From Salinivenus lutea (GTDB taxonomy: Bacteria; Bacteroidota; Rhodothermia; Rhodothermales; Salinibacteraceae), in the NCBI GenBank assembly GCA_002894685.1, contig NCRC01000022.1, positions 1 through 61,289 of the forward strand: DNA of 61,289 nt, given 5' to 3'. Numbering within the stretch: position 1 is the first letter of the stretch; the number at the start of each line of letters is the position of its first letter. The notes under the pieces were generated by a model. That model was not told the origin of the DNA, did no database searches, and saw only the letters and a program-made list of their open reading frames with translations. The position numbers and the translations under genes were made by a program. Shown here piece by piece: positions 1 through 61,289 of this stretch.

Positions 1-1250
1 GCCCCCAACAGCCCCGCGACCACCCCAAGGAACCGAACGGCCGAGGGGGCCGCCGCGGACTCGGCCCGAAGCCGATGCGCCAGGGCCTGCAGAGAGTCGG
101 CCCGGGGCCGGTACGCCCGCGCAAGATGCACCATGCCCGCGGCAAGAGCAGTGCCCCACACCGCCGTCAGAAACAGATCCCCAATCGAGCGAAAGATGCC
201 GCCCCCAATGGCCGAGGCAAATCGGGTGGGGTCGAACAGGGCACTGAGGAGGTCGATCTGCCCGACCCAGCGCCCCGGCACATCAAGCCCCAGGAGCGCA
301 TACCGCGTCCCGACCCACAGAAGAGCGAGGAGGGCAAAACGGCTCGCAGCCGCGGTGCGGGCACGGGCGAGGCGACGCAGTCCCGGCCGGCGGCCCAAGT
401 TGAGGTACCAGGCGCCCACGCCCCACACGCCCCACAGAAGGAGGGCCGTGATTCCTCCCACCAGGAGATTGTCGTAGACCTGGGCCGTCCGCCGCACGAG
501 CCGGTCGGGGGACGGGACCGCGACCCGGGCGTACCCGAGCACCTCGCCCCCCGCTCCCCGGAGCGCCCGAATTCGCTCCTGCCCCCCTACGTTCTGATCG
601 GACCCCCACGTGACCCGCACCGATTCTCCCGTCGCGTCCGACCACCGATCCGCCACATTGAAGCCGCGGATGTATCGATTCTGCACCGGCGGCCGATACC
701 CAAGGACCCGAACCACCCGAACGGCCCCCAGCGTCTGCCCGTCCGCCCGCACCGGCACCCACACGGAGAGGGCCTCCCGCACCAGCCCATCCGTCACAAT
801 CGTGCTTTGCGTCTCCTGCAGGAAGGACTCGGTGTTCGGGATCGTGCCCAGGGGCATCTGCGGCCCGTTCCACGCCAGCACCCGCGGGACCGGACTGTAC
901 ACCTCGACCGTAGTGTGGGCCGGCAGAGAAAGGGCCGACACATGCTGAAGCAGCGGGCCCGACCGCTCGCCCGTCTCTCGCCACTGGTTCAGCCCCCTCA
1001 CCACGACCGAATCCGTGGCCAGTTGTTGCGCCCGGCCCAGCGCCTGATCCCGCATCGCCTGAAACCGGGCGTCCACCGTCGACAGGGCCGCCTCCACCCG
1101 TTGCCGCTGCTCCTCGTCCGCGTGCTGGGCCACGTACCGCGTGGCGGTCCACCGCCCCAGAGCGGTGAGCAGCAAAGCAAGGACCAGTCCCGCCCCAATC
1201 GCGCCCCACCACGAAAACCGAGGCCACCCATCGAGCAAGCGTGACATCAT
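1..1250 (-). CDS. Membrane sensor protein, N-terminal part (probable histidine kinase), runs off the left edge
   Basis: An open minus-strand frame runs from ATG at 1250 (a second ATG at 1247) to the window edge, about 416 residues without a stop. It starts with a short cytoplasmic stretch and a transmembrane helix (about residues 15-32). An extracytoplasmic region of about 200 residues follows, beginning with a helical segment rich in E, Q and R, as in Cache-like sensor domains. After it come at least three more hydrophobic segments (about residues 255-275, 305-320 and 355-375). This layout fits the input half of a sensor kinase, but no catalytic domain lies inside the window, so the kinase assignment is inference. 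Every other reading frame here gives Arg/Pro- or Gly-rich nonsense. No good Shine-Dalgarno sequence precedes the start. Confidence 0.7.
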   Translation of the reverse strand, partial: MMSRLLDGWPRFSWWGAIGAGLVLALLLTALGRWTATRYVAQHADEEQRQRVEAALSTVDARFQAMRDQALGRAQQLATDSVVVRGLNQWRETGERSGPLLQHVSALSLPAHTTVEVYSPVPRVLAWNGPQMPLGTIPNTESFLQETQSTIVTDGLVREALSVWVPVRADGQTLGAVRVVRVLGYRPPVQNRYIRGFNVADRWSDATGESVRVTWGSDQNVGGQERIRALRGAGGEVLGYARVAVPSPDRLVRRTAQVYDNLLVGGITALLLWGVWGVGAWYLNLGRRPGLRRLARARTAAASRFALLALLWVGTRYALLGLDVPGRWVGQIDLLSALFDPTRFASAIGGGIFRSIGDLFLTAVWGTALAAGMVHLARAYRPRADSLQALAHRLRAESAAAPSAVRFLGVVAGLLG

Positions 1251-1324
1251 GCGGGCACCGGACGTACCGGATGAAGTGACGACAGACGAGCCCTCCTCAC
1301 AGTAAGCCCCAGCGGCTGTACGGA

Positions 1325-1765
1325 CTACTCCGCTTCGTGGTCGATCCGGACCTCATGCAGTCGCCACGCCTCTCCCTCGTGTTGGACCAGCCGGACAAAC
1401 ACCTGCAGCGCGCGTTCGGACTCGGCGTGCTCGTAGGTCCCCGACAGGAAGCAGCTGACATCGGTCGACGTCACGTCGTTCACCTGAAACTGGCGGGGCG
1501 TGTAGTTGGAAAAGAAGTCCCGAAGCACGTAAAAGGCCTGCGCGCTGCTGTAAAACGTCCGGGCCCCGAACAGGCTCACCTCCACCCGGTCCGTCGCCGG
1601 CCCCAGCAGTCGTTCGGCGCTTCCGTTCACGAACGCCTCCGTTACCCGATTCACCACCTGCGCCGGCCGCGCCGACGAGTCGGTCGTGTCCCGCGGCTGG
1701 CCCCAGGCGATGGAGGCCCCCATCCCGATCAGAAACAGCATCAAAACAAGACGGAGGGAAAACAT
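1325..1765 (-). CDS. Secreted DUF4783-like protein
   Basis: This 146-residue protein has a typical signal peptide (MFSLRLVLMLFLIGMGASIA, cleavage near W21-G22). The mature domain is about 120 residues and looks like an NTF2-type fold: an N-terminal helix (VVNRVTEAFVNGSAERLL), then strands and a central Y-rich segment (RTFYSSAQAFYVLRDFF). Small secreted proteins of this form are annotated as DUF4783 in Bacteroidota; their function is unknown. It is separated from the sensor gene by only about 75 bp and points the same way, so the two may be co-transcribed. The family assignment rests on memory of the pattern, not on a search. Confidence 0.75.
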   Translation of the reverse strand: MFSLRLVLMLFLIGMGASIAWGQPRDTTDSSARPAQVVNRVTEAFVNGSAERLLGPATDRVEVSLFGARTFYSSAQAFYVLRDFFSNYTPRQFQVNDVTSTDVSCFLSGTYEHAESERALQVFVRLVQHEGEAWRLHEVRIDHEAE

Positions 1766-1877
1766 GAAGAGGCGAGGGAGGCGCCGTCAGCGAAATGACA
1801 ATGGATTCGGCCTACGTACAAACAAAAAACGCGCCGTTCCCGCCGTCCCCGGTTCCACAGCCTCCACGCCCCCAACG

Positions 1878-1895
1878 CGTGCGATTTTTCGCACG
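1878..1895 (-). terminator. Perfect hairpin downstream of the dehydrogenase gene
   Basis: Positions 1878-1884 (CGTGCGA) pair perfectly with 1889-1895 (TCGCACG) around a TTTT loop. The hairpin sits about 45 nt beyond the stop of the minus-strand dehydrogenase gene. No run of U follows the stem on the minus strand, so it is at best a weak terminator or an mRNA-stabilising stem. Confidence 0.35.
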
Positions 1896-1938
1896 TCACT
1901 GTCTACCGAACCGCCCAATCCCCCACTTCTCCCTCCTC

Positions 1939-2904
1939 TCAGGCGGCCCGGTGCGGCACGGACTCCGCGCCCTGCAGCACGGCCTGGATGGACTCCACCA
2001 CCATGTCGGCCATCCGACGCCGAGCGCGCGTGGTGGCGCTGCCAAGGTGAGGGGCCAGCACAACGCGGTCCTGGTCCAGCAGCCCCGGGTGCACGTCCGG
2101 CTCGTGCTCGAACACATCCAGCCCCGCCCCCGCAATCTCGCCCTCCGCGAGCGCCTCGACGAGGGCCGCCTCGTCCACCACGGCCCCGCGGGCCGTATTC
2201 ACCAGGAGCGCCGTCTCCTTCATCCGCTCCAGGGCCGCCGCGTCGATGAGATGGTGGCTGTCCTCATTGTGCGGGCAATGAAGCGACACCACATCGCTCG
2301 TGGCAAGCAGATCGTCGAGCGACACGTAGCGGGCCCCGGTCTGCCGCTCTACCGTAGGGTTCGCCCGGCGGCGGTTATGGTAGACCACGTCCATCCCGAA
2401 CCCGAGCGCGCGCCGGGCCACGGCCTGCCCGATGCGCCCCAGCCCCACAATGCCGAGGGTCTTGTCGGCCAGCTCCATGCCCAGCAGCAAGGTGGTCTCC
2501 CAGCGCTCGAAGTTTCCGTCGCGCACGTACTGGTCCGCCGCCCGGACGTGACGAGCGGCCGCCAGCAACAAGGCCCACGCCTGGTCCGCCGTCGCGTCGG
2601 TGAGCACGCCCGGGGTGTGACTCACGACGACCCCGTGCTCCGTCGCCGCGTCCAGGTCGATGTTGTCGACGCCCACGGCGTACTGGGCCACCATCTGCAG
2701 GTGGGGGCACGCCGCAAACACCCGCTCGGTCAAGGGATCGGCCAGCACGGACAGCAGCACGTCCGCCTCGGCGGCCAGGTCGATCAGATCCTCCTCGGTC
2801 CGATCGCCCGAGGGATCCGGGTCGTGTACCGTGACGGTGTGGGTCTCGCGAAGGGCATCGAGCGCGCCGTCGATGAGGGGGCGCGTGGCGACGATGTGAG
2901 CCAT
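1939..2904 (-). CDS. D-2-hydroxyacid dehydrogenase (glyoxylate/hydroxypyruvate reductase type)
   Basis: This 321-residue cytoplasmic NAD(P)-dependent enzyme should interconvert a 2-oxoacid and its D-2-hydroxyacid. The cofactor loop GLGRIG is at residues 154-159. The catalytic triad of the family is in place: R239 (in NTARG), E268 (in DVFEHEP) and H286 (in APHLGS), with the spacing of archaeal glyoxylate reductase GyaR. The substrate-binding motif YAVGVDNID lies at 75-83. Glyoxylate, hydroxypyruvate or phosphoglycerate-like substrates are possible; length and sequence favour the glyoxylate/hydroxypyruvate group over SerA, which usually carries a C-terminal ACT domain absent here. It is followed by mutS2 upstream on the same strand with a 130-bp gap. 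Confidence 0.9.
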   Translation of the reverse strand: MAHIVATRPLIDGALDALRETHTVTVHDPDPSGDRTEEDLIDLAAEADVLLSVLADPLTERVFAACPHLQMVAQYAVGVDNIDLDAATEHGVVVSHTPGVLTDATADQAWALLLAAARHVRAADQYVRDGNFERWETTLLLGMELADKTLGIVGLGRIGQAVARRALGFGMDVVYHNRRRANPTVERQTGARYVSLDDLLATSDVVSLHCPHNEDSHHLIDAAALERMKETALLVNTARGAVVDEAALVEALAEGEIAGAGLDVFEHEPDVHPGLLDQDRVVLAPHLGSATTRARRRMADMVVESIQAVLQGAESVPHRAA

Positions 2905-3034
2905 GTGTCGGGGAGCTGTGGTGATGAGCGCGGTTCGTTCTCGAAGAGCGAAGCTACAAACCGGCGGGCGCTTCGTCCAACGCCAACGCAGGAGTCCGGA
3001 GCGGGTCGCCGCCCATTCGCCCCCCTGCTGATGC

Positions 3035-5509
3035 TCAGGAAAGGTCGACCTTCGTCACGCCGGCCCCGCCCTCCTGGAGGGGGGCCTTGCGGTAGTCTTT
3101 GATGTCGGACCGCTCGGCGAGCATCTCGTGGAGGGCCGACCGGAGCGCCCCGGTGCCTTTTCCGTGGAGGATTTCGACCGTGTCGAGGCCCGCGGCAAGG
3201 GCATTGTCGAGGAAGTCCTGGACGTTGTGGCGCGCCTCGTCGACCCGCTGTCCCCGCACGTCGATCGACGGGCTCGCCTCCAGTGCCGTCATCGTCTGGG
3301 AGCCGCCGCCCTGCGGTTCGGGATCGGGCTCCTCCGGCCCGTCCACCTTCGTGAGGCGGTCGAGCGCTACCCGCATGTGCATCGCCCCCATGAGGACCAC
3401 GGCCTCTCCATCCTCAATCTCCTGCACCTCCAGCGCGGTGGAGCCGTCGTCCAGAATCACCTGGTCGCCCTCCTCAATCGGCGCGTCGGGCCTGCGATCG
3501 GGCCGGGACGGCGTCGGGCCCGGGGCCTCTTCCTCCTCGTCGTCCGGGGACGCCCCCTCTTCGGCCCGCGACTGCTCCTCGTCCAGCCCCTCCTTGTAGT
3601 CCTCGAGCTCGGCCCGCGCCTGCTTCGTCGCCTCCGACGCGGCCTCCGCCTCCTTGATCTCGCGGATGGTGCGCTCGATGCGCGCATTTGCCTCGTCGAC
3701 GATGCGCTCGGCCTCCTCCAGGGCCTGCTGTCGGATGGAGTCGCGTTCCTTTTCGAGGGTGCGGCGCTTGTCCTCGAGGCGCTGCCGCTCGGCCTCCGCC
3801 TTTTCCTTGGCCTTCTCCGCCTCGTAGAGCTCATTCTCGAGGCGCTGGGTCCGTTCCTCAAAGGTGGAGATGAGGTTCTCCATGGCCGTCTTCTGCTCCC
3901 CCGCCAGCGTGCGGGCGCGGCGCAGAAGGTCGGGGTCCAGCCCCATCCGCTCGGCAATCTCGAAGGCGTAGGACGAGCCGGGCACGCCCTCCTGGTAGCG
4001 GTAGGTGGGCCGCAGCGTCTCCTGGTCGAACTCCATCGACCCATTCTCCACGCCGTCCGTCTCGTGGGCGTACACCTTGAGGGTGCCGTGGTGCGTGGTG
4101 GCGATGGTGCGCGCCCCGGCCGCGGTCAGCCGCTCCAGTACCGCCTGGGCCAGCGCCCCGCCCTCGTCCGGGTCCGTGCCGGTGCCCGCCTCGTCGATCA
4201 GAACGAGCGTGTTGTCGCCCGCCTCGGTCAGCATGTGGCGCAGGTTCGACACGTGCGAGCTGAAGGTGGACAGGTCCTCCTCGATCGACTGCTCGTCGCC
4301 GATGTCCGCCATAATCTGGTCGAAGAGCGGAAACGACGAGTGCGGCGCCACGGGAAGCGGCAGCCCGTAGCCCAGCATCAGAGAGAAGAGGCCAACCGTC
4401 TTCATCGATACGGTCTTGCCGCCGGCGTTCGGGCCGGTGATGACGAGGGTGTGGAAGTCGTCGCCCAGCGTCAGGTCGAGCGGCACCACCTCGCGGGGCG
4501 GAATGTCGTCCTCCCCCGTCGACCGTCCCTCAGTCTCGTCCGCCTCGTCGAGCGACCGGAAGTGGAGCTCCAGCACCGGGTTGCGCCCCGCGTGCACCTC
4601 GATGCGGCCGTCCTCGTTGAGCTTGGGCACCACCGCGTCGATGCGGTTGGCAAGGCGCGCCTTGGCCTGCAGAAGGTCGAACTGGGCCATCGTCTTCAGA
4701 TTGCCCTCCATGGCGTCGCGTTCGCTCCGCAAGTGCGCCGTGGCCTCCCGCAGAATTCGCTCCACCTCGCGCTGTTCGGCGCTCTTGAGCTCACGCACCT
4801 CATTGTTGAGCTCCAGGCAGGCGGCCGGCTCGATGTAGACGGTCTGCCCGCTGGCGGAGGTGTCGTGCACAAAGCCCTCCACCTTGCGCTTCGCCTCGGC
4901 CCGCACCGGAATTACCATGCGCCCGCCCCGGATCGTGGCCTGATTCTCGGTGGCGTACCCCTGCCGGATCGCGTCCCGCATCGCCCCGTCGAGCGTGTCG
5001 CGCAGCTGGTTCTCCTTCTGGTGAATCTGGCGGCGCAGCCGAGCCAGCTCGGGCGAGGCGTCGTCGCGGACCGTCGCGTCCTCGGTCAAGATGGAGGCGA
5101 CGTGCTCCTCCAGGTCCGGCAGGGGCGTGATGCGCGTCACCGCGTCGGCGAGGGCCGGAAAGTCGTCGGCGCGCTGCTTGAAGTGGGCTTTGAGGCGGCG
5201 CAGCGTGATGAGCGTGAGACGGGTGGCCCACAGCTCCTCCGGGTCCACGTACGCCTCCTCGGGCGCGGCCCGGCGGAGGGTGCCCCGCAGGTCGTGAAAG
5301 TTGTTCAGCGGGACGGCGTCGCCGTACTGAAACGCGGCCTGCAGCTCCTCGACGCGGGTCAGCTCCGTGCGGAGCCAGTTCAGGGTGCGGGCGGGCCGCA
5401 TCTCCGCGAGCCGCTCGCGCCCGAGGGGGGTGCCGACGCGTTCCCTGAGGCGCGCTCGGATGACGTCAAACCCGAGCTTCTCTTCCAGCTCGTCCGGATA
5501 CGTGTCCAT
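3035..5509 (-). CDS. mutS2: Endonuclease/ATPase MutS2
   Basis: This 824-residue MutS-family ATPase lacks the mismatch-recognition domain. Walker A GPNAGGKT is at residues 359-366 and Walker B LVLIDE at 435-440, followed by the signature AGTGTDP. A long charged coiled coil (about 540-660) carries acidic linkers, and a C-terminal Smr nuclease domain (about 745-824) shows DVRG and HGKGTGALR. MutS2 acts on branched DNA, suppressing recombination, and in some bacteria on collided ribosomes. The length is normal for the family (about 780-850). The ATG at 5509 gives the expected N-terminus (LGFDVIRARL). The linker is unusually acidic, consistent with a halophile. Confidence 0.96.
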   Translation of the reverse strand: MDTYPDELEEKLGFDVIRARLRERVGTPLGRERLAEMRPARTLNWLRTELTRVEELQAAFQYGDAVPLNNFHDLRGTLRRAAPEEAYVDPEELWATRLTLITLRRLKAHFKQRADDFPALADAVTRITPLPDLEEHVASILTEDATVRDDASPELARLRRQIHQKENQLRDTLDGAMRDAIRQGYATENQATIRGGRMVIPVRAEAKRKVEGFVHDTSASGQTVYIEPAACLELNNEVRELKSAEQREVERILREATAHLRSERDAMEGNLKTMAQFDLLQAKARLANRIDAVVPKLNEDGRIEVHAGRNPVLELHFRSLDEADETEGRSTGEDDIPPREVVPLDLTLGDDFHTLVITGPNAGGKTVSMKTVGLFSLMLGYGLPLPVAPHSSFPLFDQIMADIGDEQSIEEDLSTFSSHVSNLRHMLTEAGDNTLVLIDEAGTGTDPDEGGALAQAVLERLTAAGARTIATTHHGTLKVYAHETDGVENGSMEFDQETLRPTYRYQEGVPGSSYAFEIAERMGLDPDLLRRARTLAGEQKTAMENLISTFEERTQRLENELYEAEKAKEKAEAERQRLEDKRRTLEKERDSIRQQALEEAERIVDEANARIERTIREIKEAEAASEATKQARAELEDYKEGLDEEQSRAEEGASPDDEEEEAPGPTPSRPDRRPDAPIEEGDQVILDDGSTALEVQEIEDGEAVVLMGAMHMRVALDRLTKVDGPEEPDPEPQGGGSQTMTALEASPSIDVRGQRVDEARHNVQDFLDNALAAGLDTVEILHGKGTGALRSALHEMLAERSDIKDYRKAPLQEGGAGVTKVDLS

Positions 5510-5542
5510 CGTGCAATGCGAATGTCGACGGGCAACGGGCGC

Positions 5543-5587
5543 AAAGACAAGCGAAGCCGCTCGCTTCCGGGTGCAGAAACGAGCGGC
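5543..5587 (-). terminator. Probable intrinsic terminator after the nucleotidyltransferase gene
   Basis: On the minus strand GCCGCTCG (complement of 5580-5587) pairs with CGAGCGGC (complement of 5556-5563) around a 16-nt loop. A T-rich tail (TTCGCTTGTCTTTG) follows. It lies about 80 nt past the stop of the nucleotidyltransferase gene and before mutS2, so it would separate the two transcripts. Confidence 0.5.
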
Positions 5588-5664
5588 CTCAGTCCTTGCT
5601 CCACGGACGGCGGGTGGTTCCCCGGCCCTCCGTCATTCGACACCCGAAATTCGTCGTTCCGGGG

Positions 5665-6681
5665 TTAGCTGCGCAGCTCCACGTTGATCTGCGAGTGATC
5701 GCCCACGTTGAGGCTCTGCCGCGTCTGCCGGACCGCGGCGTGGCGCCCCACGACCGACTTTGCCAGGACGGCGTTCTCGACCGTCGCGTCCTGAAAGACG
5801 ATGCTGTTGCGCACCACGGTGTTCTCGACCGTCGCCCCGGCCTCGACCGACACGTGCGGCCCCACCACGGAGTCGGTAATCGTGGCGCCCGGCCCCACGT
5901 ACACCGGCTCGTGGATCACGCTGTCCTCCACGGTGCCCTGGCGCAGGTCGTCCGACTCGCGGTCGAGGATGCGACCGGTCGTCTCCAGCAGCGCCGGGAT
6001 CGTGCCGCAGTCCATCCAGGCGTCGACGGAGGCGGTCGTAAACACCTCGCCCCGCTGCAGCAGCCGATCGAAGGCGTCGGTGAGCTGGTACTCCCCGCCC
6101 TTGCCCTTCACCTTGTTGTCGATCAGGTAGTTGATCTCTTCGTGCAGGTCGGCCAGCTCGCGCACGTAGTAGATGCCGATCAGCGCCTCGTTGGAGACGG
6201 GGTCCTCCGGCTTTTCAATCAGCTTGGTCACCTGGTCCCCGTCGCGGACCGCAATGCCGAAGCGCCGCGGGTCGTCCACCTCGCGCACAAACGCCACCAC
6301 GTCGGCGTCCTCCTCGATCGTGACGGCGTCCTCGATGTGGAAGAGCGTATCGGCAAAGACCACCACGCCGTCGCCCTGCAGGTGCTCGTCGGCGCAGCCC
6401 ACCGCGTGGGCCGTGCCCAGGGCCTCGTGCTGCACCGCAAAATTCGCGGACATGCCGCGCGCCTCACAGATCTCCGTGAGCTGGTCGCGGATCTCCTGGC
6501 CGAAGTCCGGGCCGAGCACAAACACTCCCTCGTCGGGCACCTCGGGGAGCACACGCGAGAACGTGTCGACGATGCGTTCGACAATGTTGCGCCCCTTTAC
6601 GTTGAGGAGCGGCTTTGGGGTCACGTGCGAGTGGGGGCGGACGCGCGTCCCGCGCCCGGCCATCGGGATAATGAGCTTCAT
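5665..6681 (-). CDS. Sugar-1-phosphate nucleotidyltransferase with left-handed beta-helix tail
   Basis: This 338-residue protein has the N-terminal signature IIPMAGRGTRVRPHS, a variant of the NTP-transferase GxGTRLxP loop, followed by TPKPLLNV. This fold transfers a nucleotidyl group to a sugar-1-phosphate. FADTLF (about residues 108-113) is the metal-site aspartate region and IEKPEDP the substrate loop. From about residue 250 the sequence turns into hexapeptide repeats (VYVGPGATITDSVVGPHVSV), a left-handed beta-helix. The long form resembles archaeal and bacterial glucose-1-phosphate thymidylyl/uridylyltransferases (RmlA-long, GlmU-like), not the short RmlA found at 36509-37435. The actual sugar cannot be read from sequence. 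Confidence 0.88.
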   Translation of the reverse strand: MKLIIPMAGRGTRVRPHSHVTPKPLLNVKGRNIVERIVDTFSRVLPEVPDEGVFVLGPDFGQEIRDQLTEICEARGMSANFAVQHEALGTAHAVGCADEHLQGDGVVVFADTLFHIEDAVTIEEDADVVAFVREVDDPRRFGIAVRDGDQVTKLIEKPEDPVSNEALIGIYYVRELADLHEEINYLIDNKVKGKGGEYQLTDAFDRLLQRGEVFTTASVDAWMDCGTIPALLETTGRILDRESDDLRQGTVEDSVIHEPVYVGPGATITDSVVGPHVSVEAGATVENTVVRNSIVFQDATVENAVLAKSVVGRHAAVRQTRQSLNVGDHSQINVELRS

Positions 6682-7109
6682 GGATGTGGGGAAGCAATGC
6701 GGAGAAACGAGCGCCTCTCGGAACCGCGCGCCGGCCCCCGGCGTGACGGCTCCAAGCCGACGTTTGGGTACAATAACGAGCGCCGCCGGCGATTGCCAGC
6801 ATTCCGGGCGGGTTCACCAAATCAACGCACGGGGCTGTCCCGCTGACCTGTCATTTCTGTTCACTTTAGTGGACAAGTTTCGATCCATTCCGACCCCTAG
6901 TCCCGGCCCCCGAACCGCAGGCCGACCGGTGCGTGCGGTCGATTCCGGCCCCTACCCCCGCCTGTTTTCCATAAAACAGCGTCGGGTGGACGGATTTTTC
7001 AAACTGTGGGGCCCTTGTGCTTGGAAGGGCCGTCCCTCTCTTTGGGCTACGGCATGCGGGTTGCAGGATCACCGGCTACCGATCGCTTTCTCATCATTCC
7101 CCCCGCTCC
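6682..7109. other. Divergent intergenic region with two hairpins
   Basis: This 428-bp stretch separates the nucleotidyltransferase (minus) from the OmpA lipoprotein (plus) and must hold both promoters. No convincing coding frame exists. Two perfect hairpins lie in the leader of the plus-strand gene. The first pairs 6962-6968 (CTGTTTT) with 6973-6979 (AAAACAG) around CCAT. The second pairs 7010-7016 (GGCCCTT) with 7025-7031 (AAGGGCC) around an 8-nt loop. I could not place a Bacteroidota -33/-7 promoter with confidence. Confidence 0.5.
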
Positions 7110-7805
7110 ATGCTCCGACTCCGACAGGCCTCCCTCTCCATTGCGCTCGTGCTCGGCCTCGGCCTCCTCATCGGCGGCTGCGCGTCGCTGAGCAACACCG
7201 AGAAGGGCGCCATCATCGGGGCCGGCGCCGGGGCCGCCGGCGGCGCCGCCGTCGGAAAGGCCGCGGGCGGCACCGCGGAAGGGGCCATCCTGGGCGCCGT
7301 CATCGGGGGCACGGCCGGCGCCATCATCGGCCAGCGCATGGACAAGAAGGCCGAGGAGCTCGACGACGAGCTCGAAAACGCCGACGTCGAGCGCGTGGGC
7401 GAAGGCATCAAGGTGACCTTCGACAGCGGCATTCTGTTCGACTTCGACTCCGCCGCCCTCCGAGGCAAGGCCCAGCAGAATCTCCGCGAGTTTTCCGAGA
7501 CCATGCAGGACTTCGAGGACACCAACATCCTCATCGTCGGCCACACGGACGCCCGCGGGTCCGAGTCCTACAACCAGGGCCTGTCCGAGCGGCGAGCCCA
7601 GTCGGCCACGGAATACCTTACGCAACAGGGCATCGCCCCCCGCCGGATCACCTCGGTCGGAAAGGGCGAGTCCGAACCCGTCGCCACCAACGAAACGGCC
7701 GAGGGACGCCAGCAGAACCGACGGGTTGAAATCGCCATCTACGCCAACGAAGAGTACCGAGAACGCGTGCAAAACCGCGTCGAGAACAATGAGACCGGTC
7801 GCTGA
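7110..7805 (+). CDS. OmpA-family peptidoglycan-binding lipoprotein with glycine zipper
   Basis: The protein is 231 residues. The ATG at 7110 is chosen because it gives a clean lipoprotein signal (MLRLRQASLSIALVLGLGLL, lipobox IGGC with the modified Cys at 24); the frame is open further upstream but that extension makes no sense. After the Cys comes a glycine zipper (GAIIGAGAGAAGGAAVGKAA, about residues 31-50), continued by a second Gly-rich segment, as in Rickettsia 17-kDa antigen-like proteins. The OmpA C-terminal domain (about 105-220) contains the peptidoglycan-binding core TDARGSESYNQGLSERRA. The protein probably tethers the outer membrane to the cell wall. The next gene starts 110 bp downstream on the same strand. 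Confidence 0.92.
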   Translation: MLRLRQASLSIALVLGLGLLIGGCASLSNTEKGAIIGAGAGAAGGAAVGKAAGGTAEGAILGAVIGGTAGAIIGQRMDKKAEELDDELENADVERVGEGIKVTFDSGILFDFDSAALRGKAQQNLREFSETMQDFEDTNILIVGHTDARGSESYNQGLSERRAQSATEYLTQQGIAPRRITSVGKGESEPVATNETAEGRQQNRRVEIAIYANEEYRERVQNRVENNETGR

Positions 7806-7915
7806 ATTCCACCCTTTCACTCCACGAAATCTTCTTCGCCGCACGGCCTGAGCTGAACGGCTCGTCTCGCTGCGGTCCACCCCCACACCACTGTTCCGAC
7901 ATAGCGCATACACTC

Positions 7916-8815
7916 ATGACTGCTTCCGTTTTCTCCTCCCGTTTTTCTCGCTGGCTCGCGTCCTCGCTCGCGCTCCTTCTCGTCGCTGGGCTCGGGGTCG
8001 CCCCGGTGCACGCCCAGGACGGCTCCAGCGGGGACAACACCCAGGAACTGAAGAAGCAACTGCAGGCGAGCTACAAGGCCGGCGCCCAGGCCGGAAACCA
8101 GGGCAACTACGAAACGGCCATCACCCGGTTTGAGGAGGCCCGCGGGATTGCGCAGGAGCTGGAGCTGGACGACATCGTGCAGAAGATTGAGGGCAATCTC
8201 ATCAGCAGTCTCAAAAACGCCGGAAGCGCGGACCTGAAGCAGGAAAACTACGAGCAGGCCCTCGCGCACTTCGACAAGGCCCTCGAGTACGCCGACAACG
8301 ACCCGAGCGTCTACCACAACCGGGGCATCGCCTACTTCAGCATAGACAGCACGGACGCGGCCCTGGAGTCGATGCAGACCGCGATCGATATCGGGAATGA
8401 GACCGGCAATACGCGCGTCGCCGGAATGGCGACCGAGCGGGTGCGGGGCCACTTCCTGAACATTGCCTCCCAGGCCCTCAACGGAGACAACCTCTCGTCG
8501 AGCCAGATTAACACGGCGCTGGAGGCCCTCGACGACATGGAAAACTACGTGGACCCCAATGCTCAGAGCCAGTTCTACCGCTCCCTGGCGCTCTTTGAGC
8601 AGGGCAGCCTCCAAGAGGCCATCCAGACGGCGCGTGCGGGCCTCGACATGCACGACGGGAGCCGGAGCGACGCCGCGAAGTTCTACTTCGTGATTGCCGA
8701 GTCCCAGATGCAGAGCGGCAACCAATCGCAGGCCTGCGAGACGTTCAAGAACGCCGCCTACGGAGACTACCAGGCCCGGGCCGAGCACTACCTGAAGAAC
8801 GACTGCAGCTCGTAG
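7916..8815 (+). CDS. Secreted TPR-repeat protein
   Basis: This 299-residue protein has a signal peptide (about residues 1-34, ending PVHAQ). Tetratricopeptide helices follow: YKAGAQAGNQGNYETAITRF (about 53-72), LKQENYEQALAHFDKALEYA (about 102-121) and YHNRGIAYFSIDSTDAALES (about 129-148), with a further pair near the C-terminus (QSQFYRSLALFEQGSLQEAI). TPR proteins act as periplasmic scaffolds; no partner can be named. It follows the OmpA lipoprotein by 110 bp and is closed by a strong terminator, so the two could be a short operon. Confidence 0.87.
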   Translation: MTASVFSSRFSRWLASSLALLLVAGLGVAPVHAQDGSSGDNTQELKKQLQASYKAGAQAGNQGNYETAITRFEEARGIAQELELDDIVQKIEGNLISSLKNAGSADLKQENYEQALAHFDKALEYADNDPSVYHNRGIAYFSIDSTDAALESMQTAIDIGNETGNTRVAGMATERVRGHFLNIASQALNGDNLSSSQINTALEALDDMENYVDPNAQSQFYRSLALFEQGSLQEAIQTARAGLDMHDGSRSDAAKFYFVIAESQMQSGNQSQACETFKNAAYGDYQARAEHYLKNDCSS

Positions 8816-8853
8816 GTCCCCGGCCCTGTGGGCTTTGTCGGCTGGACTCCCCC

Positions 8854-8895
8854 ACCCGCCCGCGTCTCCCCCGGAGGCGCGGGCGGGTTGTGTTT
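8854..8895 (+). terminator. Strong intrinsic terminator after the TPR gene
   Basis: A perfect 11-bp GC-rich stem pairs ACCCGCCCGCG (8854-8864) with CGCGGGCGGGT (8878-8888) around a 13-nt loop, followed by TGTGTTTT. It lies 38 bp after the stop at 8815. Confidence 0.85.
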
Positions 8896-8934
8896 TGGGC
8901 GCCGTCGCCCTTCTTCTCGGCAGGCGGGGGCCTC

Positions 8935-9090
8935 CTACACGGTGCGATCGTTTCCCACATAGACGAGGGCGATGAGCAGCACCGCCGGCACGACGATCGC
9001 GGCAATGGTCATCCACTCCAGCCCGATTCCGGCCGGGGCGTCCGACGCGAAGGGCGCGCGTTGGGCAAGCGTGGCAAGCAGTCCAGTCAT
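8935..9090 (-). CDS. Small single-pass membrane protein (51 aa)
   Basis: An ATG at 9090 opens a 51-codon frame ending with TAG at 8935-8937. The product begins MTGLLATLAQRAPFA and holds one strong hydrophobic helix (MTIAAIVVPAVLLIALVYVG, residues 27-46), ending NDRTV. It sits between the TPR gene's terminator and the UDP-sugar dehydrogenase, just 48 bp past the latter's stop and on the same strand. The composition (clean helix, balanced flanks) is convincing, but there is no visible ribosome-binding site and no recognised family. Confidence 0.55.
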   Translation of the reverse strand: MTGLLATLAQRAPFASDAPAGIGLEWMTIAAIVVPAVLLIALVYVGNDRTV

Positions 9091-9138
9091 GAGAACAAAA
9101 GATCTGAAGGAAAAAGAAAACGCCAGTGAAGGGTCACA

Positions 9139-10572
9139 TTACGAGCTGCCCAGCAGGGTGATTTTCTCCCGCAGGTCGGGGTCCGTCACCGCCTCCAACG
9201 CATTGCGCGTATCGACGATGCTCCGTGCGTGTTCGGCGATGAAGTGCGCATCGAACGCATCGTGATCCGTCACGATTACAACCGCGTCGTGCTGCCGGAG
9301 CGCCTCGGGGGTCAGGTCGACGGAGGGCACGTCCACCGCCGCGTCCCCGTCCCTCCCGGGCGCCTGAAAGGCCTCCACGTGCGGGTCGTGGTACCGCACC
9401 GTTGCGACCCCCTTCTCGCGAAGCAACCGGATGATGGTGGCGGCCGGGGCGTGGCGCGTATCGTCCACGTTGCGCTTGAACGCCACGCCGAGCACGAGCA
9501 CCTCGGCCTCGGGCAGCGCCACCGGGCGGCGCGCAATCGCCTCCACCACGGACCTGACCACATAGAACGGCATCTGCTCGTTGATCCGGGCCGAGAGCGT
9601 GATGAAGCTCGTCTCGAAGTCGTGCTTCCGCGCCAGCCACGACAGGTAGTGCGGGTCGATGGGGATGCAGTGCCCCCCGAGCCCCGGCCCGGGATAGAAC
9701 GGCATGTACCCGAACGGCTTGGTCGCGGCGGCCTGGACCACCTCCCACATCGACACGTCGCCGATGCGGTCGCAGAGCTGCGCCAGCTCGTTGACCAGGG
9801 CGATGTTGACCGAGCGGAAGATGTTCTCCAGGAGCTTCTCCATCTCGGCCACCTTCGGGTTGGAGACGGCGTGCACCTCGTTCACAATCGCCTCCAGGGC
9901 CCGCACGGCCACCTGCGTGCCCGCTTCTGTGACCCCGCCGACCACGACCGGCGTGTTGGCGGTGGTGTACTCCTCGTTGCCCGGATCGATGCGCTCGGGA
10001 CTGTGGGCGAGGAAATAGTCCTCTCCCAGCTCGAGGCCCTGCGCCTCCGCCGCCTCGGCCAGAATGGGCTGCACCACCTCTTCCGTCGTACTGGGGTACG
10101 TCGTGCTTTTCAGCACAATCAACTGGCCCGGACGGAGCGACTCCGCAATCGATTCGGCGGCGCTCTGGATGTACGAGGTGTCGGGCTCATTCGTCTCCGT
10201 GACGGGCGTCGGCACGCACACGAAAAAGACGTCGACCGCCGCGGCCTGATCAAAGTCCATGGCGCCCTCCAGTCGCTGGGCGTCCACCAGACGCCGGACG
10301 GTGTCATCCTCCAGGTCGTCGAGATAGTTCTCCCCCGCATTCAACTGCCCGACGCGGTCCGCGTCCAGGTCAATGCCGAGCGTCTCGAACCCCTGATCGG
10401 CAAACTCGACGGCGAGGGGGAGCCCGACGTACCCCAGCCCCACCACCCCAATCGTGGCGCGGCCCGTGTCGAGCCGCTCCACCAGCTGCGCGGCGGCGGA
10501 CGGAAGGGACGCAGCGGCCACGGATCCATTCTCGGCGTACGGCACGGGGGTCGAGCGAGAGGAATCAGGCAT
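9139..10572 (-). CDS. wbpA: UDP-N-acetylglucosamine 6-dehydrogenase (WbpA/WecC family)
   Basis: This 477-residue nucleotide-sugar dehydrogenase oxidises the C6 of a UDP-HexNAc to the uronic acid with 2 NAD+. The N-terminal Rossmann motif is GLGYVG at residues 45-50. The catalytic cysteine is C302 in GGHCIPIDP. AHSPERIDPGN (189-199) and GVAFKRNVDDTRHAP are typical of the WbpA/TviB branch rather than of UDP-glucose dehydrogenase Ugd. There is a 40-residue N-terminal extension before the fold. It is the last gene of locus A in the direction of transcription, 68 bp after the WecA-like fusion. Exact substrate (GlcNAc or GalNAc) is not decided by sequence. Confidence 0.88.
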   Translation of the reverse strand: MPDSSRSTPVPYAENGSVAAASLPSAAAQLVERLDTGRATIGVVGLGYVGLPLAVEFADQGFETLGIDLDADRVGQLNAGENYLDDLEDDTVRRLVDAQRLEGAMDFDQAAAVDVFFVCVPTPVTETNEPDTSYIQSAAESIAESLRPGQLIVLKSTTYPSTTEEVVQPILAEAAEAQGLELGEDYFLAHSPERIDPGNEEYTTANTPVVVGGVTEAGTQVAVRALEAIVNEVHAVSNPKVAEMEKLLENIFRSVNIALVNELAQLCDRIGDVSMWEVVQAAATKPFGYMPFYPGPGLGGHCIPIDPHYLSWLARKHDFETSFITLSARINEQMPFYVVRSVVEAIARRPVALPEAEVLVLGVAFKRNVDDTRHAPAATIIRLLREKGVATVRYHDPHVEAFQAPGRDGDAAVDVPSVDLTPEALRQHDAVVIVTDHDAFDAHFIAEHARSIVDTRNALEAVTDPDLREKITLLGSS

Positions 10573-10640
10573 ACAGAGAGGCTGAATGAAGAGAAAGCTA
10601 GTCAGAACACTCGCAATCCGATCTCTCCCCTACAAAGGGG

Positions 10641-12494
10641 TTACACCTGGTGGGGCACCTCGTCGGCCGACGCCATCGACTCAAACGTTACGCTGAGCGA
10701 CGTACAGCGCACGTCCGCCTCTGCGCACCGGGCCTGGAGGGCCTGCTGTTGACGGTCCGACAGGGACGGAACGGTTACCACCACCTCGTCCACGTCGTGT
10801 ACCCGACAGGCCCGCACCAGATCCTCTGCGGTCCCCACCACCGGCAGTCCCTGCATCGACTGCCCCTGTTTCAGCGGGTCCTCGTCGACGAACCCAACGG
10901 GGGTACGTGCGAGCGCCGGGTTCTGACGCAGCATGCGCAACACCAGCATGCCGGCGTCGCCGGCCCCGTAGAGGAGCACGCGCCGGCCCGGCGACCGGTG
11001 CGACGCCAGATACTGCCGCAGCCCCCGAAACCCGAAGCGGATGCCCGCCACCGCGCCCGTCACCACCATCCAGTCGATGAACAGAATGGACGACGACAGC
11101 GCCCCGGGGCCGTGCAGCCCCGCAATCACGCCCGCCGTCGGGATCATCGCCAGTGCCGTCGCCCCGACCGTTCGCACGAGTTCGGGCGTGCCGGCGTGTC
11201 GCCAGATGCCACGGTACAGGCCCAGCAGCGCAAAGACCACCACCTGCGCCGCGACGACCAGGGGGAGGGCCCCAAAGAGCTCCGCCTCGTGGTGAGGGGA
11301 GAGCGCCCCGCCGAACCGCAAGTGATACGCAAGCACCAGCGACGCCCCCGCCACAATCGAATCGGCCAGAATGCCCAGCACGGCCTTCCAGCGCGTGCCA
11401 AACAGGGCGTGCACCACGCGCATGGGCCGCGGCGTGCGGACCGGCGCCCCGTCCCCGCTCGCCTCTCCTCGCTGGTACACGTTCGCCCGGGCCAGGTGGA
11501 GCCCCACGACGGCCAGCCCCGCCCCCACGAGCGCAAAGAGCGCGTAGAACAGCGTGACGTCGACGAACAGAAGCAGCAGGGCCAGGGCCCCCGACGCGAG
11601 GCTGAGCCCGTAGAGAAGCAGCACCGCGTGGGTTTCGGACAGCCCGAGTCGCACGAGGCGGTGCGACGTATGGTCGCGCCCGCCCTCCGACACCGGCCGT
11701 CCCGCCCAGCTGCGCACGGCCGTCACGAGGGTCGTGTCGAGGATGGGGATGGCGAGCACGGCCAGTGGCACGAACGCAACGGCGAGGGGCCGACCGGTTC
11801 CCCCGCCCCCATTCCCCTGCACAATGAGCCCCAGGGCCGCCACGAGAAATCCGAGGAAGAGACTCCCGCAGTCCCCCATAAAGATCCGGGCCGGCTTGAA
11901 GTTGAACCACAAAAACCCGAGCGCGGCGCCCGCCACCGCACTTCCCAGAACGACAACCCCGGGTTGTCCCGTCAGCCCGCCGAAGACGGCAAGGACCGCG
12001 GCCGCGAGCCCCGCCACCCCCGCCGCCAGCCCGTCCATGTTGTCCAGGAGATTGACCGCATTCGTAATGCCCACCACCCACAGCAGGGTGAGGGGCAGCG
12101 ACAGCCACAGCGGCCACCCGGCGCCAAAGGCATACCCTAGAGAGATCAGCCCCCCCGTCGCGACCACCTGGACGGTCAGCTTCGTCACGGGGCCCACCCG
12201 CCAGTGATCATCCACGAGGCCCACGCCAAACATCAGGAGGCCGCCCCCCCACACCACCTGGAACTCCATCGGGGGACGACTCAGAACCACGCCGAGGGTT
12301 GCCGCCGCCACGATCGCGATGCCCCCCATCAGTGCGGTGGGCTCGCCATGCCACCGGTCGTTCTTCGGGTACGCCACCCAGTCGTACCGACGAGCGGCCC
12401 GGATGACGAGAGGCGTTGCGGCCAGCACCCCAAGCACCGCCGGGAGCCCCGCCTGCGCCATCGTCCAAAGCATCGTCGTGCCCAGAGAGTCCAT
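10641..12494 (-). CDS. WecA-like sugar-1-phosphate transferase fused to a CapD/PglF-like N-terminal half
   Basis: This 617-residue, two-part membrane protein starts with residues 1 to about 330, a polyprenyl-phosphate HexNAc-1-phosphate transferase of the MraY/WecA family. It carries multiple membrane helices and the motifs GLVDDHW, NAVNLLDNMDGLAAG, FMGDCGSLFLGF and DHTSHRLVRLGLS. This part should start a lipid-linked glycan. The second part (about 365-617) has four more membrane helices, then a nucleotide-binding Rossmann fold (RVLLYGAGDAGMLVLRML, GAGDAG at 510-515). This matches the N-terminal half of FlaA1/CapD/PglF 4,6-dehydratases and WbaP, but the protein ends there and has no SDR catalytic domain or bacterial sugar transferase domain. 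The second half is probably regulatory or vestigial. Confidence 0.88.
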   Translation of the reverse strand: MDSLGTTMLWTMAQAGLPAVLGVLAATPLVIRAARRYDWVAYPKNDRWHGEPTALMGGIAIVAAATLGVVLSRPPMEFQVVWGGGLLMFGVGLVDDHWRVGPVTKLTVQVVATGGLISLGYAFGAGWPLWLSLPLTLLWVVGITNAVNLLDNMDGLAAGVAGLAAAVLAVFGGLTGQPGVVVLGSAVAGAALGFLWFNFKPARIFMGDCGSLFLGFLVAALGLIVQGNGGGGTGRPLAVAFVPLAVLAIPILDTTLVTAVRSWAGRPVSEGGRDHTSHRLVRLGLSETHAVLLLYGLSLASGALALLLLFVDVTLFYALFALVGAGLAVVGLHLARANVYQRGEASGDGAPVRTPRPMRVVHALFGTRWKAVLGILADSIVAGASLVLAYHLRFGGALSPHHEAELFGALPLVVAAQVVVFALLGLYRGIWRHAGTPELVRTVGATALAMIPTAGVIAGLHGPGALSSSILFIDWMVVTGAVAGIRFGFRGLRQYLASHRSPGRRVLLYGAGDAGMLVLRMLRQNPALARTPVGFVDEDPLKQGQSMQGLPVVGTAEDLVRACRVHDVDEVVVTVPSLSDRQQQALQARCAEADVRCTSLSVTFESMASADEVPHQV

Positions 12495-12555
12495 GTGGGA
12501 TCCTCGCTATGTCCGTCGAAATGAACCAGAGGCCCGAACGCTCAGCGCACGCTCC

Positions 12556-13590
12556 TTACCCCTCCTCCGCAAATTGGGAGAAGGACGCGGGCGCCACCGA
12601 CGCCGAGCCATTGCGGCGTTCGGTTACGTCCGCAATGACATCCTGCAAAATGTCCGCCAACGTGTGTTTTGGGGCGAAGTCAATCAGGGACTGCAGCTTT
12701 GAAATGTCGGGCGTCCGACGCTGCATGTCCTCAAATCCGGGCCCGTATACCTCCTCGTACGGCGTATACGTAATGGACGCGTCGGACCCGGACAGGTCGC
12801 GCACCCGCTCGGCGAGTTCTTTGATCGAAATGGCGCGGGGCCGCCCCACGTTCACAACCTCGCCCTCGGCGTCCGGGGCATCGAGCAATTTTGTAACGGC
12901 CCGCACGGCATCCTGTACATGGAGGAAGCAGCGCGTCTGCGTGCCGTCGCCGTGCACCTCAATCGGCTCGTCCGCCAGCGCCCGCTCCACAAAGCTCGGG
13001 ATCACCATGCCGTACTGCCCCGACTGGCGCGGCCCCACCGTGTTGAAAAAGCGCACGCAGGTGACCGGCAGGTCGTGCTCGTCGTGGTACGCAAGGGCCA
13101 AAAACTCATCCATGGCCTTCGAACAGGCGTAGGCCCACCGGCGCTTGCTCGTCGGGCCCAGGGTCCAGTCCCCGTCCTCCCGCAGAGAATCGAGGTCCTC
13201 GTCTTTTTGCATGGCCTTGCCGTAGACTTCCGAGGTGGAAGCCAGCAGCACCTTCGTGTCATGCGCATGGGCGGCCTCCAGCACCGCCTCGGTGCCGCCG
13301 ACGTTCGTCTGGATCGTCTCCACGGGCCGGTCGAGGATACGCTTCACCCCCACGGCCGCCGCCAGGTGCACCACCCGATCGGCCGCCGCCACGGCCGCGC
13401 CCACGAGGTCCCGATCGAGCACGTCGCCCTCCGTGAAGGCAAACCGGTCGTGGTCCGCGAGGTGTGCAATGTTGTCGAGCCGCCCCGTCGACAGGTTGTC
13501 GAGGGCGTGGACGCGGTGGCCCTGCTCCAGAAGGCGGTCGGCCAGGTGACTTCCAATGAACCCGGCCCCGCCCGTGATAAGCGTGTGCAT
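12556..13590 (-). CDS. NAD-dependent sugar epimerase/dehydratase/decarboxylase (extended SDR)
   Basis: The protein is 344 residues. The ATG at 13590 is preferred because it places [20 protein letters not shown] at the N-terminus; the frame is open 42 bp further but that piece is unlike the family. [10 protein letters not shown] binds NAD; STSEVYG and the YACSK tetrad (Y..xK) are the catalytic site. RFFNTVGPRQ and the long PTSKRRWAYACSK block resemble UDP-glucuronate decarboxylases (UDP-xylose synthase, ArnA C-domain) and UDP-glucose 4-epimerases; I cannot separate them. It lies 61 bp upstream of the WecA-like fusion. Confidence 0.85.
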   Translation of the reverse strand: MHTLITGGAGFIGSHLADRLLEQGHRVHALDNLSTGRLDNIAHLADHDRFAFTEGDVLDRDLVGAAVAAADRVVHLAAAVGVKRILDRPVETIQTNVGGTEAVLEAAHAHDTKVLLASTSEVYGKAMQKDEDLDSLREDGDWTLGPTSKRRWAYACSKAMDEFLALAYHDEHDLPVTCVRFFNTVGPRQSGQYGMVIPSFVERALADEPIEVHGDGTQTRCFLHVQDAVRAVTKLLDAPDAEGEVVNVGRPRAISIKELAERVRDLSGSDASITYTPYEEVYGPGFEDMQRRTPDISKLQSLIDFAPKHTLADILQDVIADVTERRNGSASVAPASFSQFAEEG

Positions 13591-13951
13591 GTCCGTAGAA
13601 TCTGAGCAAACGACGTACGAAAAGCCTGACACTGCGGGCCCCGACGACAGACGTCCCCGTCCCCCTATGCCCCCAAGGAAGAAGCCGCCTGGCGGCTCCC
13701 GGTCGTAACACGCGACCCGAACTGCCCGCTACCGACCGCGGACGAAGACGATCATGAATAGAAGAAGAGTCCCCGCCCTGCACCGTTACTTCGCCCCGGG
13801 GTGCCCTTTGAACGACTCATAGGATAAACGAGAGCGACTGCTTTCGTTCGGTGAAAAGACGGTGGAGGCATTCCGTACAGCCACTCCCCTTGCCCAGAGA
13901 CACCACCGAAGGATGGTGCGGCCGCTCAGGCAAGACGGCTCTTGCTTTTCT
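13591..13951. other. Intergenic region inside locus A
   Basis: This is 361 bp between two SDR genes transcribed in the same direction. No frame with plausible protein composition was found on either strand. A short GC hairpin near 13683-13697 (AGCCG/CGGCT around 5 nt, TTCTTCC following on the minus strand) may end the upstream transcript, and a new promoter for the downstream three-gene tail (SDR, WecA fusion, dehydrogenase) would be expected here. Confidence 0.4.
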
Positions 13952-14935
13952 CTACACCTCCAGTACGGGCCGGTCGGCGTAGTAGTCTTTGACCCAGTCG
14001 GCAAACGTCTGAAGCCCTTCCTCAATCGGCGTGTCCGGCTCGTAGGTGAGGAGCTTGCGCGCCTTCGAAATGTCCGCGTAGGTCCGCTTCACGTCCCCCG
14101 GCTGCGTGGGCAATTGCTCGATCTCCGGGGTGACATCCATCGCCTCCGCAATCCCGGAAATGAGATCTTTGAGCTGCGTGGTTTCTGATCCGCCGAGGTT
14201 GATGATTTCGTACTCGGGGTCGTCAAGCCCTTTGGCCCGGCGCAGGCTGCGCACAATGCCGTCGACGATGTCGGCCACGTAGGTATAGTCGCGGCTCGAC
14301 GTGCCGTCGCCATACATCGTGATGGGCTGGTCCGTCAGCAGCTGGCGGGCAAACTTGTGAATCGCCAGGTCCGGGCGCTGGCGGGGGCCGTAGACGGTGA
14401 AGAAGCGCAGGCAGTGGACGGAGAGGTCATAGAGATGATGAAAGGTGTGGGCCAACAGTTCGCCGGACCGCTTCGTAGCAGCATACGGCGAAATGGGCTC
14501 CCGGACCGGGTCTTCCTCCGCAAAGGGGACCGTGTCGTTGTTGCCGTAGACGGACGAGGAGGAGCCGTAGATGAACGTGTCGATGCCCAGCTCCTGCGCG
14601 ACCTCGAGCATCGATTGCGTGCCCCCGACGTTCGTCTGTTCGTAGGCCATCGGGGCCTCGATGGACGGCCGCACGCCGCCCCGCGCTGCCAGATGTACGA
14701 TCGCATCGACGTCCCAGGCGTGGAGAGCCTGCAGGATCGTGTCCGTGTTGCAGATGTCCGTTTCGATCAGCGTAAAGGAGTGGACCGGAAGGTCCTCAAT
14801 GCCTTCTTCTTTGATCGCGCGGGAGTAGAACGGATCGAAGTTGTCGATGGCCGTGACGCGGTGGCCGTCGCGAAGGAGACGGCGACAAAGGTGCCCGCCG
14901 ATGAATCCCGCCCCGCCGGTGACGCAGATGTGCAT
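13952..14935 (-). CDS. UDP-glucuronate 4-epimerase-like SDR
   Basis: This 327-residue cytoplasmic extended SDR carries the NAD motif [11 protein letters not shown] (6-16), [42 protein letters not shown] (the YxxxK pair) and [18 protein letters not shown]. These match UDP-glucuronate/UDP-GalA 4-epimerases (CapI/GAE group), which interconvert UDP-GlcA and UDP-GalA and so supply uronic acids for the polymer. It lies 60 bp beyond the formyltransferase gene. A dTDP-glucose 4,6-dehydratase is less likely because the sequence before the active site differs. Confidence 0.85.
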
Positions 14936-14995
14936 TGATCAACTACCGGATCTCTTCTGATTCAGTACATCAAGCAATCCAGGGCGGAGGCATAC

Positions 14996-15775
14996 TTATC
15001 GGATTCGACGTCCCCGATCGCGAAACCGATCGATTGCGTCCTGCGGCGGAAAGGAGAAGTACGTCGCCTCCTCCTCCGAATTCTCTGTCGTCCTGACCCT
15101 CCCGGATTCAATCTGCTGGACCGCCTCCGCCAGGGCCGATGCCCCGAACTGAACCTTCGACCGCAGCACCAGCGAGTGGAGCGTATCGCCAGGACGAATC
15201 GGAACCTCTTTCTGTATGATGATCGGTCCGTCGTCCAGCTCCTCATTCATGTAATGCACTGTCACGCCCGTTTTTTCCTCTCCGTTTGCCAACACCCAGA
15301 AGCTTGGCAGCTTGCCGCGATACTTTGGCAGCAGCGCCCCATGAATATTGATGACGCCTTTGGGCGGGCAGTGTAACAGATCCTCGCGGACGATCTGCGG
15401 ACACGCGATGGAGACGACGAGGTCGACGTTCTGCTCGCACAAGAAATTGAGAAAGGCAGCGTCATTGACGTTCTCCGGCGTGTGCTCTGGTATGTTATGT
15501 GACCGGAGTGCGCCCCGAACAGAATAGACTCCGTTAAGCCCAACAACTCGATCGAGTAGATCCAGACCTTTGTGCCGCGCAAAGTCTAACCCATTGAGCA
15601 CCGTTCCCCGAACGCCCATCAGACGGAGGTAGTCAGGCACATTGCCCAGTGCGATCTCGCCTTTAAGGACCGCAGCCCCCACGACCCGCGCTGAATTGGG
15701 CTTTTCCTGCATAAAACGGTCCAGCAGCTTCGGAATGTAGAACGCATCCGGCTGGGTGAGAAGAAAGAGGTTCAT
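14996..15775 (-). CDS. Formyltransferase-family protein (sugar N-formyltransferase or Fmt-like)
   Basis: The protein is 259 residues. It has the formyl-transferase core: NIHGALLPKYRGKLPSFW (the N..H and LLPxYRG motifs) followed by TGVTVHYMNEELDDGPII, whose Asp is the third catalytic residue. The N-terminus (MNLFLLTQPDAFYIPKLLDR) differs from Met-tRNA formyltransferase and there is no C-terminal tRNA-binding domain, so a small-molecule amino sugar is the likelier acceptor, with 10-formyl-THF as donor. Its start overlaps the stop of the deacetylase gene by 4 bp (ATGA type), a strong sign of translational coupling. Confidence 0.85.
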   Translation of the reverse strand: MNLFLLTQPDAFYIPKLLDRFMQEKPNSARVVGAAVLKGEIALGNVPDYLRLMGVRGTVLNGLDFARHKGLDLLDRVVGLNGVYSVRGALRSHNIPEHTPENVNDAAFLNFLCEQNVDLVVSIACPQIVREDLLHCPPKGVINIHGALLPKYRGKLPSFWVLANGEEKTGVTVHYMNEELDDGPIIIQKEVPIRPGDTLHSLVLRSKVQFGASALAEAVQQIESGRVRTTENSEEEATYFSFPPQDAIDRFRDRGRRIR

Positions 15776-16620
15776 TCAGTCAGCTTCTCCAGTTCATCTG
15801 CAAACACGTCACGGTACGACCGAAAGGTGAAGTCCTGAAACAGCCGCTCCAGCTTCGGCAGGGTCGACTCGAGATTCCAGTAGTGCGTGGCACTCACCCG
15901 AAACGGCAGATCAATCTTCGGATGCTCCGGGTCCACCTCCCAGGGATGCACGTAGACGCTGATGTGCTCGCCGCGCTCTTCAATTTTGCGGAGGAACCAC
16001 CGCTGGAGTCGATACGGATAAATCCGCAGGTAGGCCCCACCGCCACAGGGCACGTTGGCGTCGGGAAGGGGATCGGGAAGCGGATACGTCGCCACGGGCA
16101 CCTCCAGCATCTCCGCGCCGTCCTCCGATTCTATCACGGACGGCTGACGGTCAGCATTCGGAATGCCGTACCGGTAGTTGAACACCGGATGGATGCTGGA
16201 ATCGTAGAGAATACCCTCGTCTCGCAAGATGTCCAAGGCCCAGAGGGACTCCTCCGTAATGGTAAAATAGGGGGCCCGGTGACCACGGACCTTTTCGCCC
16301 GTCACTTCCTGAATCAGATCGATGGAATGGCGAAGCTCTCGGCGAAAGCGCTCCGGAGATAGGTCGTAGACCTTTTCGTGCGAGTAGCCGTGCGTGGCAA
16401 TTTCATGGCCTGCCTCGTGGATTCGTTGAACCACATCCGGGTGCTCTTCGGCAACCTTTCCGAGCACAAAACAGGTGGCCGTCACGTCGTATCGGGCCAT
16501 GAGGTCGAGCAGTTCCTCCATGCTTGCCTCGACGCGTCGTTCGAAGCCCTCCCATTGGTCCATGGGAATTTCGATGCCCTGGTACCAATCTTCAACATCG
16601 ATGGAGAAAACATGCGGCAC
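15772..16620 (-). CDS. Polysaccharide deacetylase, DUF3473 (PEP-CTERM EPS-locus) type
   Basis: This 282-residue NodB-fold metal-dependent deacetylase has motif 1 FSIDVEDW (5-12), motif 2 HGYSHEKVYDL with the metal histidines, motif 3 RGHRAPYFTI, and a C-terminal GGGAYLRIYPYRLQRWF then HPWEVDPEHPK, diagnostic of the DUF3473 subgroup found in exopolysaccharide loci of exosortase-bearing bacteria. No exosortase is in the window. There is no signal peptide, so it acts in the cytoplasm on a nucleotide- or lipid-linked sugar. The start codon is GTG at 16620; no ATG is suitable. It is translationally coupled to the formyltransferase. Confidence 0.9.
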   Translation of the reverse strand: MPHVFSIDVEDWYQGIEIPMDQWEGFERRVEASMEELLDLMARYDVTATCFVLGKVAEEHPDVVQRIHEAGHEIATHGYSHEKVYDLSPERFRRELRHSIDLIQEVTGEKVRGHRAPYFTITEESLWALDILRDEGILYDSSIHPVFNYRYGIPNADRQPSVIESEDGAEMLEVPVATYPLPDPLPDANVPCGGGAYLRIYPYRLQRWFLRKIEERGEHISVYVHPWEVDPEHPKIDLPFRVSATHYWNLESTLPKLERLFQDFTFRSYRDVFADELEKLTE

Positions 16621-16668
16621 AACTACTTCAAATGTATGCGTTATCTGTAATCTACGAGACGTTGACCC

Positions 16669-17814
16669 TCATCGGATCGGCGGCTCTCGAAGTACCTCAT
16701 CATAAAGATCTGCGTACTGACCTACCACGTAATCTCTCTCAAATTCTTGAGCTCGTTCTTGAGCAGCTGCGCTGAACTCCGCACGCAATTCTTGATCAGC
16801 GAGTAGTGTCTGTACAGCATCCGTCAAGGCCTCAACATCATCCGGTGGCACGGTCAACCCGGTTTCCCCATCGCGGCTGACACTCGAAACTCCGGTATCG
16901 AGCGATGTATTGACGATGGGAACACCGTACATCATCGCTTCGACCTGTACGATTCCGAAAGCCTCACTAGACGAAACAGATGGCAGGACGAAGAGATCAG
17001 CGATACTGTAGTAGATCGGTAGATTATCTTCGGGGACAAATCCTGGAAAGCGCACTCGGTCGGCAATGCCCAACCTACTCGTCAGTTCTTGTAGTGCCTC
17101 TTGCTCCGGTCCCTTGCCGACGACAATGAGAATAGCATCTTCGATATCCGCCATTGCTCGAAGCAGCACGTCGACGCCCTTATAATAGACCAGCCGCCCC
17201 ACAAAGAGAATTACTTTCTTATCACCGGCTTCGATCTTCTGCCGTAGGTGGGTTCGCTCCCTTTCGCTGACAACTCGCTTCTGAACATCTGCTGCTGGTG
17301 GAATAACCTCACACCGTTCGCGATTGCGACGTAAAAACGGCACGGCGCTGATCATGTCCTCCGACGTCGTGACAACGCGATGCGCGTTCTCGACGAAGCT
17401 AGACAGTGCAGACTGGTATATAGGGTCAAGCATTGTCCACTTCGTTTGTGTGGGTACCGAGTGGAGGGTAACAACGAGACATGCATCGTAGTGCAGCCAA
17501 GGATCGAGGAGCTCGACAAGTGGAAACGGCGTGTGGATATGAACAATATCCGCCTCTTGCACCTCACGTACATACGCAGCCGGAAACGTTGGTGCAATAG
17601 GTGTGCTGAACAAAGAACCTACCGCCGGAATGCGCTCCACAGGAACACCGCCTACACAATCAGACCGATGGCCAATACTTGCCTCGTGGTTACAGGCCAG
17701 CACCCGAAAATTTCGTTCAGACCTGGTTTTCAGCCCATCAACAATCTGCTGGACGACGGTTTCGATACCCCCCTTGTAGGGAAGGTACCACTTACTGACT
17801 TGTAGAATATCCAC
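16669..17814 (-). CDS. Glycosyltransferase family 4
   Basis: The protein is 381 residues from GTG at 17814, which gives the family-like N-terminus DILQVSKWYLPYKGGIETVV. An ATG at 17841 would add nine untypical residues. It shows the GT-B fold: N-terminal YKGGIE loop for the acceptor side, VILFVGRLVYYKGVDVLLRA at the domain boundary, and the retaining EX7E element near SSSEAFGIVQVEAMMYGVPI. It should transfer one sugar from a nucleotide donor to a lipid-linked intermediate at the inner membrane. It starts 48 bp from the GT4 gene at 17863-18906. Confidence 0.9.
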   Translation of the reverse strand: MDILQVSKWYLPYKGGIETVVQQIVDGLKTRSERNFRVLACNHEASIGHRSDCVGGVPVERIPAVGSLFSTPIAPTFPAAYVREVQEADIVHIHTPFPLVELLDPWLHYDACLVVTLHSVPTQTKWTMLDPIYQSALSSFVENAHRVVTTSEDMISAVPFLRRNRERCEVIPPAADVQKRVVSERERTHLRQKIEAGDKKVILFVGRLVYYKGVDVLLRAMADIEDAILIVVGKGPEQEALQELTSRLGIADRVRFPGFVPEDNLPIYYSIADLFVLPSVSSSEAFGIVQVEAMMYGVPIVNTSLDTGVSSVSRDGETGLTVPPDDVEALTDAVQTLLADQELRAEFSAAAQERAQEFERDYVVGQYADLYDEVLREPPIR

Positions 17815-17862
17815 TGAACAGGTAAAATAATAAAGATTCAATGTCTTCGGTTCGACGACGTG

Positions 17863-18906
17863 CTAACCCGACAACCTGCGGAAGAGATCTTCCGTTTTCC
17901 GGACTGACTTATCCCAAGAAAACGAAGCGGCCCGTTCTTTCCCTCTTTCTTGTAAGCGAGAGCGGAGTTGACCATCTCGCAGAAGCTCCGTGAAGCCGTC
18001 CTTGATATCATCCTCCGAACGAGGATCCACCAAAATCGCAGCTTCTCCGGCGACTTCTGGCAGCGAGGTCACGTTCGAGGTGAGAACTGCCGTGCCACAA
18101 GCCATTGCTTCAAGGACGGGAAACCCGAAGCCCTCGTAAAGCGAAGGGTAAACGAAGGCCTCCGCTCCTGTATACAAGGCCGGAAGCAGTTTGTCGTCGA
18201 CGTATCCAGTGAAATGGACGTTCGCAGGTGGATCTTCGAGTGAGAAGTTGCGAAAAATCGTCGATCGTCCCTGCCCCCCTGCGAGAACGAGAGTGACAGA
18301 TCCATCAACAGCATTTTGTGCGTGCTCCCAAACTCGAAGAAGACGCTGTAGATTTTTGCGCGGCTGGATGGCTGAGAGGCTTAAAATGTACGGACCCTTG
18401 GGGATACCGAGCTCTTGTCGAACCCTATTGACCGCGTAGTCCTCCGCAGGTGCAAACCGCCGATTAACTCCGTTGTGGATTACAGTGATCTTTTCTCTTG
18501 GGATACCATAACGCCTCTGGATACATTTCTTAGTGTAGTGGGAAACAGAAATAATGTGACGGCATCGGCGCAGAGCCAGTGGCGTAAGTATGCGATGCCA
18601 GAACGCATACTTCCAATCGAACCACTCAGGATGTTCGACAGCTGTAAGATCGTGAACAGTTATTACCTGATTGGTGACAGCCACGGGGCCTGGACAGGTC
18701 GGATTCCAGAAGATCTGGTTATCCAACTTGAGGGGAAGGACAAGCTGCTCCCAGAGATGACCGGGAACCCCACCCGACGGCCACTTTTCCGGTGAAATGC
18801 ACTCGTACTTTCCTTCTAAGCGATCCAGTATTTCTGACGTGTAACGCTGCACGCCGGTGAGCTCATGGGCCAGGAATCGAGTGTTGACTTGAAGGGAGGT
18901 GCTCAT
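17863..18906 (-). CDS. Glycosyltransferase family 4 (mannosyltransferase-like)
   Basis: The protein is 347 residues. It starts MSTSLQVNTRFLAHELTGVQ, with the TGVQRY acceptor loop. ITVHDLT, IISVSHYTKK, ILSLSAIQPRKNL and YPSLYEGFGFPVLEAMACGT (the EX7E retaining motif) mark the WbaZ/MtfB-like group of GT4 enzymes. It is a cytoplasmic or membrane-peripheral enzyme, donor unknown. It lies between the Wzy gene and the second GT4 on the same strand. A similar but distinct enzyme of the same subgroup is at 39991-41166 in module B. Confidence 0.9.
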   Translation of the reverse strand: MSTSLQVNTRFLAHELTGVQRYTSEILDRLEGKYECISPEKWPSGGVPGHLWEQLVLPLKLDNQIFWNPTCPGPVAVTNQVITVHDLTAVEHPEWFDWKYAFWHRILTPLALRRCRHIISVSHYTKKCIQRRYGIPREKITVIHNGVNRRFAPAEDYAVNRVRQELGIPKGPYILSLSAIQPRKNLQRLLRVWEHAQNAVDGSVTLVLAGGQGRSTIFRNFSLEDPPANVHFTGYVDDKLLPALYTGAEAFVYPSLYEGFGFPVLEAMACGTAVLTSNVTSLPEVAGEAAILVDPRSEDDIKDGFTELLRDGQLRSRLQERGKERAASFSWDKSVRKTEDLFRRLSG

Positions 18907-19000
18907 CCGTAATCGTAGGAACTACTCTATTCGAAAACCGGACTCCTGCAGCATGTCTGACCCATTGAGGAAATCTTGCTCCGGAATATAGCCACTCAGC

Positions 19001-20197
19001 TCAGGTCTCTCCTGTTCCAGCGGCCGAATCTCCTGCTGTCCGCGCTGATGCCAACTCAAGAGACGACCTAGATAAATTCTGGGTGATAATCATTCCAAGT
19101 ATAAGACTGGCAAGAAATCCCTGTCCGGTCACCCATCCGACATCAAACGTCGCATGCAGATTAAATATCCAGAATGCTGCCACCGGCCCCGACGTTAATA
19201 CGCCGAATCGCTGGTAAATCCAAAGAAAGTAGCTCAGGATAACTGTCAGCGTCGCGGCCCCAAAACCGTGGGCAATCTGGAGGTAGTAGTTATGAATTGA
19301 CTTTTTTCCTGCAAGGCCATACCGCTGCACGTCTGACACGTAGTTTCCTGGCCCATACCCGAAGAGAAATCGTGTCCAGGATTCAAATATTTCGCTCAGT
19401 GCATTAATCCAAAGAAGAGCACGATCGATAGCAGTTCTCAACACAACTAGGCCCGCTCGTTCAAATAAGAAGGTAATCACAACTCCAAGAACCCCAATGG
19501 CAAACAGGCTGAGCCAAAATAGAGATGACGAGAAATACCCAAGCGTGAAGACAACTCCAAACCCAATAGCCGTCTTCGAAAAGACGAGAAACAAAGTTAC
19601 TAGACCAACACCAATGATAATTCCTGTCCACTGGGAGGACTTTTCGCGACTCTCAAACAGCAGATAACAATATATAACCTCGAAAAAGAAGGCTACCGAG
19701 TTTTTATTCAGCCCAAGTATAGAACTTTCGTATAATGAAAACCCATTAACGAGAAAGTCGCCCCCAACGGCTCCTGCCGTCAAAAAAAAGAAGATGTTCA
19801 GTGCACGATGCACGTAGATATTCAGGTTTTCAAGGGTCCGACTTGTCGAAATGTAAAGTGTCGGTATGAACACATAGAATGTATATAACCCAACCACGTC
19901 TTTGATGTCCGCGCCACGCTTCCAAAAAAAAGCGGAAGCCACGATCGTGAGCGAAAGTCCAACCGCGAGAACGATCGTCGCTTTCGGGACCATGAATGCC
20001 TGCTTGCGACTCACCGCTGGATAGGCAAACCAGAGTCCGAGAACGAATGCGAGACCGATATATCCTGTTATCGGATCCTGAATGACCAGAACAGACAGAA
20101 ATATATAGATCACGAAGAGCGCAGCCCCCCCCCACCGTTCGAGGAATCGCCTCATGTTCGGCAAGTGGTGTGGTGTCTCGCCCTCTGTGAGACTCAT
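19001..20197 (-). CDS. O-antigen polymerase/ligase-like membrane protein (Wzy of locus A)
   Basis: The protein is 398 residues with about ten hydrophobic helices. After a charged N-terminus the helices start at about residue 25. A large loop near 285-310 (FLFGYGPGNYVSDVQRYGLA) then SIHNYYLQIAHGFGA fits the Wzy/WaaL periplasmic loop with its conserved G-x-G and H-N residues. It should polymerise undecaprenyl-linked repeat units in the periplasm. An alternative start at ATG 20155 (MRRFLERW) is possible. The AT content is higher than in the flanking metabolic genes, usual for Wzy. Confidence 0.82.
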   Translation of the reverse strand: MSLTEGETPHHLPNMRRFLERWGGAALFVIYIFLSVLVIQDPITGYIGLAFVLGLWFAYPAVSRKQAFMVPKATIVLAVGLSLTIVASAFFWKRGADIKDVVGLYTFYVFIPTLYISTSRTLENLNIYVHRALNIFFFLTAGAVGGDFLVNGFSLYESSILGLNKNSVAFFFEVIYCYLLFESREKSSQWTGIIIGVGLVTLFLVFSKTAIGFGVVFTLGYFSSSLFWLSLFAIGVLGVVITFLFERAGLVVLRTAIDRALLWINALSEIFESWTRFLFGYGPGNYVSDVQRYGLAGKKSIHNYYLQIAHGFGAATLTVILSYFLWIYQRFGVLTSGPVAAFWIFNLHATFDVGWVTGQGFLASLILGMIITQNLSRSSLELASARTAGDSAAGTGET

Positions 20198-20226
20198 CTC
20201 GTGCTAGGCTTTCATTGATCTACGAT

Positions 20227-21396
20227 CTACCGACCGGCGTTTACCGGATTCTGCACAGAAAGAGTTTGAACGTCTTCCCAAACTCTCTCTGCGATTTTGG
20301 ACCAGGAATACTTCTCCTGAACCTGTCGCTCTTGCATGTCATGTAGAACTTCTCGTCGGCGTGGATCTCGAAAGGTGCGGACGAGGTCAATCAGCTTGTC
20401 ATCCTTCCCCTCTGGAAATACTCCTTCCGTTCCAACGATCTCTTCGATCATTCCGACGTTACTTCCGAGTGCAGGGGTTCCACAGGAAATGGACTCAATT
20501 AAAACTCGTCCAAACTGCTCTTCCCAATGAGGAGTTTGACGACTCGGAAGGACTGTGAGGTCACAGGAGGAGTAGAACGCATTCATCCTATCCCCCTTTA
20601 TTTCTCCTAAATAGTGGGCATTAGTTTGCTCTTCTATTACCTCCTCATACTCCTTATCGACCATCGGTCCGCAGAAAAAAACCTCAATCTCTTTTTCTTC
20701 ACGGGCAAGCAGGATAAGATCATCAATCCCCTTCTCGTAACAAATCCGACCCGCAAATCCGACCCGAAGGAGCTGCTCTTGAGAAGGAGCATTCTTTCCT
20801 AAAACCGCTCGTAGATCTTCATCCGCGACCTCCATCAGAAATTCCGAGGCCTCGGAGGAGGAAACCGGAGAAAACGTGCGCTCCGAGACCCCATTCGGCA
20901 TGGGGCCGCGTAGCTTCGACTCCGGACATCCGCGTTCCCGCAATGTCTGACGGCACTGGCCGTTTCGGTAATACACAATGTCGGCGACCGAATACACGAA
21001 CTGCTCTAGGATATTCCCCCCCCACACGTATCCGAGCTTGTTGATGAGAGCACTATCAAGGAGAAGCGGTGTATTTCTACGCTTGGCGTGAAAGGCAGCT
21101 TGGGCTGTACTTAACGCAGGTGGCTCCTCATGGACATAGATCACATCGGGGGCCTTCTTTTCAATCAACGGCCCGAGTCCCTGATAAAGGATTGTGTAGG
21201 GATGGTAAGGAAACCAGCACGGCAAAGGCTGAATCTGCGTACTGGTCCCGACACTGGATGGCAGGGGGTACTTCTGCACCTCTTTCCACCCCTTGGGCAC
21301 CACGACTATGACTTCGTCGAAATGCTGTTCAAGCGCAAGATACCGGTCTAGGTACTGTGGAACGGTACCGGCATGCCAGAGAAGGAGGAGTTTCAT
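20227..21396 (-). CDS. Glycosyltransferase family 4
   Basis: The protein is 389 residues from ATG 21396 (MKLLLLWHAGTVPQYLDRY); the frame stays open upstream to 21519 but would overlap the preceding gene by over 80 bp. An AAGGAGGAG stretch on the plus strand here is not a ribosome site for this gene. GT-B features: YVHEEPP, then VGFAGRICYEKGIDDLILLA at the C-domain and VLIESISCGTPALGSNVG carrying the EX7E-like motif. It adds one sugar to the growing unit. It lies 41 bp from the GT2 gene and 29 bp from wzy. Confidence 0.87.
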   Translation of the reverse strand: MKLLLLWHAGTVPQYLDRYLALEQHFDEVIVVVPKGWKEVQKYPLPSSVGTSTQIQPLPCWFPYHPYTILYQGLGPLIEKKAPDVIYVHEEPPALSTAQAAFHAKRRNTPLLLDSALINKLGYVWGGNILEQFVYSVADIVYYRNGQCRQTLRERGCPESKLRGPMPNGVSERTFSPVSSSEASEFLMEVADEDLRAVLGKNAPSQEQLLRVGFAGRICYEKGIDDLILLAREEKEIEVFFCGPMVDKEYEEVIEEQTNAHYLGEIKGDRMNAFYSSCDLTVLPSRQTPHWEEQFGRVLIESISCGTPALGSNVGMIEEIVGTEGVFPEGKDDKLIDLVRTFRDPRRREVLHDMQERQVQEKYSWSKIAERVWEDVQTLSVQNPVNAGR

Positions 21397-21437
21397 GGAG
21401 TCGCTATATGATGTCATACACTCTCTTGCTGAGGGCG

Positions 21438-22256
21438 TCACAATGACGCAAGCCTTCTTCGTACCCAGTGATACGGAACACGTATTGCATTTGAGGCCAC
21501 AGATCGTAGAAGAGCACACGCAAATTCGATCGTGGAAAGATGGTCTGCTTCGACACGGTGTCCTTCCATAATCATTGGGATGTGATTGACAGCCGTAGCC
21601 CCATCCCCTTCGTAGTCACAGTATACCTCTTCAACAAAATGGAACGATTCATTCCGAAGCACTCGAAGCCAAAAGTCGAGATCCATCCGGTAGTTTAGAT
21701 CCGTCCGGTAGAGTCCGTACTCAGCGTATATCTCCCGGCGGACAAAACTTCCTTGATGGGATATGCGGGCTCGTCGGGAGAGCGACATGTCGTTACGAAG
21801 TTGCTTCTTCGGAAGACGGGTTCGCCCCGATGATGCAAATGTCGTGAGAATCTTCCGATCCGTGTTCCGGAGGTGCGCCATGATTGTCGCCACTCCGTCA
21901 TCCCTAGCGACGAGATCTCCGGCATTGAGAAGATTAATCCACCGTCCGCTCGCCATCGCGATGCCTCTGTTGAACGCGTCCGCAATGCCTTCGTCCGGCT
22001 CAGAAATCCATCGATCGATCACGTCCCTGTTTTCCTCAATCACCCCAACAGTTCCGTCCGTTGACCCGCCGTCCACGACGATGTATTCGATGTCCGGGAA
22101 CGTCTGTTCGGCCACACTTTCGATCGTACGTCGGAGACTTTCTGGCTCGTTATACACAATTGTTACGATCGTCAGAGGAGGTCCCGACGCCGCTTTCCAG
22201 TCCGCTACGGAATCGACCTCACTCCAGGATAGATAGTCCGATAGAACCTCACTCAT
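21438..22256 (-). CDS. Glycosyltransferase family 2 (WcaA-like)
   Basis: The protein is 272 residues. GT-A signature: TIVTIVYNEPESLRRTIESV (about 29-48), VDGGSTDGTV (about 61-70, nucleotide-binding aspartates), and INLLNAGDLVARDD (about 106-119, the DxD-like site). There are no membrane helices. The enzyme is an inverting transferase; donor unknown. This subgroup (colanic acid WcaA/E-like) is common in exopolysaccharide clusters. It sits between a GT4 and the broken sulfotransferase. Confidence 0.9.
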   Translation of the reverse strand: MSEVLSDYLSWSEVDSVADWKAASGPPLTIVTIVYNEPESLRRTIESVAEQTFPDIEYIVVDGGSTDGTVGVIEENRDVIDRWISEPDEGIADAFNRGIAMASGRWINLLNAGDLVARDDGVATIMAHLRNTDRKILTTFASSGRTRLPKKQLRNDMSLSRRARISHQGSFVRREIYAEYGLYRTDLNYRMDLDFWLRVLRNESFHFVEEVYCDYEGDGATAVNHIPMIMEGHRVEADHLSTIEFACALLRSVASNAIRVPYHWVRRRLASL

Positions 22257-22328
22257 CTTCTCGTCCCTACGTCGTTTCTACAACGATAGTGAGACTGGAT
22301 TAAATGAATCATATAAGCTCGGGACGGC

Positions 22329-23218
22329 TCACTTCCGGTAGTCAAACATCCGAAGGACATCCGAAAATTGCTCGTTAAACTGTTCAATCGTCGCCGGAGA
22401 CAACTTTTCACGGTGGTCCCCCGGCTCTCCCTTTCGTACATGTTCACTTTTATTCTCATCCTTTTCCTGAACGGCATAGGCCTCCTTCAAAATATTCTGT
22501 CTGAGATGCTCTGATATAGAAATTTCGATATACGACATCAAGTTGGAAAGCCAGGCCTCGACATTGGTTGCCATGTCTTCGTACCGGGCAATGTGGACAT
22601 CGGGATGATCTTCCAACAAGCCATGCAAGTACTTATCGTACGTTTTTGAAGCCGTCCGCTTGTTCTGAGAACGAAATCGTCGATGGACTCTTTCTTTGCT
22701 CGTGCTCGGCGTTCTAAAAACGCATCTCGTTTAGGGCTTCCGACGGTTGGCACAGAATGAGAAATCGCGATCGAGAAGTATCGAGATACGAGGACGTCTC
22801 GGGGATCACGAACAACAAGAATCGCCTTATATTTCTTAAACTGGGAAATCCTTTTCGGGTACCCTCCAAAGGAATAATACAAGTACCCTTTCGGTCTAAA
22901 TATTTTCCTGTACTCTCTCGCTTCATCGAGATGATCCAGGTAGGGATAATCAGAGCGAAATGCCATTTCATTCCATCGAACATGCACCAGATCAGCGGTG
23001 TTGCCCGCCGCAAGACACTTTTGACCCACTGAGACGCTGAGCGGTTCAGCTCCATGTGAATAATACTTGGATGCTGGCTGTTAGAAATGGGTTCCCCCCT
23101 CCAGAAGCGCCAGTTCTGTTTTCCATCGGGTCCTAAACACCCAGTCCCCGAGAAGAGAACGAAGTACGGGGGTGTTTCGAACAACACGAGCAGCTTTGCG
23201 CATCGCTCTCTTCCACAT
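22329..23218 (-). pseudogene. Broken sulfotransferase gene with three frameshifts
   Basis: Four frames together encode one sulfotransferase of about 295 residues. Order on the minus strand: MWKRAMRKAARVVRN from 23218; after a shift at a G6 run (about 23091-23096) HPSIIHMELNRSASQWVKSV (PAPS-loop region); after a second shift near 23010-23022 DLVHVRWNEMAFRSDYPYLD and LVVRDPRDVLVSRYFSIA (3'-phosphate site, about 22770-22830); after a third shift near 22665 YLHGLLEDHPDVHIARYEDM to a natural stop at 22329. One shift needs loss of a base and two need gain, so a systematic sequencing error is unlikely to explain all three. Each fragment keeps good protein-like sequence, so the damage is recent. Confidence 0.8.
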
Positions 23219-23342
23219 ATCAACACACGTAGTGGTTATGATTCGGATATAGGTACACTCTGGAACAAGACACAACTCTTCCTTTATTCCCAATAAACGA
23301 CTCTTGACGTGTCCGGAGCATTACGCGATCTCGAGTCCCCCT

Positions 23343-24611
23343 TTACTCTGCGTCTTCCAAAATCGACTCGTAGAGTGCCTCGTATTGCCCGGCCTGCCGG
23401 TCGATTGTGTACTCCTCCTCAACGACTTCGCGACACCGGACCGCCTTTCGTTTTCGTTCACCATCATTGCTGAGCGCTGCTTCAATGGCGTCTCGTAGCG
23501 ACCGGACATTCCCCTTTTCTGCAAGCCATCCCGTCTCGTCCGGCCGCACCATGTCTGGAATTCCTCCAGCGTCGAAGCCCACGACGGGGGTTCCGCAAGA
23601 CATAGATTCCAGAGCAGTTTGGCCAAATGCTTCCTGCAATGACGGCATCACAAACACATCAGCCATACTGTACAGTGAAGAGAGCTGCTTATCATCCTCC
23701 ACATACCCAGCGTGAACGTGATTTAGGTTGCTTGGCATCGTCGGCTCGTGCCTGCCAATGGAGACCAGTGTAACCGGCACTCTGATCTCAACCTCTTCGA
23801 GGGCATTGGACATATAATCGAATCCCTTCAGGGGATTCGTGACGGAGTCCGCCACAAAAAGCACGACCATTCCCTCCCCTCTCTCTAAGTCCATTTTCCT
23901 TCGTGCCCGACCGGGCTCTCGAGGTCGGAAAAGGGTATGGTCCAGACCATGGGGAATCCGATGAATAGAGGCCCCTCCAAGAAGCGTACTCTGCTTAGCT
24001 TCATTCGCGAGCCATTCGGATGGCGCGACGACTGTGAGCTGGTCCTCCTGAACCTTGCGTCGAAAGGCAGCGCGTTTTCGTTCCCAACTTCTTCTAGAGG
24101 GATCGTGCTCTTTCTCTGATCCCAGGCGAGGGCAGCATCCACAGTTTTTTTCGAAGCCCCTGCATCCTAAGCTGTAGTGACACCCTCCGGTAAACGGATT
24201 CATATCGTGAAGCGTCCATACAACGGGTCGGTTCGACTCCTCAAAGAACGTCGTTAGATCTATGAATGCGGCAATCCAGTGAAGATGATGAAGGTCAGCC
24301 GTAGGAATTTGGTTGACGACCTCTCCGGAAAATCGAGTCCGATCATCCGTTAAGTTTCCCGTACTACCGGGTCGCGACACGTATCTAGGAAAAAAGTCAC
24401 TTCGTATACGGCCAAAGCGCCAGAGTCGGCGAAGTTTTCCAATAAGAGAGCGATCCGGCCGGAACTGAACAACAGTCTCCTCATCAGTCTGCTTCTTTCG
24501 GACAAACATCTTTGAATCCACCCCCCTCCGTCGGAGTCCCCGATGAAGCCTACATGTCGCCCGGGCAGCTCCGCCCGCGGTATCTCTCGTGGAAAAATGG
24601 GTAATCTTCAT
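23343..24611 (-). CDS. Glycosyltransferase family 4 (WcaC-like)
   Basis: The protein is 422 residues from ATG 24611 (MKITHFSTRDTAGGAARATC). DTAGGAAR is the acceptor-side loop; WTLHDMNPFTGGCHYSLGC with a Cys cluster (CRGFEKNCGCCP) is typical of WcaC/colanic-acid-type GT4 enzymes. FVADSVTNPLKGFDYM, then MPSLQEAFGQTALESMSCGT carries EX7E. It lies 79 bp from the following GT gene (24691-25626) and just downstream in the map of the broken sulfotransferase. Donor and acceptor unknown. Confidence 0.9.
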   Translation of the reverse strand: MKITHFSTRDTAGGAARATCRLHRGLRRRGVDSKMFVRKKQTDEETVVQFRPDRSLIGKLRRLWRFGRIRSDFFPRYVSRPGSTGNLTDDRTRFSGEVVNQIPTADLHHLHWIAAFIDLTTFFEESNRPVVWTLHDMNPFTGGCHYSLGCRGFEKNCGCCPRLGSEKEHDPSRRSWERKRAAFRRKVQEDQLTVVAPSEWLANEAKQSTLLGGASIHRIPHGLDHTLFRPREPGRARRKMDLERGEGMVVLFVADSVTNPLKGFDYMSNALEEVEIRVPVTLVSIGRHEPTMPSNLNHVHAGYVEDDKQLSSLYSMADVFVMPSLQEAFGQTALESMSCGTPVVGFDAGGIPDMVRPDETGWLAEKGNVRSLRDAIEAALSNDGERKRKAVRCREVVEEEYTIDRQAGQYEALYESILEDAE

Positions 24612-24690
24612 CGAAAGACGTTAGGGGATGCAGACTGGAGGAACGTGAGGCGATGCTCCCAGGAACACTGGCAGTAAGGAAATGGCTCCC

Positions 24691-25626
24691 TCAGGGACGA
24701 AGCCAACGCAGCATGTTACGTGCCGGCCGCTCTATAGCATCCGGAACGTGTCGTCGAACCCTGTATCCTCGAGGCAAGAAATGGTGTCTCGACGTATAAC
24801 GATCAGCTTCGTAGTCTCGCACCATAACGTCCGGGTGGTTAAGTGGAAAGGACATTGCCTCAACGGGCATTTCTGCCGCGTCAGCCTCTGGATCCTTAGT
24901 ATGCGAACTCCGCTCGTCGAATCCGATATTGGAAACCAGGTTAACGGCTGGAAGGACATGGAGCCCGTGCTCCCGCCAACACGAAAACGTCCACGGATAT
25001 GCCCAAGAATCAACCTTCTCCTGCGCCACCCGATCGAAAATGTCAGTCCAGTACAACTCTTCCGCTTTCCCGCTCAACCACTCTTGTAACCAATTCGTAT
25101 CACGAAGCGAGTCCCATGCTGGAATTTCCCCGTCGTAATGTTTCCATGCGCGCTTCCAAGTGGCCCATCCCCAACAGTGCATATATGCTGAGAAGTAATA
25201 TGAATGACTGTAAACTTTGTCGGAAGGCTGGAAATTGTTGCCGCTCACAGTCATCACTCGCTTATCGTTACGATACCGATCCAGTAACTCCGCGCAATAC
25301 GGAAAAAAGGTTGGGTGGGGAACGCAGTCATCTTCTAAGATGACGCCTGATTCAACGTGCTCGAAGAACCACGTAATCGCTGAGCTGACGGCCTGTTTGC
25401 ACCCCAAGTTTTCGTCGCGGAAGAGGGTGTGGACCTCACAGTCCCAATCCACATGGGTTGCTACTCGACGAGCCTGTTCGCAATTCAGATCGTCTTTAGG
25501 ATCACCATCACGAGGACCGTCACCTCCTACGAAGAGTTGTGGAGGCTCAACCTGGCGTATTCGATCCATGACGCGCCGGGTGTACTCCGGACGGTTGAAG
25601 ATAAGCAAGAGTACAGGAGGAATCAT
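24691..25626 (-). CDS. Glycosyltransferase, GT2/GNT-I-like (hemolysin-type)
   Basis: The protein is 311 residues from ATG 25626 (MIPPVLLLIFNRPEYTRRVM). A start further upstream at 25680 would overlap the natural stop of the degraded sulfotransferase (25661), so the inner ATG is preferred. FVGGDGPRDGD and VILEDDCVPHPTFF (DDC as DxD metal site) match small GT-A enzymes often named hemolysin-related or nucleotide-diphospho-sugar transferase. WATWKRAWKHYDGEIP is a second conserved block. A shattered paralogue of its first 110 codons lies at 26581-26888. Confidence 0.85.
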   Translation of the reverse strand: MIPPVLLLIFNRPEYTRRVMDRIRQVEPPQLFVGGDGPRDGDPKDDLNCEQARRVATHVDWDCEVHTLFRDENLGCKQAVSSAITWFFEHVESGVILEDDCVPHPTFFPYCAELLDRYRNDKRVMTVSGNNFQPSDKVYSHSYYFSAYMHCWGWATWKRAWKHYDGEIPAWDSLRDTNWLQEWLSGKAEELYWTDIFDRVAQEKVDSWAYPWTFSCWREHGLHVLPAVNLVSNIGFDERSSHTKDPEADAAEMPVEAMSFPLNHPDVMVRDYEADRYTSRHHFLPRGYRVRRHVPDAIERPARNMLRWLRP

Positions 25627-25660
25627 GGGAAAAAGTGAATTTCGCTTATTTCTTGTATAA

Positions 25661-26421
25661 TCACAATTTTGTTTGTCCAAAATTTCTTTTAATTTTGTCT
25701 TCCTCCTTTAGACCATCAAATTTATACCCAAACCTGACGATGTCATTTTCAAACTCTTTTTCTACCAACCTTTTTGTATAGCTATTATAATACTTTTTAT
25801 AATCTTTGTGGTAAGAAGATTTTTTATCAGGTAAATCCTTTTTTATATTTACTTTTCTACATTTTTTTCGAAATCCTTCTCCAGAGTCTCTATTCTACCT
25901 ATAAAATCGACTACTACCTCTCCGCATTCGTTACAGAAAAAATCGGACTGTAGGTGACTGTCCTTTTCAACCCTCCACTCTATGTATTCTTCGAAGCTTT
26001 CCATAGACTTTACTAGTTCATGTTGAAAATGGTCTTTTTTTTTTCAAGCATATGGAAGTACAGAGACACTTGCCAAGACCAAGGATTTCTTACAAACCCG
26101 AAAGAAAAATAATTATCCCGTCTTTTTCCCAATATTTTTTTTGCTTTTCTCGCCTTCAGATGTAACCAGTACTCAAAAACCTCTATTCCAACTTTGTTCA
26201 AAATTTTGTCTATATACTTTGCAATTTTTTTATTCACTAAACCAGATTTTCCTATTTGTGATGTTTTATATTCACTCAAAGCACTACGAATGCTAGTTCC
26301 TGCAACCTTATAGTTGTGAATAAAAACGAACTTTTTTCGTCTGATACTAACATTTTTGTAGTTTTTAACGATCTTATCAGATGATGCTAAACTTCGAATA
26401 TTTTTAGACCCTTCTGCCTCA
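25661..26421 (-). pseudogene. Broken sulfotransferase with frameshifts in poly(A) tracts
   Basis: The minus strand encodes FVFIHNYKVAGTSIRSALSE (PAPS loop) and SFGFVRNPWSWQVSLYFHML (3'-phosphate site), then hits a stop at 26013-26015 just after an A10 run (T10 at 26035-26044 on plus). Adding one A restores KDHFQHELVKSMESFEEYIE and VVVDFIGRIETLEKDFEK. A second run of seven A (T7 at 25862-25868) needs one more A to give CRKVNIKKDLPDKKSSYHKD and FENDIVRFGYKF, ending at a natural TGA (25661-25663). The reconstructed C-terminus is classic for this family. No in-frame ATG precedes the fold: the 5' end is cut by the element at 26422. Strikingly AT-rich compared with its neighbours. Confidence 0.8.
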
Positions 26422-26580
26422 GGTAGGTGTGCGCAATGTAGTGAAACGCGATTCGAGGCCAAACGCTGTCTAGTTTCGCCGGGAAAACGGTCAAATTCGG
26501 CGATGCGGGCCGGTTAACACTTGGATGTATCTGGTCCTCATTCCAAAATCGAGGGCTTCACCGTTTTCCGCACACCTACC
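26422..26580. mobile_element. 159-bp MITE-like element with 12-bp perfect terminal inverted repeats
   Basis: Left end 26422-26433 GGTAGGTGTGCG is the exact reverse complement of right end 26569-26580 CGCACACCTACC. Imperfect pairing continues inward: both ends share GTGAA about 7 nt after the perfect part and then CGATT. The interior is too short to encode a transposase and is GC-rich, unlike the AT-rich flank on the left. I see no clear target-site duplication. Both neighbouring genes are truncated exactly at its ends. A non-autonomous element or a deleted insertion sequence fits; the family is not recognised. Confidence 0.65.
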
Positions 26581-26888
26581 GAAGAAAGTAATCCTCCAGT
26601 ATTATACCGCTTCTGACGTGCTCAAGAAACAACGTTGTTGCCAAGCTAACATCTTCCTTGCATCCAAGGCTGTTATCCGAAAAGGGTACGTGCCTCACAG
26701 TCCAAATTCACCTGTGTAGCGACCTCACGGTCTTGTTCACATCTAGCCCTGTCTTCAGGATACCCGTCCTTGGACCATCGGCTACAATGAAAGGTTTGGG
26801 AGGCTCCACACATCGAATCCGTCTCATAACCTGCTCGGTTAGATCAGGACGATTAAAGAAGTAGCAGTACGGGCGGTGTTCTCTTCAT
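26581..26888 (-). pseudogene. 5' fragment of a second hemolysin-type glycosyltransferase
   Basis: From ATG 26888 the minus strand reads MKRTPPVLLL, then in shifting frames NRPDLTEQVMRRIRCVEPPK, CEQDREVATQVNLDCEARTL and NSLGCKEDVSLATTLFLEHV with SGIILED. Each block aligns in order with the intact gene at 24691-25626 (NRPEYTRRVMDRIRQVEPPQ, CEQARRVATHVDWDCEVHTL, ENLGCKQAVSSAITWFFEHV, SGVILEDDC). At least three frameshifts are present and the homology stops about four codons after ILED, at the MITE-like element. It is a truncated, decayed paralogue. Confidence 0.8.
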
Positions 26889-26897
26889 GGACCTACT

Positions 26898-27839
26898 CTA
26901 ATTTCCATTCGAGAAGACTGACCAATGCTCAATATCAAGGTCAAAAGTAGATCTAAGCTGTTCCATATCACTTCGATAGTACGACACTAGCTCTTCATGA
27001 ACACCTTTCTGAAGGGGTGGTTGACCAGTTTCTAAAAGGCTTAGCACATAGCGATTAAGATTCCGAAGAGTCCAGACAGTGGCACATCCAAGTAACCCGA
27101 TATCTCGCCTTGGCTTTAGCCTTTGGCCACCGTAAAAGTATTCAAATTGGATGCGGTTAACAAAACGGGCAACCTTCAACCGCGTCTTCGAATATACTCC
27201 TGTTTGGGCCGACGATTTAGAACTAGCTGGAAGCCTCTCTCTTCTGACCCCCAAGAAGTTATGTATTGATCGAAAGACTTCTTCAGAACGCGTCGTTAGA
27301 TCCCGATAGGTGGTTAAGAAAAAATCTTCCTGATCGAAATACTTTAGGTACCTGTGAATCTGCTCATGGTATCTTCCGTACTCAATGATTTGAGACGTTC
27401 GCGGATACTCCTCACTCCAACGGCCCGTTAATATTTCATTTATCCCTTTGTTCACCTCGACGAGAGGTGCAAAGTTATGTCGCACTTGATGGAAGTAAGC
27501 AGACACGGCACGCTCAATGGGGTCTCTTAGGGAAACGATAAGCTTTATACCTGGAAGATGATTAGCAAGCCGTTCCGGAACTACCGCCTCATGTAGGTAA
27601 TTCGGACGCTTAAACCCTACGGCCTTTGCATTTTGCCCTTTTTCAAAATTAGCAGAAAACGATTCTGGCTCGTAATTGGCAAAGTAGGGATCTTCAAACG
27701 TGGCTAGTTCCCCGCTAGGAATAAATATATTTGAGTGCGCCTGGAGTCCCTTCTGTAGAAATGTAGACGCTGACTTCTGGGCACCAATGACCGCAAAGTT
27801 AGGGCTCACCTTTTCTAAGTTATCCTTTTTATTGCACAT
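26898..27839 (-). CDS. Sulfotransferase
   Basis: The protein is 313 residues, intact. FAVIGAQKSASTFLQKGLQA (about 15-34) is the 5'-phosphosulfate loop for PAPS; LIVSLRDPIERAVSAYFHQV (about 100-119) is the 3'-phosphate-binding block with the conserved R and S. It should transfer sulfate from PAPS to a glycan hydroxyl or amine in the cytoplasm before export. The start is ATG 27839 with no Shine-Dalgarno sequence. It lies in the AT-richer block between two degraded genes and the FkbM gene, and is probably transcribed with the latter (30-bp gap). Confidence 0.9.
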   Translation of the reverse strand: MCNKKDNLEKVSPNFAVIGAQKSASTFLQKGLQAHSNIFIPSGELATFEDPYFANYEPESFSANFEKGQNAKAVGFKRPNYLHEAVVPERLANHLPGIKLIVSLRDPIERAVSAYFHQVRHNFAPLVEVNKGINEILTGRWSEEYPRTSQIIEYGRYHEQIHRYLKYFDQEDFFLTTYRDLTTRSEEVFRSIHNFLGVRRERLPASSKSSAQTGVYSKTRLKVARFVNRIQFEYFYGGQRLKPRRDIGLLGCATVWTLRNLNRYVLSLLETGQPPLQKGVHEELVSYYRSDMEQLRSTFDLDIEHWSVFSNGN

Positions 27840-27869
27840 ATTTTTTCAAATTGTAATACTTATTGAATA

Positions 27870-28562
27870 CTAATTGGTCTTCAGTAGTAGATCCTTTTTG
27901 GACAAATACTCTACTTTTTTGTACTTATCGCCAACTACTTTTTTTATCTCTTTTGGATAGTTTGCTTCTACAAGTATGAACCTAGGTCTATATTTCGATA
28001 ATTCTAACCCTCTCAATACCTGTGACTCATACCCTTCTACATCTAGAGATAAAAGATCTACGCATTTAGGTTTTACTTGTTCAAGAACCGACGTCAGTGT
28101 TCGGGCTGGTGCCTCAACCTCATAAGACTTTTTAACTTTGTCTTGCAACTTTAAGCCTTCAAGAATATGTTGCTTGTCTTTCGATCCATCACCACGAGCT
28201 CCCTCCACAAGTGACATCAGTCCTGAGTAACGCATAGTTACGGTGTCTCCATGCATTTCAGGTGGCACGAGAGCACAGTTAAATACATGCGAATCTTTTC
28301 TTTCTTTTTTGCACCGCTCGAATAATTCAGGAATTCCCTCGACGAGAATACCCTCCCATCCCTTCATTTTTTCAAAATAGTAAGTGTTGCTTTGCCTGTA
28401 ACCATCGTTTGCCCCAGCTTCTACAAAAAATCCATTTTTGTATGGTATGTACTTCTCTAATTTTTTATCTAAGTTGTTTAGTGAAGGCCGCGAGTAGCGA
28501 TCTGACCCGAAGAACTCAAACAGAAGACGACGCGCGCGACGAATCTTCCCGGAAATAACCAC
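27870..28562 (-). CDS. FkbM-family methyltransferase
   Basis: The protein is 230 residues from a GTG start at 28562. GFFVEAGANDGYRQSNTYYF (about 44-63) is the SAM-binding glycine-rich loop of FkbM enzymes; WEGILVEGIPELFERCKKER is the acidic end of strand 2; VDLLSLDVEGYESQVLRGLE the catalytic DVEG motif. It would O-methylate a sugar of the repeat unit or of its cap. It is Lys-rich and AT-rich, like the adjacent sulfotransferases, which suggests acquisition from a lower-GC donor. It begins 9 bp after the wzx stop. Confidence 0.92.
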   Translation of the reverse strand: MVISGKIRRARRLLFEFFGSDRYSRPSLNNLDKKLEKYIPYKNGFFVEAGANDGYRQSNTYYFEKMKGWEGILVEGIPELFERCKKERKDSHVFNCALVPPEMHGDTVTMRYSGLMSLVEGARGDGSKDKQHILEGLKLQDKVKKSYEVEAPARTLTSVLEQVKPKCVDLLSLDVEGYESQVLRGLELSKYRPRFILVEANYPKEIKKVVGDKYKKVEYLSKKDLLLKTN

Positions 28563-28571
28563 TGTAATAGT

Positions 28572-29972
28572 TTATATGTTTATTGTCTTACGTATCCCTC
28601 TCACAGCAGGTAATATTCGAAGCGGAGCAATGATTGCCAGGGATAGCTGCTTCAGTACTGGCCAAAGCCGCCTCCAAAGGAGGAGAGAGATGTATACTGA
28701 TGCCCCATAAGAGAGGAAGGTTGCCCACGCAGCACCAAGACCCTCACACCTTGGAATTAATACTAAATTCATCACTACATTCACAATCGCCCCTAATACC
28801 GCTGCAAACATCTTAAACATTGTATAATTTTCAGTAACAAGCCACTTTCCCTGAGCCACTCCAAGGGAAACGAACAGAAAGGCCCAAATATGAACCTGTA
28901 AAATTGAATCTGCCCCTCCGTACTCCATTCCGAAGAGTAATCTAATTAGTGGCTCTGCGGAAAGAACCACCGGTATTATGACAATGTAACTGAGAAGGGC
29001 AACGGCATCGTAAAAGGCTTGCATGCGTTCTTCATACACCTCAATAGACACATTTTCTTTCGAACTCACAATTTTCGGGAATACCGACCCTGCAATAGCA
29101 GTCGGAATGAAGTACCAAAGTTCAGAAATCTTAACAGCCGTTGCATACACCCCCACTGCCGACTCCCCGATCATTTCTCCGAGCATTACCTGGTCGATCT
29201 TCATATAGACTCCTACTGATAACCCGGCCAGGATCAACGGCCAGGCATCTTTCATCATCGTTCGTGCCGCCCCCCACCGAAAGTTCCACTCCGCTTTCCC
29301 CTTCTCCGACACCATTTGGTACATGAGGAATGTCCCGGCCGCCTTCAAGGCGGATTGAGCCAAATACAGCCCGACAAATGCAAGGACCGGTAACCCAAGG
29401 AGAATGAATGCAACTTGTGTCGTCGAATTCACTATGACGGCACCACTGCGTACCCAGACAGGATACTTTGACTTTATCTCAGACTTAAACCATAACTTAA
29501 ATACATCTGCGGACTTAAAGAGAAGTTGTCCAGAAACAATCAATACCGCGAGTTGCGTCAGCCACTGATCATTCACCGAAAACACGGTGGCCGCTACGGC
29601 TCCCATTGTGGCCACGGCTGCCAAAGTCCGTAACCCGAAGGCCGTTCCCAATACCTCACCTTCGGACCACGCTTTGCTGGATAAATTCCGAATGACGATG
29701 CCATCCAACCCAAGCGTGGTTATCGCCGTAAAGAGCCCGACGAAGCTTAGTGCATAGCTGTACACTCCATATTGCTCCGGTCCCAAGTACCGCACAACCC
29801 AAACGCCGACAAAGAAGCGAATCGTCATGTTTACGACTCGCTCTCCCATGAGCCAGCTCGCGTTTTCCAAGAGCTCTCGCAGTGGGTCGTTATCCCATAA
29901 CACCTCTCGAAGTGGTTGTGGAAGCCACTGGAGCCAGCGGGGCTGTACGTCTTCGGTTGCTTGATCGCTCAA
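28572..29972 (-). CDS. wzx: Oligosaccharide flippase (Wzx of locus A)
   Basis: The protein is 466 residues with 12-14 membrane helices of the MOP/RfbX superfamily (PST exporters). The helical part starts at about residue 35 (ASWLMGERVVNMTIRFFVGV). YLGPEQYGVYSYALSFVGLF is the typical second helix. It should move undecaprenyl-linked repeat units across the inner membrane for the Wzy at 19001-20197. The start is TTG at 29970-29972: an AGGAGG site (complement of 29981-29986) lies 8 nt upstream, which decides it. Confidence 0.9.
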   Translation of the reverse strand: MSDQATEDVQPRWLQWLPQPLREVLWDNDPLRELLENASWLMGERVVNMTIRFFVGVWVVRYLGPEQYGVYSYALSFVGLFTAITTLGLDGIVIRNLSSKAWSEGEVLGTAFGLRTLAAVATMGAVAATVFSVNDQWLTQLAVLIVSGQLLFKSADVFKLWFKSEIKSKYPVWVRSGAVIVNSTTQVAFILLGLPVLAFVGLYLAQSALKAAGTFLMYQMVSEKGKAEWNFRWGAARTMMKDAWPLILAGLSVGVYMKIDQVMLGEMIGESAVGVYATAVKISELWYFIPTAIAGSVFPKIVSSKENVSIEVYEERMQAFYDAVALLSYIVIIPVVLSAEPLIRLLFGMEYGGADSILQVHIWAFLFVSLGVAQGKWLVTENYTMFKMFAAVLGAIVNVVMNLVLIPRCEGLGAAWATFLSYGASVYISLLLWRRLWPVLKQLSLAIIAPLRILPAVRGIRKTINI

Positions 29973-30433
29973 GTCGCAGTCCTCCTAACTATGAGATTTC
30001 GAGTCTCCTCAATTCAAGAAACAGTGCTTGTTCTGTAACTATCTACTTCCTTCTCGTCCTATCGCATTTATCAAGCTATCGACTCGTTCGCTATGGAAAA
30101 CAATCCACTTTGAGGCTCGATTTTCAGTATCGTCCACAGGTCTAGCCATTTTCTGTCCGGGGACAGTGCCATATCCGTGTTGGCACCGTAGCCCTCTCAA
30201 CTTCGTCTTTTCTGTACCAGACAAGGAATCTAGTGTCTCACGCGTTGTTGTGCTCAGTCGTGTCCCTAACCTTAGGCCTGACTTGGTCAGCGGCAACACC
30301 CTTCCTCTACTGCCTATGCCTCACTTCACGTGTAGCCGCGGGAGGCACTACAGATTTTGGCATCGATTGACGTTGCCAAGATTCTGTGTGTGGTCTTCCA
30401 CAACTCCCAAACCGATTACTCTTCCGCTCTATC
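29973..30433. other. Long leader before wzx
   Basis: This is 461 bp between the Wzz gene and wzx, both on the minus strand. An 86-codon minus frame (30039-30299) has no recognisable protein features and no ribosome site, so it is not called. A hairpin GTGCCA/TGGCAC with a 9-nt loop lies at about 30167-30187. I see no JUMPstart/ops sequence. The AGGAGG of wzx is at 29981-29986. A promoter or attenuator here would let the lower operon be controlled apart from rml-wza-wzz. Confidence 0.4.
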
Positions 30434-31675
30434 CTACACTTTCTTCCGAATCGCGCTTAACCAACTCCTCGACGTAAACGCCTCTTCAATCTCCACGAGC
30501 TTTTTTTGCCCCCCACTCCTTTCTTTCACGTTTTCTAAAAACGTTTTCACGAAAGCACCTCCTAATCCCAGAGAGGCACCCAGAATGAAGCATATCAGCA
30601 CGATGCGCGTCCGCTGTGGAGAACTTCTCGACATTGGAGGCACCGGCTGCTCTACCACAGTCACCACCGGCTGCCGCCGCTGCAGGTCGAGCCGCGTCTG
30701 CGTGAGCTGGCTTTGTAGCTCGCTGTAAAGCTGTTCCTTGAAGCTCACCTGCCGCTGTAGCCGATCCCGTCGAAACTGAAGGGATGCCGTCGTTGGGTTC
30801 TGGTTGCGTTCCAAAAACTGCGCCAATTCGTCTTCCGCTACTTCCAGCTCCTGCTCGGCTTCTTCGAACCGTCCCTCCACAAACTGGAGCCGCTCGCGAA
30901 CCTTCTCAGTCCGAATTTCCCGCACCCGCGTCGTGAAGTGGTCGAGGAAACTCTCCGCGAGAGAAGACGCCAGCTGGTGTCCCCCGGCCGTTACCGAAAT
31001 GGTCATGAGTCCCGTTTCTTCGTTTACCGAGGCCGATATCTTGTTGGAGATGGACTTTAGCGCCGCATCTTCTTCCTCACTCGGAATCATCGGCTCGCCC
31101 GCGTCCGTCGTCCCCGCCGGAGCAGGCGATCCCGAAATGGCACTTCCAAGCGCACCTTTGAGTGTCCAGGGCAGCCAGAGCGTGTAATCTAGCACGGTAC
31201 TGAGCGGCCCCGCCGGGCGGTTCACGTACTCCACGTACGTCATCGGCTGCTCCGCGTCCGGAAACCGAAACGTATCCCGTACGACCGCCAGCCGCACCTC
31301 CCGGCTCGTCAGGACGTCCGGAAACGCCGCCGGTGTGAGACCACTCGCGCTCCCACCCAGGTTGATGCCAAATCCTGAAAGCGCACCCGAAGAAATTCCT
31401 CCAGGAAGACTTCCTCCACCCTCGGTCTGTGCCTCCCGCACCACCCGCGCCTCGGAGGTAAACTCCTCTGGGGCCAGCAGGGCGTACGTCACGCCCAATA
31501 GCGTAAAGACGAGCACCGTCCGTACGATGAGCGTCTTGTTGCGGGCCAGGACGAGCAGGATGTCCAGCAGCGACACCTCGTCCTCGCGTGGCGGCCCGTA
31601 GCCGGACGAGCCGCCCGCCGGCGCCCCGTCGCCGGGCGGTGGCCCCTCATCAGACTGGTCGGACGCGTCGCTCAT
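30434..31675 (-). CDS. Wzz-type polysaccharide co-polymerase without kinase domain
   Basis: The protein is 413 residues. A disordered Gly/Pro-rich N-terminus (1-30) precedes the first membrane helix (about 48-68, TLIVRTVLVFTLLGVTYALL). The large periplasmic region includes a coiled coil (about 265-340, RERLQFVEGRFEEAEQELEV), and the second helix (about 358-378, IVLICFILGASLGLGGAFVK) follows the Pro-rich PVPPMSRSSP motif typical of PCP proteins. The protein ends about 35 residues later with no Walker motifs, so it sets chain length without a tyrosine kinase. It is 73 bp from the SLBB exporter gene. Confidence 0.9.
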   Translation of the reverse strand: MSDASDQSDEGPPPGDGAPAGGSSGYGPPREDEVSLLDILLVLARNKTLIVRTVLVFTLLGVTYALLAPEEFTSEARVVREAQTEGGGSLPGGISSGALSGFGINLGGSASGLTPAAFPDVLTSREVRLAVVRDTFRFPDAEQPMTYVEYVNRPAGPLSTVLDYTLWLPWTLKGALGSAISGSPAPAGTTDAGEPMIPSEEEDAALKSISNKISASVNEETGLMTISVTAGGHQLASSLAESFLDHFTTRVREIRTEKVRERLQFVEGRFEEAEQELEVAEDELAQFLERNQNPTTASLQFRRDRLQRQVSFKEQLYSELQSQLTQTRLDLQRRQPVVTVVEQPVPPMSRSSPQRTRIVLICFILGASLGLGGAFVKTFLENVKERSGGQKKLVEIEEAFTSRSWLSAIRKKV

Positions 31676-31748
31676 TACGCAATTCGGGGGTCGGGGCCGC
31701 GGCGGAGCCGTCGCCGGGCCGGTGAAACAGGACAGTCGGTCTGCAGGC

Positions 31749-34700
31749 TTAGTTGAAGGCGCGGGTGGCCAGGACCAGAATCGTCAGGGCGCTCGACAGG
31801 ACCTGCGTCACGTTCGAGGCAATCTCGCCGTAGTCGATCTCTTGCTCGCGCTCGGGCTCTTCCTCCACCCGGATCACGGCCCCGTCGTCCACCGTGGGTG
31901 TGCGCCGGAACCAGCCCGTTTCCACCCGGAAGGTCGCTCCGGACGCCTGCGTGAGGAAGACCGCCTCGGTGTTCCGGCGCGTGCCTCCCGCCCGGTCGAG
32001 GTAGTATTCCACCCGTTCTCCGGGCTCGTGCTGGATAAGCCCCTCGTTCGCCACGTTCCCCTGCACGGCCACGGTATTTGGCTGGGTCGGGATCACGATT
32101 TCGTCGCCCGGCCGCAGGCTGATGTCCTCCTCCGAGCCTCCGCGGAGGGCCCGGTCCATTTCTACAATCACCTGCTCTCCCGAACGACGCCCGAGCAGAT
32201 CGTCCTCTTCCTGGGCCTGTCGGATCAGCCGTCCGCCCTTCAGGTAGCCCGTCGGGCGCACGCCGCCGGCGCGCTCAATGACGCTCGCGAGCGATTCGTT
32301 GTCCCGCAGGAGCGTGTACTCGCCCGGGTACTCCACCTGGCCCTGGACGGTGACGGTCTGTTGCGGCTCAAAGGACGGGTCCTCCCGAATAAAGACCTTG
32401 TCGCGGTGGCGGAGCTCGAACTCGGCCGCCGCCTCCAGGGCGCGCGTCGTGTCCTTGGTCGAGAACGTGACCTCCTGCGGGTCCAGGTCGGTATCGATGA
32501 GCGGCACGGTCCGCGTGTCGGCGCGCAGGCCGCTGCCCTCGGTCGACTCGACCATGCGGGTGACTTCGACTTGCTGGAGAGAGGCCCCTTCCGCAAACCC
32601 CTCGGCGCGGAGAATAAGGTCCTTGAGCGTCATGTCGTCCTGGTAGGCGTAGCGGCCGGTATCGGCCACCGCTCCGCTGATCTCCACAAATTTCTCCTCG
32701 AGGCGCTCTGTGGAAGCGGGGTAGATGCGGATCTCGTCCTCGGGCTGGAGCGGGCGGTTGGCCATGCCCTCCCCGTCGAGCGCGTCGGCCAGGTGAAACG
32801 GAATGAGGCGCTCCCGATCCCCGTCCTCCGAGACGCGGAACAGGTCCGCCCGCCCCAGAAGCACATCCTTCCGGTACTCATCATCGAGCAGTCCCCCGCC
32901 CTTCTGGAGGAGGTCGCGCACGGTCATCCCCTCGCGGTACCGGTACTCGCCGGGGTCGCGCACCTGCCCGGTGATCTGCACGGTCCGCTCGGCTCGCATC
33001 TCGCGCACGGACGCCACGTGTAGGCTGTCGCCGGGCTGCAGCACCAGGTTGGCCTGGGGCGCATCGTCCATCACATCGTTCAGGTTCAGGGCCCGCGAGG
33101 ATTCGTCGTAGTCGTCGGTGATGCGGACGAGGGACGCGCGCTCCCGGTAGGCGGCGCCGGACAACCCGTCGGCTTCCTCGATGAGGTCGCGCACCGTTCG
33201 CACCTGGTCGCCCAGCTCGTACTGCCCCGGCTGGAGGACGGCCCCAGACACCTTCACGGCGTCGAGGCGCGCCTTGACGGCGGGGTCCGAGGCCTCGGCA
33301 ATCGTAAGAACGCGCACGCGGTCCCCGTCGGCCAGCGACACAGAGGCGGAGTCGGACCGCACGTCGGCGAGGCTCACGTCCACCACCTCCCGGGCCACGG
33401 ACGGGTCGTCGCGCTCGCCGGGGGGCACAATCCGTTCAATCTGCAGCCGCTTCGCGTAGGCCTCCGGCTCCAGCCCGCCCGCGTAGTCGAGCAGGTCCTG
33501 GACCGTCTCGTCGTCCTTCATTTCGTAGTAGGCCTCCCGTTGGACGGCCCCGGTCACGGCCACGGTCTTCCCACGCGGCGGCACAAACACGTAGTCGTTG
33601 CTCTGCAGCTGCACGGGGTCGGGGCTATAGCCCTGCGTGAGATAGTCGTAGAGGTCCACCTCCTCGGCCACCTCCCCGTCCCGCACCACGCGGATGTCGC
33701 GCAGGCTCCCGCGGGTGAGCGGCCCGCCCACGCTGTAGAGGGCATTGAAGACCGTCGAGAAGGCACTCACCGTGTAGCCGCCCGGCTGCGGCACCTCCCC
33801 CAGCACAAACACCTGGCTGGGACGCACCCGCGTCAGCGTCAGGTCCATAAAGACCGTCGGCGGGTCGCTCGTAAGACCCGAGTAGCTCTGCGAGAGCCAC
33901 TGCTTCATTTCCGAGCGGAGCTCGTCGAGCGACTTGCCGGACACGGTAAACTGCCCCACGTTCGGGACCGTCACGCGCCCGCCCTGGTCCACGGGGAGCT
34001 CATACGTGAACTCGGCGCCGCCCCAGACCGTGAGGCGAAGCTCGTCGTCCGGCCCCACGATGTAGCTGCCGTCCGCGGGCCCGGTGGGCTGGGGCGTAAA
34101 CGCCTCGGGGATCGTCTTGAACGTGTCGTACCCGAAGTACTGAAGCGTGTCCTTCTCGGCCCGGGTCGTGTCCTCAGGAAGCTCCCCCTCCGGAAAAATC
34201 GTAAGCCGGCGCCCCGTGGCGATCGTCACCGAGGTGTCGCGTGTGGAGGCCCGGACGTACAGGTTCCAGGTGCCATCGGACGTGTCTCGCGGGATGGTGG
34301 TGGTGCCGCGCCACGTGCCGTCAATCACGGACCCCCGGATGCGCTCGACATCCTGTATCCGAACGGAGTCCCCACCGGCGGTGAGGAAGCCGGGCCGCAC
34401 GCGACGGATCTGGTTTTGGCTGCGGAGGGGCACGCGCACCTCGATGTCTCGGGGCAGCTGGTCAACCGAGATGCTGTCCGGTTCAATTTCGGGCGTGCCG
34501 GCCAGGACGGGATACGGAGGATTGGCGGGCGTTTGGCCCTGCAAGGTATCGACCCCCGTCGTATCTCGTCGCTGACGAACCGCCTGCAACAGGGCCTGGA
34601 TGCGGGCTTCGGGCACCCCCAGCTGGCGGGCCCGCTGGGCGGCCTGCTCGGGGTTGTTGGGATCGATGCCCAGCTCGCGCAGGCGCTGCCGGGCTTCCTG

Positions 34701-34841
34701 AACGGTCAGGTCGCGCCGTTCAAGCTCCTGACGGGCCTCTTCGGGGAGGTCCTCGCGCTGTTGGGCCCAGCCGTTTACGGGCCCCGCGACGGCCAGGGCC
34801 GTCAGCAGAAGACACAGAAGCGGAACGAGACGCCGTGCCAT
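31749..34841 (-). CDS. Large outer-membrane polysaccharide exporter with seven SLBB domains (Wza-like)
   Basis: The protein is 1030 residues from ATG 34841, which starts a signal peptide (MARRLVPLLCLLLTALAVAG, ending GWAQ). A helical N-region is followed by the Poly_export domain (YIVGPDDELRLTVWGGAEFT). Seven SLBB units follow, recognisable by V-x-G-x-V-x-x-x-G-x-Y: VFVLGEVPQPGGYTV, VAVTGAVQREAYYEM, VKVSGAVLQPGQYEL, VQITGQVRDPGEYRY, VEISGAVADTGRYAY, VTVQGQVEYPGEYTL and VAVQGNVANEGLI. The C-terminus ends in a hydrophobic helix (VLSSALTILVLAT). Classical Wza has about 380 residues and two or three SLBB units; the long form is characteristic of Bacteroidota. It is the only outer-membrane exporter of this class in the window. 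Confidence 0.92.
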   Translation of the reverse strand: MARRLVPLLCLLLTALAVAGPVNGWAQQREDLPEEARQELERRDLTVQEARQRLRELGIDPNNPEQAAQRARQLGVPEARIQALLQAVRQRRDTTGVDTLQGQTPANPPYPVLAGTPEIEPDSISVDQLPRDIEVRVPLRSQNQIRRVRPGFLTAGGDSVRIQDVERIRGSVIDGTWRGTTTIPRDTSDGTWNLYVRASTRDTSVTIATGRRLTIFPEGELPEDTTRAEKDTLQYFGYDTFKTIPEAFTPQPTGPADGSYIVGPDDELRLTVWGGAEFTYELPVDQGGRVTVPNVGQFTVSGKSLDELRSEMKQWLSQSYSGLTSDPPTVFMDLTLTRVRPSQVFVLGEVPQPGGYTVSAFSTVFNALYSVGGPLTRGSLRDIRVVRDGEVAEEVDLYDYLTQGYSPDPVQLQSNDYVFVPPRGKTVAVTGAVQREAYYEMKDDETVQDLLDYAGGLEPEAYAKRLQIERIVPPGERDDPSVAREVVDVSLADVRSDSASVSLADGDRVRVLTIAEASDPAVKARLDAVKVSGAVLQPGQYELGDQVRTVRDLIEEADGLSGAAYRERASLVRITDDYDESSRALNLNDVMDDAPQANLVLQPGDSLHVASVREMRAERTVQITGQVRDPGEYRYREGMTVRDLLQKGGGLLDDEYRKDVLLGRADLFRVSEDGDRERLIPFHLADALDGEGMANRPLQPEDEIRIYPASTERLEEKFVEISGAVADTGRYAYQDDMTLKDLILRAEGFAEGASLQQVEVTRMVESTEGSGLRADTRTVPLIDTDLDPQEVTFSTKDTTRALEAAAEFELRHRDKVFIREDPSFEPQQTVTVQGQVEYPGEYTLLRDNESLASVIERAGGVRPTGYLKGGRLIRQAQEEDDLLGRRSGEQVIVEMDRALRGGSEEDISLRPGDEIVIPTQPNTVAVQGNVANEGLIQHEPGERVEYYLDRAGGTRRNTEAVFLTQASGATFRVETGWFRRTPTVDDGAVIRVEEEPEREQEIDYGEIASNVTQVLSSALTILVLATRAFN

Positions 34842-35005
34842 GGGACAAACAAGCAACAGAGAAAACGACGACACAAAAGGCGACCGCGCCCTCGCCCCAT
34901 CGAGAGCGCGTGCCCTCATGATTTGGTAAGCCGTATGGGCCGAAAAGGCGAACGGTCCGCCCGGTGCGACGGACATTTTCGTCAAACCTTCCCTGCGCAG
35001 CCGTG

Positions 35006-35893
35006 CTACGAGGCCCGGCCGTCACGGGTTCGCTGGACGTGACGGGCGAGCTGGGCGGACCACGACGGGACCTCGACGTCGAACGTGCGACGCAGCGTGC
35101 GGGAACGGAGCACGGTGTAGGCGGGGCGGGCAGCCGCCGTCGGGTACGCGTCCGACGACACCGGCTCGACCGTCACGTCCGTGCGGCCGTACTGCGCAAA
35201 AATGGCTCGGGCGAAGCCGTACCAGCTGGTCTGCCCCCGGGCGGCCAGGTGATAGGTGCCCCCCTTGCCCTGCCCGCCGTCCAGTTGTTGTACCACGGCC
35301 CCGGTCGCCTCGGCAATCCACCCGGCCCAGGTCGGGCTGCCGGTCTGGTCGTCCACCACGGTCAGCCGCTCGTGCGTGTCGGCCAGCCGGAGCATGGTGC
35401 GCAGAAAGTTCGACCGGCGGTCGCTGTACACCCAGCTCGTGCGCAGAATAACGTACTGCCCCCCGACCGCCCGAATCGCCTCCTCGCCCTCCCACTTGGT
35501 CCGCCCGTACACGTTGATCGGGCCGGGTTCGTCCGTCTCCGTGTACGGCGCCTGCTTCGTGCCGTCGAAGACGTAGTCGGTGGAGTAGTGCACGAGCCAG
35601 GCCCCCACGGCCCGGGCGGCCTCGGCCAGTACGCCCGGCGCCTCGGCGTTGAGGGCACGGGCCGAGGCGGGATCCGCCTCCGCCCCGTCCACATCGGTAT
35701 ACGCGGCGGCATTCACGATGACGTCGGGGGCCACCGCCCGCACCGTGCGGTGCAGGGTGCGGGGGGCCGACAGGTCGGCTGCGTCGCGGCCCGGCGCGTG
35801 CAGGGCCCCGAACGGGGCGAGCGTGCGGCGGAGCTCGTGCCCCACCTGCCCCGTCGCCCCCAGCAGAAGAACGGTCCGGTCGTCGGAAGACAT
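35006..35893 (-). CDS. rmlD: dTDP-4-dehydrorhamnose reductase
   Basis: The protein is 295 residues from ATG 35893 (a GTG at 35908 is in frame but less likely). GATGQVGHELRR (about 12-23) binds NAD(P)H; HYSTDYVFDGT and NVYGRTKWEGE hold the catalytic Thr/Tyr/Lys. It performs the last step to dTDP-L-rhamnose, reducing dTDP-4-keto-L-rhamnose. It follows rmlC by 18 bp and is followed after 164 bp by the SLBB exporter gene. Confidence 0.95.
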   Translation of the reverse strand: MSSDDRTVLLLGATGQVGHELRRTLAPFGALHAPGRDAADLSAPRTLHRTVRAVAPDVIVNAAAYTDVDGAEADPASARALNAEAPGVLAEAARAVGAWLVHYSTDYVFDGTKQAPYTETDEPGPINVYGRTKWEGEEAIRAVGGQYVILRTSWVYSDRRSNFLRTMLRLADTHERLTVVDDQTGSPTWAGWIAEATGAVVQQLDGGQGKGGTYHLAARGQTSWYGFARAIFAQYGRTDVTVEPVSSDAYPTAAARPAYTVLRSRTLRRTFDVEVPSWSAQLARHVQRTRDGRAS

Positions 35894-35911
35894 CGGCAGC
35901 AGGGGCACGTG

Positions 35912-36487
35912 TTAGGAGCCAGCGGCATGCGTCTGACGGAACGAGAGCCGGCCGTCCGGAAGGTCGTCCAGTCCCGGGGCCTCCCGGTCGCGGTCCGACA
36001 GCACGGGATCGTCGACGGGCCAGTCGATGCCGAGGGCCGGGTCGTCCCACCGGATGATGCCTTCCGTATCGGGATGGTAAAAGTCCGTGCACTTGTAGTG
36101 GAAGAGGGCGTCCGTGTCGCCGGTCACCACGAAGCCGTGCGCAAAGCCCTCCGGCACGTACAACTGCCGGGCCGTCTTCCCCGAGAGGGAGAGCGCCTCC
36201 CACTCCCCGAACGTGTCCGCCCCCCGCCGAATGTCGACGACCACGTCGTACACCTCTCCCCGCAGCACCGAAATGAGCTTGCCCTGCGGCCGCGGGTTCT
36301 GAAAGTGCAGCCCCCGCAGCACCCCGGGCCGGGAGCGCGACAGGTTGTCCTGCACGAAGGTGACGTCGAGCCCGTGGCGCCCGTAGTCGCGGGCGTTCCA
36401 GGTTTCGCGAAAGTCCCCGCGGTCGTCGGCGTACACGTCGAGGTCGATGATGCGGACCCCCGGCAGGGCCCCGTCAGACACGTTCAT
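35912..36487 (-). CDS. rmlC: dTDP-4-dehydrorhamnose 3,5-epimerase
   Basis: The protein is 191 residues from ATG 36487 (a TTG is in frame 9 bp upstream). It is a cupin-fold epimerase with DDRGDFRETWNARDY, VQDNLSRSRPGVLRGLHFQ (the catalytic His in RGLHFQ), QGKLISVLRGEVYDVVVDIR and VPEGFAHGFVV, all RmlC hallmarks. It inverts C3 and C5 of dTDP-4-keto-6-deoxyglucose. It lies 21 bp after rmlA, in one operon with rmlA and rmlD. Confidence 0.96.
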   Translation of the reverse strand: MNVSDGALPGVRIIDLDVYADDRGDFRETWNARDYGRHGLDVTFVQDNLSRSRPGVLRGLHFQNPRPQGKLISVLRGEVYDVVVDIRRGADTFGEWEALSLSGKTARQLYVPEGFAHGFVVTGDTDALFHYKCTDFYHPDTEGIIRWDDPALGIDWPVDDPVLSDRDREAPGLDDLPDGRLSFRQTHAAGS

Positions 36488-36508
36488 GGGTGGCAAACTA
36501 TGAGCAAA

Positions 36509-37435
36509 CTACGATGCAGCGGCCGTGCCTCGTGTTCGTCGCACGAGGTTCAGAAGATACCGGCCATAGTCATTATTGTCCATCTCCCGCCCCATTCGCA
36601 CCACGTCCTCATCCCCAATCCAGCCCTGCCGCCAGGCAATCTCCTCCGGACAGCTGATCTTGAGGCCCTGGCGCTCCTCGATCGTCTGCACGAAGTTGGC
36701 CGCCTGCAGGAGCGAGCCGTGCGTGCCGGTGTCGAGCCACGCCATGCCGCGCCCCAGCGTCTCCACCCGCAGGCGTCCCTGCCGTAAATACTGGCGGTTC
36801 ACGTCCGTGATTTCCAGTTCGCCCCGATCCGACGGCTCCAGCCCCGCCGCAATGTCGACCACGTCCGCGTCGTAGAAGTAGAGCCCTGTGACGGCGTAGT
36901 TCGAGGCCGGATCGTCGGGTTTTTCCTCAATGGAGCGCGCCCGGCCCTCGTCGTCCACGTCGACCACGCCGTAGCGCTCGGGATCGTTTACGTAGTAGGC
37001 AAAGACCGTTCCTCCGTCCTCCCGGGCCGCCGCCCGCTGAAGCTGTGCGGAGAGCCCCTGCCCGTAGAAAATGTTGTCGCCGAGGATGAGGCACACGTCG
37101 TCCCCGTCGATAAAGTCCGCCCCGATGGTGAGGGCCTGCGCGATGCCCTTCGGCTCCGACTGCTCGGCGTAGCGGAGGGACAGGCCCCACTGGTGGCCGT
37201 CGCCCAGGAGGTCCTCAAAGCGGGGCAGGTCCCGAGGGGTCGAGATCACGAGCACCTCCCGGATGCCCGCCAGCATGAGGGTGGAGAGCGGGTAGTACAC
37301 CATCGGCTTGTCGTAGACCGGCAGCAGCTGCTTGCTCACCGCCCGGGTGGCCGGACGCAGTCGCGTGCCCGCCCCACCGGCGAGGAGAATGCCTTTCCGG
37401 GTGCGGGTGGCAGCACTGGGGGCGTCGTTCCTCAT
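36509..37435 (-). CDS. rmlA: Glucose-1-phosphate thymidylyltransferase
   Basis: The protein is 308 residues from ATG 37435 (a TTG 21 bp upstream at 37456 is also in frame). [20 protein letters not shown] is the nucleotide loop, [20 protein letters not shown] the substrate segment, [10 protein letters not shown] the metal aspartate, [20 protein letters not shown] the sugar-binding part. It is the short RmlA form (about 290 residues). It makes dTDP-glucose from dTTP and glucose-1-phosphate. It heads the rmlA-rmlC-rmlD set; rmlB is 23.5 kb away at the right edge. Confidence 0.96.
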
Positions 37436-37487
37436 CTCGTCAAAGCTGGTTTCCAATACGTAGAAGCGTCGTCAACGTGCGGGAGGA

Positions 37488-37522
37488 GTGAGGGGTGATG
37501 CGTGAGGCGTGAAGCGTAACGG
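37488..37522. repeat. Five tandem 7-bp units upstream of rmlA
   Basis: Units GTGAGGG, GTGATGC, GTGAGGC, GTGAAGC and GTAACGG run head to tail in the leader of rmlA, 53 bp before its ATG. Degenerate simple repeat; it could change promoter-to-start spacing if unit number varies. Confidence 0.6.
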
Positions 37523-37611
37523 ACACGTTGCTCCGTACGACCCTCCTCGCCCTTCACGTTTCCCCTATCAATTTGTCTCTCCCGTGGGTTGCGGGGGACA
37601 AGAGTATTGCC

Positions 37612-37789
37612 TCAATGACGGCGGACCACGGACGGCCGACCACCGAGAACCGCTCGATTCCGCGGAGGGATATTCCGTATTTCGTGTTGCGTATGTCGTG
37701 TTGCGTATTTGCTCTGTTTCTCAGCCCACGCACTACGCAATACGCACTACGCAATAAGCATTACGCAATACGCACTACGCACTACGCAA
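37612..37789. repeat. Direct repeat R1 (left copy), between lytTR gene and rmlA
   Basis: About 178 bp, almost the same as R2 at 60822-61001 and in the same orientation. Shared core: ATGACGGCGGACC, then GGACGGCCGACCACCGAGAA, CCGCTCGATT, GATATTCCGT, TTTCGTGTTGCGTAT and CTCTGTTTC. The distal part is three 14-bp units (CACTACGCAATACG and two variants, 37731-37772) plus a partial unit. R1 carries an extra TCGTGTTGCGTAT copy absent from R2. It ends 11 bp from the stop of the LytTR gene. Confidence 0.85.
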
Positions 37790-37799
37790 CCCCCACCCC

Positions 37800-38570
37800 T
37801 CAAAGCATCTGGATGTGCTCAATCAGGTCGTCCTGATAAGACGGACCGATGGGCAGCATCTTCCCGTCGATGATGAGGGTCGTGTCCTCAATGTCCTTGA
37901 CCTGATCGATGCGCACGATGTGCGACCGGTGAACGCGGACAAATTGGTTCGACGGCAGCTTGTCTTCCAGCTCCTTCATGGTGCTGTTGATCATGTACCG
38001 ATCCGATTCGGCCTGCACGAGCATGTAGTCGCCCTGTGCCTTGATCCACTGAATGTCTTCGAGGGACACTCGGATGAGACGACGCCCATCTTTCAAGAAG
38101 ACGTTCTCCGCGGACGTATCGGCGAGATGCGGCGACTCCGTCTTCTCCTCCGCGGCCGTCTCTTCAACAGCCGGCGGCGCGGGCTCGTCGTGGGACGCCC
38201 CGTCGGGGTCCAGCCGTTCGGACACCCGCTCGATGGCCATGAGAAAACGAGCGTACCGCACCGGCTTCACCAGATAGTCAACCACGTCCACCTCAAAGGC
38301 CTCGACGGCGTACTCCTCGTGGCCCGTCACCATCACGATGGCCGGCGGGTCGGACAGGCTTTCCACGAGTTCAAGCCCCGACATCTCCGGCATCTCCACG
38401 TCCAGCAGAATCAGGTCGACCTCCTTCTTCCGGAGAATGTTGGCCGCCTCGATGCCGTCCTCGCATGCCCCGAGCGCGTCGAGGTCAGCGTGGCGGTCAA
38501 CGTACTTGGAGAGGACGTCTTGTGAGGAGGGGTCGTCGTCGGCGATAAGGCAACGAAGGGGAGGCGGCAT
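37800..38570 (-). CDS. LytTR-family response regulator
   Basis: The protein is 256 residues from ATG 38570 (MPPPLRCLIADDD); an open extension upstream is not family-like. The receiver domain has acidic pocket D11-D13, phospho-acceptor D57 (LILLDVEMPE) and K102 (LVKP). After an acidic linker rich in Ala, Glu and Pro (about 125-155), a LytTR DNA-binding domain (about 160-250) shows the block FVRVHRSHIVRIDQVKDI. It probably controls polysaccharide genes. It is the last minus-strand gene of module B, next to repeat R1. No cognate LytS-type kinase is adjacent. Confidence 0.93.
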   Translation of the reverse strand: MPPPLRCLIADDDPSSQDVLSKYVDRHADLDALGACEDGIEAANILRKKEVDLILLDVEMPEMSGLELVESLSDPPAIVMVTGHEEYAVEAFEVDVVDYLVKPVRYARFLMAIERVSERLDPDGASHDEPAPPAVEETAAEEKTESPHLADTSAENVFLKDGRRLIRVSLEDIQWIKAQGDYMLVQAESDRYMINSTMKELEDKLPSNQFVRVHRSHIVRIDQVKDIEDTTLIIDGKMLPIGPSYQDDLIEHIQML

Positions 38571-38716
38571 GGGAAACGCGGCGCTGATAGGAAGGGCCCG
38601 GTCGCCCCGGACGGGGAGGCCCAAAGACCGAAATAAATTTTGTGTTGACACACTGTTATATCGGTACATAAGGAGCCCGTTGGAGTTTCGGGGGCGACGG
38701 ACGCCGTGTGCCCCTC
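38571..38716. promoter_or_regulatory. AT-rich leader of the LytTR gene
   Basis: Within GC-rich surroundings, about 38625-38672 is AT-rich (AAATAAATTTTGTG, TTATATCGGTACATAAG) and includes the short palindrome TGTGTTGACACA. The position, about 60-100 bp before the LytTR start, suggests its promoter and perhaps an operator. No consensus can be assigned. Confidence 0.35.
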
Positions 38717-39928
38717 CTACGCGGAGCCGGACAGGTTCGCGGCGGCCCGCTGCACAGGCGCCCAGGCGACGTCCTGCTGGTCACGGAGATAGCGGAGAAA
38801 GCCGCGGTAGACGGCGATGTTCATCACGCAGAAATAGAAGGGAGCGTAGAGGGCCGTCGGGCCGCGGGGGGCGTCGTGCGTAAGGGCCCCGTACGCGGCG
38901 AGTCCGTAGAAGGCGCCCTGCCCCGCCAGCAGCAGCGTGGCGGCCGTTCCTCCCCCCATCCCCACCAGCCCCCCGTTGACGACCAGTAGCACCGGCAGCA
39001 GGGCCGGTGCCAGGGTCCATCGCAGCACGCGGTGCGACACGAACTGAAAGGTAAGCGTGCCGTGCCGGACCGGGTTACACAGCTCGCGCAGGCGACCCAG
39101 GGCCTGAAATCCGCCCGCCACGATGCGCACCTTGCGTTGTATCTCGTCGGCCAGGGACGCGGACGGCCCCTCCGTGGCGTAGGCGTCGGGGGCGTACGCC
39201 ACCCGGTAGCCCCGAGCCGCCACCCGCAGCGTGAGCACAAAGTCGTCCAGAATCGTATCCTCGGGGATGGGCTCGAAGAGAACCGTGCGGACCGAAAACA
39301 GCTCCCCGGCCGCCCCGACGACCGAGTGGAGCGCGTCGTCCCAGCGCCGGAGGGCCGATTCGTACCGCCAGTAGAGCCCTTCACTCGCGCCCGACGCGTC
39401 GTCGGTCCCGGCGGCCCGCACCCGCTTTTCCCCGGCCACAGCCCCCACGGAGGGGTCCTGGTAGTGGCGCACAAGGTTGCGGAGCGCGTCGGCGTTGAGC
39501 AGGGCATTGGCATCGGAGAACACGACGAGGGGCGTCTCCACGTGCTCCATGCCCCGGTGCAGGGCCGCCATCTTGCCGGCCCGCTCGTCGCGGTGCAGGC
39601 ACTGCACGCCCGGCGCCGCCCGCAGGCGATCGGGCGTCGCGTCCGTCGAGCCGTCGGTCACAAACAGCACGGTGAGCTTCTCGCGGGGGTAGTTGAGCGC
39701 CCGGGTGTTTCCGAACTTCTCATCGATAACGTCGGCCTCGTTGTAAGCCGCGACCAGCAGCGTGACGGCCGGCAGGTCGGCCTCCGGAGGCACAGCGCGG
39801 TCGGGCCGCGGGCGCCACCACTGCCGCAGGCGCGAGAGGCCCCACACGAGCGGTGCATAGCCGACGTAGGTGTAAACGACCACGGCGAGGCCGGTCCAGA
39901 GAAAGCCGGGAAGAAGGGCGAGCACCAT
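38717..39928 (-). CDS. Membrane glycosyltransferase family 2
   Basis: The protein is 403 residues from ATG 39928, opening with a membrane helix (MVLALLPGFLWTGLAVVVYT). The GT-A domain shows TLLVAAYNEADVIDEKF, FVTDGSTDAT, VVFSDANALLN (DxD-like), PEDTILDDFVLTLRVAARGY (EDxxL/DD catalytic base region) and IQRKVRI at the QxxRW position. Two or three C-terminal helices follow (LAPALLPVLLVVNGGLVGMG onward). This architecture is that of processive or lipid-acceptor GT2 enzymes such as IcaA/PgaC relatives. Probable role: chain elongation in module B. It is 62 bp past the GT4 gene. Confidence 0.9.
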   Translation of the reverse strand: MVLALLPGFLWTGLAVVVYTYVGYAPLVWGLSRLRQWWRPRPDRAVPPEADLPAVTLLVAAYNEADVIDEKFGNTRALNYPREKLTVLFVTDGSTDATPDRLRAAPGVQCLHRDERAGKMAALHRGMEHVETPLVVFSDANALLNADALRNLVRHYQDPSVGAVAGEKRVRAAGTDDASGASEGLYWRYESALRRWDDALHSVVGAAGELFSVRTVLFEPIPEDTILDDFVLTLRVAARGYRVAYAPDAYATEGPSASLADEIQRKVRIVAGGFQALGRLRELCNPVRHGTLTFQFVSHRVLRWTLAPALLPVLLVVNGGLVGMGGGTAATLLLAGQGAFYGLAAYGALTHDAPRGPTALYAPFYFCVMNIAVYRGFLRYLRDQQDVAWAPVQRAAANLSGSA

Positions 39929-39990
39929 GAGACGGGGAGGGAGTTCTCTGCGGGAGTGAAGGAGAGTCTTCGGATGGGGCAATCCTGTCG

Positions 39991-41166
39991 TTAGGAAACC
40001 GCTGCCGTCTGTGCCGGCCCCGAAGCGGAGGGAGACCGGGCCACTTTTTCGTAGAGCGGAAGCAGCTCACTGGCGGTCCGGGTCCACGAAAAGGTTCGGG
40101 CTCGCTTTTGGCCCCGCTTTACAAGGTCGCGCCGCCGAGCCGGCGTCTCGGCCACCGTTCGGATGGCTTGTGCAATGGCGTCGGGATCTTGCGGGTCGAC
40201 CTGGAGGGCCGCATTGCCGGCCACTTCGGGCATCGCGGCGGCATTGGCCGTCACGACGGGGGTCCCGCACGCCATCGCCTCCAGGATGGGCAGGCCGAAG
40301 CTCTCCCGGAGGGACGGGTAGAGAAAGGCGGTGGCCTGGCTGTAGACCGCCGGCAGGTCGTCGTGGGCGATGTAGCCGGGCAGCCGAATCCGATCGATCA
40401 GGTCCGGGTGGCCGAGGGCGCGAAGGTGGTCGCGGAGCCGGTCGCGGTCGTAGTCGGCCACCACGAGGGGGCGCGGCGCCTCGGCCGTGACGGCGTACTG
40501 CGCGTAGGCCGCCACGACGCGGCGCATGTTCTTCTTCGGGTCTGTATTCCCAAAAAAGAGGAGGAACTCGTCCGGCAGGGTGTAGCGACGCCGCACCGCC
40601 CGAAGCGCGCTCGCATCGGTGACGGGGCCGAAGCGGTCGGACACGGCGTTGGGCACCACGGCGAGGCGGTCGTCCAGGCCCGGAAGGCGGTCGGCGATGC
40701 GGCCGCGCTCGTGGTCGGAGACCGTCACGACCGTATCGGCACGGCGAACTGCCGGCGGCACCACCCAGCGCCGGTAGACGGTGCCGAGGCGCTGGTACCA
40801 GGACCCGCCCTGCGGCCACAGGGCCGTGCCCTCGAGGAAGATGACGTCGTGGAGCGTCAGCAGGAGCGGCACCTCCAGGCGGAGCGGAGCCGTGTTGTTG
40901 GTGCAGTGCAGCAGGTCGACGTTCGCCCGGTGCGCGGCCCGCGGCAGGGCATGCTGCTCCCACGTCGGATACGACCAGCCGTCCACCCGATGCACCTCCA
41001 GGTTCGGATGCGGCGCCAGGCAGGGGTCCGGGCCGGGGCGCACGAACACGACGAACGTGTGCTCCGGCGCCGCGTCGACGAGGTGGCGGATGGTTTCGAG
41101 GGCCACGACGTCCATGCCGTGCTTGTTGGCTCGGAAGAGGCGCTGGGCTTCGATGCCGATGCGCAT
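39991..41166 (-). CDS. Glycosyltransferase family 4
   Basis: The protein is 391 residues. Starts MRIGIEAQRLFRANKHGMD, with the KHGMDVV acceptor loop. LTLHDVIFLEG, VVTVSDHERGRIADRLPG, LFFGNTDPKKNMRRVV and YPSLRESFGLPILEAMACGT (EX7E) are GT4 marks of the same subgroup as 17863-18906. It transfers one sugar from an NDP or GDP donor. It lies in a close run of minus-strand genes, 60 bp after the membrane GT2 (41227-42414). Confidence 0.92.
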   Translation of the reverse strand: MRIGIEAQRLFRANKHGMDVVALETIRHLVDAAPEHTFVVFVRPGPDPCLAPHPNLEVHRVDGWSYPTWEQHALPRAAHRANVDLLHCTNNTAPLRLEVPLLLTLHDVIFLEGTALWPQGGSWYQRLGTVYRRWVVPPAVRRADTVVTVSDHERGRIADRLPGLDDRLAVVPNAVSDRFGPVTDASALRAVRRRYTLPDEFLLFFGNTDPKKNMRRVVAAYAQYAVTAEAPRPLVVADYDRDRLRDHLRALGHPDLIDRIRLPGYIAHDDLPAVYSQATAFLYPSLRESFGLPILEAMACGTPVVTANAAAMPEVAGNAALQVDPQDPDAIAQAIRTVAETPARRRDLVKRGQKRARTFSWTRTASELLPLYEKVARSPSASGPAQTAAVS

Positions 41167-41226
41167 GGGACGGAGGAGCGTTGGGGACGGAAGATCGAGA
41201 ACGGGGCGGGCGGCTCGCGCAGAGGC

Positions 41227-42414
41227 TCAGGACGAGGGGGCCGACACCTCCGACGCCTGATGGGGCGTGGTGGTGTTGGGCGTGAGTCCTTCCCGGCTGC
41301 GGAGAAAGGCACGCAGCCCCAACCACACCGCGCGGGGCAGCGCGTGGAGAAGCGATAACACCGACAGGTCGTCGCGGTCGGCGGGGATGGCCGCGACCAG
41401 GCCCGCGGCCAGAAGCGCCGCGAGCCCCGCCCAGGCCCCGGCCCAGCCGACGCTGCCGGCCGCTGCGTTGGCGACCGCCAGGGCGGGAAGCATCGCCAGC
41501 AGAAGCGCGCGCGGCGGCAGCAACATCTGCGCCACCTTATCGACGTAGTCAAGCGGCCCGCCCTGAACGAGGACTCGGAGGCCTTCCGCGAGGTGCTGCC
41601 GGAGGTACTGAGCCTGCGCCCCGATCCAGCGTCGCCGCTGTTCCACAAAGACCGCGTCGGCGCGTACCTTCTCGTCGTACACCACCGCGTCGGGCGCATA
41701 CTCGATGCGGATTCCCGCCCGCAGCAGTCGCAACTCGAGGTCTTTGTCGAAGCCGTCGGGCGTGTCGATGGCCGCCATGGAGCGCCGAAATAGATCCATC
41801 TCCAGGGCCATGCCCGACCCAATCAACGCCGCCGAGAGGCCGAGCGCGCGGTGGCCTCGGCGGAAGATCTCGTTGTTAATCGCCTCACTCACCCCATCGA
41901 GGCGGGCGAGCGCCGTGTCGTGGTTCTTAGACACACGCCGCCCCTGCACCACACGCGCCCCGCCGGCCAGCGGACGGACCCCCTCTTCGAGGAAGCCCGG
42001 CGCCATGACGTTGTCTGCATCGAGCACTACGGCCGCGTCGTAGGCTGCCTCGGGCGTGGCGTCGATCCCGTGGCGAAGCCCCTTCACCTTCGTGCTCTCC
42101 TCCACGTCGAGGGGCACGACCGTGACGGGCAGTGCGTCCAGGGTTGCCATCGTGTCGGGTCGAAGCGTATCGGCGATGACAAAGACGTCGAAGGCGCCGG
42201 GATAGTCGTGATCGGCGGCGCGGCGAGCCGTCTCGACAATGACGGCGTCTTCCCTGTAGGCCGGAATGTAGACCGCCAGGCGCGGCCAGGAGGCGGGCCG
42301 AGGCGGCACATCCGGACGAGCGCCCCAGCGCGCGGCGGTGGCAAAAAGGACGAGGTAGGCCACGGCGCTGCCGGCACCGAGGAAGAGCAGTGCATTGAGG
42401 AGGGTCCAGAGCAT
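41227..42414 (-). CDS. Membrane glycosyltransferase family 2 with QxxRW motif
   Basis: The protein is 395 residues from ATG 42414 (MLWTLLNALLFLGAGSAVAY, a membrane helix). The frame continues open upstream to 43452 but only as an overlap with the sulfotransferase gene. YIPAYREDAVI, VIADTLRPDT, VVLDADNVM (DxD), GFDKDLELRLL and QRRRWIGAQ (Q-x-x-R-W) give the full GT2 catalytic set of processive synthases. C-terminal helices start at about residue 290. It sits between sulfotransferase and GT4. A beta-linked polymer backbone is possible but not shown. Confidence 0.9.
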   Translation of the reverse strand: MLWTLLNALLFLGAGSAVAYLVLFATAARWGARPDVPPRPASWPRLAVYIPAYREDAVIVETARRAADHDYPGAFDVFVIADTLRPDTMATLDALPVTVVPLDVEESTKVKGLRHGIDATPEAAYDAAVVLDADNVMAPGFLEEGVRPLAGGARVVQGRRVSKNHDTALARLDGVSEAINNEIFRRGHRALGLSAALIGSGMALEMDLFRRSMAAIDTPDGFDKDLELRLLRAGIRIEYAPDAVVYDEKVRADAVFVEQRRRWIGAQAQYLRQHLAEGLRVLVQGGPLDYVDKVAQMLLPPRALLLAMLPALAVANAAAGSVGWAGAWAGLAALLAAGLVAAIPADRDDLSVLSLLHALPRAVWLGLRAFLRSREGLTPNTTTPHQASEVSAPSS

Positions 42415-42455
42415 GGCGGACAACCGAAAAGGGGACAGTGGAGAGAGGGGCCGTG

Positions 42456-43262
42456 CTACGCGGGCACGTCGGACAGGAAACGAGCGTACGGTGACGCCGC
42501 CACCCAGCGGCGCACGTCGTCCGCATTGGTGGCCAGGTCCGACAGCCGTCGCGGGGTGGTCTTGCGCAGCGAGGTGTCGGGGGCGATGGGGTCGAGGTCG
42601 AGCCGGTCGGTCACGCGGCGAAGCGTGTCGGCGTGCCGGGCCGGGTCTTCCAGGTGCTCTTCGTAGGTGAGCGACAGGTGGGGCAGGCCGTCCAGCACCT
42701 CGCGTTCGAAGCGCCGAAGCTGCGCGCTGCCGTCCAGCCACCGGAAGAGGTCGTCGCGACGTACCTGGATGGCAGGGCGATCCGCGGCGTCCGCCTCGGT
42801 TTGGTGCCAGCGGCGGCGATGCTCGGCGTAGAGGCCGGAGAGGGCGTGCCGCAGCAGATTCCCCCGGCGCAGGTACAGGACCCGGTAGCCCCGCTCCACC
42901 AGCGCCTCCAGGAACGCCCGCCGGTCCGGCAGGTGGGTCTGCAGGCTCCGCAGCTGGTAGGAGAGCAGCTTGAAGCCGTAGACCGGAGTCTGGGTCTGCG
43001 CCTCGCACCGTGCTACCAGCCCCAGCGGGCGCAGGGCCCGGCGGCGTAGAATCTCGCCGTCGGCCTCGACCGCAGGGTGTGCATTCAGCATCGAGAGCAG
43101 CAACGTGGTGCCGGAGCGCCCGCGAGCGAAGAGGACAAAGCGGGTTTCGGGCGGCGCGGACCGGGCCGTCGGGCGGACGTACTGAGCAGCCTCGTAGGCA
43201 TAGCCCGCGTAGTAGGCGTTTAGGGTCTTGGCAAGCGAGGACCTCATGGGCGAAGATGTCAT
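42456..43262 (-). CDS. Sulfotransferase-family protein
   Basis: The protein is 268 residues from ATG 43262 (ATG 43247 is an alternative). RFVLFARGRSGTTLLLSMLN is the PAPS loop (GRSGTT), followed by HPAVEADGEILRRR. YRVLYLRRGNLLRHALSGLY matches the 3'-phosphate block with R and S. SLTYEEHLEDP is a conserved later motif. This is the Stf0/LPS-sulfotransferase style of enzyme. Expected substrate: a sugar in the module B glycan. It is 41 bp from the downstream GT2 and 26 bp from the beta-helix lipoprotein. Confidence 0.87.
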   Translation of the reverse strand: MTSSPMRSSLAKTLNAYYAGYAYEAAQYVRPTARSAPPETRFVLFARGRSGTTLLLSMLNAHPAVEADGEILRRRALRPLGLVARCEAQTQTPVYGFKLLSYQLRSLQTHLPDRRAFLEALVERGYRVLYLRRGNLLRHALSGLYAEHRRRWHQTEADAADRPAIQVRRDDLFRWLDGSAQLRRFEREVLDGLPHLSLTYEEHLEDPARHADTLRRVTDRLDLDPIAPDTSLRKTTPRRLSDLATNADDVRRWVAASPYARFLSDVPA

Positions 43263-43288
43263 GGGCGGCAAGGAATGAGTGGGGCGGG

Positions 43289-44557
43289 CTACTGGCAGTT
43301 GGAGAGGCCCAGGTTGGCGTACGGCGAGGGGGGCGGCAGGCAGAAATTTTCGTTCTCCTGCCCCGGGAAGCGCAGAGAGTCGAGGGCAGCCCGTGTGTTG
43401 CCGGCAAGCGATACATTGGTGCCCGCCCCATCGCCCGTATCGAGCCAGTCATTGTCGCCGTCCAGGCGGTTGTCCGTCACCGAAATCGGGTTCAGCGCAT
43501 CGAGCACCTCCACGACCGTGCCCGAGACCTTCCGAAACGAATTGTCCTGTAGACGAATGGGGGCATCCGGAAGGACTTCCTTCCGATCGTCGATGAAGAC
43601 CCCCTGGCTGCCACTGATAAATGTGTCGGTGATGTCGATGCGCCCCTTGCCGAAGACAGCCACGCCCCAGGTGTGACTGTCGACGATGAGGTTGTGGTGA
43701 TACGTCCCGGCGGTGTTGCCGCCAATTTGGAGGCCATTGCCGTGGTAGGTCTGGCCCTTCGTGCCACTCTGATGGATGACGTTGTGGTGTACTGCGGCGT
43801 CATCGGTGGCATTGCTCACCTGGATGCCGTCCCACCCGGCCTGCACCACCACGTTGTCGTGGACGTGCAGCCCTGCGAGTTCGTGCTGCGCCGGCCCCAC
43901 GTTTGAGGACCCGAGATACATCCCTTCCCCCCCGGTGTGGTGGATGTAGGTATCGTGGATATGGAGGTTTTGCAGCACGAAGCGCTCCTCCGGGGGGACG
44001 CCTGCGTTGGCATCTTCGGTCTTCGCCAAAATGCCGGCGAAGGTGGTGTTTTTGATTTCCAGGAAGGCCAATTCGATGTCGGTGCTGCGCTGGTCGACCG
44101 AGACGCCCACCTTGGCCTGCCCCCCGCCATCCATAACGAGGCCGGCCCAATCCTCGGGCGAGGCGCTGCCCACGATGCGGAGGTGTTTGCTGTGGCGCAG
44201 CACGAGGCCAAAGCGATCGCCACTCAGACGGGCGGTCCCACCGGCACAGTTGGTGAGGGTGATGGGGGCGTCGGAGCGCCCTTGGATGCCCGTGAGCACC
44301 AGGTACGGACGCGTTCCCGGCTCCAGGCACACGACCTCTCCTGGCTGTACGTCGTAGGCGGCACTGTCGACGTAGGTGACGTCGAGGGGCAGCCGATGGT
44401 CGGCCGTGGGCGGGGCAGAGGGCGCGGGCCGCTCCGGAAGGGGCGGTGAAGGCGAGGATGCGACGACGGTGTCGCTTCCGCATCCGGTGAGTAGGAGAAG
44501 GAGCAGAAGGCCGGTGGCAACGGCGGCCGTCTGCGCGAGGAGCGAGGGGGGAGTCAT
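43289..44557 (-). CDS. Right-handed beta-helix lipoprotein
   Basis: The protein is 422 residues from ATG 44557. Lipobox LLTGC after a hydrophobic core (AAVATGLLLLLLLTGC) predicts lipidation; a Pro/Ser linker follows. The rest is parallel beta-helix with PbH1-type turns: LQNLHIHDTYIHHTGGEGMY, LHVHDNVVVQAGWDGIQVSN and NLIVDSHTWGVAVFGKGRID. Proteins with this fold in exopolysaccharide loci are often polysaccharide lyases or C5-epimerases, but no catalytic set is identifiable. Seen only in module B, inside the gene run, so an extracellular role on the same polymer is inferred. Confidence 0.85.
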   Translation of the reverse strand: MTPPSLLAQTAAVATGLLLLLLLTGCGSDTVVASSPSPPLPERPAPSAPPTADHRLPLDVTYVDSAAYDVQPGEVVCLEPGTRPYLVLTGIQGRSDAPITLTNCAGGTARLSGDRFGLVLRHSKHLRIVGSASPEDWAGLVMDGGGQAKVGVSVDQRSTDIELAFLEIKNTTFAGILAKTEDANAGVPPEERFVLQNLHIHDTYIHHTGGEGMYLGSSNVGPAQHELAGLHVHDNVVVQAGWDGIQVSNATDDAAVHHNVIHQSGTKGQTYHGNGLQIGGNTAGTYHHNLIVDSHTWGVAVFGKGRIDITDTFISGSQGVFIDDRKEVLPDAPIRLQDNSFRKVSGTVVEVLDALNPISVTDNRLDGDNDWLDTGDGAGTNVSLAGNTRAALDSLRFPGQENENFCLPPPSPYANLGLSNCQ

Positions 44558-44607
44558 AGAGCGGTCGTTGGTCAAGAGGGCTGGGCCGGACGGGCCGGTA
44601 TGCGAAA

Positions 44608-45573
44608 TTAGGAGGAGGCACGAGCGGACGCGTTGGAGGGCTCGGGCACAGGCGGCGCCGGCCTGCGGGGGGCGTGTCTGGACGACGAGAGGTGGCAGGC
44701 GGCCCCTTGGGCCACGGCCTGTAGGCAGGCCCAGTCGCGCCGGGCCGCGTGTCGGGCGAGCCGACGGGGCACGGCCACGAGCCAGAAGAGGAGGGCGCTC
44801 AGCACAAAAGCCACGCCGCCCACGTTGCGGCGCAGGTAAAGCAGCCGGTTGCGCGTCATGTAGTAGGCCTTGAGCGGCGAGTGGCGCCCGACGGAGGCGG
44901 AGGCCTCGTGGCGTACGGTGGCGCGCGCCTCGTAGTAGACGGCGTGCCCGGCGCGCTTGGCCCGTTCGGTGAAGTCGTGCTCCTCGTAGTAGAGGAAGTA
45001 CTCTTCGCAGAGCAGGCCGACGTCCTCAAACACCGAGCGCCGGATCATCATGGCGGCCCCGTGGGCCAGATGCGTGCGCCCGGACTCGTCGAAGCGCCCG
45101 TCGTCCGGCGCCCCGTACCCGACGGTGTGCGAGCGCCCCGTGTACGGGTTGATGGGGGCCGACCCGGCGTACTGGATGCGCGCCGGCTCGCCGTCCCCTT
45201 CCCCGTCCGCAAACACAATCTTCGGGCTGGCAATGCCCACCGCCGGGCGCGCCTCCATCGTCGCCACGAGCCGCTCCAGCAGGCCCGGCTCCGGGAGCGC
45301 GTCGTTGTTGAGCAGGAGGATGTACCGCCCTCGGGCCTGGCGAAGGGCCACGTTGTTCCCCCCCGCAAAGCCGTCGTTGGTGTCGTTCGCGATCACCGTC
45401 ACCTCCGGAAACCGCTCCGCCAGCGCTGCGGCCTGCCCCTCCGCCGAAGCATTGTCGACCGCGAAGACTTCCACGTTCGGGTACGTCAGCGCTTGGAGCC
45501 GCTCCAGACACCGCGCGGTCATTTCCACTTCGTTGTAGTTGATCGTGATGACGGAGACCAGCGGGGGGAGCAT
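44608..45573 (-). CDS. Glycosyltransferase family 2 (rhamnosyltransferase-like)
   Basis: The protein is 321 residues. SVITINYNEVEMTARCLERL, FAVDNASAEG, GFAGGNNVALRQARGRYILL and LLNNDALPEPGLLERL (DxD equivalent NND) are typical of the WbbL/RfbN rhamnosyltransferase group. GAAMMIRRSVFEDVGLLCEE and YFLYYEEHDF follow as in that group. A hydrophobic helix (GGVAFVLSALLFWLVAV) sits near residue 260. Use of dTDP-rhamnose would tie module B to the rml genes on its two sides, but the donor is inference. Confidence 0.9.
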   Translation of the reverse strand: MLPPLVSVITINYNEVEMTARCLERLQALTYPNVEVFAVDNASAEGQAAALAERFPEVTVIANDTNDGFAGGNNVALRQARGRYILLLNNDALPEPGLLERLVATMEARPAVGIASPKIVFADGEGDGEPARIQYAGSAPINPYTGRSHTVGYGAPDDGRFDESGRTHLAHGAAMMIRRSVFEDVGLLCEEYFLYYEEHDFTERAKRAGHAVYYEARATVRHEASASVGRHSPLKAYYMTRNRLLYLRRNVGGVAFVLSALLFWLVAVPRRLARHAARRDWACLQAVAQGAACHLSSSRHAPRRPAPPVPEPSNASARASS

Positions 45574-45759
45574 GACGTGTCTTGGTGTAGTGTGAGCTTC
45601 GAATGTCTACCCCATCGGGCAGCGGAATAGATCTCGTTTAGATCGCTCCGGGCAGGCGTTGGGCCTGTCGTGAGCCGACGGGTTCGCCCTCTCGCCTGTC
45701 TTCTTCCTGCAGGATATGAAGGGGCAGGGGGACGCGCCGCTCTTTTCGACGAACCCGGT

Positions 45760-47226
45760 CTACGAGTCGATGCTGCGAGCGCGTTTCGACGAGTCCCCAA
45801 TATGCATCGACGAATTCGCTGGTGCCTCTCGTTCTTTTCCGTGGCGCGGCGTTCGGTGCGGCGGGTCGCCGCGCGTGTCTAGGACGGACCGGAGCCGTAC
45901 CCCCAACCGCATCGCGGCCCGCCGAAATCCCTGTGCACACAGGGTCGCCTCCGCCGGGAGCAACGCGAGTCCCACGACGACGCCCGCCGTGAGCGTGAGG
46001 GTCGTGACGGCGGCCACGGCCGCCACCGACCCAGTCAGCGTGTAGACCAGCACGTCGCCCGCCACGTTGACGACCAGCATGACGCCCACCTTCACCAGGT
46101 TCAGGTGTGGCTTTTCGATACTGTCAAAGAGCAGGCCCACCATGCGATCGAGGGGGGCCAGGGCCAGGTAGAGGGCAAACCACTGTAGGACCGGGGCGGC
46201 CCCGGCGTAGCCCTCTCCCCCTAGGAGGCGGGTCCAGGTGGGCGCCCACACGGCGAGCACGACCAGCACCGGCAGCAGTCCGGCCGTCACCAGCAGCACC
46301 CAGCGGTGGGCGTAGCGCGAGAGGGCGGCCGTTCCGTTCCCCCGGCTGCGCTGGGCGAGGGCCGGGTAGGCGGTGGCCGAGAGGGCGCGCAGGGGCACCT
46401 GCACGAGGCGCACTGCCTTCTGCGCCACGCCGTAGAGGCCCACCGCCGCGGGCCCGGCCAGCGCCCCCAGCAGGTAGGTGTCCGAACTGGTGAGCAGGTG
46501 GGTTCCAATCAGGGTCCCCACGCTGTAGCGCCCAAAGGCGAAGAGGCGGCGCAGGGCGGAGACAGTGGCGTGGGGCAGGGCCGCAAGGTGCCCCCACCCG
46601 GCCCCCAGCGCCGCAATGGAAGCGATGCCTGTGAGCCCAACGTGGAGGCCGGCGGCGAGGTCGGGCGTGACGGGCACGGCGGGGAGTGCAAACACGAAGG
46701 GAGCCCCCAGCAGTCCCACGAGGACAAGCGGCAGGCCCGCCCCTTGCATGAGATCCATCCAGAGCACCCGGTCGAAGCGGTCGTCGGCCTCGGCGAGCCA
46801 GGTGCTCATGTGCACCGGCAGCACCGCCCAGGCCAGCCACGGATACCACCGCACGAAGAGACCGAAGCCGTCGGGCACCGGCAGGACCGCTCCCCAGAGA
46901 GCAACCGCCCCGCTGGCGAGGGTCGTAAGGGCGGCGGCCAACACCCACCCGGCCCCCACGATGGAACGGCGCACCGCGTCCGCGCGCCCGGCGACGTACC
47001 GCACCAGCCCCGTTTTCACGAGGCCGCGCCGGCACATGTGCAGGAACGAGGCCGTCGTCAGGTACAGGATCCACGCCCCCAGTCCCTCCACCCCAAGGAG
47101 GCGGGCCAGGAGCATGAACGTCACCACCCGAAACGCGGCGGTGGCGCCCCGGCCGGTCAGCGACAGGACGTGACGATTGAGCAGGGCCGCCCAGGCGCGT
47201 TGTGCCCAGCGGCGGAAATCAGACAT
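45760..47226 (-). CDS. wzx: Oligosaccharide flippase (Wzx of module B)
   Basis: The protein is 488 residues with about 12 membrane helices of the MOP/PST family. TAAFRVVTFMLLARLLGVEG and the GLYGVAQKAVRLVQVPLRAL block before TAYPALAQ are family hallmarks. The C-terminal 50 residues are hydrophilic, Arg-rich and probably disordered. It should flip module B's lipid-linked units for the Wzy at 53228-54730. It shares little with the locus A flippase, so the two are not recent duplicates. Confidence 0.9.
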   Translation of the reverse strand: MSDFRRWAQRAWAALLNRHVLSLTGRGATAAFRVVTFMLLARLLGVEGLGAWILYLTTASFLHMCRRGLVKTGLVRYVAGRADAVRRSIVGAGWVLAAALTTLASGAVALWGAVLPVPDGFGLFVRWYPWLAWAVLPVHMSTWLAEADDRFDRVLWMDLMQGAGLPLVLVGLLGAPFVFALPAVPVTPDLAAGLHVGLTGIASIAALGAGWGHLAALPHATVSALRRLFAFGRYSVGTLIGTHLLTSSDTYLLGALAGPAAVGLYGVAQKAVRLVQVPLRALSATAYPALAQRSRGNGTAALSRYAHRWVLLVTAGLLPVLVVLAVWAPTWTRLLGGEGYAGAAPVLQWFALYLALAPLDRMVGLLFDSIEKPHLNLVKVGVMLVVNVAGDVLVYTLTGSVAAVAAVTTLTLTAGVVVGLALLPAEATLCAQGFRRAAMRLGVRLRSVLDTRGDPPHRTPRHGKEREAPANSSMHIGDSSKRARSIDS

Positions 47227-47259
47227 GGTGCACGTTCAAGAGGTCTGTTGTGGATCATG

Positions 47260-47410
47260 AAGGACTCGTCGTTCTGAGAGAGCCTCCAGGCGAGCGAGGC
47301 GCCCTGAGCGTAGCGAAGAAGTGCGTTCAGAGTGAATCTCTTCGATTCCAGCGTTTCCGCCGCGTTCAGAGAGATCTTTCGACTCCGCTTCGCTCCGCTC
47401 AAGATGACTC
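47260..47410. repeat. Structured intergenic repeat between wzx and GT4
   Basis: Inverted arms CCTGAGCGTAGCGAAG (47303-47318) and CTTCGCTCCGCTCAAG (47388-47403) bracket two related copies, GCGTTCAGAG followed by a TTCGATTCC-like end and GCGTTCAGAGAGATCTTTCG. The motif family GAGCGxAGCGAAGxATCT is a dispersed intergenic repeat known from many bacterial genomes. The rest of the 238-bp gap holds no gene. Confidence 0.6.
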
Positions 47411-47464
47411 CATTGCAAAAGGAATTGCTTGAGACTGCTGAGGGATGGATGCAAAGAGACGCAC

Positions 47465-48700
47465 TTACGCCGACGGCACCGCCGTCCGGGTCCGGTCCAG
47501 CACCGTGCGGACGTCGGCGGCCCGGTGCCGCCACCGGTTGGCCGAGGCAACCTCGATGCGCTGCCGCCGCCGCTCGTCGTTCCCCCCCTCCCGCACCGCC
47601 GCCTCCACCGCCTCGATGAACTGGCTCTCCGTCCGGGCGATGGAGAGCACGCCCTGCAGGTCGCTCAGGTCGGCAAACGCGGTGGTAACCACCGGCAGGC
47701 CGGCGGCCAGATACTCGTTGGCCTTCAGCGGATAGATGCTCCGCGTGAAGTCGGTGCGGACGAAGGGGATCAGCCCAACATCCATCCGTCGCATCTCGTC
47801 GGGCAGGGCCTCCGGCGACGTCGGGCCGGTAAGCGTGACGTGGTCGTACCGGTCCAGCCGCCGCACGGGCGAGGCTGTGATGCGCCCCACGAAGCGGAAC
47901 TGCCACTCGGGGTGCATCTCGATGAGGCGCGTGACCAGATCCACATCGATGCGGTCCCCGAGGCTTCCCACATAGCCGATGCAGGGCACCGGGTCTGCAG
48001 GCGCGGGGGCGGGATCGGCCGCCCGGTTGAAGAGCGAAAAGTTCACGCCGTTGGGCACCAGGTAGGCAGCGTCGTGCTGCGCCGAGAGCCGTTCGTGGAG
48101 GCCGGGCGAGGAGCTGATGACAGCGTCCACCCGCTGCACGTAGCGGTCCTCCAGGCGCCCCCCATGCCGCCCGTTCCAGTCCCGCGCCCGGAGCTCGTCG
48201 AAGCAGTAGTAGACGCGGCTTTGCTCATCAAACGCGCCGGCGAGGGCCAGGCCGTAGTGCGGGTTGAGCGCGTTGAGCACCACGGGCGAGGTCATCGACA
48301 GCTTGTCGAGCCAGGGCTGCACGGCGCGCCGGACCCGCTGCGCGTTGCGGGCCAGCACCCGGTCGTAAAGGGCGGCCGGCAGCCGGTTCATGGGCCAGGC
48401 CGGCGGGGGCGTGAGCACGTGGATCGGGTTGCGTCCCGTCGCGGTATCGACACGGCGGACCCGGGCCCTCCGGCGCCCTAAGGCACGGACCCCGTCGGCC
48501 AGCGCCCCCGCCAGGGCCTCACGCCCGAGGGAGGTGTAGGTGGGCGGGTGCTCCACGTAAAGGACGCGGTAGGAGGCGGCTAGCTCGCGCGTGAGGGCCA
48601 CGGTCGACTTCATGTAGTCGCCCGACCAGTCGGGCGTGGCCAGCACGAGCAGGGACGGGGCGTTGCAGGAAGAAACGGAGGAGCGGGGCGACTCAGCCAT
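47465..48700 (-). CDS. Glycosyltransferase family 4 (GT-B fold)
   Basis: The protein is 411 residues from ATG 48700 (MAESPRSSVSS); the open frame upstream overlaps the Wzc-like gene and is rejected. LLVLATPDWSGDYMKSTVAL replaces the usual GGxE loop. RVYYCFDELRARDWNGRHGG, YLVPNGVNFSLF, CIGYVGSLGDRIDVDLV and YPLKANEYLAAGLPVVTT (ExxAxGxPVV, nucleotide-sugar side) resemble TuaH/WsaF-like and PelF-type enzymes. It is co-directional with the Wzc-like gene, 19 bp apart. Confidence 0.87.
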   Translation of the reverse strand: MAESPRSSVSSCNAPSLLVLATPDWSGDYMKSTVALTRELAASYRVLYVEHPPTYTSLGREALAGALADGVRALGRRRARVRRVDTATGRNPIHVLTPPPAWPMNRLPAALYDRVLARNAQRVRRAVQPWLDKLSMTSPVVLNALNPHYGLALAGAFDEQSRVYYCFDELRARDWNGRHGGRLEDRYVQRVDAVISSSPGLHERLSAQHDAAYLVPNGVNFSLFNRAADPAPAPADPVPCIGYVGSLGDRIDVDLVTRLIEMHPEWQFRFVGRITASPVRRLDRYDHVTLTGPTSPEALPDEMRRMDVGLIPFVRTDFTRSIYPLKANEYLAAGLPVVTTAFADLSDLQGVLSIARTESQFIEAVEAAVREGGNDERRRQRIEVASANRWRHRAADVRTVLDRTRTAVPSA

Positions 48701-48719
48701 GGGAGGGGCGGACGGATGC

Positions 48720-50891
48720 TTAGGAGGAAAAGGGGAGAGAAGCGCGAAACTCGAACTGGAGCCAGCGCCGGAGACGACGCTGGAGCGGAGAGCGCACCCG
48801 CGGCACCTGTCCCACGAGGTCATCGAGGGCGTCGAGGGAGGTGCCGTTGAGCACGAGGAGCGGCTTGTGCTCGAGGGGGGCCTGGAGGGCCTGAAGGGCG
48901 TGGGTGTCGGCGCGGCTCCAGCGCCGGTCCGCCCGCACGACCAGTAGGGTGGCGTCGGCGTGCTGGGCGAGGCCCACCGGCAGGGCCCGCTCGACCAGGG
49001 CGGGGATCTCGATCACCACAAGGTCGTGCTCGTTTTGGCGACGGACCGCCTCCACGCGCTCGGTGAGGGCGAACGTGGGCCGGTCGGGATCATACGCCCC
49101 AACGTCTACGCCTGCCGGCGCCTCCGCCTCGCCGTGCGGCGATAGGTGCAGCACCCGGTGCGCCTCCCCCACCAGCTCCGCACAGAGGCGCCGGGCCACA
49201 ACGGTTTTGCCCTCCGTCCGGCGCGTGCTTGTCACGAGCAGCACGTCCGGCGCCGCGTCTCCCCGTCCCATCGAGGGGTCCTGCGTCTGCAAGGAGCGCA
49301 GCAACTGGGCATCGAGAATGGATTCCACCCGGGCCAACAGGTCGGCGTCCGCGCCCGGCGCCGCCGGGTGCACGGGGTAGGCGCCGGCGAGCGACAGGCC
49401 GGTCTTCTCCTCGGCGCGGCGCGGCGTGCGCAGCGTGCCATCGAGCAAGAAGAGGGCGACGACAACCCCGAGGGCCAGGATGAACCCCGACGCGCCCGCG
49501 CCCGCCACCAGGACCAACCGGTTGGTGGGGGCCGGCTCCGTGGGCACGATGGGTGGATCCACCACCTGCAGCGCGCTCTGCGTCTCCATCTTGCGCTTCA
49601 TTCGGGCCTGGTTCAGACTGTGCAGCAGCTCCAGGTACTGGTTTTCGGCAATGTCGACCCCCCGCCGAATGCCGCTCAGTTGGGAGCCGAGGGGGGCGAG
49701 CGTACGGTACTGCTCCTGAAAGGACGCCAGGCGATCCTCCAGCGTGCCCACGCGAGCATTTGCTTCGGTCGCGGCGAGGACGCGCTGCAGCCACGGCTCC
49801 AAGATGCGCTCGCCCGACAGGCCGCTGCGGCTGTGGCTGCGGCGGTACAGGCGGCGCATCTCGTCGGAGAGGCGGGTGCGGAGCGTGTCGATGCGGGCAG
49901 TCAGGGACGCGCGCGTCGGTGCCTCCTCCTCTACCTGCAGGGCCTTCTTGGCACTCAGCTCCGAGAGACGGCGGCGCAGGCGCAGCACACTCTCGTTGCT
50001 GCGCAGACGGTCCAGCCTGCCGTCCATGCGGGTCTCCAGGCTGTCGCGGGCCGAGCGGGCCGCCCGCAGTTGGGTGCGGGCCTCCTGCAGGTCCCGCGCC
50101 ACGCGCTGGCGGGCCTGGGCGATGGCCTTCGTCTGCTCCTGGTAGTTGATGATCTCGTTGCGCACCCCAAACTCGCGCAGCTGGTCCACCCGGTCGCTGA
50201 GCTGCCGACGCGCCGAGTCGGCCTGGACGGCAAAGAAGGAAACCACGTCTCCCATCTGCTGCCGCTGGCGACGCTGGCGGCGGGCCTTCACCTCGTCGAC
50301 CAGCAGCTGGAGGGTCTGCTGGCAGAGGGCCGGATCCGGCCCCGTGTAGCGCATCTCCAACAGGTCCGAGTTGCCCACACGCTGCACGTTGAGGTTGTCA
50401 CGGAGGTGCGGAATGCTAAAGGGCGTGGTGCCCGAGAAAATCGCCTCCTGGAGGGAAGGGTGGGACCCGAGGGCCGCGTGCAGCGACTGCTCGGCCCGGG
50501 GGGCCGTCAGTGAGGCGAGGGACCGACGCAGTGAATCGGGCAGGACGTCGCGCAGTTGCTTGCGGGTGCTGGGGCGCAACGGGGCCGCCGCCGAGTCGGG
50601 CGCCGCCACGCGCCGCGCAAGCATGCGGAGCGCCACCGTCTTGAGGGTGGACCGTGCCTCAACGGTGCCGATGAGGTTGTCGAAAGCGCTCTTGACCGCG
50701 TGGTAGTCCACGCCGTCGCTGTTGTCGCCCTCATACCCCGACACCAGTCCCGTGTAGAGCGTGGTATGGGCGCTGTAGGTCTGGGGCTGCCCCTGCGTGA
50801 GAATAAAAACCGTCGCGCCCATCAGAATCGGGACGGCCACGAGCACCCAGGCGCGTCGCGCCAGCAAGCGAACAACGTCGAGAAGGGTCAT
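48720..50891 (-). CDS. Wzc-like polysaccharide co-polymerase with degenerate ATPase domain
   Basis: The protein is 723 residues. First membrane helix about 14-33, long periplasmic coiled coil (about 215-440), second helix about 478-500 (LVLVAGAGASGFILALGVVV), then a cytoplasmic BY-kinase-like domain. The P-loop is reduced to RRTEGKT (557-563), Walker A' has lost its aspartates (RVLHLSPHGE), and Walker B reads DLVVIEIP (623-630) with Glu for Asp. There is no C-terminal Tyr cluster. Tyrosine kinase activity is therefore doubtful, but chain-length control is likely. It is next to the priming transferase gene (33-bp gap). Confidence 0.87.
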   Translation of the reverse strand: MTLLDVVRLLARRAWVLVAVPILMGATVFILTQGQPQTYSAHTTLYTGLVSGYEGDNSDGVDYHAVKSAFDNLIGTVEARSTLKTVALRMLARRVAAPDSAAAPLRPSTRKQLRDVLPDSLRRSLASLTAPRAEQSLHAALGSHPSLQEAIFSGTTPFSIPHLRDNLNVQRVGNSDLLEMRYTGPDPALCQQTLQLLVDEVKARRQRRQRQQMGDVVSFFAVQADSARRQLSDRVDQLREFGVRNEIINYQEQTKAIAQARQRVARDLQEARTQLRAARSARDSLETRMDGRLDRLRSNESVLRLRRRLSELSAKKALQVEEEAPTRASLTARIDTLRTRLSDEMRRLYRRSHSRSGLSGERILEPWLQRVLAATEANARVGTLEDRLASFQEQYRTLAPLGSQLSGIRRGVDIAENQYLELLHSLNQARMKRKMETQSALQVVDPPIVPTEPAPTNRLVLVAGAGASGFILALGVVVALFLLDGTLRTPRRAEEKTGLSLAGAYPVHPAAPGADADLLARVESILDAQLLRSLQTQDPSMGRGDAAPDVLLVTSTRRTEGKTVVARRLCAELVGEAHRVLHLSPHGEAEAPAGVDVGAYDPDRPTFALTERVEAVRRQNEHDLVVIEIPALVERALPVGLAQHADATLLVVRADRRWSRADTHALQALQAPLEHKPLLVLNGTSLDALDDLVGQVPRVRSPLQRRLRRWLQFEFRASLPFSS

Positions 50892-50924
50892 GGAGCTGTG
50901 GTAGGATGAATGGGACGGCGCAGG

Positions 50925-51746
50925 TTACACGTCCTCCTGTTGGAGGAGGGCCGACGCAGTGCGGGCGAGAATGCGGAGGTCCTGCCAGAGGCTGCAGGTG
51001 CGGGCGTACTCCACATCCAGGGCCACGCGCTCTTCGGGCGTGACGTCGCCGGTGCCACGCTTGGTGACCTGCCAGAGGCCCGTCATGCCGGCGGGGGCCA
51101 GGAAGCGCTCCACGTCGCCGTCACGGGTGAGCTGCTCGGCCTCGTAGGGAGGGAGCGGGCGGTTTCCGACCACGGAAAGGTCGCCTCGCAAGACGTTGAG
51201 GAGCTGCGGCAGTTCGTCGAGGCTCGTGTTGCGGAGAACGCGCCCCACGCGGGTGATGCGGGGGTCGCGCTCGAGCTTTACAAACACGCTTTCCTCCTCA
51301 ATCGCGGCGCGACGACGGTGCACCTCTTCCGGAATCATCGCGTCGTCCTGCACGAGCAAGGACGTGTCCTGCGCCGCCCGGCGGTACCGGGCCCACGATA
51401 AGGGGCGATGGGAGGTTGTCGCGTCCTCCTTTGCGTCATCGTTCCGGTACTGATTCAGGTGCTGTAGGTCGTCGAGGCGCTCGTCGGCGTCGACGTACAT
51501 GGTGCGGAACTTGAACAGCGGGAAGGTGCGGTAGTGCTGTCCCACCCGCTCGGAGACGTAAAAGATAGGACCTTCCGAATCGAGCCGGATGAGGAGGGCC
51601 ACAACCGCGAAGACGGGCGCCAACGCGATGAGGGCCAAGGTGGCGATCACGAGGTCCATCGCTCGCTTCGCCCATCGGCCGCGCGGGTCGCGCCAGGCGG
51701 CAGTTTGGAAGGAGTCGGTGTCGCGGGGACGACGGAGGTAGGACAT
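50925..51746 (-). CDS. Undecaprenyl-phosphate sugar-1-phosphate transferase (WbaP/EpsL-type priming enzyme)
   Basis: The protein is 273 residues from ATG 51746 (MSYLRRPRD). One membrane segment (AMDLVIATLALIALAPVFAV) precedes the bacterial sugar transferase domain: GPIFYVSERVGQHYRTFPLF, FKFRTMYVDAD, RITRVGRVLRNTSLDELPQL, DLSVVGNRPLPPYEAEQ and GMTGLWQVTKRG. An insertion of about 60 residues (about 92-155) separates the FKFRTM and RxTxxGxxLR motifs, longer than usual. It loads the first sugar phosphate on undecaprenyl phosphate. It heads the minus-strand half of module B. Confidence 0.93.
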   Translation of the reverse strand: MSYLRRPRDTDSFQTAAWRDPRGRWAKRAMDLVIATLALIALAPVFAVVALLIRLDSEGPIFYVSERVGQHYRTFPLFKFRTMYVDADERLDDLQHLNQYRNDDAKEDATTSHRPLSWARYRRAAQDTSLLVQDDAMIPEEVHRRRAAIEEESVFVKLERDPRITRVGRVLRNTSLDELPQLLNVLRGDLSVVGNRPLPPYEAEQLTRDGDVERFLAPAGMTGLWQVTKRGTGDVTPEERVALDVEYARTCSLWQDLRILARTASALLQQEDV

Positions 51747-52362
51747 GCGATCAGTGATGATAACAAATTGAGGGTGCGGGCCAAGGGGACGTTGCGTCCC
51801 GCTGCGAGCCACTGTGGCCGTTCGGGCAAGGCGGAGTGCGGGGAGCCTTACCACGATACAGCCTATCGACTGGGCACTGGGCCCGCAGAACCGTTCGACG
51901 AATCCCGTCTCCGTCTCGACAAAGCGGGATCAGCTCGTTCGGGACCCGACGGAACCGCCTCCACGATCGACGAACGCGTCAGGGCCGCGTGTACGGCGGC
52001 CCCGAGCGGCGGGAGCCCGGGGCCCTGCTGCTGTGCCCGTCCTGGAACCGCGGGCTGGAAGGTCTCCCCCACTCAGATCGTGTCGGGCGGCCGGTAGGGC
52101 GTCGCCGGGTCGGTATGGAAGACGCGGATGGCGAATGCGCTGCTGTCCGTAGATGCCGAAGCGCCGGCCCCCTGCCGCCGCGCTTCGCGGTTAGACACTC
52201 CGGTTCGTCGATCGCATGGGGGCGTTCGTCGATCGCTGGCGACCGCCTTTTCCGTTCAGCGAATGGGTGGGGAGCTTCGTCGAAGGGACCGGGCACCTGT
52301 GCCGGCTTCCTGCTAGCCTGTAGGGTCCATTGGTTCCTGCACGACTGGCCCACCCCTCCCTC
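51747..52362. promoter_or_regulatory. Divergent control region of module B with repeated TTCGTCGATCGC sites
   Basis: These 616 bp lie between the priming enzyme gene (minus) and the TolC-like gene (plus) and must contain both promoters. TTCGTCGATCGC occurs at 52204-52215 and again at 52225-52236, exactly 21 bp apart (two helical turns). An inverted copy matching 11 of 12 bases (CGATCGACGAA) is at 51964-51974. No reading frame here has protein-like composition. The spaced copies could be an operator for the LytTR or another regulator. Confidence 0.45.
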
Positions 52363-53166
52363 ATGACGGCCCTGCTTCCCCTCTTCTCCCGGTCCGCGGC
52401 CCTGTGCGCCGGCCTCGCGCTGCTCTTTGCGGCCCCCGCCCCGGCCCAGTCCATCCCGGCCTCGTCCCCCGCGCTCGCGTCCGAATCCGATTCGCTCGCC
52501 GCACCGCTCGGCGCCGACGCCTCGACGGACACCGCGTCCGCGCCGGCGCCCCTCCCGCCCCTGTCCGTCGTCGTCGAGCACGCCCGGGAGAACGCCCCCA
52601 AGCTGGCCGTGCAGGAGGCCATCGTCGCACGGAGCCGGCACGAGGTAGAGCGGACCGAGAAGCGCTGGATGGAGGGGGTGACCGTCGGTGCAAGCTCATC
52701 GTACGGCTCCTTCGGCAACAGCGTCGTGGACGCCGTGGAGATTGGGCAGCGCCTTGAGGTGGGCATTCGGGTGTCGCTGTTCGACCTGCTGGGGCGCGAC
52801 GCCTCGGTGGGCGTGTTTCGGGAGCGCCTCGAAGCGGCGAAGCGGCAGCGCCGAGTGCTGGCCGAGTCGGTGCGCAAGCAGGTGATTGAACAGTACTACG
52901 CCGCGAAGCAGGCCCGCGAACTGACAGTGGTCCAGAGTCGCGGCTACACGTCGACCCAGGCCCAGCTCCAGATGGCGGAAGCGTCGTTTCGACAGGGGAC
53001 GCTGTCGGTGGACAAGCTCTCGCGCGTGACGGAGGTGACGGCAAAAGCCGAGGCCCGCTTTCGAAAAGCCCGCCTGAGATACGAGAAGGCCTATGATCAG
53101 CTCGAACGACTGATTGGGACCGACCTGAACCGCCTCCGGCCTACAGTAACGGCACAGAGCCGGTGA
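52363..53166 (+). CDS. TolC-like outer-membrane efflux protein, half length
   Basis: The protein is 267 residues from ATG 52363, giving a signal peptide (ALCAGLALLFAAPAPAQS). After an Ala/Ser/Pro-rich linker comes one OEP repeat: LSVVVEHARENAPKLAVQEA, then a helix pair to about residue 255 (AQLQMAEASFRQGTLSVDKL, AEARFRKARLRYEKAYDQLE). TolC has about 450-490 residues with two such repeats; this has one. It could act as a hexamer or be a truncated relative. It opens the plus-strand half of module B, where an exporter would be expected, and no Wza-like gene exists in the module. Confidence 0.8.
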   Translation: MTALLPLFSRSAALCAGLALLFAAPAPAQSIPASSPALASESDSLAAPLGADASTDTASAPAPLPPLSVVVEHARENAPKLAVQEAIVARSRHEVERTEKRWMEGVTVGASSSYGSFGNSVVDAVEIGQRLEVGIRVSLFDLLGRDASVGVFRERLEAAKRQRRVLAESVRKQVIEQYYAAKQARELTVVQSRGYTSTQAQLQMAEASFRQGTLSVDKLSRVTEVTAKAEARFRKARLRYEKAYDQLERLIGTDLNRLRPTVTAQSR

Positions 53167-53227
53167 CGGCACCGGAGAACGCGAACATCGCGAACCGCTC
53201 CGTCTCGCTAGTCTCTTTTTTCTACGT

Positions 53228-54730
53228 GTGCAGATGCGCTCTCTTTCCTCCCCCATTGGATCGTCCTCCCCCGGCTGGACGACGAGTCTCCAACTCGCCC
53301 TCGTCGGCGGTGCGGCAATCGGGTTGGGAGGCGTATGCGCACGGCTGGGCCTACTGGGCCCGGTACTGCTGGTGGCCCTCGTGGGCGGGGGCGCCGTGGC
53401 GGCCCTCCTCCTGCAGCGGCCCCGACTCGGCTTCTGGGCCACCCTCCTCCTGGCCATTCTCGGGCTGGGCCTCAAGCGCTACGTCCCCGTTCCTATGGGC
53501 CTCACGGTCGATTCCCTCCTCGTGCTCACGTGGATCGGGCTCGTGGTGCCCGCGGCCGACCGCCTCGACTGGCACAAGGCCAACCGCCCGGCAACGTGGG
53601 CCGCTCTCCTTTGGATGGCCTACGTTGGGCTCCAGCTCTTCAACCCCGAAGCGCCCAGCCGCCTCGGCTGGGCCTATGCCATGCGCGGGGTGGGGCTTCA
53701 CTTCGCGCTCGTCGTTCCCCTGGTCCTCCTCCTGCTCGACCGGCGGCGCGATCTCGACTGGTTCCTCACGATCTGGTTTGTTCTTTCGATCCTGGGCACG
53801 CTCAACGGACTGCGGCAAAAGTTTATCGGCCTCGATCCGTTCGAGTGGCAGTGGCTGCGCGACGGCGCCGCCGTGCAACACCTCCTCTTTGGCCGGCTTC
53901 GGATCTTCTCGTTCTTCAGCGACGCCGGACAATTCGGCGCTGCCCAGGGCCACGTCGCTGTGGTGGCCGGCATCATGACCCTCGGACGGGAGCTCACGTG
54001 GCGCCGGCGCCTGTTCTACGGCCTCACGGCCCTCTGTGGCGTCATCGGGCTTTTCATTTCGGGCACCCGCGGGGCCATCGCGGTTCCCTTCCTCGGCGGG
54101 GTCACCTACCTCGTCCTCAGCAAAAACTGGCGCGCCATCCTTCTGGGCGTGGCGGCCATGGCGGTGGCGTACGGCTTCTTCATGTACACCTGGATTGGGA
54201 GCGGCGTGTACCAGATCCAGCGCTTTCGGATGGCCCTCCGAAACGGCAGCGACACGCCGTCGATGCAGGTGCGCCTGCGCAACCAGGAGCGACTGGCCCG
54301 CTACATGAAGGCCGCCCCCGTGCGCTACGCAATCGGCGGCGGCATCGGGAGCGTGGGCAGCTGGGGCCGGCGCTTCAGCCCGGACACGTGGCTCGCCCAG
54401 TTCCCGCCCGACAGCTGGTACGTCCGCCTCTGGGCCGAAACCGGCACGGTCGGACTCGGCCTCTACCTCGCCCTCTGGGCATTGCTGATGGGCTACGGCG
54501 CCGTGCGCGTCTGGCGCGTCCGTGATCCGGAGCTGCGCCAGGCCCTCATCGGGCTCCACGCCGGCATCATGGGCATCCTCATGGCCAGCTACGGAAATCA
54601 AGTGCTCGGCCAGCTGCCCACCGGCATCCTCGTGTACGCCAGCCTCGCGTACCTGTCGCTGGCGCCCCGCCTGGATGCCGCCGCCCCGGATGCATCTGCC
54701 TCGTCCGCCCCGCACACGCCCGCCCGCTGA
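53228..54730 (+). CDS. O-antigen ligase/polymerase-like protein (Wzy of module B)
   Basis: The protein is 500 residues. GTG at 53228 or ATG at 53234 starts it. About twelve hydrophobic helices; a large periplasmic loop (about residues 330-390) contains NQERLARYMKAAPVRYAIGG and the FPPDSWYVRLWAETG element of the O-antigen ligase family. It should polymerise or ligate module B's glycan. Sequence and length differ clearly from the locus A Wzy. It lies 61 bp after the TolC-like gene and 23 bp before the sulfotransferase. Confidence 0.88.
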   Translation: MQMRSLSSPIGSSSPGWTTSLQLALVGGAAIGLGGVCARLGLLGPVLLVALVGGGAVAALLLQRPRLGFWATLLLAILGLGLKRYVPVPMGLTVDSLLVLTWIGLVVPAADRLDWHKANRPATWAALLWMAYVGLQLFNPEAPSRLGWAYAMRGVGLHFALVVPLVLLLLDRRRDLDWFLTIWFVLSILGTLNGLRQKFIGLDPFEWQWLRDGAAVQHLLFGRLRIFSFFSDAGQFGAAQGHVAVVAGIMTLGRELTWRRRLFYGLTALCGVIGLFISGTRGAIAVPFLGGVTYLVLSKNWRAILLGVAAMAVAYGFFMYTWIGSGVYQIQRFRMALRNGSDTPSMQVRLRNQERLARYMKAAPVRYAIGGGIGSVGSWGRRFSPDTWLAQFPPDSWYVRLWAETGTVGLGLYLALWALLMGYGAVRVWRVRDPELRQALIGLHAGIMGILMASYGNQVLGQLPTGILVYASLAYLSLAPRLDAAAPDASASSAPHTPAR

Positions 54731-54753
54731 TCCTCCCTGCCTCCTTCCCTCGT

Positions 54754-55701
54754 ATGCCGTCCATGTCCCCCACCCCCTCGTTCCTGGTGATCGGCGCCGG
54801 CAAATCCGGCACCACCTCCGTCTGGCGCGCCCTCGACCAGCACCCGGAGGTGTTCATGAGCCCGGTGAAGGAGCCGAACTTTTTCGCGCTGAAGGGGGAG
54901 GATCTCTCCCCTGATGCCGACGACCCGGAACGCATGCACCACTACCCGGACGCCGTCACGACCTGGACCGACTACCAGGCCCTCTTCGACGCGGCCCCCG
55001 ACGGGGCGGTGACGGGAGAGGCCTCGCCCATGTACCTCTACGACCGGCGCGCACCCGCCAACATTTCGCATCATTTGGGGACGGACGTCCGCCTCGTGGC
55101 GTTTTTGCGCCAGCCGGCCGAGCGCCTCTTCTCGCGGTGGCAGCACCTGGTGGCGGAGGGCTACCCTCCGTCCGACCGTTTCCGGGACGCCCTCGACCGC
55201 TCGTCGATCTGGTGGCGGCGCCCCGACCTCGTGCCCGAAGGCTTCTACGGCGCCCACCTGCAGCGCTACCGCGACCGCTTTCCGCGCTCGCAGATCAAGG
55301 TGTTTCTGTTCGAGGACCTCGTCCGCCGGCCGGCGGAGACGATGGCGGCGCTCTACCGCTTCCTCGGCGTCGACCCCGCCTTCCGCCCCGACACGACGCC
55401 GCGCAACAGCTCGCACCGGCTGCAGCATCCGGCCCTGGCGTGGCTTCTGGGCCGGCACGGGGGACTCAAGACGACGCTCGCGGCGGCGCTGCCCGAAGTG
55501 TGGAACCGCCTGCGCCAGTCCCCGACGGCCCAGCGCCTGCTGGCGACGGTTCGGCGTCGCCTTGGACACAAGGAATCGCTTCCCGACGACCTGCGCCGCC
55601 GCATCACCCACGAGATCTACGGCGACGACCTGCGGCGCCTCGATGCCCTGCTGGGCCGCTCGCTCGACCACTGGTTTTCGCCGGACGCCGAGGCGGGATA
55701 A
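54754..55701 (+). CDS. Sulfotransferase (heparan sulfotransferase-like)
   Basis: The protein is 315 residues. FLVIGAGKSGTTSVWRALDQ (about 10-29) is the PAPS loop; HPEVFMSPVKEPNFFAL follows as in NDST/HS-type enzymes; LVAFLRQPAERLFSRWQHLV is the 3'-phosphate block (R and S). IKVFLFEDLVRRPAETMAAL ends the fold. The substrate is probably a sugar of the exported polymer. It is the third gene of the plus-strand run, 23 bp from wzy. It belongs to the same broad class as 26898-27839. Confidence 0.92.
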   Translation: MPSMSPTPSFLVIGAGKSGTTSVWRALDQHPEVFMSPVKEPNFFALKGEDLSPDADDPERMHHYPDAVTTWTDYQALFDAAPDGAVTGEASPMYLYDRRAPANISHHLGTDVRLVAFLRQPAERLFSRWQHLVAEGYPPSDRFRDALDRSSIWWRRPDLVPEGFYGAHLQRYRDRFPRSQIKVFLFEDLVRRPAETMAALYRFLGVDPAFRPDTTPRNSSHRLQHPALAWLLGRHGGLKTTLAAALPEVWNRLRQSPTAQRLLATVRRRLGHKESLPDDLRRRITHEIYGDDLRRLDALLGRSLDHWFSPDAEAG

Positions 55702-55749
55702 GGTCCCGCACCCCCTGCATATTTTTCATCCATAGGCAATCTCTGCGCC

Positions 55750-56148
55750 ATGTTTCTGCTTGCCGCTTCGTCCTCACCTGCAAGTCCTCCCAGTGCCTCC
55801 CTGCTTTTCGTAGACGACGACCCAGTCATGCAGTCCTTTGTATCGCACCTGCTGGCGCCCGACTACGACGTGGCCGTTGCCGGAAAGGCTGGGGCCGCCC
55901 TCGAGCGCCTGCGGCGACACCGCCCCGACGCCATTGTGCTCGATCTCGATCTTCCGGACACCGACGGCCATGCTCTACTGAAACGACTCCAGTCGAACGC
56001 GGACCTGGAGGGGATTCCCGTGATGGTGCTCTCCGGCCGCGACGGGAGCGATGAGCGCGTCACCTCACTTCGCTTGGGCGCCCAGGATCACCTCAACAAA
56101 CCGTTTAATCCGGAGGAGCTCCGCGAGCGACTGTCCTTGCTCCTGTAG
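55750..56148 (+). CDS. Single-domain response regulator (receiver only)
   Basis: The protein is 132 residues. ASLLFVDDDPVMQSFVSHLL holds the acidic pocket D22-D24; D65 in AIVLDLDLPDTDG is the phospho-acceptor; K117 in LNKPF closes the set. No output domain. It is 48 bp after the sulfotransferase on the same strand and converges on the hybrid kinase gene. It may be an intermediate in a phosphorelay with the Hpt of that kinase. Confidence 0.92.
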   Translation: MFLLAASSSPASPPSASLLFVDDDPVMQSFVSHLLAPDYDVAVAGKAGAALERLRRHRPDAIVLDLDLPDTDGHALLKRLQSNADLEGIPVMVLSGRDGSDERVTSLRLGAQDHLNKPFNPEELRERLSLLL

Positions 56149-56252
56149 GCCGCCCCCTCCGTGGCCTCCTGCTGCGGCGTTCCGGTCTTCGCACCCGCGC
56201 CGGGCGGCACAGGCCCGGAGACGAAAGGGGAGCGGCGTGTCCGCAGGGGGTG

Positions 56253-59200
56253 TCAGCCCGTGTCAACGTCCTCAATATGCTCGTCGAGCGCCGCCAGAGT
56301 GTCGCGGGCCGCCTCGGCGATGGCGTCGAGCCGATCGGACGGGTAGGGAGGATCCGTGCGGTCGAGTGCCTGCGCAAGCCGGCCCAGGCGCTCCGCCCCC
56401 ACCAGCTGGGCCGCCGACTTCATGGAGTGAAACAGGTCCCCGAGGCGTTCATCGTCGCCGACGTCGCGGGCCGCCGCCAGATCGTCGACAAAGGCATCGG
56501 CCTGGTCGCGGAATGTGGTCGCCACGTCCCAGGCCGCCTCGGCCCCGCCCATGTTTTCGTAGAGAAACGACAGGTCGATGAGGGCATCCGGGGCGGCCTC
56601 GGCGGTGCCCCGGCCCAGGTGCTGCAAAACGGTGTCGTGCAACAGGTCCGGTGCAAAGGGCTTGGGCACAAAGGCGTCCATCCCGGCGGCGAAGGCCTCC
56701 TGCCGGTTTTCGGGGAGCATGGAAGCGGTAAGCGCAATGACCGGCACATCGTTCCCCTGCTCGCGGCGCAGACGACGCGTCGCCTCCAGCCCATCCAGGC
56801 GCGGCATCTGCACGTCCATCAGCACCAGGTCGTAGGGCGTCTCGTCCAGACGCGCCAGGGCCTCTACGCCATCGTCCGCCACGTCCACAACCGCGCCCCA
56901 TCCCTGCAGCAGGTCGCGCACCACCACCTGGTTGGTGGCGTTGTCGTCAACCACCAGCAGGTGCGTCCCATTCAGGCTGTCCTCGCGCTCGTCGGACGGG
57001 GCCCCCGCGCCGCCTTGAGCATCCGTCCCCTTCGAGATGCGCCCGCTCTCCCACTGCGACTCTGCGCCGTCGGTGGCAAAGGGAAAGCGGACGACAAAGA
57101 CGGATCCGTTTCCCGGGGTGCTTTGCAGGTCGATCTGCCCGTCCATCTGATTGATCAGCGCCTTCACAATGGCCAAGCCCAGCCCCGTCCCTTCACGCGC
57201 CTTCTCCGAGGCCGAGGGGGCCCGGTTGAAGCGGCCAAAGATGCGCTCCTGTTGATCCTCCGGAATCCCATCGCCGGTGTCCGCGACCCGAAACGCCACC
57301 CAGGTGGACTCGTCGGGAGAAGCGACATGGCCCTCCGGCGGAGCGCCCGCCTCGACGCGGAGCGTAACGTGGCCCTCGTCGGTGAACTTCAACGCATTGC
57401 TGATCAGGTTGGTGAGGATTTGTCCGACGCGCGTCGGGTCGCCCACAACCGTATCGGGGAGGTGCGGATCGGCCTCAACCCGGAAGTCGAGGCCCCGCTC
57501 CGTCGCCTTGCTGTGGAGCATGCGGTGGACGTGGCGGGCCAGGGCCGCCGGGCTGAAGGCGACCCGGTCCAGTTTCACCGCCCCCGCCTCCGCCTCCATC
57601 TTTGCAAAATCGAGCACCGTATTGAGCAGCGTCAGCAGCGTGTCCGCCGAGAAACGAATGCTCTGCAGGTATGAGCGCTGCGTGTCCGTCAGGTCGGTCC
57701 GCGCCAGCAGTTGGGCCATGCCGAGAACGGCGTTGAGAGGCGTGCGCACCTCGTGGCTCATGGTGGCCAGGAAGCGCTCCTTAGCCGCCAGCGACGCCTC
57801 CGCCTGCTCCTTGGCGTCGCGCAGTTGCATTTCCACCTGCTTGCGCTGCGTGATCTCTAGCCCATACCCTAGCACATTGATCACCGATCCGTCCCGCACC
57901 ACCGGCGTGACGAACCGAATGAAGTGCCGGGGATTTCCATTCTGGCCTTCGATCGTCTCCTCAAACTGCTCCGTCTCGCGGGTCTGAGCCACGCGCCGGA
58001 TGGTTTCCAGGCGCGTGCGGGCCGTCTCCACGTCGCGTCCCCGCATCCGGGCGTACTCCACATCCGTCATGCCGACGATCTGCTCGCGGTGCTCGGGATC
58101 GCTCACGGAGGTGGGGGTCACGTACTCGTAGCGGCCGTCCGGCCCAAAGATCGAAAGGTCGATGGGCATAGCGTTGAGCACCTGCTCGTAAAAGGTCTTC
58201 AGGTGCCGCAGCTCCTCCTCCGCCTCGCGCTGTTCGGTGACGTCGTGAATGACCGTTTGCGCCGCCGTCTCCCCTCTGTGCTCGATGGGCTGGGAATAGG
58301 AAACGATGACGCGCTCCTCTCCATCAAGGCGCTGAATGGTGTGCTCCATTGGCTCAGTCGGCTCGCCGCGGTCGATCTGCTTCTTGCGGGTGCGGAGCTG
58401 TTTCAGCACGTCGTCCTCGGTGGAAAAGTCCATCGTGGACCGGCCGATGAGCTCTTCCGGGGTCTCGGCGCCGAAGATGCGGGCCCCGGCCGGATTGATG
58501 TAGCGGATGACGCCGTCGACCGTAATCTGGATCGGGTCGCGGTTCGACTCCACGAGGCGGCGCCATCGTTCCTCGCTCCGACGCAGCTTTTGGCGGGCCT
58601 CTGCGCGGGCGGTAATGTCGTGGATGATGGAGAAGAGCATCGAGGTGCCGTGCACCTCAATGGGGGTGGAGTGGACCTCCACCGTGCGCACCTCCCCCGA
58701 GTTCAAGCGGTGGGGAAAGATGAACTGATTTTGCTCGCCTTCCTCCGCATCGGCCCGGGAGGTGGTCACCTCCTCAGAGGGCAGGTCGTTGATGTCCTGG
58801 ATGTGGAGCTGCGCCCACTCCTCGTCGGTGTAGCCGTAGAAGGTCTCGGCGGCGGCGTTTGCGTCGCGGATGGCCCCGCTCTCCGGATCAATCAGGAGCA
58901 TGGGGGCGCTGTGGCGCTCGAACATGGTGCGGAAACGGGCCTCGCTCTTCTGAAGAGCCTCCTCGGCCTGTTTGCGCTCGGTAATGTCGCGGGCGATGGC
59001 CTGCACCCCTGCGATGCCCCCGTCCTCTCGCACCAGTTGCACCTGCTGGCTGAGCCAGAGCTCGTCCCCGTCGGCGGTCACAATGGGAAACTCGCGGCGC
59101 GTGTCCGAAATCTCCTCCTCGATCTGATTCCGGTAGAAGCGCACCAGCCGCTCGCGGTGGTCGGGCCGCACCAGGGCCGTGAAAGGCTGCCCCACCAGTT

Positions 59201-60251
59201 CGTCTCGCACGTACCCCGTCGCTTCCGCTGCCACCGGGTTGACGTACGTGAAGCATCCGTCCGGATCACAGCGGTAGATGATGTCGCTGGCAGACTCAAC
59301 GAGGCGGCGGTAGGCGCGCTCGCGCTCCTGGAGGCGAGCATCGAGGCGGCGCTGCTCCGTAACGTCGCGGTACGTCCACAGGTGACCGGTCGTCTCGTCG
59401 TCGAGGTCCACGGGCACGTAGTCGCGCTCCAGGATGCGCCCGTCGTTGAGGTGGAGGGTTTCGGCGGAGACCGGCCGGCCGGCGGCCAGGATGGCGTCGA
59501 CCCGGTCGGTAAGGACCGTCGGGTCGGCAAAGAGGGATTTGGCAGCCTCGGCGGCCGCAATGCAGTCGGCCCCGGCGAGCGCCGCGGGGGGCTGCGGAAT
59601 CTCGAACAGGTCGCAGAAGGCCTGATTGACGAGCAGCAGTTCGCGCTCTTCGTTTTCGAGCAGGACCGCGTCCTGCAGGTTCTGAACGAGGGCCGAGAGC
59701 TGAGAACGGGGCTGGCGAAGGGCCTCTTCGGTGCGGACGCGACGCTCGACTTCGTCTTCGAGCTGCTGGTGCGAGCGGCCGCCGCGGAGGGCCTGTTCGA
59801 GCTTGGCGAGGACGCGGTCGAGCTGACGCAACTCGCGGGGCGGGAAGGCGGCCTCGCGCTGCGAGTCATGAAACTCTAGGACCCCGAGGTCCCCCAGGCG
59901 CACGGCCGCGAGGGCACCGCCGCGGGCCCCCCGCCCCGTTGTCAGGGACGCAAACGCGCCGTCGGACGCGTGGGTAGAGACAGGCGCATCGGCCCGCAGG
60001 CGCTGCACGAGGGCGTGATCGGCGGGCAGGGGGTCCGCTTCGACGTACGACGAGGGAGTGGCATGGAGCAGATGGAGGCCCGTCCTCTCCTCATTCCACC
60101 TCCAGACGGCCACGCCCTCCAGGTCCGTGCGTGCGGCCAGCGTTTCGGCAAATGCCGCCGCATTCTCAACCGGCTCCAGCGTCGCCCCCACGGAGAGCGA
60201 GAGCTCGTACAACAGGGAGAGCTGGTCGCTAATTTCGGATGGATCGGGCAT
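56253..60251 (-). CDS. Hybrid histidine kinase: GAF, multiple PAS, HisKA, HATPase, receiver, Hpt
   Basis: The protein is 1332 residues from ATG 60251 (MPDPSEISDQLSLLYELSLS). An N-terminal GAF-like domain (about 1-150) is followed by about five PAS/PAC units to about 790 (RDVTEQRRLDARLQ, ARDITERKQAEEALQ, IHDITARAEARQKL, IHDVTEQREAEEEL, LEITQRKQVEMQL). HisKA has H833 in MSHEVRTPLNAVLGM; HATPase shows NLISNALKFTDEG and GTGLGLAIVK. The receiver has D1146 (LVLMDVQMPRLDG) and the Hpt H1275 (LFHSMKSAAQLVG). No membrane helix, so it senses a cytoplasmic signal. It forms a complete phosphorelay to an unknown regulator. Confidence 0.95.
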   Translation of the reverse strand: MPDPSEISDQLSLLYELSLSVGATLEPVENAAAFAETLAARTDLEGVAVWRWNEERTGLHLLHATPSSYVEADPLPADHALVQRLRADAPVSTHASDGAFASLTTGRGARGGALAAVRLGDLGVLEFHDSQREAAFPPRELRQLDRVLAKLEQALRGGRSHQQLEDEVERRVRTEEALRQPRSQLSALVQNLQDAVLLENEERELLLVNQAFCDLFEIPQPPAALAGADCIAAAEAAKSLFADPTVLTDRVDAILAAGRPVSAETLHLNDGRILERDYVPVDLDDETTGHLWTYRDVTEQRRLDARLQERERAYRRLVESASDIIYRCDPDGCFTYVNPVAAEATGYVRDELVGQPFTALVRPDHRERLVRFYRNQIEEEISDTRREFPIVTADGDELWLSQQVQLVREDGGIAGVQAIARDITERKQAEEALQKSEARFRTMFERHSAPMLLIDPESGAIRDANAAAETFYGYTDEEWAQLHIQDINDLPSEEVTTSRADAEEGEQNQFIFPHRLNSGEVRTVEVHSTPIEVHGTSMLFSIIHDITARAEARQKLRRSEERWRRLVESNRDPIQITVDGVIRYINPAGARIFGAETPEELIGRSTMDFSTEDDVLKQLRTRKKQIDRGEPTEPMEHTIQRLDGEERVIVSYSQPIEHRGETAAQTVIHDVTEQREAEEELRHLKTFYEQVLNAMPIDLSIFGPDGRYEYVTPTSVSDPEHREQIVGMTDVEYARMRGRDVETARTRLETIRRVAQTRETEQFEETIEGQNGNPRHFIRFVTPVVRDGSVINVLGYGLEITQRKQVEMQLRDAKEQAEASLAAKERFLATMSHEVRTPLNAVLGMAQLLARTDLTDTQRSYLQSIRFSADTLLTLLNTVLDFAKMEAEAGAVKLDRVAFSPAALARHVHRMLHSKATERGLDFRVEADPHLPDTVVGDPTRVGQILTNLISNALKFTDEGHVTLRVEAGAPPEGHVASPDESTWVAFRVADTGDGIPEDQQERIFGRFNRAPSASEKAREGTGLGLAIVKALINQMDGQIDLQSTPGNGSVFVVRFPFATDGAESQWESGRISKGTDAQGGAGAPSDEREDSLNGTHLLVVDDNATNQVVVRDLLQGWGAVVDVADDGVEALARLDETPYDLVLMDVQMPRLDGLEATRRLRREQGNDVPVIALTASMLPENRQEAFAAGMDAFVPKPFAPDLLHDTVLQHLGRGTAEAAPDALIDLSFLYENMGGAEAAWDVATTFRDQADAFVDDLAAARDVGDDERLGDLFHSMKSAAQLVGAERLGRLAQALDRTDPPYPSDRLDAIAEAARDTLAALDEHIEDVDTG

Positions 60252-60389
60252 GGCAATGTGCGCTGGATTGCGTCCAAATCCCAAGCTGTGCACTGCGTCG
60301 GTCGTTCCGTCCCGGCAGGAGCCCCCAACGCCTGTGCACCCCGCCCTGCCTCCTGCTCAGGAGGGTCCAACCGAAGCCTGGACGGTGGT

Positions 60390-60760
60390 CTTGTTGCGCC
60401 ATTTGAGGTGCCCGGTTCCGTCGCGACCAAGTTCCGCAATGCGTAGTACGCCGGAGGGAGTGGGGTCGTTGCAACGCCTCCCGCCGCGACGGCCTCCAGC
60501 TCCTCGTCCATGCGGCCGGTGAGGGAGAACTGGCGAGAGACGCCGTCGACCACAAACACTGTCTTCGGGATGGCGTCGGGGAACCCGCCGTCGGCGTTGA
60601 CTTGGCCGGCAGTCTTGATGAGAGCGTCGGGGCCGCCTTTGAGCACATGCAGCCCTGCACGTTCGGAACGGACCCAGCACAGCGAGTACCGCCGTCGGAA
60701 GTACGGGCGATACGGGCATTGGGCGGCCGTTTCGGCAAGGACTTCCGGGGCGACCGGCAT
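60390..60760 (-). pseudogene. Unrecognised coding remnant between the hybrid kinase and repeat R2
   Basis: A minus frame from ATG 60760 reads MPVAPEVLAETAAQCPYRPY, then LKGGPDALIKTAGQVNADGG, AIPKTVFVVDGVSRQFSLTG and LPPAYYALRNLVATEPG. Composition is protein-like up to about 60390, then becomes Arg/Pro-rich and runs out of frame into the kinase gene, so a frameshift or truncation is likely. I do not recognise a family. It may be a decayed gene or a truncated small protein. The rest of 60252-60821 holds nothing else I can support. Confidence 0.35.
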
Positions 60761-60821
60761 CTTGCGGTAGGCTCCGATCGCACGGGCATAGGCGTTGGCG
60801 GCGGGTTCCCAGTTGAGGTGT

Positions 60822-61001
60822 TCGATGACGGCGGACCCCGGACGGCCGACCACCGAGAACCGCTCGATTCTGCGGAGAGATATTCCGTGTTTCGTGTTGC
60901 GTATTCGCTCTGTTTCCCAGCCCACGCAATACGCACTACGAAATACGCACTACGAAATACGCACTACGAAATACGCACTACGAAATACGCACTACGCACT
61001 A
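60822..61001. repeat. Direct repeat R2 (right copy), at the 3' end of rmlB
   Basis: About 180 bp, same orientation and nearly same sequence as R1 (37612-37789): TGACGGCGGACC, GGACGGCCGACCACCGAGAA, CCGCTCGATT, GATATTCCGTGTTTCGTGTT and TCTGTTTCCCAGCCCACGCA in order. It ends with four perfect 14-bp units CACTACGAAATACG at 60934-60989 and a partial unit that overlaps the rmlB stop codon. The repeat is not an insertion sequence: no terminal inverted repeats and no transposase. Confidence 0.85.
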
Positions 61002-61289
61002 CACCGCCTCCACCCAGTCGCGGTGCTCCACATACCAGTCGACCGTTCGGCGCAGCCCCTCCTCCAGCGTCACCTCAGGGGCCCAGTCCAACTCGTCTTC
61101 GATCTTCGACGCGTCGATGGCGTAGCGCCAGTCGTGGCCGGGCCGGTCCTCAACGAACGTAATGAGGTCATGATTGGAGCCCGGGCGGGCCTCGGGGCGC
61201 CGGGCATCGAGAAGGTCGCAAATCTGGCGGACGAGCGCAATATTCTCCCGCTCCTCGTCCCCGCCCACGTTGTACGTCTCGCCCACCCG
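60999..61289 (-). CDS. rmlB: dTDP-glucose 4,6-dehydratase, C-terminal part (cut by the window edge)
   Basis: The last 96 residues of an extended SDR, open through the right edge. GETYNVGGDEERENIALVRQ and ITFVEDRPGHDWRYAIDASK followed by ELDWAPEVTLEEGLRRTVDW are highly specific for RmlB. The enzyme makes dTDP-4-keto-6-deoxyglucose, the substrate of RmlC. Stop TAG at 60999-61001 lies within the end of repeat R2. In related genomes rmlB normally lies next to rmlA; here rmlA is 23.5 kb further in the direction of transcription. Confidence 0.93.
   Translation of the reverse strand, partial: RVGETYNVGGDEERENIALVRQICDLLDARRPEARPGSNHDLITFVEDRPGHDWRYAIDASKIEDELDWAPEVTLEEGLRRTVDWYVEHRDWVEAV

Follow-up and report, generated by a model that had tools for sequence, protein, structure and literature searches.

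A plasmid-related surface-polysaccharide module between rmlB and rmlACD in the chromosome of Salinivenus lutea

The rml genes of Salinivenus lutea are split: rmlB is separated from rmlACD by a 23-kb surface-polysaccharide module, and a direct repeat of about 185 bp is present in one copy at each junction. How the module came to lie within this operon, and what part the repeats had in it, are the questions addressed here from the window, that is, the whole stretch of DNA analysed, which comprises 61,289 nucleotides and is the whole of contig C15 in a 3.55-Mb genome assembled in 76 contigs. The original prediction placed the end of rmlB at 60999 and the start of rmlA at 37435, both on the minus strand, with the module between them and a repeat at each junction, and this layout was confirmed. 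The module is framed by the following features.

60999-61289, minus strand: rmlB (rfbB), last 96 codons; TIGR01181 positions 235-320
60822-61001 (end approximate), minus strand: R2, rmlB-rmlA spacer in a truncated copy that has the heptamer core and the 83-bp tail
37612-37796, minus strand: R1, another copy of the rmlB-rmlA spacer, weakly similar in its first bases to the 3' end of rmlB
37436-37611, minus strand: ancestral rmlA leader, conserved with other chromosomes of the genus; shuffle-tested alignments to genomes G010 and G002
36509-37435, minus strand: rmlA; ORF scan and genus comparison
35912-36496, minus strand: rmlC; ORF scan
35006-35908, minus strand: rmlD; ORF scan

The N-terminal part of rmlB (TIGR01181 positions 2-235) was located at positions 4-723 of contig C24, and the two contigs are taken as adjacent because, joined through an overlap of 6 bases, they give an rmlB that aligns without gaps to its counterpart in G012, a genome taken to be that of Salinivenus iranica. 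G012 also has the nearest rmlA in the genome set (97%). In S. lutea itself rmlA, each of the rmlB pieces and the Wzc-like gene of the module occur once.

The empty site in related chromosomes

Twelve other genomes of the genus were compared, and in nine of these rmlB and rmlA could be placed on one contig; the other three were left out of the count, G001 having its rmlB cut at a contig end and no rmlA match, G005 having neither gene and G011 having no rmlA match. In all nine placeable genomes the gap between rmlB and rmlA is 88-242 bp, the window is matched collinearly on both flanks, and the 12-20 kb stretches compared gave no BLAST match to module DNA. Since rmlB adjoins rmlA in these genomes, with collinear flanks and without the module, the 23-kb insertion into an ancestral rmlB-spacer-rmlACD operon is the derived state. 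An rmlB-repeat-rmlA junction free of the module, as envisaged in the original prediction, exists in G012, where it contains a single repeat core. The chromosomal flanks of the window are 74-83% identical to those of G002 and G010.

Searched genome-wide, the 12 other genomes gave no match to the Wzc-like protein at E<=1e-20, and three of them gave matches to the sugar transferase that are only partial (115-119 residues, about 185-303, 51-52% identity). A partial match of the same kind (about residues 185-303, 51-52%) is also found in a paralog in the S. lutea genome, and a weaker one (40% over 115 residues) lies near rml in G012. The FIST gene fragment at the R2 side of the module had no match in 59 other genomes. 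Outside the genus, rmlB adjoins rmlA twice in G015, with gaps of 75 and 81 bp; about 0.7-0.8 kb separates the two genes in G014 and G018; and the rml order in G016 is B-C-D-A.

The module and its counterpart on plasmid pSR84

The genes of the module are listed below; they were delimited by ORF scan and have a counterpart on pSR84, a plasmid of Salinibacter ruber M8, unless another basis is given.

60410-60833, minus strand: R2-side FIST_C-domain gene fragment, 5'-truncated and degraded; 48.8% amino acid identity to the pSR84 FIST protein
56253-60293, minus strand: PAS-rich hybrid histidine kinase
55750-56148, plus strand: response regulator receiver
54754-55701, plus strand: sulfotransferase; ORF scan, 92% amino acid identity to pSR84
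53228-54730, plus strand: O-antigen ligase/polymerase (Wzy_C); ORF scan, 86% to pSR84
52330-53166, plus strand: TolC-like outer-membrane protein (OEP)
50925-51854, minus strand: initiating sugar transferase (Bac_transf); ORF scan, 80% to pSR84
48720-50891, minus strand: Wzc-like chain-length determinant; ORF scan, 81% to pSR84
47465-48823, minus strand: glycosyltransferase (group 1)
45760-47226, minus strand: Wzx-type flippase
44608-45573, minus strand: glycosyltransferase family 2
43289-44575, minus strand: right-handed beta-helix protein
41227-43452, minus strand: single ORF, NodH-like sulfotransferase and family-2 glycosyltransferase; two genes on pSR84
39991-41166, minus strand: glycosyltransferase family 4
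38717-39982, minus strand: glycosyltransferase family 2
37800-38669, minus strand: LytTR-family response regulator; ORF scan, on pSR84 directly before rfbB

The initiating transferase, Wzx, Wzy and chain-length protein of a Wzx/Wzy set are all present, and an outer-membrane exporter only as the TolC-like OEP. Of the complete second polysaccharide system of the original prediction, these genes and the regulators were found; the module ORFs scanned gave no match to a Poly_export or Wza-type exporter. The first reading also needs correction as to strand, the segment 52330-56148 (TolC-like protein, Wzy, sulfotransferase and response regulator) being on the plus strand; minus-strand ORFs at 51979-55671 were considered as genes, gave no family matches and were set aside in favour of the plus-strand genes. 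The NodH label on the ORF at 41227-43452 is that of the pSR84 annotation, the NodH-like half having no Pfam match. Because an initiating transferase, Wzx, Wzy, a Wzc-like protein, glycosyltransferases, sulfotransferases and regulators are present, the product of the module is probably a sulfated polysaccharide of the cell surface, whose locus includes signalling genes of its own; that it contains rhamnose is suggested by the position of the module next to rml both here and on the plasmid, and its composition is in this respect a prediction from gene content. The GC content of the module equals that of the near flanks (0.63-0.71), so that it gives no foreign signal.

Among 72,556 plasmids, the R2-side fragment had one match, a FIST-domain protein of pSR84 that itself has FIST and FIST_C domains; the Wzc-like protein had five, at 80.8% identity to pSR84 and at 25-30% to the four others. 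Of the 23,050 nt of the module, 21,199 align with pSR84 in 12 collinear HSPs at 85.8% identity. At the plasmid locus (NC_014157.1, about 38.7-63.1 kb) gene order and relative strands are the same as in the module: FIST, PAS hybrid kinase, response regulator, sulfotransferase, O-antigen ligase, TolC, sugar transferase, Wzc-like protein, glycosyltransferase, flippase, glycosyltransferase, beta-helix protein, NodH, glycosyltransferases and LytTR, followed by rfbB, rfbA, rfbC and rfbD. The encoded proteins are 60-92% identical to those of pSR84, except for the FIST fragment at 49% and the NodH-like half at 66%. The two loci differ in setting: that of pSR84 is plasmid-borne, has an intact FIST gene and carries its own rfbBACD behind the module, whereas that of the window is chromosomal, has a truncated FIST gene and lies inside the host rml operon. 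By identity the module stands nearer to the plasmid than one host chromosome does to another, since its 85.8% compares with 74-83% for the flanks against G002 and G010, and with 76% for window rmlACD against plasmid rfbACD.

The module alone is present, and not the whole plasmid. In the two parts of pSR84 that were searched, its rep/par side and positions 14600-34500 of the record, no backbone gene was matched beside the module. The rep/par side of pSR84 (19.4 kb) had one match in the S. lutea genome, of 56 bp and on another contig, among the 40 of 64 candidates that were scored. For positions 14600-34500 of the pSR84 record, the 40 of 225 candidates that were scored gave at least 26 matches on other contigs, at 67-85%, and none on C15; the longest of the matches listed, on C40 (71-73%), is over the second PAS-kinase gene of the plasmid, and two of those listed, on C35 (70%), are over csgH and its neighbour. 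These matches are probably homologs and not remains of the insertion event.

These searches bear also on the assembly, since a plasmid contig might have been joined to the chromosome artificially through the repeat. The contig ends within rmlB, some 300 bp beyond R2, as such a chimera would have it; against this, R1 is far from the contig ends and connects the module with the chromosomal leader and rmlACD, the sequences of R1 and R2 differ, the rep/par side of pSR84 is almost absent from the assembly, and the Wzc-like gene, rmlA and each piece of rmlB are single-copy. A chimeric origin is therefore considered very unlikely.

The repeats and the edges of the module

R1 and R2 are two copies of the rmlB-rmlA spacer, because their core occurs once in the rmlB-rmlA spacer of G012 and once in the rfbB-rfbA spacer of pSR84, because R2 starts directly after the rmlB stop codon (and stops at the FIST break), and because R1 continues outward into the ancestral rmlA leader. 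The two copies are 94% identical over 83 nt and 82% identical over a heptamer-rich stretch of 110 nt, with a longest exact match of 32 bp. Alignment of the leader with the spacers of G010 and G002 gave scores of 176 and 139, the maxima in 200 shuffles being 42 and 38 respectively; the spacer of G012 gave no match to it (score 27, maximum 39 in 200 shuffles). A related tail on contig C1, common to G012 at the same locus, extends beyond the R2 edge as R1 does, and since both of these run past that edge R2 is taken to be a truncated copy.

The heptamer core is dispersed. At E<=1e-3 it had at least 19 matches in the S. lutea genome, R1 and R2 included, among the 40 of 107 candidates that were scored, and the core family was matched in 11 of 13 genomes of the genus, S. 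lutea included. When a 197-bp query was used at E<=1e-6, 13 matches were obtained in the S. lutea genome, of which R1 and R2 alone span the greater part of the query, the next longest covering 84 bases; among the matches listed, R1 and R2 are the only full-length elements. The heptamer-rich core was considered as a mobile element on account of this dispersal, but the C1 copy is at the same place in G012, no sign of transposition was seen, and the idea was dropped. The pSR84 spacer is 142 bp long and is without the 83-bp tail common to R1 and R2, so that either the actual donor differed from pSR84 or the tail is chromosomal. An attempt to assign the parentage of the core by diagnostic sites gave three sites against three and was given up.

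The single core in G012 is what would be expected of a deletion product, and the module might accordingly be ancestral here and have been lost from the other members of the genus by deletion between repeats. Such an account is scarcely credible: it needs a loss in all nine placeable lineages, it must deal with an identity between module and pSR84 higher than that between chromosomes, and it meets spacers of which six of nine are without the core (by eye), while G002 and G010 have a short related stretch and only G012 has the core itself.

At the R2 edge the spacer is fused to the middle of the FIST gene, whose remnant corresponds to the FIST_C portion of the pSR84 protein (with a weak Pfam FIST_C score, E=0.21). 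The join falls on a 12-bp microhomology, CGCCGTCATTGA, which is identical in the pSR84 FIST gene and in the R1 spacer; CGCCGTCATTGA was found once in bases 1-82483 of pSR84 and once in the window, and in 200,000 first-order Markov draws a match of 10 or more bases at a fixed point never arose. At the R1 edge the 18 bases after the LytTR stop match the 3' end of rmlB at 13 of 18 positions, a level reached by 10 of the 45,982 18-mers of the module. Without the terminal TAG the match is 9/14, a level reached by 331 of 45,985, which is not striking, and a relic of rmlB at R1 was held to be suggestive only.

The form of these edges bears on a route by site-specific integration, for which pSR84 offers a candidate enzyme in the Phage_integrase-family protein at 33012-33800 of the record, a tyrosine recombinase encoded near rfbD. 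No common core is rightly placed for it: the FIST join is at the 12-mer, and the LytTR end lies on the other side of the spacer. The module ORFs scanned gave no integrase match, and the repeats at the edges, about 185 bp long, are spacers between genes, which together make this route very improbable.

Probable route of entry into the rml operon

It seems fairly probable that a pSR84-like plasmid, or a fragment of one, recombined with the chromosome at the rml homology, that complementary rml copies were then lost, and that the repeats are relics of two operons. The source would be a plasmid-type Wzx/Wzy polysaccharide locus of the pSR84 kind, situated directly before plasmid rmlBACD. A plasmid of this sort, or a linear piece that had been taken up, would have used its rml homology to recombine with the operon of the chromosome, either by entry of the whole circle followed by deletion, or by entry of a linear fragment joined in one place by homology and in the other by microhomology; the module would then have lain temporarily between two rml copies. 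Through a join or a deletion at the 12 bp shared by spacer tail and FIST gene, the rmlACD of the first copy, the plasmid backbone and the 5' half of the FIST gene would have been removed or never brought in. A second deletion would have taken the spare rmlB that separated the LytTR gene from the second spacer, and the outcome would be a single full rml set split around the module, with the two spacers persisting as R2 and R1. We infer the order of these events, and with it the transient merodiploid state, from the end product. Against this route count the lack of the 83-bp tail in the pSR84 spacer, the even split of the diagnostic core sites, the weak rmlB relic at R1, an rmlB that is nearer overall to G012 than to pSR84, and the pSR84 matches on other contigs. 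The order module-rmlBACD was found on one plasmid only, so it may not be the ancestral plasmid state.

In homology-facilitated illegitimate recombination, one homologous arm is combined with one microhomology join. By analogy, this process would give a junction such as that between R2 and FIST. A trace of the plasmid was also looked for in rmlB, which is overall 87.9% identical to G012 versus 81.3% to pSR84. Its unevenness in three 300-base steps (77, 96 and 88% to G012) was not used for this purpose. In 100-base steps the first two are nearer to pSR84 than to G012 (87 vs 79% and 76 vs 68%), the third is nearer to G012 (76 vs 83%), and no later step is closer to the plasmid.

Of the earlier interpretation, the insertion of the module into the rml operon stands; the role given to the repeats as a switch or as the means of entry does not, for they are spacer copies, the plasmid counterpart has rmlBACD behind it, and the R2 edge is a FIST break with a 12-bp microhomology. 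Entry by rml homology with later loss of redundant copies fits both the plasmid rmlBACD behind the module and the FIST break with its microhomology. A circular module bearing one spacer-type repeat, entering and leaving by RecA recombination so that the locus acts as a switch, must be called unlikely. Its plasmid counterpart is not bounded by repeats, there being none (by eye) in the 0.65 kb before FIST, and the pSR84 repeat copy sits between rfbB and rfbA, behind the module; the R2 edge cuts the FIST gene; and R1 and R2, at 82-94%, are not kept uniform by frequent exchange. These points are set against the presence of a direct repeat at each junction, the two sharing an exact run of 32 bp, the one-repeat empty site of G012, and a deletion that would recreate a plausible rmlB-spacer-rmlA order. 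Reversible RecA-dependent loss through R1 and R2 would be possible for DNA of this arrangement, and is unsupported.

The movement of such DNA between plasmid and chromosome has a precedent in fGI-1 of S. ruber SP38, where a region of 30 kb is 93% identical to pSR84 (PMC6060240), so that there, as in the window, pSR84 DNA lies in the chromosome. In the same source plasmids are proposed as vehicles into the genomic islands of S. ruber, and plasmid-island exchange is proposed to drive variation of surface polymers in Salinibacter (PMC6060240). The passages on SP38 fGI-1 name no rml genes, split operon or duplicated spacers, unlike the window, and the word 'rhamnose' is absent from the main text (PMC6060240). 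The literature searches, of which one was directed at rml, listed no title on a split rml operon and gave no description of rml docking, duplicated spacers or complementary loss. As far as these passages go, the general plasmid-island process is already known, and rml docking, duplicated spacers and complementary loss would be the new part.

Surface polymers are targets of phage. The single-base scars described here show how a chromosome can acquire a surface-polymer locus from a plasmid, where shared sugar-nucleotide genes on the plasmid would give the homology and redundant copies would then be pruned. It is a tentative and rather doubtful extension that plasmids of halophilic Rhodothermota which carry a polymer locus and a spare rmlBACD use the widespread rml operon as a landing pad, the operon being doubled for a time on entry and complementary loss then locking the module between rmlB and rmlACD; were it true, the new polymer would be tied to the only dTDP-rhamnose supply of the cell. 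If rml is repeatedly a docking place, split rml operons would be a marker of such events.

Distant relatives of the Wzc-like protein were found in five of the 113 other genomes of the order that were searched. One of these, in G018, is on a contig of only 4.8 kb and was placed outside the rml comparison. The Rhodothermales clusters of the other four (G038, G083, G084 and G094) all have a sugar transferase, Wzc-like protein, Wzx, Wzy, TolC-like protein, hybrid kinase and LytTR regulator, with several glycosyltransferases in three of the four, at about 25-63% amino acid identity to the module. The stretches concerned (22-38 kb each) contain a large part of the module and gave no match to the rml queries; and in all four the LytTR gene adjoins that of the kinase, unlike its position in the module.

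Sequence in and around rmlB

Compared with the nearest genome of the set, taken as Salinivenus iranica (G012), rmlB of S. lutea (window 60999-61289 together with L050:1-723, from the stretch holding its N-terminal part) is 77, 96 and 88% identical over three 300-base steps, and the flanks around it are about 97% identical. This unevenness suggests local recombination in the gene. Directly upstream of rmlB in G012 lies a nucleotidyltransferase and HepT-like gene pair of the toxin-antitoxin type (L162:11955-12802); the stretch carrying it is absent from the S. lutea genome.

Low-GC block and dispersed repeats

Beyond rmlD, GC content is 0.42-0.65 in a block at about 13581-31747 of the window, with its minimum at 25-29 kb. 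Because the sequences flanking this block lie about 0.2 kb apart in two other genomes of the genus (G006 and G010), the block resembles another island, distinct from the first and adjoining the rml operon.

Heptamer-rich repeats (TACGCAC/TACGAAA type) are dispersed in the S. lutea genome (G000) and in the genus: 11 of the 13 genomes of the genus, G000 included, contain matches. Examples are:
G000:C6:73395-73473, heptamer-rich repeat
G000:C17:23284-23361, heptamer-rich repeat
G000:C35:108588-108653, heptamer-rich repeat

Genes shared with or carried by pSR84

In the polysaccharide module, a single 741-aa ORF (window 41227-43452) corresponds to two genes of the Salinibacter ruber M8 plasmid pSR84, encoding a NodH-like sulfotransferase and a glycosyltransferase. 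Close to rfbD on this plasmid lies a gene (L226:33012-33800) annotated as a DUF3435 protein, whose best score is to the Phage_integrase family of tyrosine recombinases.
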